From: Leisingera sp. M658 | GTDB lineage: Bacteria > Pseudomonadota > Alphaproteobacteria > Rhodobacterales > Rhodobacteraceae | Reading direction: 5' to 3' | Assembly: GCF_025144145.1 (NCBI RefSeq) | Contig: NZ_CP083546.1 | Location: 2,372,501 to 2,436,500, forward strand | Length of the DNA stretch: 64,000 nucleotides | Shown: one piece after another, positions 1 through 64,000 of the stretch | Layout of the letters: every line of letters starts with the position of its first letter | Position numbering within the stretch: the first letter of the stretch is position 1 | Notes under the pieces: generated by a model | What the model was told of the DNA's origin: nothing | What the model saw: only the letters and a program-made list of their open reading frames with translations | The model's database searches: none | Made by a program: the position numbers and the translations under genes

Positions 1-2
1 TA

Positions 3-1334
3 AGCGAGTCGAAGGAGTGTAAGCGAAAGACGATCCTGGGCCTGGACAAGGCCGACATCATCGCAAGGTGGGATGATGTCATCTCTGCGATCGAGAAGAC
101 CATCGACCACTTCCGGACAGTTTTGCGGATACCTGTTTCCCAAATTTTACCCTATGACACTCTCATCGTGCCTTTTGCCTACTTCTTCTTGAAAACGGGC
201 AAATCACCCAGCGGGCAGCAACGGAAATATCTGGAAGAGCTCTTCTGGCGTTCATCCTTGTCGCTGCGTTATTCGTCAGCAACTGAATCCAAGCTGGCGG
301 CTGATATCAAGAAAGTTGATCTAATCATAGCAGGCCAGCGGCCAGCTTACCCGGAGTTCAAACTTTACATCAATTCAGCTCAAGATCTCCGTGAAACGGA
401 CTTCTCGACCGGGAACGCGATCTGCAAGTCGATCCTGTGCATTCTCGCATATCATGAACCGAAAGATTTCGACACAAACGGAAAGGTGCTTCTGGATAAC
501 TCCTATCTCAAAATCGCTAGCAGTAAGAACTACCACCATTTCTTTCCGAGAGCATTTGTCCGCAAGCATGGCAGCGATGCAGAGACCCCCTATGCCAACT
601 CGATTGTGAACATCACTTTGGTCAGCGCCGAACTGAACAAGAAGCGGATCGGCGCAAAGGCCCCCTCGGTATATCTAGCAGATTTTGCAGATGAGAACTC
701 AGAATTAAAGCATGCGCTGAGCAGCCATCTCATCGAGTTGGATGATGCCTCAGTTGTGCAAGACGATTTTACTGCATTCCTGAAGCATCGCTCAGAAGTT
801 CTCTATGCCGAGATCTTGAAGCGCATAGAACCATCCGAAGCACCTGCGCAGATCGATCCCATCCATGAGATGATCCTCGAGGGCGAGGGCCAGCTGGTAG
901 AGTTCAAGTCCACCCTGCGATACGACATGCGTACTGGCGAAGTGAACAAGAAGCTCGAGCACGTGGTCGCCAAGACAGTTGCGGCATTCATGAATTCTGA
1001 CGGTGGAAGCCTCTTAATAGGTGTAGATGACCATGGGAATGCCATTGGCCTCGAACTCGACTGCGGCACACTTTCAAAGAAAGATCGGGACGGCTTTCAA
1101 CTCCACATTGCTAATATCTTCGACAAGTACCTCGGCAAGGACGTTATGAAGCTCTGGAAGCTCAACTGGCCAACCTATGATGACAAGCAGATTTGTCATG
1201 TTGAAGTCACAAGGGCGAACAAACCCGTTTACGTGATTTCAGAAGGTAAGGAGGAGTTCTTCGTTCGCAAAGAAGGATCATCGCAGCCCCTTTCTCGTGC
1301 GGAAGAGCATGAATGGAACAAGGGACGCTTCTGA
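3..1334 (+). CDS. GmrSD-like DUF262/HNH protein with C-terminal AlbA_2 domain, 5' end outside window
   Basis: The frame is open from base 3 through a TTG at 123 to the stop at 1334, so the gene starts left of the window and the 443 visible codons are its C-terminal part. Near residues 178-185 is HHFFPRAF, followed by ANSIVNITLVSAELN, which resembles the HNH-like DUF1524 end of DUF262 proteins (GmrSD family, restriction of modified DNA). From about residue 295 an AlbA_2 (divergent AAA_4, Schlafen-like) module follows: VEFKSTLRYD, AFMNSDGG, LLIGVDDHG, FFVRKEGSS. It lies in a tRNA-Cys island with a HipBA module, so a defence role is inferred. The N-terminal DUF262 domain is not visible, so the family call rests on the C-terminal half. 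Confidence 0.7.
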   Translation, partial: SESKECKRKTILGLDKADIIARWDDVISAIEKTIDHFRTVLRIPVSQILPYDTLIVPFAYFFLKTGKSPSGQQRKYLEELFWRSSLSLRYSSATESKLAADIKKVDLIIAGQRPAYPEFKLYINSAQDLRETDFSTGNAICKSILCILAYHEPKDFDTNGKVLLDNSYLKIASSKNYHHFFPRAFVRKHGSDAETPYANSIVNITLVSAELNKKRIGAKAPSVYLADFADENSELKHALSSHLIELDDASVVQDDFTAFLKHRSEVLYAEILKRIEPSEAPAQIDPIHEMILEGEGQLVEFKSTLRYDMRTGEVNKKLEHVVAKTVAAFMNSDGGSLLIGVDDHGNAIGLELDCGTLSKKDRDGFQLHIANIFDKYLGKDVMKLWKLNWPTYDDKQICHVEVTRANKPVYVISEGKEEFFVRKEGSSQPLSRAEEHEWNKGRF

Positions 1335-1396
1335 GAAAAGATCGTGAGCCTAGAGCAACGGGGAGCCAGGGCGGGCAACCCGCCCAGGCGCTCAGG

Positions 1397-1594
1397 TCAT
1401 TCGGTGACCTGAGCGTCATCACGGCGCGGGAAGGCAACCATCTCGACATCGGGGAACATGCTGTGTTTCACGTTGATCGACGTGATGTTGCCGCTATCGT
1501 CGGTGTTGACGAAGAGGACGCCGCAGCGGTCCCAGAAGTTCTTGCCGTCTTTTTCGCCGGATTTGACGTTCAGTTTCAGAGTTTGAGTAGCCAT
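1397..1594 (-). CDS. Conserved-looking 65-aa hypothetical protein
   Basis: A 65-residue protein beginning MATQTLKLNVKSGEKDG, with no signal peptide or membrane segment and no motif I recognise. A GTGAGGA stretch lies about 6 bases upstream of the ATG, which supports this start. It is encoded alone, convergent with the nuclease gene and downstream of hipA on the same strand after a 375-bp gap. It may be a single-stranded-DNA-binding or small accessory protein of the island, but nothing in the sequence proves this. Confidence 0.55.
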   Translation of the reverse strand: MATQTLKLNVKSGEKDGKNFWDRCGVLFVNTDDSGNITSINVKHSMFPDVEMVAFPRRDDAQVTE

Positions 1595-1876
1595 TTTTTG
1601 ATCCTCACTTTGAGTGTTTCGATGAACATGACCAAAGCTGGCACCAGGGGCTGTCAGCGAGAAACTTGCCTCGCGAGGAATGCGCTGGCGCAGGGGAATT
1701 TTCTTGTTGAAGCGGGGCTTGCCCCGCGTCTGCTACGGCTGCCCGCTTATGTTCAGCAGTCGGAAACACGGCACTGAGGATCTGGGTTTGGCACTCAGAA
1801 TTTAACTGGTCTCGTCAACCTGCTCCAAAAGGGCGCAGGAACTTCAAAGATCGCAGCGGCCATTATTCTCGACATC

Positions 1877-1919
1877 TTACGCTGCAGCGTAATTTTTCTA
1901 GATTTGCGCTTCAGCGTAA
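1877..1919. promoter_or_regulatory. Pair of 16-bp palindromic operator-like sites
   Basis: TTACGCTGCAGCGTAA (1877-1892) is a perfect 16-bp palindrome. A near copy, TTGCGCTTCAGCGTAA, lies at 1904-1919, 27 bp away centre to centre. Both are in the 375-bp gap between hipA and the 65-aa gene, so they may control that small gene. The cognate regulator is unknown. Nothing else is seen in the gap. Confidence 0.45.
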
Positions 1920-1970
1920 ATTTCACACTGGTGTGTTGCTTTGTCCTCGAGAGGCGACAGCTGCCCCAGT

Positions 1971-3191
1971 TTACGCTCGCGCCAGATCCGCTTCCTCGTG
2001 CTCGAAGGCTGTCGTCATCTCTTTGATTTCCCTCTCCGGAGCCCCCAGTGCACGGGCGACGTCACGCCAAGAAATGGTCGCTTCGGCCACCTCTGCGATG
2101 ATGCGATCGGCCTCGGCGCGCTCCAGAAGATAGGATTCATGTTGCGCGCGGTGCAGGGCGATACTGGCATCCGGGTTGTCGTCATCAACGTAGCTCTTGA
2201 GCACGCGTGGTTGGTTCGGCACAGGGTTGATGTCGTAGGCCGGTGAGAGGTGCCATCCGCCACGCCCACGCAGAAATCCGTGATTGCGCATATGGTCATC
2301 AAGGTTCGTCACGAGAATGGAGAAGGCGACCCGCCGGTATAGCTCTTCGCGGTCTTGGTCAGGCGTCACGCTTTCTGAGGTGATAATATCGGCCAAGTCC
2401 AAATAGCTGTAGTTTTCGCCATCCTTGCCGCCCAGCATCGCCATGGCGGAGATGAATGGGATCCTGCCGTCGTCGTTCCGGTCAAACCGATGGGACAAGA
2501 AAACCGGCTTATCGCCAGCCATTTCAAGCGTGTGATCCGAGACCGTGATTCCGGCGCGCCTTGCGAGCTCCAGTGCAATGGCTTCCCAGCGTTCCACGCA
2601 ATAAGTGTCCGTCTCTTTCGGGAACTTGGCGACAGAAAGACGGCCGTGTTGGTCGAGTATGCTGGCCTTCGGGCGAGCACCCCCGAGGGAACTTCCCGGA
2701 GCAAACAGCATTTTGAGGTCCTCAGCGGTCTCCTCCCCGCGCAAAACGCGCTGAGACGCATGAAGCAAATCCCCGAGGCTCACGAGCGCAGGCACGCCGA
2801 TGCCTTCGCGCGCTTGAAAGTCGCCATCAACCTTGAAGCGCAGGGCACTCAAACGGGTCTCGTCATTTACGCCAAGCAGGTAGTCGGTTTCTTGCAGCGT
2901 CCTCGGACGTCGCCCCTCGGCCTCTGCCAGGCGCCCCTCAAAGCGCCGCATGACTGTTCTGCCCCAAGTATCAGGGGCAGAATCCCCAAGCGGTGCAAGC
3001 ATGTCCTGCCCAGCCTCAGGCACGAATTGCCCTGCAACGAGAGGCATGTCCGGCGAAAGCCCGAAGGCATTTTTATCGGCAAGCCAGTCGTCATGATAGG
3101 TAAAGGACACCCGCTCTCGGCCGCGCCCCGCTGTGCGGTGGAGCATGCCGACCTGTTTCAACCCTTTCCAGTCGATCCAGACCTCAACCAT
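1971..3191 (-). CDS. hipA: HipA-family serine/threonine kinase toxin
   Basis: A 406-residue HipA-type kinase, usually the toxin of a HipBA module that phosphorylates an aminoacyl-tRNA synthetase. Visible features are an N-terminal HipA_N region (VGMLHRTAGRGRERVSFTY), the glycine-rich SSLGGARPKA loop at about residue 170, HRFDR, the catalytic NLDDHMRNHGF at about 300 and the metal-binding PAYDINP. Length is normal and the catalytic residues are intact. It overlaps hipB by 8 bp (3184-3191), the usual translational coupling with the antitoxin first. It sits in the tRNA-Cys island, probably as a stability or defence module. Confidence 0.9.
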   Translation of the reverse strand: MVEVWIDWKGLKQVGMLHRTAGRGRERVSFTYHDDWLADKNAFGLSPDMPLVAGQFVPEAGQDMLAPLGDSAPDTWGRTVMRRFEGRLAEAEGRRPRTLQETDYLLGVNDETRLSALRFKVDGDFQAREGIGVPALVSLGDLLHASQRVLRGEETAEDLKMLFAPGSSLGGARPKASILDQHGRLSVAKFPKETDTYCVERWEAIALELARRAGITVSDHTLEMAGDKPVFLSHRFDRNDDGRIPFISAMAMLGGKDGENYSYLDLADIITSESVTPDQDREELYRRVAFSILVTNLDDHMRNHGFLRGRGGWHLSPAYDINPVPNQPRVLKSYVDDDNPDASIALHRAQHESYLLERAEADRIIAEVAEATISWRDVARALGAPEREIKEMTTAFEHEEADLARA

Positions 3192-3486
3192 TTTTCAGTC
3201 TCGCACGCTGCGGAAGGTCGTCCAGGGCCATTTGCTCTCCAACCGGGTCATCGATATTCCCCCAACCTTTCAAGAGACCGAGCGCCTGCAGTACTGCCAC
3301 GTAAGTGCCGATCTTAACGGCTGGGTTTCCGCTTTCGATCTTGGCAATGGTCTGCCGCGTTGTGCCAGCGCGCTGCGCGACAATCTCAGCGGTCAATTTG
3401 CGGCGCAGTCGCGCAACACGAATGTTTTCCCCAAGTGTCACGAGCTCTTTACGTGCCGCTCTGGGTATTTTGATCGAAACAGCCAT
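3184..3486 (-). CDS. hipB: HipB-like XRE antitoxin and autorepressor
   Basis: A 100-residue helix-turn-helix protein (LGENIRVARLRRKLTAEIVA, then TTRQTIAKIESG) immediately upstream of hipA with an 8-bp overlap. The longest frame begins at 3507, but GGAG lies 8 bases before the ATG at 3486 (MAVSIKIPRAARK), so that start is preferred. It would neutralise HipA and repress the operon. The gap upstream (3487-3721) is AT-rich and holds the presumed promoter. Confidence 0.85.
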   Translation of the reverse strand: MAVSIKIPRAARKELVTLGENIRVARLRRKLTAEIVAQRAGTTRQTIAKIESGNPAVKIGTYVAVLQALGLLKGWGNIDDPVGEQMALDDLPQRARLKNG

Positions 3487-3721
3487 AATGATATCTCCAG
3501 GCGACACTAAGCCGATATACGTTACACTGAGAAAACATTAATGTCAATTTTCACCGCTTAACCTGACGATCCAACGCCCCTGCTCGCACCACGACTTATG
3601 TTATCTCATCATAACATTGAGAGCATTAAGGTTACCATTACGAAACATGCCCTGGTTACCTAACCGCACTCATCCAACGCGTCTGCTCGAACGAAACGAT
3701 TGCGTTCCCTTCCCTCGAAAG

Positions 3722-4585
3722 TCATGCCCGCAGCCCCGCAGCACGAACCTGTTCGGGTGTCACCAGCTTTGACGCGATCAAGTACTCGATCTGGCGGTTC
3801 GTGATATGGCGGCACAGGGGGTGGCGCTCGTGGATCCACTCGGCGAGGCTAGCGCGTCCTTTGGCTTCGGCCTCTCGTGCTTTCTCGCGGTCCGCCTTTA
3901 TCTGGGCAAGCCCCTTCTCCCAGCGTCGCATCTTGAACCAGTTGTCCGAGAAACAGACCTTGCTGCGCGTGTAGCCCTCGCTTTCCTTCGCGTAGGCTTT
4001 GACAGCCTGCTTCAGATCATCGGGCTTCACACCGGCCTCCAGGGCCGCAGCGATCAGGCGCAGACTCGTTCGCCGGTCTCGGATCCTGTCTTCGGGATAG
4101 GCCGCTAAGATCTTCTCAGCTTCAAGATCTTCAACCTCCGCCGCCGCCTCGCGCTTGCGCGTAGGTGGTTTATGGATGGTTTTAGGATGGTTTGGGGTCC
4201 ACCGTGAACCCCGTACCCCGTTCACCGTGGACCCCGTACCGGGGTCAGGCTGGACGGGGTTCACAGTGACCCCCGTCTCGATGTCGGGCTCGGCCGTGGG
4301 TTCCAACGCGGCTACGCGCTCCAGAACGATGCGGTAAATGACGGTGTAGCCGTTCTTGCATTGCCGTCGCCCTGTCTCGATAAGAATGCCTTCGCGCAGG
4401 AAGTCGATGATGGTGCGCTTCACCGTGCTTTCGCTAAGCTCTGTGTGGCGCTGGATCGTTCCCTTTGAGCACCAGATGCCCGAGCCGTCATCGCTCGCCT
4501 TGTCGGCCAGGAACATGATGATCTGCTTGCGCGCGGCGCTGCCAAAACGGCGCTCGGCGCATTCATTTGCGATGCGCCAGCTCAT
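3722..4585 (-). CDS. HTH replication/regulatory protein of the integrative island
   Basis: A 287-residue protein with an N-terminal winged-helix region (KQIIMFLADKASDDG, then GTIQRHTELSESTVKRT), as in phage or plasmid replication initiators with an HTH_36-type domain. A proline/threonine-rich linker at residues 95-140 and a charged C-terminal half (LKQAVKAYAKESEGYTRSKV) follow. Proteins with this layout occur in prophages and integrative elements of alphaproteobacteria. It is the last gene before the tRNA-Cys fragment. Function beyond DNA binding is inferred. The 237 bp between it and the tRNA fragment hold no gene that I can see. Confidence 0.6.
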   Translation of the reverse strand: MSWRIANECAERRFGSAARKQIIMFLADKASDDGSGIWCSKGTIQRHTELSESTVKRTIIDFLREGILIETGRRQCKNGYTVIYRIVLERVAALEPTAEPDIETGVTVNPVQPDPGTGSTVNGVRGSRWTPNHPKTIHKPPTRKREAAAEVEDLEAEKILAAYPEDRIRDRRTSLRLIAAALEAGVKPDDLKQAVKAYAKESEGYTRSKVCFSDNWFKMRRWEKGLAQIKADREKAREAEAKGRASLAEWIHERHPLCRHITNRQIEYLIASKLVTPEQVRAAGLRA

Positions 4586-4822
4586 GATCTCACCGCCAAT
4601 TGGGTTGAGGTCAGACCGGAAATGCCGTAGGCATTGGGACGGAAATATTCTTCTATGCCGTTGAGGTGGGTGGCCGCCCCCTCAGCGGTTTTTCTTTGCC
4701 TTTTCGCCAGAGCGGGAGCCTGTGAAAAACCGTTTACTTGGGCCTCGCAACCTATTGAAAAGCGACCCTGAACGAAACAAGTCCGTTTACAATTTTTCCA
4801 TTTAAAAACAATGAAAACTCCC

Positions 4823-4869
4823 GGATTGCAAATCCGTGTACACCGGTTCGATTCCGGTACTCGCCTCCA
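4823..4869 (+). other. 3' fragment of tRNA-Cys(GCA): probable attR of an integrative island
   Basis: The sequence reads as the 3' half of a tRNA: anticodon stem-loop GGATTGCAAATCC (anticodon GCA), T-arm CCGGTTCGATTCCGG, acceptor strand ACTCGCC, discriminator T and CCA. U73 is the known tRNA-Cys identity base. No D-arm or 5' acceptor strand (GGCGAGT expected) lies upstream, so it is not a gene. Such 3' copies mark the distal end of islands integrated into a tRNA. By orientation the intact tRNA-Cys should lie left of the window and the island should be everything to the left of 4823. Confidence 0.8.
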
Positions 4870-5097
4870 ATAAAATCAATGACTTGCGTCATCCCACACC
4901 TCCTTCACTGCCATTTTGAAACAACCGTTGAAACTTTCACGTTTCGGCCTTGCTTCGTTCCATCTGATTTCTTGCCTCTTGAGCGCGCTTCGCGAGCTCC
5001 CTTTGCCGGATCGGCCCACCGTACTTTTTCAGCATCTCGACGCCTGACGGCTGCATGGCAGCCGCCGGCAGGATAAGCACTGGGAAATCCCTGGCAG
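4870..5097. other. Island/chromosome junction, no convincing gene
   Basis: 228 bp between the tRNA-Cys fragment and the 2-aminobenzoate operon. On the minus strand a 39-codon frame (4937-5056), rich in basic residues (MLKKYGGPIRQRELAKRA), is open but lacks a clear ribosome binding site, so it is recorded only as a possibility. No terminator with a T-run was recognised. Confidence 0.4.
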
Positions 5098-6711
5098 CTA
5101 GGCTTTCAGCCTGAACCGCTGGATTTTTCCGGTGTCGGTCTTTGGCAGTGCCGAGGTAAACACCAATGAACGCGGATACTTGTAAGGCGCGATTTCCGCC
5201 TTGACGTAATCCTGCAGCAGCTTGACCATTTCATCCGACGGCGCCAGCTTATCGGCCAGCACCACATGCGCCTGCACAATCTCGCCCCGCTCCTCATCCG
5301 GGACCCCGATCACCGCGCATTCCACCACCGCTTCATGCGCAAGCAGGGCCGCCTCTACCTCAGGTCCTGCAATGTTGTACCCGGAGGAGACGATCATGTC
5401 ATCGTTGCGGGCGGCAAAGTGCAGATACCCGGCGTCATCCCGGACAAAGCTGTCGCCGGTGATGTTCCAGCCGTCTTGCACGTACACAGCCTGCCGGTCA
5501 TCGGCCAGGTAACGGCACCCTGTGGGTCCCCTGACTGCCAGCCGCCCGATCTCGCCGCGCGGGGCCTCGTTGCCGTTCTTATCCAGCACCCTCACCTGAT
5601 AGCCGCCCACAGGCTTGCCGGTGCAAGCGGGCCGGTGATCGCTGAACCGGTTGGTGATGAAGATATGCAGCATCTCTGTCGCCCCGATCCCGTCCAGCAT
5701 CGGCTTGCCGGTTTTCTGCATCCACTCGTCATAAACCGGCGCGGGCAGGGTCTCCCCGGCCGACACTGCCGCCCGCAGCGACGACAGATCCGCCCCCTCC
5801 TCCATCGCCCGCAGCATCACGCGGTAAGCAGTCGGCGCGGTGAAGCAAACCGTCGCCTTGTATTTCTCAATGATCTCAATGAGGTTCGGCGGCGAGGCAT
5901 TTTCCAAGAGCGTCGCCGCAGCACCAAAGCGCAAAGGGAAGATCGCCAGCCCGCCCAGGCCGAATGTGAAAGCCAGCGGCGGCGAGCCGACGAACACATC
6001 CTCCGGCTGCACATCCAACACTTCGCGAGCATAGCCGTCAGCGATGATCAGCAGATCACGGTGGAAATGCATGGTTGCCTTGGGGGCGCCGGTGGTGCCC
6101 GAGGTGAAGCCCAGCAGGGCCACGTCATCACGCCCCGTTTGCACCGCCTCATAGGTCACGGGTTTTTCCAGTGCCAGCCGGTCCAGTTCAGCATCGTGAT
6201 TGGACGTGCCGTCAAAGCCGACAACCGTTTTCAGGAATTCTGAATCCTTGGCGCAGGCGACCAACTCGTCCTTCAGCCTTGTGTCGCACAGCGCATGGGA
6301 CACTTCGGCCTTGTCGACGATCTTGGCCAGCTCCCCCTTGCGCAGCATCGGCATGGTATTGACCACCACCGCGCCCGCCTTTGTCGCCGCCAGCCAGCAG
6401 GCCACCATCGCCGGGTTGTTGGCCGAGCGGATCAGCACCCGGTTGCCGGGTTTCACCCCCAGATCCTCGCTCAGCACATGCGCCAGCCGGTTGGTCCAGT
6501 CCGCCAGCTCCTTGTAGGTCCGGTAGCGGCCATTGCCGATCAGCGCAGTGCGGTCGCCGAACCCCTTTTCGACCATCGCATCGGTCAGCTCGACCGCGGC
6601 ATTCAGGTGTTCCGGATAGTCAAACCCCTCCAGCAGAAACTCAGGCCATTGCTCCGCAGGCGGCAGGTTGTCCCGGGCAAAACTGTCTACATGCGCGGTT
6701 GGTCCCAACAT
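5098..6711 (-). CDS. 2-aminobenzoate-CoA ligase (benzoate-CoA ligase family)
   Basis: A 537-residue adenylate-forming ligase that would activate anthranilate with ATP and CoA. Key motifs are the P-loop GFTSGTTGAPKA (about residue 205), the GIGATEM adenylate motif, GDSFVRDDAGYLHF, and the C-terminal PKTDTGKIQR lysine motif. The ATG at 6711 is preferred over 6735 because GGGAGGGGAG lies just upstream and the start is 1 bp after the stop of the acyl-CoA dehydrogenase. It is the last gene of a six-gene leftward operon whose first gene is the 2-aminobenzoyl-CoA monooxygenase/reductase, which fixes the likely substrate. Benzoate or salicylate cannot be excluded from sequence alone. Confidence 0.82.
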   Translation of the reverse strand: MLGPTAHVDSFARDNLPPAEQWPEFLLEGFDYPEHLNAAVELTDAMVEKGFGDRTALIGNGRYRTYKELADWTNRLAHVLSEDLGVKPGNRVLIRSANNPAMVACWLAATKAGAVVVNTMPMLRKGELAKIVDKAEVSHALCDTRLKDELVACAKDSEFLKTVVGFDGTSNHDAELDRLALEKPVTYEAVQTGRDDVALLGFTSGTTGAPKATMHFHRDLLIIADGYAREVLDVQPEDVFVGSPPLAFTFGLGGLAIFPLRFGAAATLLENASPPNLIEIIEKYKATVCFTAPTAYRVMLRAMEEGADLSSLRAAVSAGETLPAPVYDEWMQKTGKPMLDGIGATEMLHIFITNRFSDHRPACTGKPVGGYQVRVLDKNGNEAPRGEIGRLAVRGPTGCRYLADDRQAVYVQDGWNITGDSFVRDDAGYLHFAARNDDMIVSSGYNIAGPEVEAALLAHEAVVECAVIGVPDEERGEIVQAHVVLADKLAPSDEMVKLLQDYVKAEIAPYKYPRSLVFTSALPKTDTGKIQRFRLKA

Positions 6712-6712
6712 A

Positions 6713-7873
6713 TCACTCCCCTCCCTGAAAGGCACCCATCGCCTGGCGGGCGATCACCACCCGCTGCACGTCCGAGGCCCCCTCGTAGATCCGCAACGCC
6801 CGGATATCGCGGTACAGCTCCTCCACCTTCTGACCCCGGCGCACGCCGTCTCCTCCATGCAGCTGCACTGCCTTGTCGATCACAGATTGCGCCTGATCGG
6901 TGGAAAACAGCTTGGCCATCGCCGCCTCCCGCGTGACCCGCGCGGCGCCGGAATCCTTGGCCCAGGCGGCACGGTAAACCAGCAGCGCAGCGGCATCCAC
7001 ATCCAGAGCCATATCGGCAATGTGCCCCTGCACCATTTGCAGATCAAACAGCGGCGCGCCCTGCACCTGGCGCTGTGCCACCCGCGCCAGCGCTTCGTCC
7101 AGCGCCCGGCGGGCAAACCCCAGCGCCGCCGCCGCTACGGTGGAACGGAACACGTCCAGCACCGACATCGCAATCTTAAAGCCGGCACCCGGCTGGCCTA
7201 GCAATGCCGTTTTCGGAATCCGGCAGCCGGTGAACCGCAAGGTTGCCAGCGGATGCGGCGCGATGGTTTCCAGCCGCTCCGCCACCTCGAACCCAGACAG
7301 GCCCGCCGGCACGACAAAGGCACTCAGCCCCTTCGCCCCCGGCGCCTCGCCGGTGCGGGCAAACAGCGTGTAGACATCGGCAATCCCGCCGTTGGAGATC
7401 CAGGTCTTTTCACCGTTCAAAACGTAATGATTGCCATCCAGCGTCGCCGTCATGGTGGAATTGGCCACATCCGACCCCGACTGCGGCTCAGTCAGCGCAA
7501 AGGCCGATATCGCCTTGCCCGCCCGGGTCAGCGGCAGCCACTCCTGCTGCTGCGCTTCTGTCCCGAACAGCGAAATGGCGCCGGTCCCCAGCCCCTGCAT
7601 GGCAAAGGCGAAATCCGCCAGCCCGTCATGGCGCGCCAGCGTCTCGCGGATCAGGCACAGGCTGCGCACGTCCAATTTCCCGCCGGCCATCGCACCGGAA
7701 TGCTGCGTCCAGCCACCCGCACCCAAAGCTGCGACCAGCGCCCGGCAGGCCGCATCCGTGTCCGAATGATCAATACCCGTCAGATGCGCTCCGGCCCAGG
7801 CCTCCAGCTCCTCCGCCAGCGCCCGGTGCCGGTCCTCAAAGAACGGCCAATTCAAAAACGACTTGTCCGCCAT
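6713..7873 (-). CDS. Acyl-CoA dehydrogenase
   Basis: A 386-residue flavoprotein of the acyl-CoA dehydrogenase family. Visible signatures are [14 protein letters not shown], the [10 protein letters not shown] flavin-binding stretch, QLHGGDGV, and the C-terminal IYEGASDVQ carrying the expected catalytic glutamate. In this operon it should oxidise an alicyclic CoA thioester made after dearomatisation of 2-aminobenzoyl-CoA. It is followed by the ligase with a 1-bp gap and preceded by the enoyl-CoA hydratase with a 91-bp gap, the only sizeable gap in the operon. Confidence 0.85.
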
Positions 7874-7964
7874 GGCGCGGCTCTCCCTGTTTCACCTTTG
7901 TCCAAATACTCCCGCCGGAGGCTCCCGTACCCTCCTCCTGCACGAGGCCTTCGGCTCAAGCGGC

Positions 7965-8771
7965 TCAGTCGCCCTCGAACACCGGTTTTTCCCTATTCAC
8001 AAAAGCATGGAACGCACGCTCAAAATCCGCCGTCTGCATGCAGATCGCCTGCGCCTGCGCTTCAGCCTCAATCGCCTGTTCGATCGACATCGACCATTCC
8101 TGTGCCAGCATGGTCTTGGTCATCATGTGGCCAAAGTTTGGACCTGCTGCGATCCGCGCCGCCCAGGCTTGTGCCTCCGCCTCCAGAGCGTCCGGCGCCA
8201 CCAGCTTGTTGTGAAATCCCCAGGCGTGCCCCTCTTCGGCATTCATCGACCGCCCGGTGTACAGCAGCTCCGCCGCCCGCCCCTGGCCTATAATCCGCGG
8301 CAGGATCGCACAGGCGCCCATATCGCAGCCTGCAAGCCCGACACGGGTGAACAGAAATGCAGTTTTGGCCTCCGGCGTGGCAATCCGGATGTCCGAGGCC
8401 ATGGCGATAATTGCCCCCGCGCCAACGCAAATCCCGTCAATCGCCGCAATCACCGGCTTGCCGCAGGTCACAATTGCTTTGACCAGATCGCCGGTCATCC
8501 GGGTGAAGGCCAACAGTTCCTTCATGCTCATCTTCGTCAGCGGCCCGATAATGTCATGCACATCGCCGCCCGAGCAGAAATTGCCGCCGTTGGAGGCAAA
8601 AACCACCGTCTTGACGCTGTCGTCATAGTGCAGATCCCGGAACCAGTTACGCAGCTCGGCGTAGCTGTCGAATGTCAGCGGGTTCTTCCGCTCGGGCCGG
8701 TCCAGCGAGACCGTGGCGACGCCATCCTCGATCCGGCACAGAAAGTGCTGCGGGTCCGTGTTCACCTTCAT
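7965..8771 (-). CDS. Enoyl-CoA hydratase/isomerase family protein
   Basis: A 268-residue crotonase-fold protein. The two oxyanion-hole peptides are present (GGNFCSGGD near residue 65 and DGICVGAGA near 110). The usual first catalytic glutamate position (PE of the family) reads FTRVGLAG, while an Asp in GCDMGA lies near the second acid, so the reaction may be a ring hydrolysis or isomerisation and not simple hydration. Its start overlaps the stop of the MarR gene by 4 bp. It is probably a beta-oxidation-like step in 2-aminobenzoyl-CoA degradation. Confidence 0.8.
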
Positions 8772-9220
8772 GCCTTGCCTCCCTCGTCCAGCCGCCGTGC
8801 CACCGCGTCCAGGCTTTCGGCAATTGCTTGCGCCTCATCCGTTGCCAGCCCGTCAAAGGCCGCATTGATCCAACCCTCATGCGCCTCTGCCTGGCGTGAG
8901 AACTCAGTCTGGCCCGCCGCCGTCAGCCGCACAAGATTGGCGCGCCGGTCGCCCTCGACCTTCTCGCGCTGCACATGGCCGTCCTCGACCAGACGTTCAA
9001 CAATGCCGGTCACGTTGCCGTTCGACACTTTCAGAACACCTGACAACTCACTCATTTTCAGCCCTTTTTCATGCTGCATCAGCGCCGCCATCACATCAAA
9101 CCGCGGCAGCGTGGTTGCGAAGTCCCGCCGCAGGTTTTCGCGCACCTCGCTCTCCACCGCCTTGGTGGCCTTCAGCACCTTCAGCCACAGCCGCAGCCGG
9201 TCTTTTGACGTTGTGCTCAA
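8768..9220 (-). CDS. MarR-family transcriptional regulator of the anthranilate operon
   Basis: A 150-residue MarR protein with a winged helix at residues 60-105 ([20 protein letters not shown], then a basic wing [12 protein letters not shown]). It is embedded in the operon with 4-bp overlaps on both sides, so it is co-expressed with the enzymes it probably represses. The ligand is likely a CoA thioester, as known for MarR regulators of aromatic CoA pathways. A matching palindrome lies upstream of the first gene at 12293-12322. Confidence 0.85.
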
Positions 9221-9942
9221 ATCTCGCCTCCCGAAACGCTCATCGCGTGCCCGTTGATTGACGAAGCGTCATCTGACGCCAGGAACACTGCCGTTGCCGC
9301 CACTTCCGCAGGCGCGATCAGCCGCTGCATCGGGTTGCCGCCAACCACCATCTTAAGCGCCTTCTCCCGCGGAATGTCATGCCGGGCCATCAGCCCTGTG
9401 ATTGCGCTCTCCGCCATTTCGGTATCAACAAACCCCGGGCAGATCGCATTGCAAGTGATGCCGCGCTTGGCCACGCTCTGCGCAACCGAGCGCACCAGTC
9501 CCAGCACCCCGTGTTTCGAGGCCGCATAGGCCGGGATATGCGCCCCGCCCTGCAAGGACGCGGTCGAGGCAATGGCAATCAGCCGCCCGCCCGGTTTCAT
9601 GCCAGCCCGCAGCGCCGCCCGGAAGGTCAGGAAGGTGCCGGTCATGTTCACCGTCAGGGTGTGCTGCCAGTCTTCCAGCTCAACATCCTCGATCCGCGCG
9701 GCGATCCCGGTGCCCGCATTTGCCACAACCACGTCGTAAGCTGTGTCAAACAGCGTTTCGACCTGGGCCTCATCCGTGACGTCAGCAGGTCTGATTTCCA
9801 GATCCGTATCCGTCGCTGCCTGCTCCAGCGCGTCGCGCCGCCGCCCCGAAATTGTCACCTGACAATTCTGGGCTGCAAAGGCCTGCGCGATTGCCTTGCC
9901 GATGCCAGTGCCGCCGCCTGTTACCAGTACCCTGCGTGTCAT
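9217..9942 (-). CDS. Short-chain dehydrogenase/reductase
   Basis: A 241-residue classical SDR with N-terminal Rossmann motif [15 protein letters not shown], catalytic Ser (IASTASLQ) and YAASKHG (Tyr/Lys). It presumably interconverts a hydroxy/oxo alicyclic CoA intermediate of the pathway. It overlaps both the monooxygenase gene and the MarR gene by 4 bp. Substrate assignment is by context only. Confidence 0.85.
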
Positions 9943-12233
9943 GCCCGGATCACCTCCGCGTCACGGTCGGCCAGCCGCCAGGCCTGATCCCGGCCCGCCT
10001 GATACGGCAGCGGCCAGTCCCCGTGCCGGTCGCCGATCCGCGCCGCCTCGTGCAGGGTCCAATAGGGATCGGCCAGATGCGGCCGGCCTACACAGACCAG
10101 ATCGGCCCGCCCCGCCATCAGGATCGAATTGGCATGGTCCGCCTCATAGATATTGCCGACCGCCATGGTGGCAATCCCGGCTTCGTTGCGGATGCGGTCG
10201 GAAAACGGCGTCTGGAACATGCGGCCATAGACCGGCTGCGCATCGGTCGAGGTCTGCCCGGCGGAGACATCAATGATATCCGCACCCGCCGCGGTGAACG
10301 CCTTGGCGATCTCCACCGCTTCTTCCGGAGTGACGCCATCGCCGCCCACCCAGTCATTTGCGGAGATCCTGACAGACATCGGCTTCGCCTCAGGCCAAAC
10401 CGCGCGCATCGCCTGGAACACCTCCAGCGGGTAGCGCAGCCGGTTTGCCAGGCTTCCGCCGTACTCATCCGTCCGAATGTTCGATTTTGGCGATATGAAC
10501 GAGGAAATAAGGTATCCATGCGCCGCATGAAGTTCGATCATGTCAAACCCTGCGCGCTCTGCCATCTGCGCCGATGCAACGAATTCCTCCCGGATTTGAT
10601 CCATTTCCGCCCGCGTGATCTCCCGCGGTGCCGGGTTGTTTTCCGACCACGGAATGGGCGAGGCCGAAACCGTTTCCCAGTTTCCTTCCGGCAGCGGCGC
10701 GTCCATTTCCTCCCACCCTAGCTGGGTGGAGCCCTTGCGCCCAGAATGGCCGATCTGACAGCAGATCTTCGCGCCGGTCTCAGCATGCACAAAATCCGTC
10801 AGCCGTCTCCACGCCGCCTCATGCTCCGGCGCATACAGCCCCGGGCAGCCCAGCGAAATCCGGCCCTCAGCCGATACACAGGTCATTTCGGTATAGACCA
10901 GCCCGGCGCCGCCCTTGGCGCGCTCGCCGTAATGGATCAGGTGCCAGTCCGCCGGGCAGCCCTCCACTGCCTTGTACTGCGCCATGGGGGAAACCACGAT
11001 GCGGTTCTGCAGTTCCATCCCGCGCAAGCGGTAGGGGGCAAACATCGGTGGCCGCACCGGCGCATCACCCGGCGCGCCGGCCTTGTCCTGGAACCACTTC
11101 TCGGCGCTTTGCAGCCAGTCCGCATCGCGCAGCCGCAGGTTCTCGTGGGAAATCCGCTGCGAACGGGTCAGCAGGGAATAGTTGAACTGCACCGGATCCA
11201 TGTCCAGATAGCGCTCGACCTCTTCAAACCACTCCAAGGAGTTGCGTGCAGCTGATTGCAGCCGCAGCACATCCAGCCGCCGCTCCTCCTGGTACCGCTC
11301 AAAGGCGCGTTCCAGCGTCGGTTCGGTGCTCACCAGCTCAGCCAGTGCAATCGCGCTGTCAAAGGCCAGCCGCGATCCCGACCCGATGGAGAAATGCGCG
11401 GTGGCTGAGGCATCCCCCAGCAGAACCACATTCTCGTGGTGCCACTTTTCGCACAGCACCCGCGGGAAGTTGATCCACACCGCCGCCCCGCGCAAATGCG
11501 CCGCGTTCGACATCAGCCGCTGCCCGCCCAGATGATCCGCAAAGATCTCCTCGCAGGTGCGGACGGTCTCCTCCTTGCTCATGCCCTCAAAACCCCAGGC
11601 CTCCCAGGTCTCAGCTGAACATTCGACAATCACCGTCGCCGTGTCCGCGTCAAACTGGTAGGCGTGGATCCACATCCAGCCGTGTTTGGTCTTCTCAAAA
11701 ACAAAGGTGAAGGCATCGTCGAATTTCTGATGGGTGCCCAGCCAGATGAACTTGCAGGGCCGCACGTCGATTTCCGGTTTAAAATGCTCCGCGAACTCAT
11801 TGCGAACGCTGGAGTTCAGCCCGTCGCAGCCGACCACAAGATCATAGTCTGCTTGATATTCCGCAGCGGATTTGGCAAGGGTTTCAAATTGCAGGTCAAC
11901 GCCCAGTTCGCGCGCCCGGTCCTGCAGCAGCAGCAGCATCTGCCTGCGGCCTATTCCGGCAAACCCATGCCCGCCTGACACCGTGCGGTTGCCGTTATGC
12001 ACCACCGCGATATCGTCCCAATAGGCAAAGTGTTCACGGATCGCTTCGGCGCTCTGCGGGTCATTGGCGCTGAGATTCTCCAGCGCGTCATCCGACAGCA
12101 CCACGCCCCAGCCAAAGGTATCATCAGGCTTGTTACGCTCAATCACCGTGACCTGTGCCTCGGGCTGGCGCAGCTTCATCGAGATCGCAAAGTAGAGGCC
12201 CGCAGGCCCTCCTCCCAAACAGGCGACTTTCAT
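9939..12233 (-). CDS. Bifunctional 2-aminobenzoyl-CoA monooxygenase/reductase (salicylyl-CoA 5-hydroxylase type)
   Basis: A 764-residue fusion. Residues 1-370 form an FAD aromatic hydroxylase ([10 protein letters not shown] dinucleotide fold, [27 protein letters not shown]). Residues 400-764 form an old-yellow-enzyme FMN reductase ([45 protein letters not shown]). This layout is that of 2-aminobenzoyl-CoA monooxygenase/reductase, which hydroxylates and dearomatises the ring. The longest frame starts at 12260, but AAAGGA five bases before the ATG at 12233 (MKVACLGGG) makes that the better start. It is the first gene of the operon, next to the palindromic operator. Confidence 0.87.
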
Positions 12234-12292
12234 GATCATCCTTTCCCGCTCAGCGCACATCCTTGCAGATCAGGATAGGCAGGTCCGGGAAA

Positions 12293-12322
12293 ACTTCAAG
12301 CATAAAGTTTTAAGCTTGAAGT
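12293..12322. promoter_or_regulatory. MarR-type palindromic operator upstream of the anthranilate operon
   Basis: ACTTCAAGC (12293-12301) and GCTTGAAGT (12314-12322) are perfect 9-bp inverted arms around an AT-rich 12-bp spacer, 60 bp upstream of the monooxygenase start. On the minus strand TATGCT inside the palindrome could serve as a -10 box. Size and symmetry suit a MarR dimer, and a MarR gene is the third gene of the operon. Confidence 0.65.
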
Positions 12323-12409
12323 AAATGGGTGCAAAGCTTTGGCGCAGCCCCTGCCGGGTCAGCTCAACTTTCCCATGAAATCATCAGCCAGCCCCAGGCG
12401 CGGCGCCCG

Positions 12410-14650
12410 TCAAAGTTCCCGCAGGTATTTCATCACTGCCGGGCGCACCGCCTGGTCGCCGCGGTGGCGCGCATCCGCGATGATCTTGCGCAGCTCGCCC
12501 AGATCGACCCGCAGCAGCAGTGACTTGACCGGTCCGATAGAGGCCGGGCGCATCGACAGCGTGCGGATGCCCATGGCGGCCAAGCACACGGCCTCAACCG
12601 GGCGGCCCGCGTCCTCGCCGCAAAAGCTGAGCGGCGTGCCAGAGATCGCGCAGCGTTCCACGATGCGCTCGATGAAGCTCAGGAAGCTCACATTCAGCGT
12701 ATCATAGCGTTTACGCACCCGCTCATTCTCGCGGTCGGCGGCAAAGAAGAACTGCTTCAGGTCATTGCCGCCGATCGAGATAAAGGCCACCTCGTCAAAG
12801 AACTTCTGCGGCGCATAGGCCAGCGAGGGTGTTTCCAGCATCGCGCCGATCTCCAGCTCAGCCGGCAGCACGTGGCCCAGGATGCGCTCGCGTTCGATGG
12901 TCTTGTCCACCTCGGCCTTGGCTGCGCGGTATTCCTCGAACTGGGCGACAAAGGGAAACATGATCGACAGCGGCCGCCCTTCGGCCGAGCGCAGCAGCGC
13001 CTGCAACTGCATCCGCATGATGCCGGGCTTGTCCAGCCCCACCCGGATCGCCCGCCAGCCCAGCGCAGGGTTCGGCTCATCCGTCGGTTTCATATAGGGC
13101 AGAACCTTGTCGGAACCGATGTCCAAAGTGCGGAAAATCACCGGTTTGCCATGGGCCGCATCCAGCACCCGCTTGTACAAAGCAACCAGCTCCGAACGCT
13201 TTGGCATCTGATTGCGCACGAGGAATTGCAATTCCGTGCGAAACAGCCCCACACCTTCAGCACCAGAACTATCCAATGACGGCAGGTCCGCCATCAGCCC
13301 GGCATTCATCACCATATTGATGCGCTGGCCGTCGGTGGTGACCGCCGCCTTGCTGCGGATCGACGCATAGCGTTCCTGCGCCTTGGTATGCATCGCGATC
13401 TTGTCGCGAAAGGCCCCGACAACCGTGTCATCGGGCCGCAGATGCACCACGCCCTGATCGCCATCCACCATGATGTGGTCGCCGTTCAGCGCCTCGGTGG
13501 TGATCCGCTTGGCATTCACCACCAGCGGAATGGCCAGCGCGCGCGCGACAATAGCGGCGTGGGATCCGACCGAGCCTTCCTCCAGCACGATGCCCCGCAG
13601 GCCGCGGCCATACTCCAGCAGATCCCCCGGACCTATGTTGCGGGCGATCAGGATGGGGTTGTCCGGCAGCTCGGCACCGGTGTCTGCCCCCTGCCCGGTC
13701 AGAATCCGCAGCAGACGGTTTGAGAGATCATCCAGGTCGCTCAGCCGTTCGCGCAAGTAGGCGTCCTGCACCTGGCCCATCCGGGCGCGGGCCTGGGATT
13801 GCTCCTTTTCCACCGCGGCTTCGGCGCTCAGGCCACGGGCGATATCCTCTTCCATCCGCCGCATCCAGCCTTTGGAATTGGCAAACATACGGTAGGCTTC
13901 AAGAACCTGCAGCTGGTCTTTGTCGCCATTGCGGGAGACTTCCAGCATCTTGTCAACGCCGACCCGCAGTTCCTCGACCGCGCTGTTCATCCGCTCCAGC
14001 TCCCGCTGGGGATCATCGGCAATCGGATTGGTCACAATCACCCGCGGCTCATGCAGCCACACATTGCCCTCTGCCGCGCCTTCCTGGGCCGAGGTACCGT
14101 GGATCAGAACCGGCTGCTTGTGCAGTGGCGACAGGGCCGCGCCTTCGCCGACAAAGGCGCCCAGCTCGGTCATCTCCGCGATGACCATCGCCACCACTTC
14201 CAGCGCATAGACCGCATCGGCTGAAAACTCGCGCCCCTCCTTGGACTGGACCACCAAGACGCCAAGCATCTCGCCCAACCGCTGCACCGGCACCCCGAGG
14301 AAGGAGGAAAACCGCTCCTCCCCGGTTTCCGGCATATAGCGGAATCCCTTGGCATTGGGCGCATCCGGCGTGTTCACCACCTTGCCGTATCTTGCCACCC
14401 GGCCCACCAGGCCCTCGCCGATGCGCATCCGGGTCTGGTGCACAGATTCGGTGTTCAAGCCTTCGGTTGCACACAGCTCCAGCGTCTCGTCATCGCGGAA
14501 CAGATAGACCGAACACACCTCGGTCCCCATGCTGTCGGCGATCAGATGAGTGATCTTGTCGAGCCGCGCCTGACCGGCATCGTCACCCGCCATCGCCTCG
14601 CGCAGGCGAACCAGAAGCTTCCTGCTTTCGGATTCCGTTGTATCAGCCAT
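12410..14650 (-). CDS. ptsP: Phosphoenolpyruvate-protein phosphotransferase of the nitrogen PTS (EI-Ntr)
   Basis: A 746-residue EI-Ntr: an N-terminal GAF domain (about 20-165), a PEP-utiliser swivelling domain with the phosphorylated His in GSVGSHAAIVARAL (about residue 365), and the C-terminal PEP-binding barrel (GVGLFRTELQFL, RTLDIGSDK, SIGGNDLKQF, and LSFCGEDAGRP with the catalytic Cys). It starts the phosphorelay to NPr and EIIA-Ntr. GTG 14656 is possible, but the ATG at 14650 has better spacing to GGGAG. It lies downstream of lysC on the same strand after about 270 bp. Confidence 0.93.
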   Translation of the reverse strand: MADTTESESRKLLVRLREAMAGDDAGQARLDKITHLIADSMGTEVCSVYLFRDDETLELCATEGLNTESVHQTRMRIGEGLVGRVARYGKVVNTPDAPNAKGFRYMPETGEERFSSFLGVPVQRLGEMLGVLVVQSKEGREFSADAVYALEVVAMVIAEMTELGAFVGEGAALSPLHKQPVLIHGTSAQEGAAEGNVWLHEPRVIVTNPIADDPQRELERMNSAVEELRVGVDKMLEVSRNGDKDQLQVLEAYRMFANSKGWMRRMEEDIARGLSAEAAVEKEQSQARARMGQVQDAYLRERLSDLDDLSNRLLRILTGQGADTGAELPDNPILIARNIGPGDLLEYGRGLRGIVLEEGSVGSHAAIVARALAIPLVVNAKRITTEALNGDHIMVDGDQGVVHLRPDDTVVGAFRDKIAMHTKAQERYASIRSKAAVTTDGQRINMVMNAGLMADLPSLDSSGAEGVGLFRTELQFLVRNQMPKRSELVALYKRVLDAAHGKPVIFRTLDIGSDKVLPYMKPTDEPNPALGWRAIRVGLDKPGIMRMQLQALLRSAEGRPLSIMFPFVAQFEEYRAAKAEVDKTIERERILGHVLPAELEIGAMLETPSLAYAPQKFFDEVAFISIGGNDLKQFFFAADRENERVRKRYDTLNVSFLSFIERIVERCAISGTPLSFCGEDAGRPVEAVCLAAMGIRTLSMRPASIGPVKSLLLRVDLGELRKIIADARHRGDQAVRPAVMKYLREL

Positions 14651-14864
14651 TGCCACCCTCTCCCGAGGTCACTTCCCCGCACGCTGCCGCTCTGATTGGT
14701 TCACCAGCACAAATACCACTCAAAGCAGTATCCCAGCGTTCTCTCCTCCCCCCACTTGTCCCATCCCAGGGGAAAAAGTCCAAGTGTTTTTGCAGCATTG
14801 CCCGCAATCAGAGCAGCCTGACACGGCATTGCGCAAAATACCGCCAGACACAGGCCAGACACAA

Positions 14865-14889
14865 CAAAGGCGCCCGATCGGCGCCTTTG
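14865..14889 (-). terminator. Probable terminator downstream of lysC
   Basis: CAAAGGCGCC (14865-14874) pairs with GGCGCCTTTG (14880-14889) around CGATC. Read on the minus strand the hairpin is followed by TTGTTGTG, a weak T-rich tail, 33 bp after the lysC stop. The rest of the 14651-14921 gap shows no gene. Confidence 0.6.
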
Positions 14890-14921
14890 CAATTTACAGA
14901 AAATGGTTTTCCGGCCCGCGC

Positions 14922-16160
14922 CTAGCCGGCTTTTTCCAGCTCAAACGCGTCATGCAGTGCCTGTACGGCCAGCTCCATGTATTTGCGGTCGATCAGCACC
15001 GAGATCTTGATTTCCGAGGTTGTGATCACCTTGATGTTGACGCCCTCATCCGACAGCACCTTGAACATCTTGGCGGCCACGCCGGACTGCGAGCGCATAC
15101 CGATACCAACCACAGAAACCTTGGCCACATCCTTGTCGGCCAAGAGTTCAGCATAGTTCAGCTCGCCCTTTTCCTTGATGGCCAGCAGCGCCTGTTCGGC
15201 ACGCGCCACCTGGTCAGTCGGGCAGGAGAAGGTCATATCGGTGCGGCCCTCGTCCGAGATATCCTGCACAATCATGTCGACATTCACACCCGCATCGCTG
15301 AGGGTAGTGAATATGGTTGCCGCGATGCCGGGGCGGTCGGCCACCGACTGCACGGTCAGCTTGGCCTCGTCACGGGAATAGGCCACACCGGCCACAACAT
15401 TGGATTCCATGATTTCCTCCTCGGCGCAGACCAGGGTACCGGCCTCGTCAGTTTGTTCCTCAAAGCTCGACAGCACGCGCAGCTTCACCTTATAGCGCAT
15501 CGCCAGTTCAACCGAGCGGGTCTGCAGCACCTTGGCGCCCAGCGACGCCAGCTCCAGCATTTCCTCAAACGCGATCTTGTCCAGCTTGCGCGCCTTGTCG
15601 CAAATCCGCGGGTCGGTGGTATAAACGCCGTCCACGTCGGTATAAATATCACAGCGCTCGGCCTCAAACGCCGCCGCAAAGGCCACCGCGGTGGTGTCCG
15701 AACCGCCCCGGCCCAGCGTGGTGATGCGGCCTTCAGGGCTGATGCCCTGGAAACCGGCCACAACCGCCACTTTCATGCCTTCATCAAACTTGGCGCGGAT
15801 GTTTTCCGGCGGGATCTCTTCGATCCGCGCCTGGCTGTGCGCCGAGGTGGTCAAAAGCGGCACTTGCCAGCCCTGCCAGCTGCGGGCGGGAACATCCATT
15901 TCCTGCAACGTCAGCGCCATAAGGCCGGCGGTCACATTCTCGCCCGAAGACACAATCGCATCATATTCACGCGCGTCATACAGCGGCGAGGTCTCATCAA
16001 CCCAGCCGACCAGTTCGTTGGTCTTGCCGGACATCGCCGACACGATGACGATCACGTCATAGCCCTTGGCCACCTCAACACCGACGCGTTTGGCCGCGCG
16101 GCGGATGCGATCCAGGTTGGCGACGGACGTGCCGCCGAATTTCATCACAAGTACGGGCAT
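14922..16160 (-). CDS. lysC: Aspartate kinase
   Basis: A 412-residue aspartokinase (ATP plus aspartate to aspartyl phosphate; lysine, threonine and methionine biosynthesis). Motifs are KFGGTSVAN at residue 7, GFQGISPEGRITTLGRGGSD (ATP/aspartate binding, about 130-165), and two C-terminal ACT domains (about 265-410) that normally bind Lys/Thr for feedback inhibition. Length and ends are normal. It is monocistronic, with a hairpin terminator downstream. Confidence 0.95.
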   Translation of the reverse strand: MPVLVMKFGGTSVANLDRIRRAAKRVGVEVAKGYDVIVIVSAMSGKTNELVGWVDETSPLYDAREYDAIVSSGENVTAGLMALTLQEMDVPARSWQGWQVPLLTTSAHSQARIEEIPPENIRAKFDEGMKVAVVAGFQGISPEGRITTLGRGGSDTTAVAFAAAFEAERCDIYTDVDGVYTTDPRICDKARKLDKIAFEEMLELASLGAKVLQTRSVELAMRYKVKLRVLSSFEEQTDEAGTLVCAEEEIMESNVVAGVAYSRDEAKLTVQSVADRPGIAATIFTTLSDAGVNVDMIVQDISDEGRTDMTFSCPTDQVARAEQALLAIKEKGELNYAELLADKDVAKVSVVGIGMRSQSGVAAKMFKVLSDEGVNIKVITTSEIKISVLIDRKYMELAVQALHDAFELEKAG

Positions 16161-16339
16161 ATGGAGCGGGTCTCCCTGCGCTTGCGGGTTTCAGTCCCGT
16201 GCCTCATATGCGAGCGGTCTCTTAAGGGCAATAGCGGGCAGCCCCATCGGGCAAGGAAGCTGCGGTTCAGGCCGCCGTTTCAGCGCGGCAAACCGCCACA
16301 AGGTCCGGTTTGCGCAATTTCAGCCAATCCGCGGGGCGC

Positions 16340-17788
16340 TCAGCTGCGCCAAAAGCGGACAGTCAGCATCGCGTAGACCGCCATCAGCTCCAGCCGCCCG
16401 ATCAGCATCGCCGCGCTCAGGATCCATTTTGCCGGATCATTGAGGGTGGAGAAATTGCCCGCCGGCCCGATGGTATCGCCCAAACCGGGGCCGATATTGG
16501 CCACTGCAGTCGCGGCACCGGACACTGCGGTCACAAAATCCAGGCCGGTCAGCGCCAGCGCCCAGGCGACAACGCCCAGCGTTACAACAAAGAACATGAA
16601 GAATGAGATAACCGAACTGAGCACCTCAGCGTCCACCGGACGCCCCTCGTAGCGGGTAAAGAACACCCCATGCGGCGACCGGATGCGCTGGATCTGCGTT
16701 CTGACCGAAGCCAGCAAAAGCTGGTAACGAAAGATCTTGACGGAACAGGCGGTCGAACCCGCACAACCGCCAATCAGCCCGGTGAAGAAGAAGATCATCA
16801 CCAGAAAGCTGCCCCATTGCATGTAGTCCGCACTGGCATAACCGGTGCCGGACATGATCGAGGTGATGTTGAACAGGGCCGAGCGCAGCGCCTGTTCACC
16901 GCTGTGCGGATTGGCGTAATACAGAACCCCGGCTGCCACAGCGACCAGAATGCCCAGCGTCATCATGAAGCCGCGGATCTGGCTGTCCCGCAGCATCGGC
17001 GTGCCATGGCCGTTGATCAGCTGCACATAACGCACAAACGGCAGCGCCGCGAGGATCATGAAAATCGCCGCCGCATATTCCACCGGTCCCGCAAAGGCCC
17101 CGAAAGAGGTGTCGTAATTGGCAAACCCGCCGGTGGCGATGGTGGTCATGGAATGCACCAGCGCATCAAACGGCCCCATGCCCATCACCATGTAGACCAG
17201 CATGCAGGCCATGGTCAGCGACACGTAGATCAACGAGATCTGCTTGGCGATCGCCTGCGCGCGGGGCAGGATTTTACCAAAGGTGTCAAAGCTTTCCGAT
17301 TTAAAGATCTGCATCCCGCCGACCCGCAGCTCGGGCAGGAACACCATCGCCACAACAATGATGCCGATACCGCCCAGCCATTGCAGGATGCCGCGCCACA
17401 ACAGCAGTCCGCGCGGCAGGTCGTCCAGCCCCGAAATCACTGTTGATCCGGTGGTGGTCAACCCCGACATCGCCTCGAAAAACGCATCAACAAACCGCAG
17501 CTCGGTTGCCCCCAGCATCAGCGGAATCGCCCCGAACAGCGGCAGCGCCAGCCACACGGTGGTGGTCAGCAAAAAGGTCTGGCGGATGCTCAGCCCCTCC
17601 TTCACGCCATTGGCGCAGCTTAAGGCCAGCAGCCCGCCGACGAGAATGGTGAAGAGCGCACTTTCAAGAAACACATGCCATTCGCCACGGCCATCCAGCA
17701 GATCGACCAGCAGCGGGAACAGCATCATGGCTCCCAAAATGACGACCAAAAGGCCGATGACATATCCTACCGGGCGGAGATCCAACAT
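16340..17788 (-). CDS. trkH: Trk-type potassium uptake membrane subunit
   Basis: A 482-residue polytopic membrane protein of the TrkH/KtrB family with about ten hydrophobic segments. The four selectivity-filter-like loops are recognisable: TTTGST (about 111), ATGGF (about 218), SGTGY (about 315) and ANIGPG (about 432). It needs the cytosolic NAD-binding TrkA for function, and trkA is not in the window. It is transcribed toward lysC across a 179-bp gap in which I see no gene. Confidence 0.92.
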   Translation of the reverse strand: MLDLRPVGYVIGLLVVILGAMMLFPLLVDLLDGRGEWHVFLESALFTILVGGLLALSCANGVKEGLSIRQTFLLTTTVWLALPLFGAIPLMLGATELRFVDAFFEAMSGLTTTGSTVISGLDDLPRGLLLWRGILQWLGGIGIIVVAMVFLPELRVGGMQIFKSESFDTFGKILPRAQAIAKQISLIYVSLTMACMLVYMVMGMGPFDALVHSMTTIATGGFANYDTSFGAFAGPVEYAAAIFMILAALPFVRYVQLINGHGTPMLRDSQIRGFMMTLGILVAVAAGVLYYANPHSGEQALRSALFNITSIMSGTGYASADYMQWGSFLVMIFFFTGLIGGCAGSTACSVKIFRYQLLLASVRTQIQRIRSPHGVFFTRYEGRPVDAEVLSSVISFFMFFVVTLGVVAWALALTGLDFVTAVSGAATAVANIGPGLGDTIGPAGNFSTLNDPAKWILSAAMLIGRLELMAVYAMLTVRFWRS

Positions 17789-17835
17789 GCGGGGCAGCGT
17801 TGGACCTGCGCACGGTAAGTGTCAAGCCTGCGCCG

Positions 17836-18627
17836 CTATTCCTTGCCCTCGCCGGCTTTTACAGCGTTGCGTGCGGGCATCTTGCGCGGTTTGGACGGCT
17901 TGCGCGGGCGTTTGCCTGGCGCCGCACTCTCTGATCGCGCCGGCTTAGCAGCCGGGGGCGCCGTTTCCGGTGCGGGCGCCTGCACAGCAAAGGACTTGGT
18001 CACTGCCGCCACTGCGGCGGACTGCGCAGGGTTCTGCTGCTTTTCAGGGCTGCCGCGGCGGGCAGCGGATCCGCGGAACACCGCAGATGGTTCGGAAACC
18101 GCTTCAGCGGCCGTTTTCCCTGTTGCGTGTGCCGTTGCCTGATTTGCCTTCGCCGCCACTGGTTCTGCAACTTCCAGCTTGGCAACTGCAGCCTCGGCCG
18201 GCACGGATTTACCAACAGCTGCCTTTGCTGCAGCAGCCCGCACGGCCGGTTTTTGGTCCGCGGCCTTGCGCTCTGCCGGTTTTGCGGCAACCGGCTTCTT
18301 TTTGGCGGCAGGTTTTTCTGCCGCTTTCCTGGCAGGCGGTTGCGTGGCTTGCACTGCGGGCGCAACTGAAGTGTCTTCTTTCGCAGGCGTTGACGGTTGG
18401 GCAGTCTGCGGCAGTGCAGTTTCCGGCCTTGCCCGCGGCGGCACCGCGAAGCCGAGGATTTTCCGCTGCAACTCAAACATGGAATGCGCGGCCCGCATCT
18501 GCTCCAGCGGCGCCGTAATCGCCGCTTCGGTCATCTGCCGCCACAGCTTCAGCTGCGTGCCTGCCGTATAACCTGCCCATTCATGCGCCAGGGCTGAGAA
18601 TGCGCCGTGCTGGTGAAAACTGCTCAT
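17836..18627 (-). CDS. Ala/Lys/Pro-rich protein with phasin-like N-terminus
   Basis: 263 residues. The first 65 (AGYTAGTQLKLWRQMTEAAI, then MRAAHSMFELQRKILG) are helical and phasin-like. The remainder is low-complexity Ala/Pro/Lys (AAEKPAAKKKPVAAKPAERK) ending RPRKPSKPRKMPARN, reminiscent of histone-H1-like tails. It could bind polyhydroxyalkanoate granules and, through the basic tail, the nucleoid, as known for PhaM/PhaF-type proteins. This is inference from composition. The 290-bp gap upstream has no gene. Confidence 0.55.
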   Translation of the reverse strand: MSSFHQHGAFSALAHEWAGYTAGTQLKLWRQMTEAAITAPLEQMRAAHSMFELQRKILGFAVPPRARPETALPQTAQPSTPAKEDTSVAPAVQATQPPARKAAEKPAAKKKPVAAKPAERKAADQKPAVRAAAAKAAVGKSVPAEAAVAKLEVAEPVAAKANQATAHATGKTAAEAVSEPSAVFRGSAARRGSPEKQQNPAQSAAVAAVTKSFAVQAPAPETAPPAAKPARSESAAPGKRPRKPSKPRKMPARNAVKAGEGKE

Positions 18628-18917
18628 CAGATACTCCTTACTTCATGCACTGGTTTTACCCTGCCTGTTGGTGTTGCGGCCGGGCAAAAAAGGAGAGGTG
18701 CGGCACCGGAGCAGATCCGGGCCTGCAGCATCGGCAACCGGGTGTAAGATCCCTGCCCCATGCACAACGGCTCCCCTGAACACCTGGAGAATCCTCCAGG
18801 CTACAGCCCGGAGTTTACCATGTTTCGCTGCGCGGCAGCATAAAAAATGCGGCAGCGCAGAAATTACGGGAGGTCAGCAGTATGCCTGCCTTCAAATCGG
18901 GCACGCCGCCCGGCAGG

Positions 18918-20021
18918 CTAGCCTTGATGGATCAGGGTCGAGAACAGTTTCGGATCCAGGCTCATCGCTTTGAACAGCGGACCCTGGGTCAGCACACTGA
19001 CCGCGTCATGGCTGTGCAGGCTTTCCTGATGGCTGGCCACCACCCGGAAATCACCGATTCGCGAATCGCCCTGCAGCGCCTCGCAAAACAAACGCGCCGC
19101 ATCCTCGACAAAGATCGGGTTGGCAGCGTTCAGCTCGGCAAAGGCCTGTTCATCCTCGCGCTTGACCATCACCTGCGTCTCGGTCGGCACCGCCTGGCGG
19201 CACAGTTCGATCAGATCCTCGAACCACAGGCAGCCGCTCTCCGGCACCGACTGCAGCGAAATCCGCGCCACCGAGCGCTGCGAATGCGGCGTCGCCAGCT
19301 GGCCGCGCGACTGGCGGGCGTGCTCGGACAGCTCCAAGGAGCACGGGCAGGTCGAGGAATAGACATAGTCCATATGCATGATCTTTTCGCGCACGCCGTC
19401 ATGGTCCACCAATTCCAGCGCAAAATCGTAATACTGATAGCCGCTGAGGCCGGACCGCAGGCTTTGAACCCGCGCAGGAAAGGAGAACCGCATCTGAATG
19501 CGCGCATCGGGGCTGTCCAGATCGCTCAGGTAATCATCCAGCGCCGCGGCCATCACTTCGAAACTGAAGGTGCGCTCGGCGTGTTTATAAAAGGTGCGCA
19601 TGATCCGGGACATGTTGATGCCCTTCTTGCCGGCGTCCAAGCTGACGGTGCCGGTCACGCTGGTTTCCAGCGTCAGATCGCCGTCATCGCGGGTGTGGAA
19701 CCGGATCGGCAGGCGGAAATTTGAAATCCCCACATGCTGGATCTGCTCCTGCGCACCGCGGATCAGGCTGGTCGGCCCGTTCTGCAGGTCGGGCAGCGTG
19801 GCGCGGTAGGCCTCGTCCGACGTGAAATCTTCGGGGTAGTGCCGCGACAGATCCGGGTAATTGCCCACCTCACGGCCGGGCAGCAGCCGCGCCACAGCAG
19901 GGTCCAGCTGGGCGATCTCGGTCTCGGTCACAGTGCCGGCCCAGGCCCGCAGCACATCCAGCGCGGCGGCAGCCGCCTTGCGGTCAGGCGCCTCTGCAGC
20001 ATCGCAGTTGTGAATGTTCAT
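18918..20021 (-). CDS. folE2: GTP cyclohydrolase FolE2 (type IB)
   Basis: A 367-residue FolE2, converting GTP to 7,8-dihydroneopterin triphosphate for folate and queuosine. Signatures are SRIMRTFYKHAE, MHMDYVYSSTCPCSLELSEH with the metal-ligand Cys, and QSRGQLATPHSQRS. The N-terminus is about 60 residues longer than compact bacterial FolE2. FolE2 enzymes are less dependent on zinc than FolE1. It is not linked to the que cluster at 45.5-47.8 kb, although its product feeds QueD. No Zur-box was recognised upstream. Confidence 0.92.
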   Translation of the reverse strand: MNIHNCDAAEAPDRKAAAAALDVLRAWAGTVTETEIAQLDPAVARLLPGREVGNYPDLSRHYPEDFTSDEAYRATLPDLQNGPTSLIRGAQEQIQHVGISNFRLPIRFHTRDDGDLTLETSVTGTVSLDAGKKGINMSRIMRTFYKHAERTFSFEVMAAALDDYLSDLDSPDARIQMRFSFPARVQSLRSGLSGYQYYDFALELVDHDGVREKIMHMDYVYSSTCPCSLELSEHARQSRGQLATPHSQRSVARISLQSVPESGCLWFEDLIELCRQAVPTETQVMVKREDEQAFAELNAANPIFVEDAARLFCEALQGDSRIGDFRVVASHQESLHSHDAVSVLTQGPLFKAMSLDPKLFSTLIHQG

Positions 20022-20131
20022 CGGCGTTACCCCCAGTGATACGGCCCATATAGGGGCCGGCAGGCCACCCTCATATACTGTTAAGCGGCAGTTTTCAAAA
20101 CGGATCCGCCAAATGCGGCAGAACCGGCGCC

Positions 20132-20986
20132 TTATCGGACGCCCAGCGCCCCCGCAAGCGCCCGCAATCGCCGTGAGCGCGACTTGTAATGCGCAGTCAC
20201 CAGCACATAGGGGCGCGGCATCTCCAGCGCCGGGCCGGCCAGCCGGTGCAGCCTGCCCGCGCGGATTTCACCGCTCACCACCTGCTCGGGCAGCAGTGCA
20301 ATACCCAGTCCCGCCTGCACCAGCGGCACGACTGACGGCACCGACTGCGCAATCACTGCTGCCACAGGGTTTTCGCGGGTAATTCCGTGCAGCTTAATAT
20401 ACTGCCGCCAGCCGGGGACCGAGGAAATCGTCTCTCCCCAGCTCACCTCCACCAGCGGCGCTGTCCGCATATCCGCCCCCGGATCAATGCCAACCGGCAC
20501 CAGGCGGTCGGTGAACATTTCCTGTGTCCGGTAATCCGGATGTTCGCCGCCATAAGACAGCCGGGCATCAATGCCCTCAGCCTCAAGGTCGATACTGTCA
20601 TCCTCGATCCGGAGACGTACAGGCACATCCGGACGCACGCCCGAAAAGATCTTCAGCCGTTCCGGCAGCCACAGCTGCCCCAGTGCAGGCGTCGCCGAAA
20701 TCACCAGCGGACGGTACCCGCGGCCCTCGGTCAGCGCTTGGGTGAAACTGGCGATCTCTGCCAGGGACATAGCGGCTTTCTGGTAATAATCGCGCCCCGC
20801 ATCGGTCAGCCGCACCTGGTTCGCACGGCGGATGAACAGCTTCAGCCCCAGCCAGTCCTCAAGGTTTTTCACCTGCATCGACACCGCCGCCGAACTCACT
20901 CCCAGCTCCGCGCCCGCAGCCGAAAAACTCCCGGTCCGGGCGGCGCATTCAAAAGCGCGAAGAGCATTCAGCGGCGGCAGTTTCAT
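20132..20986 (-). CDS. LysR-family regulator (GcvA-like)
   Basis: A 284-residue LTTR: N-terminal helix-turn-helix (LPPLNALRAFECAARTGSFS, then GVSSAAVSMQVKNLE) and a C-terminal effector domain of the GcvA/AmpR type. The open frame extends to 21097, but the natural start MKLPPLNALRAFE at 20986 matches family ends. It is divergent from the oxygenase-DddP-like pair with 109 bp between starts, the classic LysR arrangement, so it probably controls that pair and itself. Confidence 0.88.
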   Translation of the reverse strand: MKLPPLNALRAFECAARTGSFSAAGAELGVSSAAVSMQVKNLEDWLGLKLFIRRANQVRLTDAGRDYYQKAAMSLAEIASFTQALTEGRGYRPLVISATPALGQLWLPERLKIFSGVRPDVPVRLRIEDDSIDLEAEGIDARLSYGGEHPDYRTQEMFTDRLVPVGIDPGADMRTAPLVEVSWGETISSVPGWRQYIKLHGITRENPVAAVIAQSVPSVVPLVQAGLGIALLPEQVVSGEIRAGRLHRLAGPALEMPRPYVLVTAHYKSRSRRLRALAGALGVR

Positions 20987-21095
20987 GGCTGCACAGTGCA
21001 AGATTTTCTTATGCTCGCCAAGATATTTTATAGTGGTCAGATCCCCGTCCAGCGCGCAGGCTTTGTGTAAGCAAAAGAACCCCAAGGAACATCCC
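20987..21095. promoter_or_regulatory. Divergent promoter region between the LysR gene and the oxygenase gene
   Basis: 109 bp shared by two divergent starts. An AT-rich tract (ATTTTCTTATG to GATATTTTATAG, about 21003-21036) probably holds both promoters and the LysR site. AAGGA lies upstream of the oxygenase ATG at 21096. I could not define a single convincing T-N11-A box. Confidence 0.4.
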
Positions 21096-21884
21096 ATGCA
21101 CGATATTCTTGATCTGGAGCGTTATCCGCTCGACCGCCCCGGCAGCCCCGGCTGGCAGGCCATGGTGGACCGCTGCCGCGCAGAACTGGCGCAGGACGGC
21201 ATGTTCAGCCTGGACGGGCTGATGAAGCCGGAAGTGGCCCAAGGCGCCGCAGATGCGCTGCAGGGCAAGTTTAAGACCGAAAGCTTCCACCACAAGCGCA
21301 AACACAACATCTACTTCAAAGACACGGTTGAGGGGCTGGCGCCGGACCATCCGGCGCTCAAAAAAGTTGAGACGTCCAATTTCACCCTCTGCGCCGATCA
21401 GTTCCAGGGATCGCCAGTGCTGCGTCTGTATGACTGGCCGCCCTTTGCCGCGTTCATGGCTGCCACCATGGACAAAGAAAACCTCTATACTATGGACGAC
21501 CCGCTGGCGCGGCTGAACATCATGTCCTATGGGGCCGATCAGGCGTTGAACTGGCATTTCGACCGGTCCGAGTTCACCACCACCATGCTGCTGCAATCCC
21601 CGGACGAGGGCGGTGAGTTCATCTACAGTCCCGAACTGCGCAGCGATGACGATCCGAATTATGAGGGCGTCGAGCGGCTGCTGGCGGGCGAAGATCCCAA
21701 CATGCGCGCCATTACCCTGGCCCCCGGCACCCTCAACATCTTCCGCGGCAAAAACTCGCCCCACCGGGTGGGCACCGTCAAAGGGGCCAAGACGCGCGTA
21801 ATCGCCGTCTTCACCTTCTACGAACGCCCCGGCGTGCGGTTCACCGACGCGGAAAACATTGGCTTTTACGGCCGTGCGTCGTGA
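21096..21884 (+). CDS. 2-oxoglutarate/Fe(II) oxygenase of the BesD/HalD fold group, with intact HxD
   Basis: A 262-residue non-haem iron oxygenase. The facial triad is visible: H154 and D156 in NWHFDRSEFTT and H223 in SPHRVG, with R234 likely binding 2-oxoglutarate. Relatives such as the amino-acid halogenase BesD replace the Asp by Gly to admit chloride. Here the Asp is kept, so hydroxylation is expected. The start at 21096 (MHDILDLERYPLDR) is preferred over the longer frame because of AAGGA upstream. It overlaps the DddP-like gene by 4 bp (GTGA), so the two act together. The substrate is unknown. Confidence 0.75.
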   Translation: MHDILDLERYPLDRPGSPGWQAMVDRCRAELAQDGMFSLDGLMKPEVAQGAADALQGKFKTESFHHKRKHNIYFKDTVEGLAPDHPALKKVETSNFTLCADQFQGSPVLRLYDWPPFAAFMAATMDKENLYTMDDPLARLNIMSYGADQALNWHFDRSEFTTTMLLQSPDEGGEFIYSPELRSDDDPNYEGVERLLAGEDPNMRAITLAPGTLNIFRGKNSPHRVGTVKGAKTRVIAVFTFYERPGVRFTDAENIGFYGRAS

Positions 21885-23131
21885 CCGAGTTGGCTGTTTT
21901 CAAGGACGAGCGCAAACGCGTCTTCCTCAATGCCGAAGGTGCGGACAAACCGCTGAAGTCCCCGCTGCCGCATTCGGTACTGGAACGCGCCCGCGCCTAC
22001 CGCCTGCAGCGGCTGCGGGACGAGATGGCGCGTCAGGACGTGGCGGGGCTGCTGCTATATGATCCGGTCAACATCCGCTATGCCTTCGACTGTTCCAACA
22101 TGTCGGTCTGGACCGCCCACAACCCGATCCGCTATGCGCTGATCCTGAACGGCGGCCCCGGCATCATGTTCGAATTCAAGGGCTGCGAGCATCTGAACAA
22201 TGGCTTGCCCGGCATTGACGAGGTCAGGAACGCCATCGGCTGGATGTTCATGTGCGCCGGTGACAAGGCCGCGGACAGACTGTCCCCCTGGGCGGCGGAG
22301 ATCGCGGATCTGATCAAGCAATACGGCGGCGGAAACCTGCGGCTGGGCGTCGACCGGATGGAGCCCGAGGGCGTGCATGCGCTGTCGGAACACGGCATTC
22401 AGGTGATCGACGGCGGCCAGATTACCGAGACCGCCCGCGCCATCAAATCGGCAGATGAGATCGAGCTGATGCGCTGGACCATCCGCGTCTGCGAGGCCGG
22501 CATGGCGCGGATTTACGAACATTCGGTGCCAGGTGTCACCGAACAGGAGCTGTGGGCACATCTGCATTTCGAGAACGCGCGCTCGGGCGGCGAATGGCTG
22601 GAAACCAAGCTCCTCACCTGCGGGCCCAACACCAACCCCTGGTACAAGGAATGCTCATCCCGCGAATGCCGCGAGGGAGAGATGATCTCATTCGATACAG
22701 ACATGATCGGCCCCTATGGATATTGTGCGGATCTCTCCCGCAGCTGGACCTGCGGCTATGTGCCGATGAATGATACTCAGAAACATCTGTACACGGCGGC
22801 TCGGGAGCAGATCGATCACAACCTGGCTCTGCTGCAGCCGGGGCTGAGTTTTGCCGAGTTCAACGCCAAGAGCTGGCAGATCCCGGACGCATATCAACCC
22901 TACCGCTACTCATTGGCAGCCCATGGCGTCGGCATGGCTGACGAATGGCCGGTGGTGCCGCTGCATGTGGACTTTGACGGCGCCCACGGCGGGCAGTTCG
23001 AGGAAAACATGGTGATCTGCATTGAAAGCCTGATCGGCGAGAAGGGATCCGAGTCGGTCAAGCTGGAAACCCAGGTGCTGGTCACCGCAGACCGGCCGGT
23101 GCGGCTCGACACGTTTCCCTGGGAGATGTGA
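21881..23131 (+). CDS. M24-family DddP-like protein, candidate DMSP lyase
   Basis: A 416-residue creatinase/M24-fold protein starting at a GTG overlapping the upstream stop. D272, D274 and D284 (FDTDMIGPYGYCADLSRSW), H348 (AAHGVG), E382 (VICIES) and E396 (LETQVL) would be the metal ligands. Y343 and D354 (GMADEWP) fall where, from memory, the substrate-contact Tyr and catalytic Asp of Ruegeria DddP lie, with the same D-x-D and D-to-H spacing. N-terminal DPVNIRYAFDCSNM also fits. DddP cleaves DMSP to DMS and acrylate. The N-terminus is shorter than in classical DddP, so a paralogue with another substrate is possible. Confidence 0.68.
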   Translation: MTELAVFKDERKRVFLNAEGADKPLKSPLPHSVLERARAYRLQRLRDEMARQDVAGLLLYDPVNIRYAFDCSNMSVWTAHNPIRYALILNGGPGIMFEFKGCEHLNNGLPGIDEVRNAIGWMFMCAGDKAADRLSPWAAEIADLIKQYGGGNLRLGVDRMEPEGVHALSEHGIQVIDGGQITETARAIKSADEIELMRWTIRVCEAGMARIYEHSVPGVTEQELWAHLHFENARSGGEWLETKLLTCGPNTNPWYKECSSRECREGEMISFDTDMIGPYGYCADLSRSWTCGYVPMNDTQKHLYTAAREQIDHNLALLQPGLSFAEFNAKSWQIPDAYQPYRYSLAAHGVGMADEWPVVPLHVDFDGAHGGQFEENMVICIESLIGEKGSESVKLETQVLVTADRPVRLDTFPWEM

Positions 23132-23138
23132 AAAAAGC

Positions 23139-23172
23139 GGGGGCGCTGCCCCCTCTTGAGCCTGCGGCTCAA
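23139..23172 (+). terminator. Tandem hairpins after the DddP-like gene
   Basis: GGGGGC-GCT-GCCCCC (23139-23153) followed by TTGAGCC-TGC-GGCTCAA (23156-23172) begins 8 bp after the stop. There is no long T-run, so termination efficiency is uncertain. Further right, an 11-bp inverted repeat CGGGTGGCGGG / CCCGCCACCCG at about 23263 and 23321 has no assigned role. Confidence 0.5.
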
Positions 23173-23406
23173 TTCACCCCCGGGATTATGTGTTCGATAT
23201 TGCCTCAATCCAGCCTCTGTCAGATTGAAAGCGGCCGGCTTACTGGCTGGCCATCCGGTAATCGGGTGGCGGGCGGCCCTGAGGCAGACCCAAAGTCAGT
23301 GGTTTTACGGTCGTAAATATCCCGCCACCCGCCGCGCCATATGTCCGGCCAAGATCATGCGGATTGAGTAGAATCGTCTGGAACACGCGGCGGTCAAAAC
23401 GGTGGC

Positions 23407-23880
23407 TTGTCCTTACAACGGTACGTTCGATCCATGCCGCGCCGGATGGAGGCGTTGGACAAACGGACTTCAGAGCCGGCCGCTGCCACGCCCATGTTTC
23501 GGCACAAGGCGGAACTAATGCTGCCTATCAAAGGCATTGGACCCAAAACCGCAGCCACGTGTCTGGCGAAACTGCCGGAATTGAGCTCTTTAACAAACGG
23601 CGAGGCCGCTGCTATCGTTGGGTTGGCGCCATATGCGAAAGAGTCCGGAACGTATCAGGGCCACCGCCATGTCTCGGGTGGTCGCAAGGATGTACAGGCA
23701 AGCCTTTGTGTGGCGGCGTTTTCAGCTCTGCGAAGCGACCCGCGGCTTCGGGGCAAGTTTAAGGCGCGTGGAAAACCATCGAAATTCATCCTTACCGCCA
23801 TCATGTCCAAGCTCATTGCGATCATGAACACCGTTCTTAAAGAAGGGCAGATATCAACTCGCTACGGCGTAGCATCTTAG
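23407..23880 (+). pseudogene. IS110-family transposase C-terminal fragment
   Basis: 157 codons matching the C-terminal (Transposase_20) half of IS110 transposases: LMLPIKGIGPKTAATCLAKL, GLAPYAKESGTYQGHR, GGRKDVQASLCVAAFSALRS. The N-terminal DEDD domain is absent, so it is a dead 3' fragment. It marks the left border of an IS-rich stretch that ends near 28.25 kb. Confidence 0.75.
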
Positions 23881-24060
23881 CAACTCCCGACATTTGCTGC
23901 GCCGCGCACCAAGTCACAGTCTGCGGGACGGGGACGAAACCGCTCACGCGGTCTTGGCGTTTGTGGCGGTTGGATCGCGCTGATTTGTACTGTGGATTTG
24001 GCGGGTAGGCGTGCCTGTCTGACGATTGGGACCTTCTCAATCTGATGACAGGAGGTTTCG

Positions 24061-24236
24061 ATGTCAGACCAATATGTTCCCAAACTACGCCAGCGGTTTG
24101 CCGAAGACGTGCAGATCAAGGGGCTTCAGCCCAAAACACAGACGAAGTATCTGCGTGCGATGCCTGACTTCACGCGGTTTCCGGGGCGCGCGCCTGATAA
24201 CGCAACGCCGGAGGAATTGCGCGCCTTTCAGCTGGG
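24061..24236 (+). pseudogene. N-terminal fragment of a tyrosine recombinase
   Basis: After a good ribosome binding site (ACAGGAGG) an ATG opens MSDQYVPKLRQRFAEDVQIK and KTQTKYLRAMPDFTRF, the SAM-like N-terminal core-binding domain of IS-associated site-specific integrases. It breaks off near 24236 where an IS481 copy begins on the other strand. The catalytic domain is missing. Confidence 0.7.
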
Positions 24237-24383
24237 TATGCTCGGCGAACTGGATGCCGTTATCGGTCTGGATCGTATGTATCCGGTAAGGAACGGCTTT
24301 GAGCAGGTGTTCGAGGGGCTCCCAAGCTGTCTTGCGATCTGCCTTGTCCACGAGTTGGGTGATGGCGAACTTGCTGGTCCGGT

Positions 24384-24427
24384 CTCTCTCGTGACATTCG
24401 CGTTGCGAATGCACTGCCGGGCAGTGG
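24384..24427 (+). repeat. Type A palindromic mini-element 1
   Basis: Ends CTCTCTCG and CTGCCGGGCAGTGG; inner stem CATTCGC/GCGAATG, loop GTT. Lies in the degenerate IS481 at the first catalytic Asp region. Confidence 0.75.
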
Positions 24428-24757
24428 ATGGGGTATCGCTTGAACCGCTGCCGCTTTGGCTTGTCACCCGCGGCATCCGGCAAGCGCGAGATGCCATGCC
24501 GCTGAAGGCACCGATGCAGCGCCGGCCGCGTCAGATGCGGGATCGACGGCTGGAGAGTATAAAGGCAATCATCCAGCGGCAGTAGCGTATGCCGCCGGAA
24601 TGCGGCGATCATTGCCTCCTCCGCTTCGGAGAGAACGGTTGAACGCGGCTCCTTCGGCCCGGTCCTAAAATCCTCCACCGTCGCATGCTTGCGCCACTTC
24701 GCAACGGTCTTGGGATTGATGTCCAGCTCCTTGCTCAGTGCCGCGATCGAAGCTTGT

Positions 24758-24799
24758 CCCTTTCGGGATCATGCTTCGCATAACCCTGCCGGGCAGCGG
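24758..24799 (+). repeat. Type A palindromic mini-element 2
   Basis: Ends CCCTTTCGGG and CTGCCGGGCAGCGG; inner stem ATGC/GCAT, loop TTC. Inserted between GATC and GAAAGC relative to the IS481 copy at 51.4 kb. Confidence 0.8.
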
Positions 24800-24831
24800 A
24801 TCGCTGTATTGCTGCTCTGACGGCGTGCGTG

Positions 24832-24871
24832 CCCTCTCGGCAGATTTGCCATGCAAACCGCCTGCCAGGTG
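24832..24871 (+). repeat. Type A palindromic mini-element 3
   Basis: Left end CCCTCTCGGCAG; inner stem TTTGC/GCAAA, loop CAT; right end degenerate (CCTGCCAGGTGA). Absent from the aligned position of the IS481 copy at 51.4 kb. Confidence 0.75.
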
Positions 24872-25024
24872 ACAGTGCGTGGCGCTCCCGTGACGAACTT
24901 GTCCCATAGTGCTTCGTTCCATTCCAAAGAACAGATCCCACCATCAAACCATGGGATCAAACACCTAGGGCATGTTGAGCACCATATGGAGGACATTGGC
25001 CGACTGGAGTTCATTGTTGGCCCG

Positions 25025-25148
25025 TCTGGCAAGCGGCTGGAGCAATGCTTACAAGGGGCGCGTTGTTGCTGAAACGCTGGTTCCGGGTGTGACCATGAAC
25101 GAGGTGGCTGAGCGGCACGATCTGCGTCCCAACCACCTATCGGCGTAG
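25025..25148 (+). pseudogene. IS66 TnpA (orfA) fragment
   Basis: One frame reads [18 protein letters not shown], then [16 protein letters not shown], typical of the short HTH protein of IS66 elements. It ends at a stop near 25148. Only this fragment survives. Confidence 0.6.
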
Positions 25149-25149
25149 C

Positions 25150-25372
25150 GGGTGTCTGTAATAAAGGCAAAACTCCTGACCATCCCAATACAAAGCTTTA
25201 GCCGGTCGCCGCGGCGACCCCGGAGGGCAAAAAACGGCACCGCCCGCGGGCTTCTGGCGCAGAACATCCTGGGCAAGGGCTGAAAAACCCGCGATGCCTT
25301 TGCGCATGTCTGTGACGCCGCAGGCAAGACAACGACGTCGCTAAGCACGTGTCTTAGATCATTAGGAAACAA
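25150..25372 (-). pseudogene. IS66 TnpB (orfB) fragment, frameshifted
   Basis: On the minus strand two frames together give CGVTDMRKGIAGFSALAQ, then DVLRQKPAGGAVF, and, after a shift, RGRRGDRLKL, the signature of IS66 TnpB. It is opposite in orientation to the TnpA fragment beside it, so the region was rearranged. From 25373 to 25600 I recognise nothing. Confidence 0.55.
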
Positions 25373-25600
25373 TCAAGCAGGCAAAAGAAACCGGGCGCTT
25401 ACCATGAAAGTGAACAAATGGGCTCAGTGCCCAATTTCTCCGCTTGCGGCGCATAGGTCGACTCATTGGACGCGAACGACAGCGCCGCAAAAGAGACGGC
25501 TGAAATTCAAAGGCTTAGCCCTTTTTGCTGATGACCGGTTCCGTCCCACTGCTATCGCGGTGCTTGCGGCGTTGGCATTAGGCAGCATTGAGCCTATTCC

Positions 25601-27166
25601 GTTGAAAAACCCGGCATTTCCGCGGCCCTGCGGCCTTCTACAACAAAGCGCGTTCTCCGCTCTTCATGCCGGACGCGGCGTTTGCGGCAGGGGTAGCAGC
25701 TTTGCGAGCTTTCTGAGGTTCTGGGCGGTGGCTGCGAGGTGGAATTCGTCGCGCGCGCCGCATGGGCCGCGCAATCGGAGCCGTCCCAAACCGAGGATGC
25801 GTTTCAGGTGGGCGAACAGCATCTCGACCTTCTTTCTGAGCTTGCAGGAGATCGCGTATTGCGTGGTTTGGGCGATGGCGCGGGCCACGTCGCGAGAGGG
25901 CTCAAAGATCGAGCGCGTCACTTTGCGCTGCGGCTCCTTGGGGCAGCACCGCGGCTTCAGGGCACAGGCCTCACAGTCTGGTTTGCGGGCCCGGTAGCGC
26001 AGGGTGCCGTCCTTATTGTCGCCCGATCTGGGTGTCGTGAACGCGCGCCGGTATTGCTTGAGCTCCTTGCCGCCAGGGCAGATGCAGGCGTCGTTCCCGG
26101 CATCCTAGGTGAAGCCGGCCCGTTCAAAGGTGCCGTCCTTGCGCCCGGACTTGTCCCCTCTCGGGACATTGCTGCGCAATGCCCTGCCGGGCAGTGGATC
26201 ACCGGGATATGCGGGGCGATCCTGCGCTGCCGGTCCAGCCAATCGAGCATTTCGCCCGTGCCGTAAGCGGTATCGGCGATCAGGCGTTCAGGTTTCAGGT
26301 CGAAGGCATCGCTCACCCGATCCACCATTGTCCGCACGGCACCGGCCCCGGCTTGCCGGATCGAGCGGGTCGCCTCGACATCGAGGATCACGCCATTGCC
26401 GGTGTCGATCAGGTCGTTCGTGGAATAGGCAAAATAGGCGGGTCCACCCCGTGCGCCGGTCCATTGCGAGGCCGGATCGGAATGCGAGGTGAACTTCGGC
26501 TTTACCGGGCTGGCCGCGCCGAAGGCCGCATCGCCGAGCGTCGCCAGATCCTCCCTGACAGCGCGCGGCGCGTTCTCGGGGTTGATCTTCTCGGGGGCCC
26601 AGTCCGCTTGCGGCGACGAGTTCTGCCGGTTGGCATCGGCCTGGATCAGGCTGGCGTCCGCCGCAAAGCGCTGACCACTCGCCAATCCTTCCTTGATGCA
26701 GCGCGCGGCCACCGTCTCGAACAGATGCCGCAAGAGATCGCTATCGCGGAACCGGCCGTGCCGGTTCTTTGAGAAGGTCGAATGGCCGGGCACTGGGCCG
26801 GTCAGATCGAGGCGGCAGATCCAGCGATAGGCGAGGTTGAGATGCACCTCCTCGCAGAGCCGCCGCTCCGAGCGGATGCCCATCGTGTAACCGGCCAGGA
26901 GCATCCGGATCATCAGTTCCGGATCAACCGGCGGCCTGCCGGCCGAACTGTAGAAAGGAGCCAGGTGCCGCCGGATGCCAGACAGGTCGACGAACCGATC
27001 TATCGCCCGAAGCATGTGATCCTGCGGGACATGATCCTCGATCGGGAACTCATAGAACAGCGCGCCCTGCGCTTCCTGCCGTGGCCCCATCATTGCCACG
27101 CACCTCCGCTTGCCTCGCGGAAAGTGAATCAGCACTCAACACCCAAAACAACCCGGGTTTTTCAAC
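25601..27166 (-). mobile_element. IS1182-family element with a dead transposase
   Basis: Inverted repeats GTTGAAAAACCCGG (25601-25614) and CCGGGTTTTTCAAC (27153-27166) bound 1566 bp. The transposase (minus, about 27093 to 25664) shows ALFYEFPIEDHVPQDHMLRA, AADASLIQADANRQNS, IADTAYGTGEMLDWL and the C-terminal RKKVEMLFAHLKRILGLGRL. It is inactivated by a type A palindrome at 26156-26196 (41 bp, frameshifting) and by an in-frame TAG where the family has Trp (GFT*DAG). Without the palindrome the sequence reads HIPVI-DKSGRKDGTFERAG. Confidence 0.82.
26156..26196 (+). repeat. Type A palindromic mini-element 4
   Basis: Exactly 41 bp between GTC and GAT on the plus strand, no target duplication seen. 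Ends CCCTCTCGGGA and CCTGCCGGGCAGTG; inner stem CATTGC/GCAATG, loop TGC. Frameshifts the IS1182 transposase. The cleanest insertion in the set. Confidence 0.85.
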
Positions 27167-27258
27167 AGAACAGGCCCTCAGCCGCCGTTGCTGCCGCGCC
27201 GGGGTGCCGCACTGGCATTGGGCAGCTCGAAGCCGAGGCTGTGTGGAAACTCCCTAGC

Positions 27259-28250
27259 ATGGTAATCTCCAGACGGGCAGCGGGAGTTAATCTGGCAGGT
27301 TTTATCGAGGGCGTAGATCGGGATCAGACAACACTGCTTCCGGAACGGCTTGAAAATTGGATCTGCGGTGATCATCTGGTCCGTGTGGTCGATCTCTTCG
27401 TCGAGGAACTCGATCTGGCTGCGCTGGGTTTCAGCCGTCACGCTCCTGCACGAACCGGGCGGCCGGGGCATCATCCCGCCGTGCTTCTAAAGCTCTTCAT
27501 CTATAGCTATCTGAATTACATCCCCTCTAGCCGCCGCCTTGAGCGGGAGGCCGGGCGCAACATCGAAGTGATGTGGCTGACCGGGCGCCTTGTGCCTGAC
27601 CACAAGACCATCGCCGACTTCCGCCGCGACAACGGCGCCGCCGTTCGCCGGACCTGCGCTCAAATCCTGGAACTGTGCCGCCGTGCTGGTGTCCTCAAAG
27701 GGGCCTGCGTCGCCATTGCCGGAAGCAAGTTCTAGGCCGTCAATAACGGGGACCGGAACTTCACAAAGCGCAAGATTGCAAGCCGATTGGCCCATCTTGA
27801 GGCTGATGTCGAGCGCTACATCGACGAGATGGTCCGCATTGACCGGCAAGAAGCCGGAGAAGCCAGGGTGGAAAGGCTCGCGCATCTAGGTAAGCGCCAT
27901 GGGCGGCTCCGGCAGGAAGTTAAACGCCTTAAGGCGATGGAGAAGGCTCTGGCGGATGCGCCAAATGGGCAGATTTCCCTGACCGACCCGGACGCGCGCC
28001 ATGGCGACCAGCGCGCGTGGCAACGGCCATGTGGGCTACAACGTCCAAAGCGCGGTGATACCGGCACCCATCTGATCGTGGCGCACGAGGTAACCAACCA
28101 GGTTTTTGACCGCGATCAGCTGGCTCCCATGGCCAAGGTGGCGAAGACAGCGCTTGGGCAAAAGAAACTGCACGTCGTCGCAGACAACCAAGCCGTCCAC
28201 TTACAAGATCAACGACGAAGCTGCTCGGGAACAAGGTCGGGACAGCTGAT
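27259..28250 (+). pseudogene. Second IS1182-family transposase, nonsense and frameshift mutated
   Basis: Reads LLPERLENWICGDHLVRVVD, PGHHPAVLLKLFIYSYLN, SSRRLEREAGRNIEVMWLTG and DHKTIADFRRDNG, a different IS1182 subgroup from its neighbour. An in-frame TAG at 27733-27735 interrupts GSKF*AVNN, a frameshift follows near 28000 (LTDPDARHG) and the 3' end is lost. It starts within about 100 bp of the neighbouring element's right repeat. No type A palindrome is present here. 28251-28523 shows no gene. Confidence 0.75.
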
Positions 28251-28523
28251 AAAGGCGAGTTTTCACACAGCCTCAGCCCAAAGCCGACATCGCAATTCGC
28301 ATGCAAGAGTAGTAAAGAACCTTCAGAATACTGCGAAAGCAGGTTGGGGAAATTTGTTTCCGACGTCGGCACATTCCCTGTCTGCAGCTTGGTAGCACCG
28401 CTAAAGGGGTGCATACTTCTATGCCTGTTTTAGGGTTAAGGACTGCCATGAAGTGCCGACAAATGGCATTGGGCAATGCAGGCGGCAGCACTGGGCTGAG
28501 TTAATGTCGGATAGTCTTTCATC

Positions 28524-29864
28524 ATGATACAAAGAGTTGGTTCCTTTCTTCTGGTTTCACCGGCATCCCTTGGATTCAATCTATTGATACTTTGGGCGTA
28601 TCTCCACCTTGGGCCAGTCTCAGGCACGGTAGGGTTGCGGAGCTTTGCTGAGCTTTTGACAGGCGTATTGCGTCACGGATCGGTGCTCCATTTGGCTGTC
28701 AACGCTTTGATCATCGCCTTGGCGGGATGGCATGTAGAGCCTCGCCTCGGCCATATGGGCACTGTTTTATTAATGCTAGCATGCGCTGTGTTGGGGACAG
28801 GGGCGGAACTCGTCATTGTAGGACCCGGCTATGCGGGAGCCTCTGGTGTGGCCTATGGGCTTGGCAGCTGCGCTGCGCTTTCAGTGGCGTCCAAGAAACA
28901 GCGCCCTTGGTTTCTGCTTTGGGGCGCGGCACTGCTTGCAGCCGAGTTGCATTTCGCCGATGAAAGCCTCGCAATTTATTCCCACGCTGTTTCTGCCGCC
29001 CTGGGAGGGGTATTCTATATGTTCGAAAATCTCTTTGGCACCAAAGCACCCGCGCTGAAACCTATGGTACTCAACCATCTTTCCCGCGTGGTTGAAATCA
29101 TTGCACAAACGGATGAAGACGACGCGGCAGAAGCCGAGGCCGCAATGCTCAGCCAAGGTGTCAGCAATATGTTCATTCTTAAACAGGGCAGCAGCATTCT
29201 TGGTGTGACTGGATATACTCCGGATACCGAAGCCGATGGCGTTGCATGGTTATCCTGGACTTATCTGGACCAGGACTGCGCCGGCCAGGGGCTGGGGCGG
29301 CAGATGATGTCAGACCTATTTCAGAAACTTACAGACAGACAGATGCGAAAGCTCTTCATTGAAACCAGTGACTACGCGGAAGACGGTGAACAGATCTATG
29401 CAGCCGCGCACCGTATGTATGAGGAGTTTGGTGCGGACCTGGAAGTAACGGTGCCGGATTACCATGAACCGGGAGAAGCCAAGATGATCTATGCGCTGGT
29501 CAACCATGATCAGGCCGCCCCACCCGCACCAGAGCTGAAGGTTTCCAATGGGATCCAGTTCACCGGGGCCGAAAAAGCTCCGGAAGGAGACAAGGTAGCT
29601 GGTCTAAACTGGCAGGAAACGGGTAAAGGCCTAGAGGGGGCAGAAGCCGTTCTGGCAGATGCTGCCGTCAATGGCGCACGCATGGCTGTGCTGGTGCTGC
29701 CGTCAGATCTTTCAACGGCAAATAGTGCAGCTCTTCGATCACAAGGGTTCAAACTTTGCGGCAGTCTGAAAGATTTTTACAGTTTGGGGTTGCAGCAGGA
29801 TTGGTGGGTATGCTCATTGCACCCGAATGATAAAGACTGCCCCGAATTTCATACAGAGAATTGA
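28524..29864 (+). CDS. Rhomboid intramembrane protease fused to a GNAT acetyltransferase
   Basis: A 446-residue two-part protein. Residues 1-170 are hydrophobic with rhomboid hallmarks: HLAVN (H56, N60), the catalytic Ser in GASG (S107) and a His in SHAVSAALGG (H154). Residues 185-330 form a GNAT domain (GQGLGRQMM acetyl-CoA loop, then a long acidic helix region). A further about 110 residues resemble a second, degenerate GNAT-like unit. It is first in a probable operon: the next gene starts 3 bp after its stop. The pairing of rhomboid and GNAT in one chain is unusual, and the substrates are unknown. Confidence 0.72.
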   Translation: MIQRVGSFLLVSPASLGFNLLILWAYLHLGPVSGTVGLRSFAELLTGVLRHGSVLHLAVNALIIALAGWHVEPRLGHMGTVLLMLACAVLGTGAELVIVGPGYAGASGVAYGLGSCAALSVASKKQRPWFLLWGAALLAAELHFADESLAIYSHAVSAALGGVFYMFENLFGTKAPALKPMVLNHLSRVVEIIAQTDEDDAAEAEAAMLSQGVSNMFILKQGSSILGVTGYTPDTEADGVAWLSWTYLDQDCAGQGLGRQMMSDLFQKLTDRQMRKLFIETSDYAEDGEQIYAAAHRMYEEFGADLEVTVPDYHEPGEAKMIYALVNHDQAAPPAPELKVSNGIQFTGAEKAPEGDKVAGLNWQETGKGLEGAEAVLADAAVNGARMAVLVLPSDLSTANSAALRSQGFKLCGSLKDFYSLGLQQDWWVCSLHPNDKDCPEFHTEN

Positions 29865-29866
29865 AT

Positions 29867-30454
29867 ATGCTTGGAAAAGTTAAAACTATCGCATTTATTG
29901 GCATTGCCGGTTTTGTTGCCTACTCCATGTTCCTTGCCCCCCAAAGAGAGCAGACAGCGGACCTGGGCCAGGTCTTGGATCGCACCGAGTATGCGCTGAT
30001 GAACTACGAAGCCTTCTTAGGTGAAAACAATGTTACCACGGCAGGCGATTCGCAGATCAAGGAATTTACTGAGTATCTGACAAACGTCATGAACTCCGAA
30101 CCTCGGTTCTTTGATCAAACCCTTGGTCTTGAAACCCAGCAGGATGCCAAATTCCTGGGCTTTGCCGATGCAAACGAAAATGGCGTTCAGGACAGTGAAG
30201 AGGGTGACGTTTTCACCGTTGAAATCGACGAGGAAAACAAGCGCCTGATCGCCTCGGATGTGAGCGGAAACTCGACCGGCCTGCGGTTCTCCGGGACCGG
30301 ATTCCTGGCCGGTGCGCTGATCGGCTCGCTGATCAGCCGCCAGCGGTCCGCCGGGGTGACAAAATCAAGCTTCAACAATCGCACAATCACCCCGCGGTCC
30401 AGCTACAAGGCACCTTCAAGCGCCCGCTCGGGCGGCCTGCGTGCCGGTAAGTAA
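29867..30454 (+). CDS. Membrane-anchored periplasmic hypothetical protein
   Basis: 195 residues from the ATG at 29867. A single N-terminal hydrophobic segment (KTIAFIGIAGFVAYSMFL) anchors or exports it. The middle is acidic with an EF-hand-like FADANENGVQDSEEG, and the C-terminus is Gly/Ser/Arg-rich after a second weakly hydrophobic GFLAGALIGSLI. It lies between the rhomboid-GNAT gene and the spermidine-synthase homologue, all in the same direction, so a shared membrane function is likely. Family not recognised. Confidence 0.7.
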   Translation: MLGKVKTIAFIGIAGFVAYSMFLAPQREQTADLGQVLDRTEYALMNYEAFLGENNVTTAGDSQIKEFTEYLTNVMNSEPRFFDQTLGLETQQDAKFLGFADANENGVQDSEEGDVFTVEIDEENKRLIASDVSGNSTGLRFSGTGFLAGALIGSLISRQRSAGVTKSSFNNRTITPRSSYKAPSSARSGGLRAGK

Positions 30455-30534
30455 TCCGGATCGCGAACGCGAACGGCAGGCCTGGATGCGTTTCGGCGTT
30501 CGGGCCATTCTTCATTCTACCAAAAGAGGTCGCT

Positions 30535-32082
30535 ATGACGGAGGCTTCCAGCCTGAACCGCTATCAGGATTTACCCCGGAAACAGGGCGCAATTCTTCTG
30601 GGTTCGATCCTTGTGGTAGCATTGTGCGGGATCGTCTATGAGCTGATTATTGGAACCGTTTCCAGCTATCTGCTTGGCAACTCAGTTTATCAGTTTTCGC
30701 TGACAATAGGGTTCTTCATGTTCGCCATGGGGGTTGGGTCTTATGCTTCACGTTTCATCAATGGGAACCTGATCCAGGCCTTTGTCCAGGTAGAGATTAT
30801 TCTGGCTCTGGTTGGCGGGCTGTGCAGCATCTCCCTTTTCATGCTCTTTCCGATGGCACCCTGGTTTTATACAGTGGGAATGTTCACCTTCATCTCGGCT
30901 ATCGGGTTTCTGGTCGGGCTTGAAATTCCTTTGCTGACCCGGGTTCTGTCGGAAGGCTCCACAGTCCGGGAGTCGATTTCAGGCGTACTGTCACTAGACT
31001 ATCTTGGCGCGCTGTTCGGGTCAGTGATGTTTCCACTGCTGCTGCTGCCCTCCTTGGGACTGATTTCGTCATCTTTTGCAATCGGTCTGACCAATGCAGC
31101 AGTTGCCCTTCTGAACGTATTGTGGTTGCGCGACCATTTGGATGCTCCCCGGCGTATGATGGGCTATGTGCTGGCCACAGTGGCCTTGCTGTTCGGTCTG
31201 ACTCTGTCTGCAGGCTGGATCACAGCTTTTGCCCAGGACCATCTCTATTTCGACCGCATCGTCTGGCGCAAACAATCACAGTATCAGACGCTGGTTGTGA
31301 CAAACACCTGGAAGACAAACGATGTGCGCCTCTATATTGATGGGCATTTGCAATTTTCAGAGGCCGATGAATACCGCTATCACGAGGCCTTGGTGCATCC
31401 GGTGATGTCCTGGGGCAAACCGGCAAAAAACGTTCTGGTCCTGGGGGGGGGAGATGGGCTGGCGATTCGGGAAGTTCTAAAGCACCCAAGTGTTGAGCGC
31501 ATTGACCTGGTGGATCTCGACCCTGCAATGACGGACTTGGGGAGAGACTTTGCACCGGTGGTCCGCTTGAACAATGGCAGCATGCAGGCCTCGCAGCTGC
31601 ACGTGTACAATCAGGATGCCTTTCTTTTTGTGAAAGAAACGGACCAGCGGTACGACCGGATCATTATCGACTTCCCAGACCCCCACAACGAAGCTCTGTC
31701 CAAGCTCTATTCTGTGGAATTCTACGCTATGGTCGCTGCGATCCTGACCGAAGATGGTACACTTGTGACTCAAAGCAGCTCTCCGTTCTTTTCGCCGCAC
31801 ACCTATTGGACTGTTTCCGAGACCCTCAAAGAGATTTTTCCCGAAGTTGCGAATTACCAAATCCCGATTCCATCGTTTGGCATCTGGGGTTTCAATTTGG
31901 CCAGCCGCACTGAAAATCAACCGAAAACCCCCTTCCCTGAGGATCTAAGGTCTTTGAAAACCAAGGACTTCGAGGCAGCCAAGGTCTTCGCGAAGGATTT
32001 ACTGCCCCAGCGCCCCGTTCAAGTGAATTCAATTTTTAGTCCAGTTATCTATCAGGAATACGCGCTCGACTTGGCGCAATAA
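30535..32082 (+). CDS. Membrane spermidine-synthase-like aminopropyltransferase (long SpeE)
   Basis: A 515-residue protein. Residues 15-235 hold about seven transmembrane segments. The C-terminal half is a SpeE-fold methyltransferase-like domain: YQTLVVTNTWKTNDVRLYID, HEALVHP, LVLGGGDGLAIREVLKH, DLVDLDPAMTDL, DAFLFV, and DFPDPHN (family D/N motif). Long SpeE proteins of this type cluster with DUF350 and similar membrane genes. AGAGG six bases before the ATG supports the start. It overlaps the next gene by 1 bp. Polyamine synthesis is a family inference. Confidence 0.8.
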   Translation: MTEASSLNRYQDLPRKQGAILLGSILVVALCGIVYELIIGTVSSYLLGNSVYQFSLTIGFFMFAMGVGSYASRFINGNLIQAFVQVEIILALVGGLCSISLFMLFPMAPWFYTVGMFTFISAIGFLVGLEIPLLTRVLSEGSTVRESISGVLSLDYLGALFGSVMFPLLLLPSLGLISSSFAIGLTNAAVALLNVLWLRDHLDAPRRMMGYVLATVALLFGLTLSAGWITAFAQDHLYFDRIVWRKQSQYQTLVVTNTWKTNDVRLYIDGHLQFSEADEYRYHEALVHPVMSWGKPAKNVLVLGGGDGLAIREVLKHPSVERIDLVDLDPAMTDLGRDFAPVVRLNNGSMQASQLHVYNQDAFLFVKETDQRYDRIIIDFPDPHNEALSKLYSVEFYAMVAAILTEDGTLVTQSSSPFFSPHTYWTVSETLKEIFPEVANYQIPIPSFGIWGFNLASRTENQPKTPFPEDLRSLKTKDFEAAKVFAKDLLPQRPVQVNSIFSPVIYQEYALDLAQ

Positions 32083-32245
32083 TGTTCCAACTGTTGAGTT
32101 TTGAACACGGATCCCATTTAGGCGCTTCAGACAACAGCTCGTGGCAAATGTATTTTCACCTTGCTTTTGCAAGTGTCATTTTGTGCATCTGTCTAACTTT
32201 GTTAAATCCGCTTTCTGCGCAGAGTGGACGTGACCTAGCCCCACT
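32082..32245 (+). pseudogene. Fourth gene of the membrane cluster, cut by an IS3 element
   Basis: Begins MFQLLSFEHGSHLGASDNSS and continues into a hydrophobic segment (YFHLAFASVILCICLTLL). After about 55 codons the frame runs into an IS3-family element at 32246. In related clusters a small membrane protein such as DUF350 follows the long SpeE. The remainder of this gene is not found right of the IS, so it was deleted as well as interrupted. Confidence 0.6.
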
Positions 32246-32886
32246 TGAGTGGTCCAAATTGAAAGTTAGTGCATGGTTGGCCTTTGGTCTATCAGGACGA
32301 TGGCCTCTGGCGCAGGCGGGCGGTAGCCCAGAGCACTGTGGGGCCTTTTGGTGTTGTAGTGTTTTCTCCAGCTTTCGATAATGATCTGGGCCTCGCGTAG
32401 CGAATAGAAGATTTCACCATTCAGCAATTCATCTCGCATCCGCCCATTGAAGCTCTCGCAGTATCCGTTCTCCCAGGACGATCCAGGGTCGATGTATGCG
32501 GTTTTGGCCCCGACAGCTTTGATCCAGCCTCTGACGGCCTCAGCAATGAACTCAGGGCCATTGTCCGACCGAATGTATGCTGGTACGCCACGTAGGATAA
32601 ACAGGTCCGTCAGTGCATCGATGACCTCGTTTGCATTCAGCTTTCGCTTCACCCGGATCGCAAGGCATTCCCGGCTGTGTTCGTCCAGGATGTTCAATGT
32701 CCTGAACGCCCTGCCATCATCTGTCCGGTGATGCACGAAGCCGTAGGACCAAACGTGATTGCGATACTCCGGCCGCAGCCGGACACATGATCCGTCGTTG
32801 AGCCAGAGCCGTCCCCTCCTGGGCTGCTTCATTGGAACCTTCAGCCCCTCCCGCCGCCATAAACGTTCGACACGTTTATCATTCAC

Positions 32887-32923
32887 CCGCTGCCGGCAGG
32901 CGGTGTTTACACCGCCGAGAGGG
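32887..32923 (-). repeat. Type A palindromic mini-element 5
   Basis: On the minus strand: CCTCTCGGC, stem GGCGGTGT/ACACCGCC with AA loop, CCTGCCGGCAGCGG. Between AGWPLS and VNDKRV of the IS3 orfB. Confidence 0.8.
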
Positions 32924-33148
32924 GCCAGCCAGCGTCCCGCAGCAGGGCCGCAACCCGGCGGTAGCCGTATCGGCCGTATTGACGTGTCAGCTCGATCATA
33001 TCGGCGACCAGGCGTTCCTCATCAGCACGCCCTTGAGGCAATTGCCGCTGTGTGGACCGGTGCTGGCCCAGAACGCGGCAAACGCGACGCTCGGAAACCT
33101 TCATTTGGCTGCGCACATGATCAATGCAGGACCGGCGGCGGGAGGGGC

Positions 33149-33427
33149 TCAGAAGTTTCCCTTTGCGGCCTCGGACAGGATCAATTTGTCCAGTGTCAGG
33201 TCCGAAACCGCCCGGCGAAGCCGCTCGTTTTCCTTCTGCAGCCGCTTTAGTTCTTTAAGCTGTTCCGTGCCCATTCCGCCGTAATTCTTCTTCCAGCGAT
33301 AGTAGGTCTGTTCCGTAACGCCGATCTGACGGATCGCGTCTATGCGGGGCATGCCTTGCCCCATCAAGACTTCAACCTGCCGTAACTTCACGACAATCTC
33401 TTCAGGCTTGGGCCTCTTGGTCGCCAT
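33149..33427 (-). CDS. IS3-family transposase OrfA
   Basis: A 92-residue HTH_Tnp_1 protein (PKPEEIVVKLRQVEVLMGQG, GVTEQTYYRWKKNYGGM, then a leucine-zipper-like KELKRLQKENERLRRAV). It appears complete and would normally be joined to OrfB by -1 frameshifting. The adjoining orfB is dead, so no active transposase is expected. Confidence 0.85.
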   Translation of the reverse strand: MATKRPKPEEIVVKLRQVEVLMGQGMPRIDAIRQIGVTEQTYYRWKKNYGGMGTEQLKELKRLQKENERLRRAVSDLTLDKLILSEAAKGNF

Positions 33428-33639
33428 CTATGGTCCTCCGTTTCCTAATCATAGGGGCGGACCACTTCTTTGGGGGAGACTCACCTGCAAGATCCCGCGA
33501 CCAGTGAATTCCCGTTTTGCTCCTTGCTGCGGCATGCACGAAGGTCCGGGTTCTCCCGCTGCAATGCGATAAAAAGAACAGCGCGGATGCGGCATTTTTC
33601 GCGCTGCGCGCGCGCAGCGTATTAATCAAATTCACAGTA

Positions 33640-33843
33640 CGGGCTCGATCCGACCCACCGCTGCGCCGCGAACGCAGGTCCGCTCAGGATTGGCGAACGG
33701 CAAGAGCCGCCCGCCAAGGTGGTTCAAATGTCGATTTTCTCGGCAATGCTCAGCGCATCTTCGAGTTCGACGCCAAGGTACCCTACTGTGCTGTCTACCT
33801 TGGTGTGTCCGAGCAGAAGTTGAACCGTTCTTAGATTTCCGGT
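33640..33843. repeat. Imperfect direct repeat, left copy (integrase 3' end)
   Basis: About 200 bp from GGGCTCGATCCGACCCACC through the integrase stop region to GATTTCCGGTTTTGCG recurs at 40827-41029 with scattered substitutions. The two copies flank the beta-roll protein gene and one IS3, suggesting an insertion or duplication linked to the integrase. Confidence 0.7.
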
Positions 33844-34396
33844 TTTGCGGTAAATCTCCGCTGCTTTGGTCCGGCGCAGCGAATGGGTGCCGTACCCGCT
33901 GGGTTCCAGCCCAATCGCGGCACCCGCCCCCCTCACAAGCCGGCCATATTGGCGCGTTGAGATATGCGGGCGGTCATGAAACCTGCTGGGAAACATGAAA
34001 CGGCGGCCGAGCATCTCCGGTGACTTGATCCATGCGGCAATAGTATCCCGCGTGTTTTCAGAGAGTTCAAACTGAACGGGCCGCTTGGTCTTGCTCTGGA
34101 TCACAGAGACGCGTTCGCGAACGCGATCATCCCTCACCAAGTCGGTGATAGCCAGTTTCACCAGATCGCACCCGCGAAGCTTGCTATCAATTGCCACTTT
34201 GAACAGGGCAAGATCGCGCAGGTTGCCCGCCAGTTCGAGCCGCGCGGATCGCCCAGACCCGTTTCGGCAACAGTGGTCGTTTCTGGCCGATGATTCGGCC
34301 CTTATTCCAGGCTCTTCGTTTCGGGGTGACAGCGGGAAGTTGGACTCTTGGCATAGTTTGCCCTCCAATCCTTCCGCCAAGCCCAGTCATCGGCAA
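33724..34396 (-). pseudogene. Tyrosine recombinase (integrase), frameshifted near its 5' end
   Basis: The catalytic part is complete: KLRGCDLVKL (Arg I), THSLRRTKA (HxxR), LLGHTKVDSTVGYLG (His/Tyr). The upstream part (AWNKGRIIGQKRPLLPKRVW) is in another frame, with the shift near 34245, so the full protein is not made unless a shorter start is used. The family is a stand-alone integrase common on alphaproteobacterial plasmids. A second copy of its 3' end lies at 40.9-41.0 kb. Confidence 0.75.
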
Positions 34397-34873
34397 TGCG
34401 CTGACACCTGAATCTTAATGGCGGATTGAATGGCCGTTGTCCGATTGGGTGTTCTTTGGGAAAAGCCGCGGAAGCATTGGGCCGGTCTGAGCCCTTAGCA
34501 GTCATTCGCCATGCTTAGGATTTTCGCAGAAGCAGCATACATGCAAGACGCCCCTCCCGAGATCCATTCCACCAGTTCCGCCAATCTGCTTGCTGACCGC
34601 TGTAGTGGTATTTGCGACAATACAGCTGGAACCTTCGGTTCTGACCCGGAGCACGCACAGGCTGCCTCTACAGGCATCGCCACAACTTTCAGGAAAAACC
34701 TGCACAAGCTCCGTGTCCTACCACCCGGGTGGAATTGGCAGTGTATTCCGCTGAAGACGCGGACATGCGCTGACGTTGTTTCAGGTTGTTGAAATCTTTC
34801 AGGACTTTGGATTTTGCGTTGATCTGGCCAAATGTTACTCGCGATCAGGTGGAAAATTTGAGGTTTAGATTTC
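34397..34873. other. 477-bp gap without a convincing gene
   Basis: Contains a 93-codon plus-strand frame (34511-34792) with no recognisable domain, weak start context and opposing open frames, so I do not call it. The promoter of the large repeat protein presumably lies in the AT-rich last 80 bp. Confidence 0.5.
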
Positions 34874-37800
34874 ATGAGTCGCAAAATAGTCGTCGGAACA
34901 AACAACAACGATCGTTTGCTGCTTGGGGAGGAGAACTATGATATTTCTGCGCTCAACGGCAATAATTCCATTCTGGTTGGCGACGGGGATAACCGGATCG
35001 CAGCTGGTGACGGCAACAACCAAGTCGCGATCGGCGACGGCGATAACGACGTTGAGCTAGGGGGCGGCAAGAACCGGGTTACAGCAGGCGACGGCGCGAA
35101 TTCGGTTTCCACAGGCGAAGGCCATGACACGATTGTGCTCGGCGATGGCGAGAATTTCATCAGAGTCGGCGCTGGCAACAACCGAATAGCCCTCGGGAGC
35201 GGCGACAATTTTGTTGAAGCAGGAGAAGGCAACGACAAGATTCAGGTCGGAGAGGGCTTCAATGTGATCCGCGCAGGCGGCGGCCGAAACAACATTACGG
35301 CCACTGGCGACACTGACATTCATACAGGCGATCAAGACGACAAGATTAAATTGGGCGAGGGTCACCACTTAGTCTCAGCCGGTGGCGGGAAAAACACAAT
35401 CCAAACCGGCGACGCCACGGTGGATATCAAAACCGGGGATGGCGACGACAAAATTTCAGTCGGTGACGGAACCGGTACGATCTCAGCCGGGAACGGCAAA
35501 AACAAAATTTCGACCGGGGAAGGTTCTTTTCGAATTTCAACCGGTACGGGCAGTGATCAGATAAGGGCCGGCGATGGCGACGCTACGATTTCCGCGGGGG
35601 ATGGCGACGACAGAATCTATACGGGCGATGGCAGTTTCACCATTACTGCTGAAGCGGGACGCAACCAGGTCCAGACCGGGGACGGCCAATTTAACATTAC
35701 GTTAGGTAGCGGTTCCGACAAGGTTCAAATCGGTCAAGGTGAAGGGCAGATTCACGCAGGTGACGGTGACAACAGGGTGTCGGCCGGAGATGGCAGCTAT
35801 GTGGTTCTAACCGGCAGCGGCAGAGACCAGATTACCTTGGGAGATGGGGATTACCACGTTACGTCGTCCGGCGGAAACAACCGGATCAAAGGCGGCTATG
35901 GGTATAACACGATTACCACAGGCGGCGGCGCAGACGACATACGGCTTGGAGAAGGTGACGCGGTCATCAATGCCGGAGACGGGAACAACAAGATTTCTGT
36001 CCAAGGCGGGTTTGCAGATATCACAGCAGGGGATGGCAACGATGCAATCTCTGTAGGCGATGGCTCCAGCATCATTGCTGCCGGCGCTGGCAAGAACCGC
36101 ATTACTGCCGGAGACGGGGATTTGACCCTGACTGCCCTGGGCGGGGACGATTATATTCGCATGGGCGACGGGCGCAGCGAGATCTCTGCCGGAGATGGCA
36201 ACAACCGGGTGACAGTTGGTGATGGGCAGCATCAGGTCACGGCGGGCGACGGTAACAACCGCATCGGCTCCGGTGACGGGTATATGTCCGTCACAGTGGG
36301 AGATGGCAACAACCAGATCAAATTGGGGGAAGGGGAAACCAGGATCACCGCCGGGGATGGCAACAACAAAATTTCCTTGGACGAAGGTGTCGGCTATGTC
36401 CAAGTGGGCAATGGCAACAACATTATCTCGGCAAGAGATGGCGAGTACTTGATCCAGACCGGCAATGGAAACAACAACGTTCGCCTGAACGAAGGTGTAG
36501 GCGCCGATAGCCGCATCACAACCGGTTCCGGCGCCGACAAAATATCAGTTGGGGATGGAGATAACTGGATCGATAGCGGCGGCGGCAACGACAGCATCCG
36601 TACCGGGGACGGCAATGCCCAGGTGCTGGCTGGCGCCGGCAACGATACAGTGCGAACCGGTGCTGGCGAAGACTGGGTGATTGGCGGCGCAGGCGATGAC
36701 CGGCTGGACGGCGGCGCGGGCACCGATTGGGCTGCCTTCCGCGGCTCGGTCCGCGATTACCGCATCGAAGCGCTCAGCCGGTCCACGATCCAGGTGACAT
36801 CCGCATCAGGTGAAGTGGCTGACATTGGCACCGACCAGCTTCGCAACTTTGAATACCTGTATTTCGAAGGGGACGGCTTCACCTTGGATCTCAGCGACCT
36901 GAGCGTCCTGGATACGCTTTACTCGGTGGACCTTCAGGACGACTCTGTCAGTGCCGACATCGAGGGGCCACTGGAAATTTCCCTGGCGGATCTGCTGGAG
37001 AATGATGCGTCTCTCGGCACAGGTGACGCGGATTTCTACATTGCGGGCACCAGCGCAGAAGGGCTTTCAATACAGTTTGACGGATCCACGATCACATACA
37101 ACGATGCAGACGCCTTGCAGCATCTGGCCGAAGGGGAGGTCTTCACTGATAAATTCACCTATGAAGTGGTGGATGAAGAAGGCAATCATGACACCGCAAC
37201 CGTTACGGTCACGGTGACGGGCGAAAACGATGGGCCAGAGGCGGAAGATGACCGTCTGGATGGCGGCCCGACCGGGCATGATGCCTATGAGGGCGGGGAC
37301 GAGATTTCGCTGCTGGGAAATGGCCACAATTACATGGCCATGGGCGGTAAGACCGTTGCTCTCAAAGGCGGAGGGTATGCTGCCGCTTGGAGTACCCAAG
37401 ATGATGGTGACGGCTTTGGGGTTTCTGTCCGGGTCTTTGATGAAAACGGCAACGAAGTAAGATCCCAGTTTCTTGCCCATGTCGTGACCGAACACTACCA
37501 AGGCCTGATTAGCCTGGTTGAATTGAAAGGCGGAGGGTTCGCGGTGACTTGGAGGACCGCTGTCGACGGTCCGGATGGCCTTGAGGTGCAAAACCGCATG
37601 CGCATCTTCAACGAAGATGGCTCAGCCCGCACAGGTGAAATCGAACTGCTTGAAGCGGATGCCTTTTTGGACAAGTCACTCCAGCATTCCGTCGGGCTGA
37701 GCAACGGCAATATCCTTGTGACCCTGGCGGGAAAGACCAATGATAGTGGCGGCTATGATCTAAGCGGGGTGATCTACTCGCCTCAAGGCCAACTGGTCAA

Positions 37801-38806
37801 AGGGCCCACTCTTTTGGTTGAAGACATCGTCTGGTACGACACCCTAGGTAAGCACGATGTCGCTGCTGATGACAATGGCGGTTTTGTCGTCACCTGGAAC
37901 GTAAGAGAAAACACGTCATCTCATTCCAAGACCACACTCTATGCCAGCGTTTTTGATGAAAACGGAGAGGCGGCAGTATCTGAAATGGTGGTGGGGTCTC
38001 ATACGACAAAACCCAATGGCAATGTCACCATGAACACGCCGTCCGTAGCAGTGAATGATGACGGATCCTTTGTCGTGACTTGGTATAAGGGAAGCGAAGG
38101 GTTAGGAACGGAGGCCAGCGTCCATGCGCAGGTTTTCAGCGCTGACGGCCGGGAATTGTCTGATGAAATCAAAATCGACGGGCAAGTCATCACCGTAAGT
38201 CCGCACCGGATTGCCAGTGGCGATGTAACCTGGCTGGAAGGCGATCAGTTCGTAGCGACCTGGTCGAACGTGGATAGCTCCAGGGTCGGCATCTATGCCC
38301 AGATTTTCAATGCCGACGGGACCGAAGCGACAGACCGCTTTCTGGTCAACCAGCAAGAGCACTTCGGCCAGCACGGGAGCCAGGTTACCCTGCTCAGCGA
38401 CGGCAGGTTTATCGTCAGCTGGTTCAGCAACGCGAGCAGCGGCTTTAAGATTCAGGCCCGGATTTTTGAAGGCACCGGTGAAGAAGTGGAACTCCCCTTT
38501 ACCAGCGAAGACAGTGCTGCGGTCATCGAAACGTCCGATTTACTGTGGAACGATGAAGATCCAGAGGGAGATGAGTTTCTCTTTACCCTGGACAGTGCTG
38601 TCAGCGAAAGCGGTGCCAGCCTGTCCTATGATTCAGACACGGGCCTGATCACCTATGACCCGACTGCTGCTGCTGATATCCAGGCATTGAAACAGGGGGA
38701 TATTCTCGAGGACACTTTCACCTACACAATCTCTGACGGATCGGGAGGTTTTGATCAGGCCACTGTCACGGTGGTTGTCGGCGGGCTGGACGAAGTTTTC
38801 GGTTAA
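34874..38806 (+). CDS. Large RTX-like beta-roll repeat protein with VCBS/cadherin-like C-terminal modules
   Basis: 1310 residues. From about 10 to 620 there are some 30 units of about 20 residues of the form GDGNNxIxxGxGxxxV, related to RTX nonapeptides but with Asn often replacing the calcium-binding Asp. The canonical end GAGNDTVRTGAGEDWVIGGA with GDDRLDGGAG follows. A cadherin-like module (FTYEVVDEEGNHDTATVTV), a beta-propeller-like set with repeated GGFVVTW/GSFVVTW phrases (about 800-1200) and a second FTYTISDGSGGFDQATV module follow. No N-terminal signal peptide is seen, so type I secretion is likely. GAGG precedes the ATG. Adhesin or surface-layer roles are possible. No transporter genes lie nearby. 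Confidence 0.8.
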   Translation: MSRKIVVGTNNNDRLLLGEENYDISALNGNNSILVGDGDNRIAAGDGNNQVAIGDGDNDVELGGGKNRVTAGDGANSVSTGEGHDTIVLGDGENFIRVGAGNNRIALGSGDNFVEAGEGNDKIQVGEGFNVIRAGGGRNNITATGDTDIHTGDQDDKIKLGEGHHLVSAGGGKNTIQTGDATVDIKTGDGDDKISVGDGTGTISAGNGKNKISTGEGSFRISTGTGSDQIRAGDGDATISAGDGDDRIYTGDGSFTITAEAGRNQVQTGDGQFNITLGSGSDKVQIGQGEGQIHAGDGDNRVSAGDGSYVVLTGSGRDQITLGDGDYHVTSSGGNNRIKGGYGYNTITTGGGADDIRLGEGDAVINAGDGNNKISVQGGFADITAGDGNDAISVGDGSSIIAAGAGKNRITAGDGDLTLTALGGDDYIRMGDGRSEISAGDGNNRVTVGDGQHQVTAGDGNNRIGSGDGYMSVTVGDGNNQIKLGEGETRITAGDGNNKISLDEGVGYVQVGNGNNIISARDGEYLIQTGNGNNNVRLNEGVGADSRITTGSGADKISVGDGDNWIDSGGGNDSIRTGDGNAQVLAGAGNDTVRTGAGEDWVIGGAGDDRLDGGAGTDWAAFRGSVRDYRIEALSRSTIQVTSASGEVADIGTDQLRNFEYLYFEGDGFTLDLSDLSVLDTLYSVDLQDDSVSADIEGPLEISLADLLENDASLGTGDADFYIAGTSAEGLSIQFDGSTITYNDADALQHLAEGEVFTDKFTYEVVDEEGNHDTATVTVTVTGENDGPEAEDDRLDGGPTGHDAYEGGDEISLLGNGHNYMAMGGKTVALKGGGYAAAWSTQDDGDGFGVSVRVFDENGNEVRSQFLAHVVTEHYQGLISLVELKGGGFAVTWRTAVDGPDGLEVQNRMRIFNEDGSARTGEIELLEADAFLDKSLQHSVGLSNGNILVTLAGKTNDSGGYDLSGVIYSPQGQLVKGPTLLVEDIVWYDTLGKHDVAADDNGGFVVTWNVRENTSSHSKTTLYASVFDENGEAAVSEMVVGSHTTKPNGNVTMNTPSVAVNDDGSFVVTWYKGSEGLGTEASVHAQVFSADGRELSDEIKIDGQVITVSPHRIASGDVTWLEGDQFVATWSNVDSSRVGIYAQIFNADGTEATDRFLVNQQEHFGQHGSQVTLLSDGRFIVSWFSNASSGFKIQARIFEGTGEEVELPFTSEDSAAVIETSDLLWNDEDPEGDEFLFTLDSAVSESGASLSYDSDTGLITYDPTAAADIQALKQGDILEDTFTYTISDGSGGFDQATVTVVVGGLDEVFG

Positions 38807-39376
38807 CGCATTAACCATCGACCAAACTGGAACCGGTCGAAACCGGGCAGTTTGCCGGAATCGCTGCCGAAAGGCCTGTATTTCTGATTGATCTATTTCC
38901 GACCTTTGGGGAACGATCCTCGACCCCAAAGGCCAGAAATTTCAAGAGTGTCCGTCGTCATAAAAAATGGGACTTCAGAGCGGCTTGAGCATTGGAGGCT
39001 CTGGTTCGGTTGCGTGATTGATTATGCTGCCTGTTTCTGGTGTTGCAAGCGGCGCTGTCGGATCGTCAACTTCTTGATCTTCTCCCTTTCTCTCAGAATG
39101 GCTTTGTCCCTTCCGAAGTAGACGCCGGCGGGTGTGACGTTGCTCAGGCTCTCGTGGTAGCGCTGGTTGTTGCAGTAGTCGACAAAGGTCCCGATTTGGC
39201 GTTCGAGAGCACCGGGGAGATAGTAGTTTTCCAGCAGGACCCGGTTTTTCAAGGTCTGATGCCAGCGTTCAATCTTGCCCTCCCTTTTGCGGGTGGAATG
39301 GTGCTCCGCGCACATGGGTCATCTTTTGTTTTCCCAACCATTCAGCCAAATCGCCAGAGATGTAGCACGAGCCGCC

Positions 39377-39417
39377 GCCCATTGGGCTCGAACCAATGGC
39401 GCTTTCAATGGGCAGCT
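39377..39417 (+). repeat. Type B palindromic mini-element 1
   Basis: Core CCCATTG-GGCTCGAA-CCAATGGCG followed by CAATGGGC. Replaces the Asp-Asn of the second catalytic motif (SDNGSCY) in the IS3 orfB. Confidence 0.75.
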
Positions 39418-39531
39418 CGCTGAGCAGGCGCGGCTTGTGGCGTACGGCCGCCTGGTCGCAGCCCGATGCTGTCAAAGCCAGTTCAATCGTGTCTGTCACA
39501 TCCTCGGCCCGCATGTTTGTGCAAAGTTTCC

Positions 39532-39572
39532 CCCTCTCATCGTTTGCTTTGCAAACGACTGCCGGGCAGCGG
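39532..39572 (+). repeat. Type A palindromic mini-element 6
   Basis: CCCTCTCA, stem TCGTTTGC/GCAAACGA with TTT loop, CTGCCGGGCAGCGG. Inserted in the IS3 orfB between DDYSRYII and KLCTNMRAEDV. Confidence 0.8.
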
Positions 39573-39784
39573 GACGATGATGTAGCGGCTGTAGTCGTCC
39601 AGGATCGTGCTCAGATACTACCAGCCCCAACCGATGATTTTGAAGTAGGTGAAGTCCGTCTGCCACATCTGGTTGATGGCCGTCGTCTTGTCTTTGAACT
39701 CGCCGGCAGCCTTGATCACCACATACTCGGGCGCGGTGATCAGATCAGCGGCCTTCAGAATGCGATAAGCGGATGATTCAGAGA

Positions 39785-39827
39785 TCGAGCCATTGGAACG
39801 CCATTGGTCCGCGAGACAATGGGCGAG
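39785..39827 (-). repeat. Type B palindromic mini-element 2
   Basis: Minus strand: CGCCCATTG-TCTCGCGGA-CCAATGGCG then CCAATGGCTCG. Same IS3 orfB, near the ESSAYRIL region. Confidence 0.65.
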
Positions 39828-40007
39828 GATACCGCTTCTCATCGGTGTATTTGACCGCCAGCTCGCGTGTCGTCAGCGCTTCATGCTCCAACGCAAACTC
39901 GATCAGGTCATCCCGCCTGGCCTGTGGAATACGGTTCCAGACCGGCTTTGGGCGGGGCGAGTGATCTGCAAGGGCATCGAACCCGCCTTCAACGTAGCGG
40001 TCATATC

Positions 40008-40051
40008 CCATTGCCCGGCAGGCGATTTGCAACGCAAATCTGCCAAGAGGG
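40008..40051 (-). repeat. Type A palindromic mini-element 7
   Basis: Minus strand: CCCTCTTGGCAG, stem ATTTGC/GCAAAT with GTT loop, CCTGCCGGGCAATGG. Lies between TTFYR and YDRYVEGG; removing it restores the Trp codon expected there. Confidence 0.82.
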
Positions 40052-40162
40052 GGCGGTAGAAAGTCGTGCGCGGAATGCCCAGCATGCCGAGGGTCATTCT
40101 GGTCGGCAGATGTGATCCCTCAACCGTGCGGATGATCTCCAGTTTCTCGGACGCCGGGTATC

Positions 40163-40537
40163 TCATTTCTCGAACTCCCCAGCCCCGGTCATGCTTTCTT
40201 TCAGCAAACGGTTTTCCAGGGTGAGGTCAGCCACGCAGTCCTTCAAAGCCAACGCCTCGGAGCGCAACTCCTTCACTTCAGATGATGTCGCCTGACGCGC
40301 CGTATCGCCAGAAAGCCGCCGTTTCCCGGCTTCCAGGAATTCTTTCGACCAACTGTAATACAGGCTTTCAGAGATGCCCTCGCGGCGGCTCAGCGCCGAA
40401 ATGCTTTCCTCGCCACGCAGACCTGACAAAACAATGCGGATCTTCTCTTCCGCAGAATAGGTCTGGCGGGTTTTGCGGCGGATGTTTTTGACAAGCTTGT
40501 CAGCGCTGTCCTTCGATGTTCCGGGCTTCTTATTCAT
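40163..40537 (-). CDS. IS3-family transposase OrfA
   Basis: About 124 residues from the ATG preceded by AAGGAG (MNKKPGTSKDSADKLVKNIR). HTH motif EEKIRIVLSGLRGEESISAL, then GISESLYYSWSKEFL, and a C-terminal coiled coil (EALALKDCVADLTLENRLLK). The frame looks intact, but the following orfB is destroyed. The region right of it to 40826 shows no gene. Confidence 0.82.
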   Translation of the reverse strand: MNKKPGTSKDSADKLVKNIRRKTRQTYSAEEKIRIVLSGLRGEESISALSRREGISESLYYSWSKEFLEAGKRRLSGDTARQATSSEVKELRSEALALKDCVADLTLENRLLKESMTGAGEFEK

Positions 40538-40826
40538 CTGCGCTCCTTGAAAGCTACGATGAACCAGAACCACTCTGGTGTTCAAATCCTCAAATCTGTC
40601 CCAAAGGTGCTGACGGCAGACATCAAGAGTTCGGGAGGTTGTTTTCGCACCTGCAGCGAATGACGGCTCTGTCCCGCGACCTGTGAATTTGGGAAATAAA
40701 TCTCGCCGCGCTCAGCCTGAATGACTGGTTTTCACTCCGCGTGGCGGCGCGGATTTTTTCGCCTGCGCAGAAAATTCGGTACAGTATGCGCACGCAGCGT
40801 AAAATCGAGAGTTCCGGTAAGGGCTC

Positions 40827-41029
40827 GATTCAAACCACCGCTGCGGCGCGAACGTAGGTCCGGTCAGGATTGGCGAACGGCACGTGCCGCCCTCCAACAT
40901 GGTTCAAATGTCGATTTGCTCGGCGATGCTCAGCGCATCTTCAAGTTCGACGCCAAGATATCTGACTGTGCTGTCAACCTTGGTATGTCCGAGCAGAAGT
41001 TGAACCGCTCTGAGATTTCCGGTTTTGCG
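40827..41029. repeat. Imperfect direct repeat, right copy (integrase 3' fragment)
   Basis: Second copy of 33640-33843, including the last about 45 codons of the integrase on the minus strand (KVDSTVRYLGVELEDALSIA-like). It stops abruptly at GTTTTGCG, where unrelated sequence begins. Together with the left copy it brackets 7 kb. Confidence 0.7.
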
Positions 41030-41341
41030 TGGTCCTGACCCCAGTAATGTCCATTTGTTCGCTAATGGACATTATCCATCACTAACGACGGTCGTCAGTG
41101 CGGGCAGACCGGACGGTTACGTCAAGCGCACCAATGAGATGGGCACATCGGAATGACATCGAACCAGCATCATGCTGGCAGCCAGCGCGCTGACCACGGA
41201 CCGAAGCATGTACCCGAAAGACCTCAACCGAAAGTCGCGGCAGAAATCAAGACGGGCTACAATAGGCCAGTGAGACTGCTTTGGTGGATCAATTTGCCTG
41301 CATAGATCGCTTGACTGGGACGTCCCCGTTACCGAATGAAC
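41030..41341. other. Gap with a short perfect palindrome at its left end
   Basis: TAATGTCCATT and AATGGACATTA (about 41045-41073) form an 11-bp hairpin with loop TGTTCGCT/T, exactly where the integrase fragment ends. The rest (to the carnitine-dehydrogenase-like fragment) has no gene that I recognise. Confidence 0.45.
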
Positions 41342-42038
41342 CTAAGTTTTCCTTGCAGTCAGAAGGTACTTCAGCACCAAGGCATCACGCTTTTGAGCGA
41401 GTTTCGCCAGGGACGTGTTTTCGAGCGCGGCGTTTACCCCCGTTTCAAGAGTATCCACGGCATCCGGCGTTATACGCGGTGTGCCAAGATCATCCCACCA
41501 GCTTTGGAACGGGCCGCCAAGGTGCTTGCAGAAAGCCCGAATGCCTCCTTCACCGCCGCCCAGATGCAGCATAGCATTCGGCCCCATAGCCGCCCACCGC
41601 AAACCGGGGCCATAAGCGACAGCCTTGTCGATATCCTCAACGCTGGCAACGCCTTCCATAGCAAGATGAATGGTCTCTCGCCAGATGGCGGCCTGAAGCA
41701 CGCCTGGATCCGTTTTGTCGTTGTCCATCAGCTCGACCAGAGGGATCAAGTGAGGAGGATTAAATGGATGCGCCAGAATGAACCGGCCCGGATCTGCAAA
41801 CCCCGCCTGCATTTCCGATAGCTTCAAGCCAGAGGTCGAACTGCCGATAATTGCGCTATCCTTCAGGCAGGGTTCGATCCATCTGTAGAGATCGTGTTTG
41901 ATCTCCAACCGCTCCGGCACACTTTCCTGGATAATATCGGCACCTGATACGGCATCAGCGGGATCATCCGTGAAACTGAGTCTCGAATCGTCACCTGCAT
42001 CCACCCAACCAAGAGCTACGAGGGTTTCAGATGCACTC
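41342..42038 (-). pseudogene. L-carnitine/3-hydroxyacyl-CoA dehydrogenase, 5' end removed by IS3
   Basis: About 232 codons: [82 protein letters not shown], which is the lower half of the NAD domain and the C-terminal domain of LcdH-type carnitine 3-dehydrogenase. The Rossmann GxGxxG start is missing because the IS3 at 42039-43581 joins at codon level. The larger open frame continues into the IS but that part is antisense to the transposase. Confidence 0.75.
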
Positions 42039-42160
42039 TGAACCGCACCGGGTTTGCCGGAGGCTTCAACTCCTGAGTAGGATGAAGCCACAATGAGCAA
42101 GACAACCAACAAGTATTCTCCTGAGGTCCGCGAGCGTGCGGTGCGCCTGGTGCTGGACAA

Positions 42161-42204
42161 GTGAGCCATTGAAGGCGCCATTGGTCCGTGCCCAATGGCA
42201 AACG
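42161..42204 (-). repeat. Type B palindromic mini-element 3
   Basis: Minus strand: GTTTGCCATTG-GGCACGGA-CCAATGGCG then TCAATGGCTCAC. Inserted in orfA between RLVLDK and [11 protein letters not shown]. Same site as the copy at 51231 but with a different loop. Confidence 0.8.
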
Positions 42205-42365
42205 GCCAGCACAGTTCCCGCTGGCAGGCAATCATGCCGGTCTCTGCGAAGATCGGCTGTTCGGCGCACAGGCTGAATGAGTGGGTGAAGAAGGCGGAAA
42301 TCGACAGAGGCAAGCGGGCGGGTGTTCCAACTGATGTCGCCGGCAGTGCGGGTCGTTCGCGCAGC

Positions 42366-42394
42366 GGTCAAATGATCCGGGGGATCATTTGACC
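42366..42394. repeat. Type C palindromic element 1
   Basis: GGTCAAATGATCC-GGG-GGATCATTTGACC, 13-bp perfect arms, inside IS3 orfA. Flanked left by GGCAGTGCGGGTCGTTCGCG. Confidence 0.8.
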
Positions 42395-42559
42395 GCCCAA
42401 ACGAAGGCGCTTGAGCGGGAGAACCGCGAGCTGCGCCAGGTGAACGAGATTCTCCGCAAGGCATCGGCGTTGACCTTGTCACCCGGACCAGTGGCGTTCC
42501 TACGGTCAGCTTTGCGATGGCGGAGCTCGGCCGCCGGTTGAAGGGATGGTGTCATTCAT

Positions 42560-42597
42560 CCGCTGCCCGGCAGCGCATGCCAGCATGCGCGAGAGGG
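42560..42597 (-). repeat. Type A palindromic mini-element 8
   Basis: Plus strand: CCGCTGCCCGGCA, stem GCGCATGC/GCATGCGC with CA loop, GAGAGGG. Inserted between ATTCATC and GAC of the IS3 orfB start. Confidence 0.8.
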
Positions 42598-42638
42598 GAC
42601 ATGCATCGCGGTGAGCATGGGGTCGAGCCGATCTGCAT

Positions 42639-42679
42639 TCGCCATTGTCCTCGGACCAATGGCGGACAAAAGCTCGCTC
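42639..42679 (+). repeat. Type B palindromic mini-element 4
   Basis: CGCCATTG-TCCTCGGA-CCAATGGCG, then AGCTCGCTC. Joins EPICI to RGKPHKTT, with about 100 intervening codons of the usual orfB missing, so it may be a deletion junction. Confidence 0.65.
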
Positions 42680-42727
42680 CGGGGCAAGCCGCACAAAACC
42701 ACGGTGCCCGGCAAAAAGGCCCCGTGC

Positions 42728-42767
42728 CCGCTCTCGCACATGCTGCGCATGTGCTGCCGGGCAGTGG
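42728..42767 (+). repeat. Type A palindromic mini-element 9
   Basis: CCGCTCTCG, stem GCACATGC/GCATGTGC with TGC loop, CTGCCGGGCAGTGG. Between KKAPCPL and DKVNRQF of orfB. Confidence 0.8.
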
Positions 42768-42869
42768 ATGGACAAGGTAAACCGGCAATTCCGTGTCCCC
42801 GCGCCCAACATGCTCTGGGTCAGCGATTTCACCTATGTTGCCACCTGGAAAGGGTTCGCCTATGTCGCC

Positions 42870-42913
42870 GCTCGCCATTGGGCTCGAACCAATGGCGCCT
42901 TCAATGGCTCGCT
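42870..42913 (+). repeat. Type B palindromic mini-element 5
   Basis: GCTCGCCATTG-GGCTCGAA-CCAATGGCG then TTCAATGGCTCGC. In frame within orfB between GFAYVA and IDAYARKIVG. Confidence 0.8.
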
Positions 42914-42945
42914 TATCGATGCCTATGCCCGCAAGATCGTTGGCC

Positions 42946-42991
42946 CGCTCTCGGCAGATTTGGCTTTGCCAAATCGCCTGCCGGTCAATGG
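42946..42991 (+). repeat. Type A palindromic mini-element 10
   Basis: CGCTCTCGGCAG, stem ATTTGGC/GCCAAAT with TTT loop, CCTGCCGGTCAATGG. At the Trp codon of IVGWRVS in orfB. Confidence 0.82.
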
Positions 42992-43028
42992 GTCGTGTCA
43001 GCACCTCGGCGCATGCCGGGTTCGTTCT

Positions 43029-43071
43029 CCCCTCTCGGCAGCATGCTTCGCATGCGCATGCCGGGCAATGG
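43029..43071 (+). repeat. Type A palindromic mini-element 11
   Basis: CCCCTCTCGGCA, stem GCATGC/GCATGC with TTC loop, ATGCCGGGCAATGG. At the TGG overlapping the Leu-Asp codons of GFVLDALEQ in orfB. Confidence 0.82.
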
Positions 43072-43143
43072 ATGCTCTGGAGCAGGCTGTTCACGAGCGG
43101 CGGCCGACAAAGGCGATGGGGCTTGTTCATTACTCCGGCCGCC

Positions 43144-43180
43144 GTTCTCAGCGATGCTGGCATCGCCTGTCACGCAGTGG
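43144..43180 (+). repeat. Type A palindromic mini-element 12
   Basis: GTTCTCA, stem GCGATGC/GCATCGC with TG loop, CTGTCACGCAGTGG. More divergent ends. Inserted after the second catalytic Asp region (HSDRGSQ). Confidence 0.65.
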
Positions 43181-43290
43181 GTCAGCCAATACCTTTCGAT
43201 CAAATACACAGAGCGGTTGGGAGAAGCTGGTATCGAACCCTCTGCGGGCAGCGTCGGAGACAGCCATGAGTTCAAGCAGATCCGCGCAGC

Positions 43291-43318
43291 GGATCAAATG
43301 ATCCGGGGGATCATTTGA
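43291..43318. repeat. Type C palindromic element 2
   Basis: GGATCAAATGATCC-GGG-GGATCATTTGA, in orfB before NALAETINGLF. Shares CGCGCAGCGG on its left with type C element 1. Confidence 0.8.
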
Positions 43319-44058
43319 AGGCGCAGAACGCCCTGGCCGAGACGATCAACGGTTTGTTCAAAGCCGAGCTCAGTCACCGCCGCGGCCCTTGGCGCAACTT
43401 CGAAGACGTGGAATACGCAACGCTCGAATGGGTGGATTGGTTCAACAACCGCCGCCTGCTTGAACCCATTGGGAACATCCCGCCGGCAGAAGCAGAGGCC
43501 CATTTCTACGCCGCTCTGGAAACTGAGGACATTGCCGCGTAACTAACTGAAATCAGTCTCCGGCAAACCCGGTGCGGTTCATGGTCATCATTAGGTCATG
43601 TTGACAAATGGCGGAACCAAATGCGGATAGATGTGATATCAACGAAGCCGAGGTAGCTTTCAGCGGTTTTGTCGTATCGCGTGGCGACGCGGCGGGCATT
43701 TTTGAGTTTGTTGAAGCACCGTTCAACCATGTTTCTCAGCCTATTTAGCCCACGATCCACGCCGACCCGCATCTTCCGTGTCTTGCGCATTGGGATTTGG
43801 GTGAGAATACCGCGCTGGCTCATGGCTTTGCGAATGCGATCAGCGTCATAGCCCCGGTCAGCGAGCAGCCCCCGAGGTTCGGGGAGGTTGTCCGCTATCA
43901 CAAGATCAAAACCCGGATAGTCCGATGTTTGCCCCGGTGTGATGCCTGTTCTCATTGGTAGCCCATGGGCGTTGACGCGGAGGTGGATCTTGGTCGTGAA
44001 CCCGCCTCTTGAACGGCCAAAACCTTGTCTCGGAGTCCCCCTTTTGCGCCCGCCGCCT

Positions 44059-44100
44059 CCCTCTCGGGACATTGCCGGCGTAATGCCCTGCCGGGCAGTG
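44059..44100 (+). repeat. Type A palindromic mini-element 13
   Basis: CCCTCTCGGGA, stem CATTGC/GTAATG with one G-T wobble, CCTGCCGGGCAGTG. After the RAHH motif of the IS5 transposase. Confidence 0.82.
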
Positions 44101-44128
44101 GATGGTGGGCCCGAATAACAGTGCTGTC

Positions 44129-44162
44129 CACTGCCCGGCAGGCGGCTGTGCCGCCGAGAGGG
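44129..44162 (-). repeat. Type A palindromic mini-element 14
   Basis: Plus strand: CACTGCCCGGCA, stem GGCGGC/GCCGCC with TGT loop, GAGAGGG. Immediately before the first catalytic Asp (DSTVIRAH) of the IS5 transposase. Confidence 0.82.
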
Positions 44163-44519
44163 AGCATTTGCAGTGCGTCTGGGACAGCTCCGCTTTGGTT
44201 CAATGCCTCAAGAATATCCTCCCAAAGACCCGCCAGTGTCCAACGCCGGAATTGCCGGTAAACGCTGGACCATTTGCCGGACTCTTCGGGCAAGTCCCGC
44301 CAGGGCGATCCGATGCGTGCGATCCAGAATATCCCATCTAAAACAAGGCGATGATTGGTCGGTTTGCGCCCATTTGGAGCGCGGGCAGCAAGAATGAAGT
44401 GTTCAAACAGCGACCATTCCTCGTCGCTCATCAGGTCTCGGGGCAAGCGGATCTCCATAGCAGATACCAGCTTGAATCACGGCAGAGCGCCAGTGTGAAT
44501 CCATTTTGTCAACACGCCC

Positions 44520-45161
44520 TAGTCTGCAAACATTGTCATCCTTGGCCAGATCACGAATGCGCTTCTCCTGCCGCGCCAGTTGCTCGCGCAAAACAACTCT
44601 GGCCGACAGGATTGGCTCTACCGCTGTTTCCAGCATGACATTGCCTTCGGCAAGCTCGCGTACACGGGCTTCGTAATTACCCTTGCTGACAGTGCCGATC
44701 TTGAGGCCAAAGTTGCGAAGCAACCCACGAACGGACAGTTCAAGATTAATAATCCCGTGTTTGAGTTCCTTGCGCGAACTCAGCAAAGCCCGCATTTCCT
44801 GGGAAGAAACCGACTTGCAATGAACAGCTCGAAACCAGCCCATTTGCAACAACCGTGCAATCCCTTCCGCATCCCTCCGGCCGGTCTTGATCGGCATCGC
44901 CTTCAATGCGCCTTTGACCTGACGGGTTTCCATCAGGACAGCCGCGATACCAGCATCGGCTAAACCTATATGCAGCCACTGGGACAACGGCCCGGCTTCG
45001 AGGCCAATTCTTGATATGCCGTACTGCAAATTTTGGACAAAACGCACAAGAGCCTCCGGCTCGCTGGCTTCTGTTGCTTCAACTACAATCTTCCCATGTT
45101 CGGTGACGACGCAAATTGCGGTATTCGCCAGTGAGACATCCAATCCGATAAATACATTCAT
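44520..45161 (-). pseudogene. IS110-family transposase, N-terminal part, truncated by IS5
   Basis: About 214 codons from MNVFIGLDVSLANTAICVVT with the DEDD motifs (GLDVS, GLEAGPLSQWL, KTGRRDAEGIARL) to AKDDNVCRL, where IS5 sequence takes over. The C-terminal Transposase_20 part is missing here. A separate IS110 C-terminal fragment exists at 23.4 kb. 45162-45540 holds no gene, only a GAAGGCGCCTTC palindrome near 45319 and the presumed que promoter. Confidence 0.78.
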
Positions 45162-45540
45162 GTTATTGCCCTTCTATTCTCCGGAATTGGGGCGCGCGTA
45201 AATGCAAGACCCCGCAGACACGCGGTAGCGCATCAAGGGCAATGACACTCTGTCTCAAACCTATCAGACACCTCTGACGCCGGAGAACCATGCAACGCCC
45301 CATTACGGTATCTTGGGAGGGTGCGAAGGCGCCTTCGTCATGCTGAAAGCATGCCTCCGGCATGACGGGAAAGTCAGGTGCGGGCCGTGCCTCTGGCCCG
45401 GCCAAAAGACATTTTCAAGAATCTCCAACATCACCTGCAATAAGTGCGCTATCCGCCCGCCTCTTGCGCGATACCACCCGCAGCGCTATATGCGCCGCAC
45501 CGGTCGCAGCCTACCCGGTCAACAAAACAAGGGTACAAAC

Positions 45541-46242
45541 ATGAAGACTATCGTTATCTGCTCGGGCGGGCTGGATTCCGTTTCGCTTGCCCATATGGTT
45601 GCTGATGAACATCAGCTGACCCGTCTTGTCTCCTTTGATTACGGCCAGCGCCACAAGAAGGAGCTCGACTATGCCGCCGCTGCCGCTGAGCGGCTTGGCG
45701 TGCCACATGACATCATCGACATGCGCGGTATCGGCGCAGCCCTTTCCGGCTCTGCCCTAACGGATGATATCGATGTGCCGGACGGCCATTACGAAGAAGA
45801 ATCCATGAAGGTTACCGTGGTGCCGAACCGCAACGCCATCATGCTGACCATCGCCTATGGCATCGCTGCCGCCAATGGCGATGAGGCCGTGGCCACGGCA
45901 GTGCATGGCGGCGATCACTTCATCTATCCGGACTGCCGCCCGGCTTTCACCGAGGCCTTTGATGCGATGCAGCGCGCCGCTTTAGATGGCTATGCCGACG
46001 TGCGGCTCTACACGCCGTTTGTGCACCGCTCCAAGGCCGACATTGTCACCGCCGGTGCCAAGCACAATACCCCCTTTGCCGATACCTGGTCCTGCTACAA
46101 GGGCGGCGACAAGCACTGCGGGCGCTGCGGCACCTGCGTGGAGCGGCGCGAGGCATTTCATCTGGCGGACATCGCAGATCCGACGGACTACGCCGACCCC
46201 GATTTCTGGCAGCAGGCGATTGCCGCCAAGGACGGCGCCTGA
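45541..46242 (+). CDS. queC: 7-cyano-7-deazaguanine synthase
   Basis: A 233-residue QueC: ATP-dependent conversion of 7-carboxy-7-deazaguanine to preQ0. The PP-loop CSGGLDSVSLAH lies at residues 8-19, and the zinc Cys cluster is near the C-terminus (CYKGGDKHCGRCGTCVERR). The ATG at 45541 (MKTIVICSGG) starts the conserved fold, so the longer upstream frame is ignored. First of four tightly packed que genes; the next ATG overlaps its stop (TGATG). Confidence 0.95.
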   Translation: MKTIVICSGGLDSVSLAHMVADEHQLTRLVSFDYGQRHKKELDYAAAAAERLGVPHDIIDMRGIGAALSGSALTDDIDVPDGHYEEESMKVTVVPNRNAIMLTIAYGIAAANGDEAVATAVHGGDHFIYPDCRPAFTEAFDAMQRAALDGYADVRLYTPFVHRSKADIVTAGAKHNTPFADTWSCYKGGDKHCGRCGTCVERREAFHLADIADPTDYADPDFWQQAIAAKDGA

Positions 46243-46607
46243 TGTTCCGGATCACCAAGGAGTTCCATTTCTCCGCCTCGCATCAGCTGACACATCTGCC
46301 GTCCGGCCATCAATGCGCCCGGCTGCATGGGCACAACTACGTGGTGGTGGTGGAACTTGCAGCCAAGGAGCTGAACGCGGATGGCTTTGTGCGCGACTAT
46401 CATGAGCTGAAGCCGCTGAAAGAATACATCGACGGAACCTTTGACCACCGGCACTTGAACGATGTGCTGGAAGGCCATTCAACGGCTGAAAACATGGCCA
46501 AGCATTTCTATGACTGGTGCCATGCGCGCTGGCCGGAGGTTGCTGCCGTGAAGGTTTCCGAAACACCCAAAACCTGGGCGGAATACAGGCCGGAGTACCG
46601 GCCATGA
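46242..46607 (+). CDS. queD: 6-carboxy-5,6,7,8-tetrahydropterin synthase
   Basis: A 121-residue QueD/PTPS-I protein, which turns dihydroneopterin triphosphate (from FolE2 at 18.9-20.0 kb) into carboxytetrahydropterin. Zinc ligands are visible in HFSASHQL and RLHGHNY, and DHRHLND and the C-terminal [12 protein letters not shown] complete the family pattern. It overlaps queC by 1 bp and queE by 4 bp. Confidence 0.94.
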
Positions 46608-47311
46608 CCCTGCGCATCGCGGAAATTTTCGGCCCCACGATCCAGGGCGAAGGCGCATTGATTGGGGAGCCTACGGTGTTTGTCCGTGCCGGCGGCTGTG
46701 ATTACCGCTGTTCCTGGTGCGACAGCATGCATGCGGTGGACAGCGCCAACCGCCACGACTGGGCGGTGATGGCGCCAGAGGAAGTCATGGGCGAGGTGCG
46801 CCGCCTGTCCGGCGGCAAGCCATTGACGGTGTCGATCTCGGGCGGCAATCCGGCGATCCAGGACTTCGCCCCGGTGATCGCCTACGGCAAGACCGAGGGC
46901 TACCGCTTTGCCTGCGAGACCCAAGGCTCTGTCAGCAAGCCGTGGTTTGGTGATCTTGACACTTTGGTGCTCAGCCCCAAGCCGCCGTCCAGCGGTGAAA
47001 GGGTGGATTGGAAAGCCTTCGACCTATGTCTTGAAGCCGCCAAGGGCTGCGGCCAGGCAGTAATGAAGATCGTGATCTTTGATGACAAGGATTACGCCTG
47101 GGCCAAGGCCGCCGCGGAGCGCCATCCCGAACTGCCATTGTATCTGCAGCCCGGCAATCCGGAAGTTGACCCGGCCCTGCCGGTCGATCTGAACCAAGCC
47201 ACCGACCGGCTGTTGTGGCTGATTGAAAAAGTAACCGGCGACGGCTGGTTCACCCCCCGCGTCCTGCCCCAGCTGCATGTGCTGGTCTGGGGCAACAAAC
47301 GCGGCGTCTGA
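46604..47311 (+). CDS. queE: 7-carboxy-7-deazaguanine synthase (radical SAM)
   Basis: A 235-residue QueE. The radical-SAM cluster is CDYRCSWC (C-x3-C-x2-C) near residue 32, preceded by [20 protein letters not shown], with SISGGNPA as the SAM-binding GGE-like motif. It catalyses the third step of preQ0 synthesis. The ATG at 46604 overlaps the queD stop, so the upstream extension of the frame is not used. Confidence 0.93.
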
Positions 47312-47327
47312 ACATAGGAACCCTGAC

Positions 47328-47792
47328 ATGTCTGACAGCATCTACAGCAATCTGAAACAGCTGGGCGGCGATACCGTGGTGCCGGCCAGCCCGGAACAGG
47401 CGGAACTGGAGCGGGTGCAGAACCCGCAGGCCGACACGGCCTATAACGTGCGCTTCACCGCGCCCGAGTTCACCTCGCTCTGCCCGATGACCGGCCAGCC
47501 GGATTTTGCCCATCTGGTGATCGACTACGTACCCGGTGAGTGGCTGGTGGAAAGCAAATCGCTAAAGCTTTTCCTGACCTCCTTCCGCAATCACGGCGCC
47601 TTTCACGAGGATTGCACGGTCTCCATCGCCCGCCGGCTGGCGGACTTCCTGCAGCCGCAATGGCTGCGCATCGGCGGCTACTGGTATCCGCGCGGCGGCA
47701 TTCCGATTGATGTGTTCTGGCAAACCGGCCCGATGCCTGAGGGCGTCTGGATCCCCGACCAAGGCGTGCCCCCCTACCGCGGCCGCGGTTGA
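47328..47792 (+). CDS. queF: NADPH-dependent preQ0 reductase
   Basis: A 154-residue unimodular QueF that reduces preQ0 to preQ1 for tRNA queuosine. The catalytic Cys lies in [14 protein letters not shown], and the QueF motif [19 protein letters not shown] and HEDCTV are present. The start at 47328 ([14 protein letters not shown]) follows queE by 16 bp with a TAGGAA ribosome binding site. Last gene of the operon, followed by a good terminator. Confidence 0.95.
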
Positions 47793-47820
47793 CACAACCA
47801 AAAGCATCTTTGACACAGTT

Positions 47821-47850
47821 CAGCCCGGCAGCGCAGTTGCCGGGCTTTTG
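47821..47850 (+). terminator. Rho-independent terminator after queF
   Basis: AGCCCGGCA (47822-47830) and TGCCGGGCT (47838-47846) form a 9-bp stem with a 7-nt loop, followed by TTTTGC, 29 bp after the queF stop. Confidence 0.85.
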
Positions 47851-48030
47851 CTATTTAAAACAAGCGATACCCTTTCCCGGCCGCCGGATTACAAGCGGTG
47901 GAGAGTTCAGTGTGAATTTCAACAATTTACCGTAAAAGTAGTTAAGATTTTAGTGAACCTGCACTCTGAGGCGGCGTCAGGAGACGATCCGGGCTATCCG
48001 GATACATAATTTTTGTGACGGGGGACCTTT

Positions 48031-48717
48031 ATGAACTTTCTGGATTTGGGCAAAACGCTTTCGGGGTATTTGAACGCGCTTTCGCAGGCCGGCCTTCAGG
48101 TCGAAATGTTCACGGATTTTGAGAAAGTGCCCGAGGCCGCCGCCGAAACCGGCCGCCGGTTCCAGATGCCGGGATTTGCCATCGAACGGGCTGACCACAC
48201 CCGGAACTCAGCCTTTTGGCTGTTCCTGAAGGAGGGCGACACCTATGTCGGCGGTGCGGCCTCGATGCTGCAGGACCTGGGCCGCGAAACCCTGGCTGAG
48301 TTTCTGCTGCGCACCTCGCGGCATCAGTTTCCAAACGATGCAGGCGGCGGCGTTGAAAGCGTCGCAGAACCGCTGGCGCGGGAGGTCAGCGGCCGCCTGG
48401 CCTATATCGGCGAGCTGAACTTTCTGCCCGGCCACCGCGGCAGACGGGCGGAGCGGCTGGAGCCCTTCATGCGGATCTTTCAAATCCTAGCGATCCAGAA
48501 ATGGGATGTGGACTGGATCTACGCCTTCATCCCCGATCGCCACATGCAAGCCCGGCTGGACCTGGTCTACGGCTTCAGCCGGGCAATTCCGCGGGCGCAG
48601 AAGTGGCGCGATCCGGAACCGGAAGTGCGCAGCAGCACCGAATGGTTTGTCGGCGCGTCCCGGCTGGAAATGGAGCACATGCTGCAAAGCGACTTAGCCA
48701 AATTTGATGTCCTGTGA
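48031..48717 (+). CDS. Hypothetical protein, possibly GNAT-fold
   Basis: A 228-residue soluble protein with a GGGGGA ribosome binding site. The central stretch AYIGELNFLPGHRGRRAERL is reminiscent of a GNAT acyl-CoA loop, and WDVDWIYAFIPDRHMQARLD follows. I do not recognise the family. It is convergent with the HTH gene, overlapping it by 24 bp (48694-48717). Confidence 0.7.
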   Translation: MNFLDLGKTLSGYLNALSQAGLQVEMFTDFEKVPEAAAETGRRFQMPGFAIERADHTRNSAFWLFLKEGDTYVGGAASMLQDLGRETLAEFLLRTSRHQFPNDAGGGVESVAEPLAREVSGRLAYIGELNFLPGHRGRRAERLEPFMRIFQILAIQKWDVDWIYAFIPDRHMQARLDLVYGFSRAIPRAQKWRDPEPEVRSSTEWFVGASRLEMEHMLQSDLAKFDVL

Positions 48718-49443
48718 GAAATTGGCCACCATCAGCTTGCCGTCCGGCAAATATACCGGGGCCAGAACCCGCCGGTACTGCCGGGTAAAGCGGCGCCCGT
48801 TCAGCAGGTTCACGTCGATCGACGGATGGGTGATCACCGGCTCGCCGCGGCTGATCGCCTCGCTGTGCGCCAGTACAAGGTCAGAATTGAGCCTGTCGCT
48901 GAACCCGTTCAGGGTGTTCCGCAGCTGCTCGCTGCTTGCCACCTCAAAGCAAATCGAGGCCAGGCTGGCCGGACCTGACTTGATCGGCTGAATGCGGTTC
49001 TTCTCCGCATCCGGCGGGCTGAACAAGTCCACCTGATGCTGCAGCTGGTCAAAGCCTTCCAGGCGGCCGCTGTTGGCAAACCACCAGTCCAGGAAGTCCT
49101 GCAGCGACACGTCGCAGCCGCGGTACTGGCGGGAGCGGGCAGCCGATTGCAACTGAGCATTGAGAATTTCAAATGCCTTGCGTCCAGCCTCCTCCGCCCG
49201 GCGGTCCGGCAGCAGCTCGAGACCAGCAGTGTCCGACGAGAAATAGTGAAACGACACCCCCAGCCCGCGCGCCAGCGCATCCAGCATGCTCCAGCCGATC
49301 TCACGCTCGTTCTTCAGCGCGCTGTTGAAAGTGCCATAGGGGATCCCGCATTTCAGCGCCGCCTGCCGGTTGGACAGGTTCATATCCGTCAAAAGCGCGG
49401 AGATCTTTTTGTGAATAAGCGCCATATGCGTAAGATCTTTCAT
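48694..49443 (-). CDS. XRE-like HTH protein with C-terminal sensor-like domain
   Basis: About 249 residues if the ATG at 49443 (MKDLTHMALIHKKISALLTD) is used. 49464 is an alternative, and neither has a strong ribosome binding site. The HTH lies at residues 8-65 (MNLSNRQAALKCGIPYGTFN, then DALARGLGVSFHYF), followed by a helical middle and a PAS-like end (FTRQYRRVLAPVYLPDGKLM). It resembles phage-type or chromosomal regulators of roseobacters. The ligand is unknown. Confidence 0.65.
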   Translation of the reverse strand: MKDLTHMALIHKKISALLTDMNLSNRQAALKCGIPYGTFNSALKNEREIGWSMLDALARGLGVSFHYFSSDTAGLELLPDRRAEEAGRKAFEILNAQLQSAARSRQYRGCDVSLQDFLDWWFANSGRLEGFDQLQHQVDLFSPPDAEKNRIQPIKSGPASLASICFEVASSEQLRNTLNGFSDRLNSDLVLAHSEAISRGEPVITHPSIDVNLLNGRRFTRQYRRVLAPVYLPDGKLMVANFSQDIKFG

Positions 49444-49528
49444 ATTTAGCGAAACATCTTGCATAAAACAACCGGCACGGCAATGCAGTGCCCGCGTTGA
49501 TTTCGGCGGCGGCCTGGAAACCCGGCTC

Positions 49529-49979
49529 ATGCCCTGGATGACCCAGCAGCCCGCAGAAAACCATTCCTGGCGGCCGCTGGAAACAGGCGAAGGGGTCAGG
49601 GTTGTCGCACCAACCCGAGATCTTGCCAAGGCCGTCCTTCCGGGCGCCATCCCGACCCGCTCCATCCCGCGGCACGGCGCGCCCGGCACCTTCCGGCTGA
49701 GTTCCGAGGGCGATGTGCATCAGGCGCAGTCGATCCTTGACATTCTGCCGACCTCCAAAAGCACGCTGGCCATGCTGCGTGACTACGGGTCCCATTTGCC
49801 TGCTGTGATCGACCAGCCGTTGAACGGCGGAACTCTGGTTGATGCCTTTCAGCCGGCGGCCGAGGCGCTGCCCCTTTGGGAATCGCGCATCAGCCTGGGC
49901 CGGGTGCAAGTTCCGGATGCCCGGCCGGGCTATGCGGAGCTGGAGCTGATCGTAAGCGGCGCCTGGAGAGCACCGGACT
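49529..49979 (+). pseudogene. Phage baseplate gp25/GpW-like remnant
   Basis: About 150 codons. QAQSILDILPTSKSTLAMLR, DYGSHLPAVIDQPLN and WESRISLGRVQVPDARPG match the GPW_gp25 baseplate family (Mu/P2-type tails). The 3' end runs into an IS66 remnant at 49980 and no other tail gene lies nearby. It is therefore a fragment of an older prophage unrelated in position to the Mu-like phage at 57-64 kb. Confidence 0.6.
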
Positions 49980-50779
49980 TTCAACTTGACGGCTGGAAGT
50001 TCCAGGGAAGGAGTTCGCCGGCCGACTGGCAGGGTGACCTGCAGCGATGGCTTCGAGGGTGGCCTGGAGGGAGGCGAAGGGTGCGACGCCGCTGATCTTC
50101 GCCGTGGCGATGAGCGAAGCGATGAGGCCCCAGGTGCGGCCGCCTTCGTCGTGACCGGCAAAAAGTGCGTACTTCCTCGTCAGAGCGATCGAGCGGATCA
50201 GGTTCTCGCACCACTGCCTGGCAGGCGATTGCGCAGCGATCTGCCGAGAGGGACATTGGAGCCGATCCCGACGCGGCCGTCGCGCAGGAAGGTCTGCAGC
50301 CCGCCCCACTGGCGGTGGATGCAGGTCGGCTTCTCTCCGAGGCGGGACTTTGAGGAGATCCGGCGGCGCTGGCTTTGCAGCCATTCTCAGAGACCGGCGG
50401 CCAGCGGCGCGGTGCGGTCCTGCCGGGCCGGCAGCCGCTGGCCAGAGCCCCTGCCGCGGATCTCACCTTCGATGCGGTAGAACTCTGCAATCCGGCGCAG
50501 CCCCACCTCTCGGACGAAGTCAGGATCGAGCCGGCGCCCGGCACTCCCGCAGCCCGGAATCCGTGCCAGCTGCGCCGCCAGCCAGGCCTCCAGCTCATCA
50601 AGCAAAGGCTTTGGTAGGGTTTGGCGCAGTTGAGCGCGATCCTGCGGCGGTAGCCCGCGGGCGTCCTTTTCTACGGCATATAGCTCAGCAATCCGGCGGA
50701 TCGCCTCTTCGGCAACGGCCAGTCCTTGAGATTGGAAGACGTCAACAAACTTGCGCCAGATATGCGCCATGCAGGCAAC
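49980..50779 (-). pseudogene. IS66 TnpC remnant carrying a type A palindrome
   Basis: Minus strand: AEEAIRRIAELYAVEKDARG, LPKPLLDELEAWLAAQLARI, and after frame changes NLIRSIALTRKYALFAGHDE, GGRTWGLIASLIATAKISGV and LPWNFQPSS at the end. The palindrome at 50213-50253 splits the V-ENLIRSI motif that carries the third catalytic residue (Glu). The 5' part of the element is missing and an IS3 copy abuts at 50780. Confidence 0.75.
50213..50253 (-). repeat. Type A palindromic mini-element 15
   Basis: Plus strand: CACTGCCTGGCAGGC, stem GATTGC/GCGATC (one wobble) with GCA loop, CTGCCGAGAGGG. At the catalytic Glu motif of IS66 TnpC. Confidence 0.8.
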
Positions 50780-51044
50780 TGAACCGCACCGGGTTTGCCG
50801 GAGACTGATTTCAGTTAGTTACGCGGCAATGTCCTCAGTTTCCAGAGCGGCGTAGAAATTGGCCTCTGCTTCTGCCGGCGGGATGTTCCCAATGGGTTCA
50901 AGCAGGCGGCGGTTGTTGAACCAATCCACCCATTCGAGCGTTGCGTATTCCACGTCTTCGAAGTTGCGCCAAGGGCCGCGGCGGTGAATGAGCTCGGCTT
51001 TGAACAAACCGTTGATCGTCTCGGCCAGGGCGTTCTGCGCCTTC

Positions 51045-51069
51045 AAATGATCCCCCGGATCATTTGATC
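51045..51069. repeat. Type C palindromic element 3 (hybrid junction)
   Basis: TCAAATGATCC-CCC-GGATCATTTGA. Its flanks combine the orfA-side flank of element 1 and the orfB-side flank of element 2. Confidence 0.8.
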
Positions 51070-51230
51070 CGCTGCGCGAACGACCCGCACTGCCGGCGGC
51101 ATCAGTTGGAACACCCGCCCGCTTGCCGCTGTCGATTTCCGCCTTCTTCACCCACTCATTCAGCCTGTGCGCCGAACAGCCGATCTTCGCAGAGATCGGC
51201 ATGATTGCCTGCCAGCGGGAACTGTGCTGG

Positions 51231-51276
51231 CCGTTTGCCATTGGGCTCGAACCAATGGCGCCTTCAATGGCTCACT
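51231..51276 (+). repeat. Type B palindromic mini-element 6
   Basis: GTTTGCCATTG-GGCTCGAA-CCAATGGCG then TTCAATGGCTCAC. Same orfA position as element 3 at 42161, but the loop differs (GGCTCGAA against GGCACGGA). Confidence 0.8.
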
Positions 51277-51288
51277 TGTCCAGCACCA

Positions 51289-52127
51289 GGTGTTTAGTCC
51301 CGGTGTGTGGTGGTCTACTGATCTGTGACCATCACAAGGGTGCATTATGGGGCAAATTCTTCACGGGAGCGCCAAGACCACGCACGCCGTCCGAGCTCTC
51401 ATACAGCGATCGAAAGCTTCGAACGCGGCGCTGAGCCGGGAACTGGGCATCAACGTCAAGACAGTCGCCAAGTGGCGCAAGCGCGACAGCGTTCAAGACG
51501 CCGCGATGGGACCGAAGCAGGCTCATTCCACGGTTCTCAGCATCGAAGAAGAAGCCGTCATCGTCGCCTTTCGACGCCACACGCTATTGCCGCTGGATGA
51601 CTGCCTCTACGCACTGCAGCCGACCATCCCGCATCTGACCCGCTCGTCGTTGCATCGCTGCCTGCAGCGGCATGGCATCAGCCGTTTGCCTGAGGTTGAA
51701 GGTGACAAGCCGAAGAAGAAGTTTAAGCGTTATCCTATTGGGTACTTTCATCTCGACCTCGCGGAAGTTCGCACCGGCGAGGGCAAAACCAGGTTGTTTG
51801 TCGCAATAGATCGCACGTCGAAGTTTGCCTATGTCGAACTGCACGAGAAAGCAGGCAAGATGATCTCTGCCCAGTTCTTGCGCAATTTGATCGCGGCGGT
51901 GCCTTACAGGGTCCATACGGTTCTCACCGACAACGGCATCCAGTTTACCAATCGCAAGCAGGACACATCGGCGTTCCAGCACATCTTTGACCGCGTCTGC
52001 CGCGAGAATGAGATCGACCACCGCCTGACAAAGGTGAACCACCCCTGGACGAACGGCCAGGTCGAGCGCATGAACCGGACAATCAAAGAAGCGACGGTCA
52101 AGCGCTACCACTACGACACGCATTCTC
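51289..52127 (+). mobile_element. IS481-family element, 3' truncated
   Basis: The transposase begins at 51347 ([20 protein letters not shown]). [22 protein letters not shown], catalytic core FHLDLAEVRTGEG, VLTDNGIQFT, WTNGQVERMNRT: the full DDE set is present and no type A element lies inside. The genuine protein ends near KRYHYDTHSQL (52127), where IS5 sequence begins, although the frame runs on to 52180. It is inserted in IS3 copy 2. It served here as the reference for the damaged copy at 24.2 kb. Confidence 0.82.
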
Positions 52128-52660
52128 AGCTTGAACGCCGTGCTTGCGGGCCTGCCACTCACCATCGCCAAGGAACTTGATCCCGGTGCTGTCCGTTGCC
52201 CGGCAGGGCATTGCATAGCAATGTCCCGAGAGGGGACGCAGGTTCAGCGGACCATCGGCGCGGCGATACGGGATCTGGACGGCCAGCGTTCTATGGGCTT
52301 ACGCGGCCCCACTGGGGCCACGGTCCCATCTCACTCTGCCGGCGGCACAGTGTAGAGAAATCGGGAACGGGCCAGTCCAACCCCGCCAGGTGCAAAAGGC
52401 TGGCGACCATCCCGGCGGTCTGCCGGAGTGGCAACTTGAACAGAACCTTGATCGACAGGCAGAACTGGATCGCCGAGTTCGAGAAGACTGGTGGACGCCC
52501 CGGTCGCCCTTCATGCGGCGCGAGCCAGGTCATCTCTTTGTCCAACCGGATCAGAAGCGACCCGCGCTTCCTGAGCGCATCGTTGTAGCTGGACCAATTC
52601 GTCGTGCGGTAGCGGGCAGGTGCGGGCTTGCTCATCTAACCCGTCTAACCGCATGGATTC
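52128..52660 (-). mobile_element. IS5-family fragment with a type A palindrome
   Basis: Minus strand from 52635: MSKPAPARYRTTNWSSYNDA, RKRGSLLIRLDKEMTWLAPH, GRPGRPPVFSNSAIQFCLSI, VPDFSTLCRRQ, a frameshift, then PLNLR, the palindrome, DSTGIKFLGDGEWQARKHG and truncation at 52128. The palindrome lies immediately before the first catalytic Asp (normally LLVDSTGIKF). 52661-52963 shows no gene. Confidence 0.78.
52194..52234 (-). repeat. Type A palindromic mini-element 16
   Basis: Plus strand: CCGTTGCCCGGCAGG, stem CATTGC/GCAATG with ATA loop, TCCCGAGAGGG. Directly before the first catalytic Asp codon of the IS5 transposase. Confidence 0.83.
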
Positions 52661-52963
52661 GTGATGTGAATCCTTAGCGGTCAGAGTTCTGCAACAATGC
52701 CACTCCAACCTAAATTACTAAAGTGCCTCGTCTAGATTGCGGCATTTAACTTTTGATGAATTCGGATCAGCAATGGCTATCCGTCCGCCTCTTAAAATGC
52801 GGACGTTGAGCAACAAGGTAAGTTGCAGAGTCGGGCGGCAAACTTGCATCCGCGGCGAAAGTCCGGTTGGTCCCGCCAGCCCCTACAACAGCCCTTTAAA
52901 CACCCTTTAAAACCCTCTGCCGCCCGACGTTTTTTTACGTTTTGGGCGGCGGATTGCCGGGTA

Positions 52964-53336
52964 TTGCAACGGGAAGTGTCCCGTACTGCAACGCGAAGTG
53001 TCCCAAAATTCCGGCGTCAAATCACGGAACCGGCGCAGATCCGGACTGGCTAAACCCCCGTTTCAGGCTTAAAAATCAGGGAAATCGCGAAAATGAGTTG
53101 CTGCAACGGGAAGTGTCCCGCACTGCAACGCGAAGTGTCCCGCTGTTAGGAGACACTTGATATTGCAGTAACCGGAAGAGGCCGGACAAAGCCGGAAGAA
53201 CCCGGATGGAGCCATATAAAAAAGGGCATTCTGGAAGGTCTAAACCTGGAAAGTGGCTTGGGGCGTTTGTCCTTCAATACCCGGAAAAATGGCCCCTACA
53301 GCGCGCTCAGCAGATTTTGGGACACTTCCTGTTGCA
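52964..53336. repeat. Iteron-like cluster, possible replication origin or recombinase-binding array
   Basis: The 19-mer CTGCAACGSGAAGTGTCCC occurs as two direct pairs (52964 and 52986; 53101 and 53123), each pair offset by 22 bp, about two helical turns. An inverted copy (GGGACACTTCCTGTTGCA, 53319-53336) and a weaker inverted copy (GAGACACTTGATATTGCAG, about 53151) follow. Between pairs lies an AT-richer tract. No rep gene is adjacent. Plasmid iterons or transposase end-binding sites are both possible. Confidence 0.6.
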
Positions 53337-53389
53337 AACTCTCTCCCCTGCCCCAGACCTTGTAGAATAAGGGAAAACAATCCCTCACA

Positions 53390-53448
53390 GGGGCGATAAT
53401 GCCCCTTATGTTAACTTTCGGCCCGCCCTTTTGAGCTGCCGAACTTGG
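53390..53448. repeat. Left boundary repeat of the 53.4-57.0 kb cargo
   Basis: Hairpin GGGGC-GATAAT-GCCCC followed by TTATGTTAACTTTCGG and CGCCCTTTTGAGCTGCCG. The part from TTATGTTAAC recurs at 56999-57040 with about three quarters identity over 43 bp, in the same orientation. Weaker relatives lie at 55999-56045 and 56939-56962. 53449-53922 holds no gene that I can support. Confidence 0.6.
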
Positions 53449-53922
53449 AACTAGGGTGCCGGTCTAGGTTATCGCTTCCCAGAATAAAATTCTCGTCATA
53501 AAATCAACAAGGTAAGTGAATTCCACACAAAACGGCAGCTCTCTGAACTTGGAACAGATTTCAGGAGAGCTACGGGACTTTCCTGCCGTTCGCTGCGGGT
53601 GCGATAGATTCGACGAAGAATGGCCGTCTCAGGCTCAACGGGCGAAAAGTGTGCATTTGCTGCAGGTGCAACGTAAGACCCGTTACTCTTGATACACGGT
53701 TAGGATGTCGCATCACGTAGCACTGATGAGTGCAGCTTGCACTATAGAGCCCCTGCATGCGATGGTCTGTTGCCTTTTAAAAGTTGCCGGGCCTCCGGGT
53801 CATATGTTGTCGCACATTCGCCTAAAACGGGTACAGGGTGCTTTCGTCAGGGTTGTCCATTGCCCCTTTTCGCATTATTACCACCACAGAGGTAGACAAC
53901 ACTTTTCAAACGGCTCACTCCA

Positions 53923-54669
53923 ATGAATAACCAGAATTGCTTCCCTGACCTGTGCGAATTTTTAGTGAAGTATCAAAACTCTGACGACGACGAGGCCGTA
54001 AAAAGTTGTGTGGTAGACCTTCGAGTGGCTTCCGGTGAAGTTCCACTTGGTGACTACGAGTGCCTGATAGAGTTCACGCGTTTGTTCATCTCGGTAGATC
54101 ATGAAGGCATGGATGTTGTTTCGGGTTCGCTATACGGCGACCCCAAAAGACCTAACGAAGTCAGTCGATCAAATCAGATCCAGGAAAAGCAAGAAGACAA
54201 AGGCCTCATCACTGGGGCTATGGAACTCACGAGAAAAGGCTTTACGGGGAGCGGCAAACTAGAGCGAGCACGCACCCAAGCAACCAACCGGGAGCTTACG
54301 CTTAAAGAAGAGGGAACAGACCTCCGTGTAAAGGCGCGGCCTAATCTAAGGTGGGAAGTTCGGGAGCCAAGTGGAGAGCCTTTGGACTCAACATTTCTTG
54401 CGGACGACAAACTTTTGGCTTTGACCAAAAAACCAGACGCCAATCGAAGCTATTCTTCTCTTGAACTCAAGGTGAAGCAACGTGACCTTCGCATTAGCCC
54501 CGTGCATGGAGACGCGCAAACCGAGAAACGATTTGCTGGCTTGACGACCACAAAAAAGAGGCTGTTAGATATTTTTATCGCCAAATCTCTTAGCAACGCC
54601 AGTTACTCAAATCAGCAATATCGGGGAGAAATTCTAATTTCTCGCTGCGAGTACAATCATGAAGAATGA
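53923..54669 (+). CDS. Cargo gene 1, unrecognised 248-aa protein
   Basis: 248 residues, soluble, AT-richer than the host genes. An acidic N-terminal 60 residues (DLCEFLVKYQNSDDDEAVKS) precede a charged middle (ARTQATNRELTLKEEGTDLR) and a basic, beta-rich end. No motif recognised. It overlaps cargo gene 2 by 11 bp (54659-54669), so the two are translated together. The ribosome binding site is weak. Company of a DUF2971 gene and position next to a prophage suggest a defence or phage-conflict role, by context only. Confidence 0.7.
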   Translation: MNNQNCFPDLCEFLVKYQNSDDDEAVKSCVVDLRVASGEVPLGDYECLIEFTRLFISVDHEGMDVVSGSLYGDPKRPNEVSRSNQIQEKQEDKGLITGAMELTRKGFTGSGKLERARTQATNRELTLKEEGTDLRVKARPNLRWEVREPSGEPLDSTFLADDKLLALTKKPDANRSYSSLELKVKQRDLRISPVHGDAQTEKRFAGLTTTKKRLLDIFIAKSLSNASYSNQQYRGEILISRCEYNHEE

Positions 54670-55837
54670 TGTGACAATTGAAGAGGTTTGGCCTGAGCAA
54701 GAAATATACAGCGCTTTGGAAATGTTGGAGGAAGGTGACCTAACCTTCACTGAGATGGCAGAGTGCCTCGATCTGCAACCTGAATGCGATTTCAAAGATA
54801 GCAACTTGACAAACACTGATTTTTCTTATTCCGACCTTCGAGGTTTCAACTTCAAAGGTGCTGATTTGAGAAATGCTTATGGAATGGATGTCCAGGTTGA
54901 TCAAACGACAAACCTGAATGGTGCCCTTGTCGAGAACTCGATTTTTCAGAACTTAGTGGAAGAGCGCATCTTTTTCGAAGAAAACAATCGAGCTTCTCGG
55001 ATCTATGAGGCGCTGAAGAAGGGCGACCCCTATGAGGTTTCAAGTTGGGTTTCTTCGCGCGGAGACCGTTTGGTATCGAAGAAGTTTAAGAACATTTCAG
55101 AGGAACAGGCCTCACTTCTATGCAAGAAGCTCATAGTAGACGACATTGACTTAACCAAAAGGACGACGTTGTTTTACTACCTCCATCGGTTTACAAATTC
55201 GACCTCAGACCTTCATAGGGTCGTTTCTGACTTTGTTGCATTCCATTTGGGGAATCCAGGCGTCATACTTTCCTTCGTCCGAGTTGCGGGCGACGTTCTT
55301 TCGAACGATGAGTTTGTTGCAAAGACTATTCTTTCGCTTTGCGATCACCGAGACATCGGCGTAAAGGAAGCTGCTTTCAGTGCGATAACCAAAACACCCT
55401 TATTTGCAAAGAATTATCGAAGAATAAGAAGCCTATTTTTTTCTGAAGCCAATACCCAGGTTCGAAAACAAATAATCCTGAAGACTGCGATTAAACTGGG
55501 AGCGCAATTCGTCCTCTCAATCAATACCGAAGGTCGCAGCGGTACAATAAGTGGCAGCCATGTGTTAGACTTCCACGAAATGCTGAGAGAAGAAACAACT
55601 CTGCAAGTTAGAGCGAGTCAGGGGAAGAGAGTGGCGATTCAAAGCGACCGAGAAATTGTCGAACGACAACAAGAAGTACTAGCTCAAGCTCCAGTGTTTT
55701 CTGTGCTTCTGGAGCGGCAAGGCTCAGACTGGATACAAGCTGCACTGAAACGGTCACATTCTCGCAGGTTGCAGAATCAGAGAGATGTCGCATCCAAGGT
55801 TCGCCACTCCTTTCGTTCCCATGGCCGCTACAAATAG
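54659..55837 (+). CDS. Cargo gene 2, pentapeptide-repeat plus HEAT-like protein
   Basis: 392 residues. Residues 45-85 are pentapeptide-like (DFKDSNLTNTDFSYSDLRGF, NFKGADLRNAYG). The remainder is helical, resembling HEAT/ARM repeats (DIGVKEAAFSAITKTPLF, NTQVRKQIILKTAIKLG), with a basic C-terminal tail (HSRRLQNQRDVASKVRHSF). No nuclease or NTPase motif is seen. Coupled to cargo gene 1 by an 11-bp overlap. It may be a sensor or scaffold in a two-gene system. Family not known to me. Confidence 0.7.
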   Translation: MKNDVTIEEVWPEQEIYSALEMLEEGDLTFTEMAECLDLQPECDFKDSNLTNTDFSYSDLRGFNFKGADLRNAYGMDVQVDQTTNLNGALVENSIFQNLVEERIFFEENNRASRIYEALKKGDPYEVSSWVSSRGDRLVSKKFKNISEEQASLLCKKLIVDDIDLTKRTTLFYYLHRFTNSTSDLHRVVSDFVAFHLGNPGVILSFVRVAGDVLSNDEFVAKTILSLCDHRDIGVKEAAFSAITKTPLFAKNYRRIRSLFFSEANTQVRKQIILKTAIKLGAQFVLSINTEGRSGTISGSHVLDFHEMLREETTLQVRASQGKRVAIQSDREIVERQQEVLAQAPVFSVLLERQGSDWIQAALKRSHSRRLQNQRDVASKVRHSFRSHGRYK

Positions 55838-55998
55838 CTTGCATACATCACCCTCACTGCATGGCTCTCAATCGTTTCAATGACTAGGGATCATAAAGGT
55901 GGGGATGTCCACAGCGTGCTGCGCATGCGAAAGCCAGCTTGTTAACTAATGGCTGAAGCGGGCTCTGAGCTACGCGAGCAGCTCTGAGCCCTAGGTTC

Positions 55999-56045
55999 AC
56001 ACAATAAGCGCGTCTATGTTGACTTTGCTGATGTCGCTCTGCCGA
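55999..56045. repeat. Internal copy of the cargo repeat
   Basis: AATAAGCGCG then TATGTTGACTTTGC and CTCTGCCGATG, between cargo genes 2 and 3. The preceding GGTTCACAC is also echoed at 56928-56950 before AATAAGGGCG. Confidence 0.45.
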
Positions 56046-56073
56046 TGATTAAACGGAAACGAATAGGATTTTC

Positions 56074-56919
56074 ATGGAACCTTCCGACCACTCTGACGTG
56101 GAAGAACTGCACTACTACTGCTCAGCGGCAACCTTCCTTTCGTTAGTAAAGTCGAAAAAGCTATGGTTGACGGACCTGACCTTGTCCAATGACACTCAGG
56201 AAGGGAGGTACGCGGTAAAACAGTATCTGGACAGTTTCCTCCGCAAGCGAACAAAAGAAAGCCTCGTAAGGCGAAATGGCGCTCGGCTCGCACTCGACAT
56301 CGCCCTGAAAGATCGATGTGCACTTGGTATGTGCTTTTCCGAAGACGACGATCTGCTCAGCCAATGGAGAGGCTATGCAGACAACGGCGCTGGGTTGTGC
56401 GTGACATTCTCTAGACCAGCGATAGAGGAAATTGTCGAAGGAAACATTGAAGGCCTGCCGGGTTTAAGCCTAGCTCCGGTTTCGTATGACCGGATCGAGA
56501 GAATGGATCTACCCTCACAAATCCATAGTGTATTTAAGGAACGGATTGACGGCTACTCAGAGAACGAGACAGGAGGTGGCAGCGTGTCCTGGGGACAATC
56601 AAAGGAGCAGAGAAAATCCGAGATTGGCGTGATTTCAAAACTGTATGAGTTTAAGAATCCGGCATTCAAAGAGGAAAGAGAATGGCGCTTGTATTGGGTC
56701 GGAGAGCACTCTGATGCTAGCGATTTAGACTACCGGGAAGCGAGCGGAATAATCTCCCCCAAGGTGGAGATCACGTACCCCAGCGCTTGCATCACTAGAG
56801 TCAGACTCGGGCCTAGGAACCCTACTCCCTCCAATGTCGTTCAAAGGATGATGAATCACTTTGGCTGCAATGCTCGTGTTCGAACATCGACTGCCAGTTT
56901 TACTACCCGGGGCAACTAG
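56074..56919 (+). CDS. Cargo gene 3, DUF2971 protein
   Basis: 281 residues with the DUF2971 pattern: LHYYCSAATFLSLVKSKKLW, LTLSNDTQEGRY, the signature CFSEDDDLLSQWRGYADNGA with GLCVTFSR, and FKEEREWRLYW near residue 205. AGGA precedes the ATG. DUF2971 proteins are frequent beside restriction, retron and prophage loci, and their activity is not established. The gene has its own upstream gap with a repeat copy, so it may be a separate cassette. Confidence 0.78.
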   Translation: MEPSDHSDVEELHYYCSAATFLSLVKSKKLWLTDLTLSNDTQEGRYAVKQYLDSFLRKRTKESLVRRNGARLALDIALKDRCALGMCFSEDDDLLSQWRGYADNGAGLCVTFSRPAIEEIVEGNIEGLPGLSLAPVSYDRIERMDLPSQIHSVFKERIDGYSENETGGGSVSWGQSKEQRKSEIGVISKLYEFKNPAFKEEREWRLYWVGEHSDASDLDYREASGIISPKVEITYPSACITRVRLGPRNPTPSNVVQRMMNHFGCNARVRTSTASFTTRGN

Positions 56920-56938
56920 GTTCAGACACAGTAGGTTC

Positions 56939-57040
56939 AACCAATAAGGGCGCTTATGTTCACTCTGGCACCGCCTCCCGGCGGCGCCAGAGGGGCCGTT
57001 ATGTTAACTTTGCAGCCGCTCTTTTGGCTTGCCGTTTTTG
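56939..57040. repeat. Right boundary repeat with strong hairpin; candidate prophage left end
   Basis: Two TTATGTTNACT motifs (about 56954 and 56999, 45 bp apart) flank an imperfect hairpin (CTCTGGCACCGCC / GGCGGCGCCAGAG). The second continues as TTATGTTAACTTTGCAGC and CTCTTTTGGCTTGCCG and stops 3 bp before the luxI stop codon. Transposable-phage ends begin 5'-TG and carry tandem MuA sites, so TGTTAACTTT could be such an end. The hairpin may also terminate luxI. Confidence 0.5.
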
Positions 57041-57042
57041 GG

Positions 57043-57708
57043 TTACGCCGCCCCTTTCAGTTCCTCACGCAACGCAGTAGCAGAACCCGGCGAAAGATAG
57101 CGGGCAGCTAGATATTGATTAACTCCTGGATCACACTCCATCCGAAAAGCGCGGTACTGCCGTCCGTCGTCCTCGCAATTGTAGCGGGCCGCCTCCCTGC
57201 GGATCTGGTACCCGAACCGCCGTAGCAGAGGCCCTAGCCCTGGCGGCGAAAGCGACATCAACTCGGATGCACCAAGCCCGAAGGCAGCCCTGCACAACCC
57301 GGCGACGACGAGTTTTGTCTCGATAGAGGGGTGCGCCTGATCTGCTCGGGTCTCGTCCATAACAAAGCGGGTGCATTCCCATGTCTGGTTCGTTTCCGGG
57401 TAGTCATTGAGCAGTCCGCCAGGGATACCAGGGATTTTGCCGTCTCTGGCGTCCTGCAGCATGTAGGTCCAAAACCCGTCACTGCCTGCGCAGGACGCTG
57501 CACGGGCGCCGGCGATCACGCGACCGCCCTGCGTAACGATAGAGTAGACTGCACCCGTTCGGTCATATTGATCCTGCTCAAAGTGGCCATCATGGATCAA
57601 ACCCCAGCCAAGTTCGTCCACCAGCTTAAGTTTGCGCAGGGCCAGAAACCCTGAATAAGCCGATTCAAAGGCGTGGCGGTGTTCGAATGAAAAGACGTGT
57701 AACTGCAT
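57043..57708 (-). CDS. luxI: LuxI-family acyl-homoserine-lactone synthase
   Basis: 221 residues. Conserved AHL-synthase positions are present: R25 (ALRKLKLV), W35 (LGWGL), D46 and D49 (FEQDQYDR), R69 (AGARA), E111 and R114 (WECTRFVMD). It would make an N-acyl-homoserine lactone from SAM and acyl-ACP (or acyl-CoA). CTAGGAGAG just before the ATG is a good ribosome binding site. Encoded 61 bp downstream of luxR on the same strand, it sits between the cargo repeat and the Mu-like phage repressor. Acyl chain length cannot be predicted. Confidence 0.9.
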   Translation of the reverse strand: MQLHVFSFEHRHAFESAYSGFLALRKLKLVDELGWGLIHDGHFEQDQYDRTGAVYSIVTQGGRVIAGARAASCAGSDGFWTYMLQDARDGKIPGIPGGLLNDYPETNQTWECTRFVMDETRADQAHPSIETKLVVAGLCRAAFGLGASELMSLSPPGLGPLLRRFGYQIRREAARYNCEDDGRQYRAFRMECDPGVNQYLAARYLSPGSATALREELKGAA

Positions 57709-57769
57709 GGCGCTCTCCTAGTTGCAGCGCCATGTTCAAAGAGCCCATTTTGAATGGAATCCTTGGTCT

Positions 57770-58387
57770 TTAGATAAGCCCGAATTTTATCACTAGTGAT
57801 ATCAACTGCGCGGTGGAGGTAGCCTCAACTGCCTGCATAGCCCCTCTGCGGCGCTGGCGAACAGTTTCCAGCTTTACCCCGAGCCTTTCGGCAATTTCCT
57901 GATCTTTTAACCCCGCACACATCAGGCGAAGAACATCCTGCGCCTGCCGTGATATGGAATAGTGCCGGGTTTGTTCGTGATGCAGTGAGTAGAGGGTGTA
58001 CAAGGCTGCCTTCGCGAGCCGCCGCTCAGCGTCGGTCCACTTGGGTCCGCTGCTGCTCACTATCGACACTTGCCCGTCAACATGAATTGAAAGGGTGTTT
58101 CCCTGTATTAGGCCGTGCCTGGCGGCGTCATCAAAGAACCTCTCGCTTTCTGGATAGCGCACCCTCAGTTCTTCCCAAGTAATAGAACCGGTTCCAGCGA
58201 CCCCGAATTTTATTGTCGGGTCTAGGTCGAGGTATCTTTGCGCGACGTACCGCTCCTGCCATTCTCTCGAGTAGGTCGACTTTAAAAAAGCAATATTTGC
58301 ACCGTCGAAGCCAACGCCCAGCGAAAAACCGCACTCAGAAATGTTATCCAGCGACCGTAAATGGACGCCCGCTATATCACTAATCAT
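57770..58387 (-). CDS. luxR: LuxR-family quorum-sensing regulator
   Basis: 205 residues. The N-terminal autoinducer domain has the expected residues in order (EWQERYVAQRYLDLDPTIKF, TWEELR, ARHGLIQGNTLSI). The C-terminal GerE helix-turn-helix is SRQAQDVLRLMCAGLKDQEI, then AERLGVKLETVRQRRRGAM. It is slightly short for the family but complete. First gene of a luxR-luxI operon; a 20-bp palindrome lies 54 bp upstream. It probably responds to the product of the adjacent luxI. Confidence 0.9.
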   Translation of the reverse strand: MISDIAGVHLRSLDNISECGFSLGVGFDGANIAFLKSTYSREWQERYVAQRYLDLDPTIKFGVAGTGSITWEELRVRYPESERFFDDAARHGLIQGNTLSIHVDGQVSIVSSSGPKWTDAERRLAKAALYTLYSLHHEQTRHYSISRQAQDVLRLMCAGLKDQEIAERLGVKLETVRQRRRGAMQAVEATSTAQLISLVIKFGLI

Positions 58388-58411
58388 ATTGGATGCACAC
58401 GCTTAGTATGT

Positions 58412-58460
58412 AATGTGACACATGATTACCGCAATGCGTGAAGTATCACAAGTGATACTT
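58412..58460 (-). promoter_or_regulatory. lux-box-like palindrome and promoter of luxR-luxI
   Basis: AAGTATCACAAGTGATACTT (58441-58460) is a perfect 20-bp palindrome, the usual lux-box length. Read leftward, CATACT near 58412-58417 can act as the -10 box, which puts the palindrome at the -35 position as in LuxR-activated promoters and gives a leader of about 20 nt before the luxR ATG at 58387. Confidence 0.65.
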
Positions 58461-58479
58461 CACCTCGATAGGCAACCAG

Positions 58480-58641
58480 ATGAACGAAGACGGGATCACC
58501 GCCGAAACGCTGCAAAGGATTGTTCATGAAGTGGAGCAAGCAAACAAAGAAAAGCCGGGCGAAGGAACCCGGCTGTTCGAACAAGCAATGGATAGGATTA
58601 GATCAGCGCGGGCGCGCACTCTTGATGAGTCGGCTGACTAG
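58480..58641 (+). CDS. Possible 53-aa ORF antisense to the repressor 3' end
   Basis: MNEDGITAETLQRIVHEVEQ and a charged helical remainder ending ARTLDESAD, starting 20 bp right of the lux-box palindrome. It overlaps the convergent repressor gene by 39 bp (58603-58641). The ribosome binding site (TAGG) is weak. No family recognised. It could be a small regulator or a chance frame. Confidence 0.4.
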   Translation: MNEDGITAETLQRIVHEVEQANKEKPGEGTRLFEQAMDRIRSARARTLDESAD

Positions 58642-58947
58642 CTCGGCATCATTTTCTGAGAGGTCCGCAGCCTTCTCAACCACGGACTGGCTCTCGGATG
58701 AAGGGTCATCAGAAAACAACCAAGCCATATCAATGTTTGCAACTTCGCATATTTTCATAAGCTTACCGACTGTCGGATTAAAGCGGCCTGACAGCACCCG
58801 GCTTACATACTCAGCTCCGCTATCGCTCTCCAACGAAACCTTATCATAGTCAAGGTTACGGTCATCCAGGGCTTGACGCAGGCGCTTCCTCCACGCCTCG
58901 ACCCCCTCACTCTTTGAGTCTGAATTATTCTTGCCTGGTTTGCTCAT
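58603..58947 (-). CDS. Mu-like prophage repressor (XRE/CI-like HTH)
   Basis: 114 residues with an N-terminal HTH (WRKRLRQALDDRNLDYDKVS, GAEYVSRVLSGRFNPTVGKL, MKICEVANIDMAWLFSD) and an acidic C-terminal tail. It is divergent from the early operon beginning at 59150 across an operator-rich 202-bp gap, the layout of the c repressor in Mu-like phages. It lacks a peptidase domain, so induction would not be by RecA-stimulated self-cleavage. Confidence 0.78.
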   Translation of the reverse strand: MSKPGKNNSDSKSEGVEAWRKRLRQALDDRNLDYDKVSLESDSGAEYVSRVLSGRFNPTVGKLMKICEVANIDMAWLFSDDPSSESQSVVEKAADLSENDAELVSRLIKSARPR

Positions 58948-58972
58948 GCGCGAACCTTACACGGAATTATTT

Positions 58973-59122
58973 GTCCAGCAAACGGAAATAAAAGTCCAGC
59001 AAACGGACTTTTAAGTTCACGCATCCAACAAAAAGGGATAAGCCGCCACCTTTTGCGATAACCTTAAGACCCTTTATGGCATGTTGCTGGTCTTTTAGGG
59101 TTGTTGCACTGGTCTTTTAAGG
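58973..59122. promoter_or_regulatory. Repressor/early-promoter operator region
   Basis: GTCCAGCAAACGGA at 58973-58986 is repeated as GTCCAGCAAACGGAC at 58994-59008 (21 bp apart). A second repeat pair, GTTGCTGGTCTTTTAGGG (59083) and GTTGCACTGGTCTTTTAAGG (59103), is 20 bp apart. Repeats on two helical turns between divergent genes are what phage repressor and Ner-like operators look like. Confidence 0.7.
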
Positions 59123-59149
59123 CTACCGTTTGATCTAACGGAGGACCCG

Positions 59150-59521
59150 ATGGCACCAGAAACAATAATTCACCACTTGAGCGGACAGCAGTTCGCAGGG
59201 CTTCTCCGCAAAGAGCTTGACCAGATGAACCGGGGTTTCACCACGGTTTCTTGCGAAAGCTTTGCCAGGTCTTGCGGCCTCTCTGGGAAGCAAATTCGCA
59301 GACTGAAGGACGGACAGGTTCCCAACCCGAATACCCTGACTGTTAGGACGGTTCTGTACACCTTGGGGTATCGGGTAGCGAATGCAGGTGACGACGTCGT
59401 CCCACACCTTAAAGAAACAGGTAGTTACGACGAGGAAATGCACGGCCCCAAGCGAGTTCGTCGCAGTTTATCTGCTGATGATCTGCCCCCTCTCTCCGGC
59501 AGGAGGGAGGCAGGCCAGTGA
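59150..59521 (+). CDS. Early regulator of the prophage (Ner-like position)
   Basis: 123 residues. An HTH-like SFARSCGLSGKQIRRLKDGQ followed by NTLTVRTVLYTLGYRV suggests an XRE-type DNA-binding protein. CGGAGG six bases before the ATG is the best ribosome binding site in the region. First gene of the rightward early operon, in the place of Mu ner; it overlaps the next start by 4 bp (GTGA). Confidence 0.65.
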   Translation: MAPETIIHHLSGQQFAGLLRKELDQMNRGFTTVSCESFARSCGLSGKQIRRLKDGQVPNPNTLTVRTVLYTLGYRVANAGDDVVPHLKETGSYDEEMHGPKRVRRSLSADDLPPLSGRREAGQ

Positions 59522-59802
59522 CCAGCATTCAGAAACAACACCCGTCCAGCCAGTCCCGCACGCCTGCTAGCAGCGGCCTGGCTCAACTTCCCGGCAGCCA
59601 TGGGGATGCGCTGCCGGGGCCTTTTTATTCCCGCTTACCACTCGCCGGAACGGGTCCCAGCCTAGCCTCATTTCCGGCGGGCTGGGGCCAAGGCTTCCGT
59701 GTTGTGTGGCCAAGTCTTTCAGATCTTTCCGACGACTTAATTGGGGGCATCTGCGCCTTCGCCCTGCCCTTCCTGTTCTTGTTTGGAGCCTTTTTGAGAT
59801 GA
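59518..59802 (+). CDS. Small early protein with C-terminal membrane segment
   Basis: 94 residues from a GTG overlapping the previous stop. A Ser/Pro-rich N-terminal part and one strongly hydrophobic C-terminal segment (GGICAFALPFLFLFGAFLR). It overlaps the next ATG by 4 bp, so coupling supports translation. Tail-anchored early phage protein of unknown role. Confidence 0.55.
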   Translation: MTSIQKQHPSSQSRTPASSGLAQLPGSHGDALPGPFYSRLPLAGTGPSLASFPAGWGQGFRVVWPSLSDLSDDLIGGICAFALPFLFLFGAFLR

Positions 59803-60089
59803 CCGGCAACGATGTTTTTAAGAAGAAATCAGTTCCAGAACGGATCACTGAACTCCGGGCCGCTGCGGCTGATTATGCAGAGCAGCGCGAACGCCTAGTT
59901 ATCGCTGCAAGCCGTCACAGGATGGCTCAGGCACGCCGCTGGAAAACGGTCGGCGAACGTGCCGCAGAAGTGGACGCAGCAGTTGAAGCCCTGGCCGAAA
60001 CACAGCGCAGGGTGGCGGATCTAGTAGCCAGCCTGGCCGGTGACGGCGCCCTGGACGATTTCAACGACTTCCTGGCTAGCAAGCACTGA
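59799..60089 (+). CDS. Small coiled-coil early phage protein
   Basis: 96 residues (MTGNDVFKKKSVPERITELR), largely helical: AAAADYAEQRERLVIAASRH and EVDAAVEALAETQRRVADLV suggest a coiled coil. Its ATG lies inside the upstream stop (ATGA) and its stop overlaps the following ATG (TGATG). Unknown function; early-operon position only. Confidence 0.65.
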   Translation: MTGNDVFKKKSVPERITELRAAAADYAEQRERLVIAASRHRMAQARRWKTVGERAAEVDAAVEALAETQRRVADLVASLAGDGALDDFNDFLASKH

Positions 60090-61108
60090 TGCCCGGTGCG
60101 CAGATCCTGACGGGCAGTTTCAAACCCCGCCTGCGCGTTGAAACCGCCGGCCATGCCGCAAAGAACGGCAAGCCATCTATTGAAACCCCTGAATTCAATC
60201 AAAGTGGAGCATCCCCAATGACCCCTCCAAATTGGCAGAAAATTCAAACCCTTCCGGTTGCCGATATCCAAGTGGAAGAACGCCTGCGCACCGCCTCCCC
60301 CACAGCGGTTGCCAGCATTGTTTCGTCCATCCACGAGGTCGGCAGCATCCTGCAACCGCTGCTGGTGCGCAGGATCAAGGACGGCTACCGGCTGATGGAC
60401 GGGTTGCACCGCCTGACCGCCGCCAAGCAAGCCGGGCTGGAAGAAGTGCCGGTCAAGGTCAGCGAATGCACCAACGACCAGGCCATCCGGATTGAGGTTG
60501 ACGCCAATGTAGCCGGCGCCCCGCTGACACCGTTGGATATGGCCGTGTTTCTGGCCGCGCACAAAGAGCTGTATGAGCGGGAAAACCCCGAGACAGCGCA
60601 AGGCAAAGCTGGCGCGCATGGCCGCTGGGATGCAAACGACAAAATGTCGCTTGCATCATTTAGCGCCAATGCCGCCGAAACATTTGGAAAATCTCAGAAG
60701 ACAATGCAGCGCCTGATCAGCGTCGGCGAAAAGCTGTCTAAGGACGAAATCGCCCAACTGCGGGACGCACCGAACAAGGTGCAATTCAAAGACCTGGAAC
60801 ACATCGCCAAATGCGGCGAACAGACAGACCGCAGTGCGATCTGCGCGGCTCTGGGCAGCGGTGAAGCGAAATCCGCCAAAGAGGTGCTGGCCCGCAAAAA
60901 GGCCCCCGGAGCGGCGGTGCAATCCACCACGGACCAGCAGGCCGCCAAGATCACCGACGCCTGGTTGCGCGGTTCCAAAGCTGCACGGACGCAGTTTGCG
61001 GAGAAATTCCGCGATGAGCTGCTGGAGCTTCTGCAGGACGCCGAAGACAGTGACACGCCCGCCTCTGAAGTTGTGATGTTTCAAGCCCACAACCGGGAGG
61101 CCGGTTGA
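60089..61108 (+). CDS. ParB-like nuclease-domain protein of the Mu-like early operon
   Basis: 339 residues. The ParB/RepB N-terminal domain (about 50-165) shows LPVADIQVEERLR, GSILQPLLVRRIKDGYRLMD and GLHRLTAAKQAGL. A helical segment with KTMQRLISVGEKLSKDEIAQ follows. The first ATG is coupled to the upstream stop, but an ATG at 60218 (MTPPNWQKIQTLPV) has GTGGAG at good spacing and may be the real start. ParB-like genes just before the transposase are typical of alphaproteobacterial Mu-like phages. Confidence 0.8.
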   Translation: MPGAQILTGSFKPRLRVETAGHAAKNGKPSIETPEFNQSGASPMTPPNWQKIQTLPVADIQVEERLRTASPTAVASIVSSIHEVGSILQPLLVRRIKDGYRLMDGLHRLTAAKQAGLEEVPVKVSECTNDQAIRIEVDANVAGAPLTPLDMAVFLAAHKELYERENPETAQGKAGAHGRWDANDKMSLASFSANAAETFGKSQKTMQRLISVGEKLSKDEIAQLRDAPNKVQFKDLEHIAKCGEQTDRSAICAALGSGEAKSAKEVLARKKAPGAAVQSTTDQQAAKITDAWLRGSKAARTQFAEKFRDELLELLQDAEDSDTPASEVVMFQAHNREAG

Positions 61109-63240
61109 TGGACAGCGGCATCACACCCGAAAAGGAATGGTGGACGGCAGCGGAGCTTGCCGAGGCCAAGCTGCCGGGATTGCCAGGCAGCGTGCGCGGA
61201 GTGAACGCTTTTGCAGAGCGCTGGGGCTGGAAAAACAACCCGGCAGCGTTGCAACGCAGGCCGGGGCGCGGTGGCGGGCTGCTGTTTCATTGGTCGGTGC
61301 TGCCGTCTGCTGCCCGTGAAAAACTGGCGATGCAGGAAGCCGCCGCGCCAGTCGAGCGCCCTGACCGGACTACCGCCTGGGTGACCTATGAAAAGCTGTC
61401 CCAGAAGGCCAAAGACGAGGCTGCGGCACGGCTGGATGCAATCCAGAAAGTTGAGCTGCTGCATGGCAGCGGAACAACCCACGTTCAGGCTGTGGCAACA
61501 ATTGCGGCTGAGTTCAACGCCAGCCCGCGCACGATCTATAACTGGCTGGCGCTGGTTGAGGGCATTCCGGCGGTGGATCAGCTTGCCTACCTGGCGCCTC
61601 AGCCGCCCAAGAAACGCACGCGGAAAGAAGATCGCGCCCAGTTCAAGCCGTTCATGGACTGGCTGAAAAGCGCCTTCCTGCAATTTGAGGGGCCGACGTT
61701 TTCCCAATGCTACAGGAAGGCGAAGCTTAAAGCCGAAAAAGAAGGCTGGCCCTTCCCCATCCAGAAAACCGCCAAGCGGTGGGTGGATGCTGAGGTGCAG
61801 CGCACCACCCAGATTTATACCCGTGAAGGCCCACGCGGGCTGATGCGCTGTTATCCGGCGCAGATCCGCGACCGGTCTTCGCTGACGGCGATGGAAGCCG
61901 TCAACGCCGACTGCCACAAGATCGACGTCTTTGTCGAATGGCCCGACGGCACCGTAAACCGCCCCCAAATCATCGCGTTTCAGGACCTTTACTCCAACAA
62001 GATCCTGTCCTGGCGGGTGGACCATGACCCCAACAAAGTCATGGTGATGGCGGCCTTTGGCGAAATGATCGACAACTGGCGCATTCCCAAGCGGTGCCTG
62101 TTCGACAACGGCCATGAGTTCGCAAACAAGTGGATGACGGCGGGCGCACCCACCCGGTTCCGGTTCAAGATCCGGGAGACAGATCCGGTTGGCGTTCTGC
62201 CGCTGCTGGGCATTCAAATGCACTGGGCTACCCCGGCGCACGGACAGGCTAAGCCGATTGAACGGGCCTTCCGGGACATTGCCAGCGACATTGCAAAAGA
62301 CCCCCGCTTTGCGGGTGCCTATGTCGGCAACCGCCCGACCGCAAAACCGGAAAACTACGGCAGCCGCGCTGTGAAACTGGCAGAGTTTCTGGAAGTCCTG
62401 GCCGAAGGCATTGAAGAACACAATGCCCGCCCCGGCCGCCGCTCTGCCAACGCAAACGGCAGGTCTTTTGATGAGACGTTTGCAGACAGCTACGCCTCAA
62501 CCACGCTTCTGAAGGCGACCGAAGAACAGCGCAATCTTTGGCTGATGGGCCAGGACACCGGCAAGCTGCACAAGCACAACGGCAGTCTGAACTTCCACGG
62601 CAACGTCTATCACTGCGACTGGATGAGCCAGGAAGCGGGCCGCAACATTGTTGTGCGCTTCGATCCTGAAGACCTGCACAGCGGCGTTCATATCTACAGT
62701 GCAGAAGGCGCGCACCTGGGCTTTGCCGAATGTCAGCAGAAAATCGGCTTCTTTGATCTTGAGGGCGCGCGCTCGACCGCGAAGCGGAACCGTCAAATCA
62801 AAAAGGCTGAAAAGAAACTCGCAGAGCTGCACCGGCCGCATACCCCGGAACAGCTCGGGGCCGATCTGAACGAAATCCGCAAGGAAACCACTGCGCTGAT
62901 GGAAGCCAAGGTGGTGAAGCTGGCACCCGCGAAGCCCCCTAGGGTCTCAACCTTCAGGCAGCATTCGGACCCCAGCGCCGAGGCGGCCCAGGACGCCCTC
63001 ATTCTGCAGATCGGCGACAAGCGGAAGAAACCCGAACCATCCCCCAAACAGGAGGCCTTCAAGGTGGCCGCAACAGCAGACGACCGGTTTACCCAGGCGC
63101 AGGAAATCGAGCGCAGGCAGCAAAACGGCGACCCGGTCGGAGAGCGCGAGGCAGGCTGGCTGAAGGGCTACCAAACCCATTCGGAATACGAGGCGCTGGC
63201 AGCGCTGAAACAGGCATTCGGCGGCAATAACGCCGGGTAG
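61108..63240 (+). CDS. Mu-like DDE transposase, A protein
   Basis: 710 residues. N-terminal Mu end-binding domain (EWWTAAELAEAKLPGLPGSV, then RWGWKNNPA), a helix-turn-helix middle (RTIYNWLALVEG), an integrase core with catalytic VNADCHKID, CLFDNGHEF and KPIERAFRD (D, D, E), and a basic C-terminal MuB-contact region. The ATG overlaps the ParB-like stop (TGATG). Length and motif order match MuA. No internal damage is seen, so the prophage may be able to transpose. Confidence 0.92.
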   Translation: MDSGITPEKEWWTAAELAEAKLPGLPGSVRGVNAFAERWGWKNNPAALQRRPGRGGGLLFHWSVLPSAAREKLAMQEAAAPVERPDRTTAWVTYEKLSQKAKDEAAARLDAIQKVELLHGSGTTHVQAVATIAAEFNASPRTIYNWLALVEGIPAVDQLAYLAPQPPKKRTRKEDRAQFKPFMDWLKSAFLQFEGPTFSQCYRKAKLKAEKEGWPFPIQKTAKRWVDAEVQRTTQIYTREGPRGLMRCYPAQIRDRSSLTAMEAVNADCHKIDVFVEWPDGTVNRPQIIAFQDLYSNKILSWRVDHDPNKVMVMAAFGEMIDNWRIPKRCLFDNGHEFANKWMTAGAPTRFRFKIRETDPVGVLPLLGIQMHWATPAHGQAKPIERAFRDIASDIAKDPRFAGAYVGNRPTAKPENYGSRAVKLAEFLEVLAEGIEEHNARPGRRSANANGRSFDETFADSYASTTLLKATEEQRNLWLMGQDTGKLHKHNGSLNFHGNVYHCDWMSQEAGRNIVVRFDPEDLHSGVHIYSAEGAHLGFAECQQKIGFFDLEGARSTAKRNRQIKKAEKKLAELHRPHTPEQLGADLNEIRKETTALMEAKVVKLAPAKPPRVSTFRQHSDPSAEAAQDALILQIGDKRKKPEPSPKQEAFKVAATADDRFTQAQEIERRQQNGDPVGEREAGWLKGYQTHSEYEALAALKQAFGGNNAG

Positions 63241-63304
63241 ATCACAAAAAAACCGCCGCCTGGATGGACCCCATGGCGACGGCATTGATTGACTAGGAGC
63301 GAGC

Positions 63305-64000
63305 ATGACACAGACCTTGGAAATCGGCAATAGCGTACAGCCGTTGACCAACGTGGCGACAATGGCAGCGCTGGTAACCGAGCTGCAGAACCGGACCTTT
63401 GGAATGCCGGGTTTGGGGGTGTTTTACGGCTACCCCGGATATGGCAAAACCTTCGGCGCCATCTTCTGCGCCTCTGCCTTTGACGTCATTCATATTTCCA
63501 TGCAGGGCGATTGGACCAAAAAGACCTTTTTGGAGCGGCTGCTGAACGAGCTGGGTGTGGCGCCCAAGCGGGTGGTACCCGATATGGTTCTGCAGGCCTG
63601 CGAAGAACTGGCGCTGGATGGCCGCACACTGATTGTCGATGAAGCGGACTATGCCTTCCGGCGCGGCGTGATTGAGCTGATCCGGGATTTGCATGACGGC
63701 TCGGACACCCCGGTTGTCATGATCGGCATGGAAGAATTCCCGCAGATGCTCCGGAAATATGAACTCATTGACAGCCGGGTCATGTCCTGGGTCGCCGCGC
63801 AGCCGGCCACCCTGAAAGACGCGGGCCTGCTGGCAAGCGTTTATGCTGAAGGCATAGACGTTTCTGAGGATCTGCTGGACGCCATTCTGGACCGCAACAC
63901 CGGCAACGTGCGGCGCATGGTGACCGATCTTGCCCAGGTTAAAGGCGAGGCAAACAAGCTTGGCCAGACCAGCATGACGCTGCAGGACTGGGGCGGCATT
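63305..64000 (+). CDS. MuB-like AAA ATPase target selector, 3' end outside window
   Basis: 232 codons are open to the right edge. Walker A GYPGYGKTFG (about residue 48), Walker B TLIVDEADYA (about 105) and sensor-like VVMIGMEEF follow the MuB/TniB plan of DNA-binding ATPases that deliver target DNA to the transposase. GGAGCGAGC precedes the ATG, 64 bp after the transposase stop. It confirms that the prophage continues rightward. Confidence 0.88.
   Translation, partial: MTQTLEIGNSVQPLTNVATMAALVTELQNRTFGMPGLGVFYGYPGYGKTFGAIFCASAFDVIHISMQGDWTKKTFLERLLNELGVAPKRVVPDMVLQACEELALDGRTLIVDEADYAFRRGVIELIRDLHDGSDTPVVMIGMEEFPQMLRKYELIDSRVMSWVAAQPATLKDAGLLASVYAEGIDVSEDLLDAILDRNTGNVRRMVTDLAQVKGEANKLGQTSMTLQDWGGI

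Follow-up and report, generated by a model that had tools for sequence, protein, structure and literature searches.

The window, i.e., the whole stretch of DNA analysed (64,000 nt of Leisingera sp. M658, contig NZ_CP083546.1, positions 2,372,501-2,436,500, forward strand; coordinates below are window positions), harbors 15 defined copies of a short palindromic unit, referred to as type A. Each copy is reported below with its host and the evidence for it.

24384..24426, + strand: type A in a transposase remnant of IS481 type (family assigned by eye); motif, covariance model, host similarity
24758..24798, + strand: second type A in the IS481-like remnant holding the 24384..24426 copy; motif, model, host similarity
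24832..24869, + strand: type A of a subclass with a different right end (CTGCCAGGTGACAG...); motif, model
26156..26196, + strand: 41-bp type A interrupting an IS1182 transposase, with Roseibium showing the empty site TTGTC|GATG; model, empty relative
32888..32923, - strand: type A in an IS3 gene, identical insertion at five genome places; model, genome copies
39532..39571, + strand: type A in an IS3 gene; motif, model, host similarity
40009..40051, - strand: second type A in the IS3 holding the 39532..39571 copy; motif, model, host similarity
42561..42597, - strand: type A in an IS3 gene with four copies in all; motif, model
42729..42766, + strand: type A in the four-copy IS3 (42561..43070); motif, model
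42946..42990, + strand: type A in the four-copy IS3 (42561..43070); motif, model
43030..43070, + strand: type A in the four-copy IS3 (42561..43070); motif, model, folding
44059..44100, + strand: type A in an IS5 (DUF4096) transposase; model
44129..44162, - strand: second type A in the IS5 (DUF4096) holding the 44059..44100 copy; motif, model, empty-relative comparison
50212..50252, - strand: type A in an IS66 gene; motif, model, host similarity
52194..52234, - strand: type A at site A1 of an incomplete copy of a multi-insert IS5-family IS; model, uninterrupted relative

The initial annotation had counted 16 copies of 34-46 bp in both orientations. Fifteen of them and the occurrence on both strands stood, with a trimmed length of 34-45 bp (41 bp being the most frequent); the sixteenth, which may correspond to 43141-43182, a weak model match (E = 0.25), was not accepted. 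The motif CCTGCCGGGCARTGG (at most three mismatches) matches the window 34 times against a shuffled mean of 7.96, a count equalled in 0/100 shuffles; the opposite end CCCTCTCGG (at most one mismatch), taken alone, is not above chance in the window (23 vs 20.0). The covariance model built from the 15 copies recovers them, by construction, at E ≤ 1.8e-6. Transposase protein similarity is found within 300 bp of 15/15 copies, the same measure classing 12% of the window as transposase-like, in agreement with the original claim that the hosts in the window are transposase genes of several IS families.

Structure and insertion of the type A unit

The unit is about 41 bp long. It begins on the 5' side with the tail CCCTCTC, continues with a stem-loop, often built of 3 bp, one bulged A, another 6-7 bp and a loop of 3 nt, and closes with the 3' tail CTGCCGGGCARTG, 13 nt long and nearly palindromic in itself. 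The near-constant tails reported initially were found again, but their exact boundary had to be corrected: the comparison with empty sites delimits the inserted segment as CCCTCTC...CARTG, the next G being part of the target GAY. The stems had been said to differ while pairing is kept, and in 121 distinct rows 94.2% of the stem cells are indeed paired, with a covariation score of 0.504 vs 0.109 after shuffling (all slid-register controls ≤ 0.060) and with 216 stem cells altered on both sides vs 68.5 in shuffled rows. The pairs changed on both sides (8 vs 6.9 shuffled, matched in 79/500) do not go beyond the shuffles. Hairpin-templated repair, rather than selection, could be a partial source of the stem covariation. 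Single-strand folding energies are unremarkable (z from 0.06 to -2.7 in 8 foldings), and 2/7 folded copies adopt a structure other than the covarying stem. Known RNA families gave no match at gathering score in the window and one weak, unrelated match in five loci. Three model matches in the genome of strain M658 are terminator-like hairpins followed by CGGGAGTATTT, apparently a separate class located at gene ends.

Type A units are true insertions, which in the best-resolved cases leave the target unduplicated; they show a one-sided target preference and reflect many independent events. In the sharpest filled/empty pair, whose empty partner is an annotated IS3 transposase and whose flanks share 97.8% identity over 180 bp (96.0% over the two pieces), exactly 41 bp are added and the target is neither duplicated nor lost. 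The IS1182 copy (26156..26196) likewise represents 41 extra bp compared with the uninterrupted Roseibium relative, and the inserts of one multi-insert IS measure 39, 39, 42 and 41 bp against uninterrupted relatives. Empty relatives were reported for 102 elements, many of them, among the matches listed, at only 68-80% identity; target duplication, a hallmark of MITEs, is absent at the sharpest empty/filled pairs and in part of this 102-element list. The target is C|GAY, with GAT or GAC at 125/191 distinct junctions against a background of 3.3% (-1 C 0.81, +1 G 0.90, +2 A 0.72), and the insert is 41 bp long at 102/191; this set retains six elements trimmed to 25-29 bp with misplaced junctions.

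The uninterrupted relatives, whose comparison provided the exact ends, also agree, at the sites examined, with the earlier observation that deleting a copy restores the protein. Their existence bears on the idea that the units are native IS parts or immobile scars of template switching at quasi-palindromes, an origin that would fit a palindromic sequence lacking target duplication. It is nevertheless extremely improbable: 191 distinct junctions share the same conserved tails, and native IS parts are contradicted by the uninterrupted relatives.

Hosts, reading frames and the multi-insert IS5

The sites collected are 212 (row N16 included, a miss from an acidobacterial MAG in which the hairpin is absent by eye, excluded from one later analysis). 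As many as 178 of them lie within or adjoin transposase genes, the host IS belonging to about ten families, and ~13 lie elsewhere. In the genome of strain M658, the whole-genome search assigns 44/54 distinct sites to transposase genes or their immediate neighbourhood. Transposase-like DNA accounts for ~1.9% of this genome, a two-stratum estimate in which the 278 kb around copies are 18.3% transposase-like and the remainder is taken as in the background sample; 1.5% of background positions have a transposase match no more than 300 bp away. The background sample (800 kb) was placed once the copies were known and avoids previously fetched stretches; its transposase content is low (0.87%), and it is free of units (lowest E 0.42), partly by construction. 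Since this sample cannot carry the enrichment argument, the latter rests on the whole-genome search. The local transposase set comprises 34 proteins, 13 being fragments from element contexts, with IS families assigned by eye. Relative to the host gene, the two orientations are not strongly unequal (75:51). Residence exclusively in IS, as first proposed, does not hold: other Rhodobacterales carry type A in intergenic positions, within an intergenic repeat of ~125 bp, and at a traG-like gene, either inside it or next to it.

Of the 56 scorable copies, 44 cause a frameshift and 12 stay in frame; since insertion mostly shifts the frame, it should break the transposase. An IS5 with four or five type A inserts is present in several genome copies: of the seven examined, two are flanked by perfect 9-bp duplications, another by 8 of 9 and the other four by none. 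Judging from the sequences, the multi-insert IS5 has itself transposed. Its copies also bear unrelated 1-bp and 7-bp deletions, and no full-length uninterrupted match to this group exists in the same genome.

These data bear on whether the transposases stay functional, the units being skipped in translation (byp/hop) or carried in frame as in RPE. The multi-copy state of unit-bearing IS might point in this direction, as might one Pseudorhodobacter IS with an in-frame, stop-free 39-nt insert (read by eye). Both byp-like skipping and RPE-like carriage are, however, disfavoured by the frame counts and the decay of the carriers; the lack of an intact IS5 relative in the genome and of matched take-off/landing codons at the few empty junctions read by eye also argue against functional transposases, which appear very unlikely. 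Yeast mitochondria also contain tiny mobile hairpins, the GC clusters and byps, but type A occurs in a different organism, has a different target and shows no take-off/landing codons at the junctions inspected.

The host bias might also mean that type A is an IS specialist, either a hyperparasite entering transposing IS intermediates or a host device silencing transposases via frameshifting hairpins. We regard this only as a tentative possibility. The enrichment at transposase genes, in the 212 sites and in the M658 genome alike, the ten or so host families, the shifted frames and the grouping of 91 chromosomal copies into 44 clusters (88 expected at random) are in its favour. On the other hand, intergenic and traG-like copies occur, the C|GAY target is short and common, the clustering is partly owed to one multi-unit IS5 in several copies, and a refuge effect predicts the same sign, because selection purges genes while IS amplify. 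The IS-silencing process considered initially may apply and fits the mostly shifted frames, but one multiply inserted IS went on transposing. It is conceivable, with the same reserve, that type A prefers other mobile elements and acts in Rhodobacterales as a dedicated hyperparasite or as an agent that silences IS, mobilised by a new class of enzyme. Entry into about ten IS families, possibly via a transposition intermediate, might then turn autonomous IS into non-autonomous passengers, a scenario that we consider doubtful.

Spread, relatives and mobilization of type A

The M658 genome contains 74 motif matches with at most one mismatch (0 for the reversed pattern) and at least 100 covariance-model matches at E ≤ 0.001, 150 of 7169 first-look candidates having been scored. 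The model search suggested in the initial annotation found the element in 47/148 relatives. In a viral collection, one type A pattern retrieved 4 stretches; one 42-bp query had no match at E ≤ 0.01 in annotated phages. Literature searches, mostly at the level of abstracts, found no description of type A in Rhodobacterales.

IS200/IS605 and IS91 elements have a hairpin near their ends, a one-sided target and no target duplication, three features also found in type A. The units might hence be solo or shortened ends of a resident single-strand transposon (IS91/ISCR or IS200/IS605), in keeping with Y2_Tnp being present in 8/8 genomes with at least 30 copies, counts being capped at 42. We deem this unlikely. 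The Y2_Tnp link is confounded, because Y2_Tnp genes are themselves hosts, and Y2_Tnp is found in only 11/39 remaining positive genomes and in three genomes of the same family (G037, G067, G076) where type A is undetected at the search sensitivity. Y1_Tnp (PF01797) matches 25/148 genomes but not that of M658, and neither domain is cleanly associated with type A across the 148 genomes. The ends of seven IS91 copies and one IS200 copy do not resemble type A, and a crude scan of a set of loci for a longer element sharing its ends gave none; these searches yielded no mobilising gene. Moreover, unlike these transposons, type A is gene-free, with one main hairpin in 41 bp.

According to passages of PMC3733652, REP elements are mainly intergenic and carry a terminal tag GTAG or CGTC (TGTC and CCTC variants), CGTC stems opening with AT pairs; TnpA_REP of E. 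coli needs a stem bulge, as stated in part of PMC8266576. Type A recalls REP/REPIN in its small single hairpin, conserved unpaired end, variable stem and many copies. It differs in lacking the GTAG/CGTC tag (the letters CCTC occur in its tail, but away from the stem foot), in a stem beginning with G-C pairs, in the tails CCCTCTC and CTGCCGGGCARTG, the latter being long, in the mostly 3-nt loop and in not being chiefly intergenic; GTAG-class REP have a cognate Y1 tyrosine transposase, whereas the M658 genome has no Y1 match. RPE are known, in the portions of PMC10969869 concerned, for in-frame insertion in metabolic genes. The RPE likeness proposed initially is sound as to size and style, i.e., palindromic insertions within genes of an alphaproteobacterium, but not as to the hosts, which are transposase genes, nor the frame, mostly shifted. 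With MITEs, type A shares a short, non-autonomous nature and presumably spread in trans, but it lacks their target duplication and apparently also terminal inverted repeats of the usual kind, its two tails not being mutual inverted copies. Type A is therefore REP- or RPE-like in style and, by the features tested, a member of neither.

On the whole, type A is probably a new non-autonomous palindromic element, recognised by its structure, mobilised in trans and retained chiefly within IS; covarying stems, several host IS families and empty relatives lend support to the new-element reading of the initial annotation. An enzyme acting in trans would copy and insert type A: it would recognise the hairpin through its structure and the tails through their sequence, and link the unit to C|GAY with no staggered cuts. 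The unit might travel as a folded single strand via an HUH-type or recombinase-type enzyme. IS DNA, being dispensable, present in many repeats and able to spread horizontally, would be its main habitat, and IS with a broken transposase apparently may still be moved in trans.

Type A would rank among the smallest known mobile DNAs in bacteria. Because many Rhodobacterales genomes offer a covarying hairpin together with a defined target and precise empty sites, a direct hunt for the mobilising enzyme is feasible. The insertions disturb transposase annotation in the family concerned, and they offer a natural tally of IS breakage and of why broken IS keep moving. Given its repeated entry into many jumping-element genes of Rhodobacterales, type A would be a kind of parasite of parasites.

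Structure of the type A unit

The window (own genome G000, contig 1, 2372501-2436500) contains 15 definable type A copies, with trimmed lengths of 34-45 bp; a sixteenth, counted in the initial annotation, could not be located, and one weak hit (E=0.25) lies at 43141. In the alignment of the window copies, a stem-loop separates two shared ends, CCCTCTC and CTGCCGGGCARTG. The right motif (up to three mismatches) has 34 matches in the window against a shuffled mean of 7.96; the left motif, taken alone, is no more frequent there than by chance. In the whole own genome, the motif with at most one mismatch was retrieved 74 times (reversed control: 0), and a covariance model made from the 15 window copies gave at least 100 matches at E<=0.001, with 150 of the 7169 first-look candidates scored.

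The claim that the stem varies while its pairing is kept was borne out by an alignment of 121 distinct rows, drawn from 79 public-genome loci, in which 94.2% of stem cells are paired and 216 are changed on both sides, where shuffles give 68.5. Covariation scores 0.504 (shuffles: 0.109) and falls to 0.060 or less when the partner is slid by 1-3 columns, in an alignment that was fitted to the covariance model, is therefore biased towards structure, and is shared by the slid controls. The stem pairs with a double change (8 versus 6.9, 121 rows) are not beyond shuffles, the folding energy by itself is unremarkable, and two of seven folded copies adopt another fold.

A subclass shows another right end (CTGCCRGG, then T, often RACA), which suggests a sister family of type A.

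Members of the subclass (L, loci of relatives or public genomes)
Window 24832-24869: unit with the CTGCCRGG end
G000 C1:720707, 586907 and 3587945: units with the CTGCCRGG end
L091:381 and 1601: units with the CTGCCRGG end

Insertion into transposase genes

The comparison of host IS with uninterrupted relatives, proposed in the initial annotation, revealed that the type A unit is an insertion into the host IS. The window IS1182 differs by 41 bp from an intact Roseibium relative, between TTGTC and GATG. The clearest example comes from Rhodobacteraceae bacterium Alg231_04, in which an IS3 has exactly 41 bases more than an intact, annotated IS3 in Leisingera aquaemixtae; over 180 bp the flanks are 97.8% identical, and the junction shows no duplicated or lost base. 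Empty relatives were reported for 102 type A elements among the loci compared; among the matches listed, identities of 68-80% are common, and in a minority the junction differs by one or a few bases.

Over 191 distinct junctions, six mis-trimmed rows included, the preceding base is C in 0.81, and the following ones are G (0.90), A (0.72) and T or C (0.86); GAT or GAC follows in 125/191 (background 3.3%), and the unit is 41 bp long in 102 rows.

A 1.25-kb IS5-family IS (seven copies compared, six at 98.9-99.9% identity to the first) holds four type A units, of 39, 39, 42 and 41 bp net, and one hairpin insert of a second kind, of 43 bp net, relative to an uninterrupted Sulfitobacter transposase. 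Two of the seven copies have perfect 9-bp duplications, one has 8/9 and the other four 2-4/9; they carry other small deletions, and no full-length uninterrupted match to this group was found in the own genome. This IS5 transposed after gaining its inserts, mobilisation in trans being the simple reading. At the own-genome A2 site (a type A site in this IS5), a Pseudorhodobacter turbinis IS5 (L108:490-1610) carries an in-frame unit with a different stem; this is either a repeat hit or an old insertion that both share, its stem having since been compensated.

The second hairpin insert, unrelated to type A, occurs at about three distinct sites; its 43-bp L009 version, within the same IS5 as type A units, reads AGTGAGATGGGACCGTGGCCCCAGTGGGGCCGCGTAAGCCCAT. 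Two more among the six loose matches look unrelated.

Second hairpin insert and loose matches
Window 52316-52338 (-): second hairpin insert or loose match
L009:1271-1295: the same
L106:917-941: the same
L056:1472: the same
L132:133: the same

Genomic setting and host range

Of the 212 sites assessed (S and N numbers), 81 are distinct ones from the own genome and loci of 19 relatives; the other 131 came from scanning public genomes for an exact pattern, a scan that gave at least that many. Exact 25+25-base flanks are common to none of the 212. A 34-protein local transposase set gave a match no more than 300 bp away for 156/212. A Pfam scan of one flank fragment, covering 40 of the 51 sites then remaining, adds 19 with transposase families by our count (S7, S8, S12, S40, S59, S63, S78, N2, N7, N32, N57, N63, N68, N69, N93, N102, N105, N113, N122), S12, S78 and N69 being counted via an IS or fragment common to a scanned site. 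Y2_Tnp matches S45 and S47, and N109 matches an IS91 empty site. In total, 178/212 sites (44/54 in the own genome) lie in or beside transposase genes, compared with 230 of 15520 background positions (1.5%) that have a transposase match at 300 bp or less, so that the suspected enrichment holds; transposase-like DNA makes up about 1.9% of the own genome (two-stratum estimate). The 800-kb background sample omits stretches around known copies, and its zero units are not independent evidence. We read N17, N30, N34, N36, N46, N49 (beside or in a traG-like gene), N66, N67, N85, S42, S53 and S56 as outside IS, and probably S32. N16, from an acidobacterial MAG, has no hairpin and is taken as a chance match. 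No tool assigned the other 20/212 to either class; several look IS3 by eye, and S31 has helix-turn-helix families only.

This excess, far above chance, might suggest that type A targets IS DNA, and the low number of plainly intergenic sites among the 54 from the own-genome covariance search (S42, S53 and S56, of a gene-end type perhaps not related to type A) favours some targeting. However, selection purges genes and IS get amplified, so that distinct IS sites can build up without it; targeting is on the whole unlikely, and intergenic copies in other genomes show that it is not absolute.

Such copies show that type A is not confined to transposase genes: units lie inside a ~125-bp intergenic repeat in L169 (twice), L184, L139 and L141, and its empty copies in two relatives (L240, L243) read GGTCAGGC directly followed by GATGGC, so that the same insertion between C and GAT occurs outside IS. 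The repeat itself, with complementary ends (GCCGCGCCATCGCCTGACC...GGTCAGGCGATGGCGCGGC), is widespread (L169:6317-6442, L240, L243, other relatives) and had no Rfam match in the four scanned loci that carry it. Other intergenic hairpins have type-A-like tails, then CGGGAGTATTT or similar. In the own genome this motif also comes after further hairpins, and it may mark gene ends in this group.

Hairpins followed by the CGGGAGTATTT-like motif
G000 C1:2183814, C1:2267399 and C7:16236: intergenic hairpins
L123:4399: intergenic hairpin
L135:72: intergenic hairpin

Searching relatives with the covariance model, as had been suggested, gave matches in 47/148 genomes, all 47 from one family under stricter filters (a per-genome count of 42 means at least 42). 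One query matched 110 plasmid records, and the names among the 60 listed are presumably Rhodobacterales. One pattern matched four stretches of a viral collection; one query had no match in annotated phages.

Known palindromic elements and candidate movers

Compared with the defining features in PMC3733652, PMC8266576 and PMC10969869, type A resembles REP and Rickettsia palindromic elements (RPE) as tiny palindromic non-autonomous DNA. Unlike REP as described in PMC3733652, it lacks a GTAG/CGTC tag and is not mainly intergenic. The suggested RPE likeness stands for size and palindromy but not for frame: unlike RPE as described in PMC10969869, type A shifts the reading frame in 44/56 scorable copies. 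Its orientation relative to the host gene is 75:51. A literature search found no description of type A.

Y1_Tnp had no match in the own genome, and type A shares no ends with the seven IS91 copies compared. All 8 genomes with at least 30 type A copies contain Y2_Tnp, but only 11/39 of the other positive genomes do; it also occurs in 3 family members without type A and is itself a type A host. Precise joining without duplication, a short one-sided target and a hairpin kept in structure suggest that type A might move by a single-strand or recombinase-type reaction, carried out in trans.
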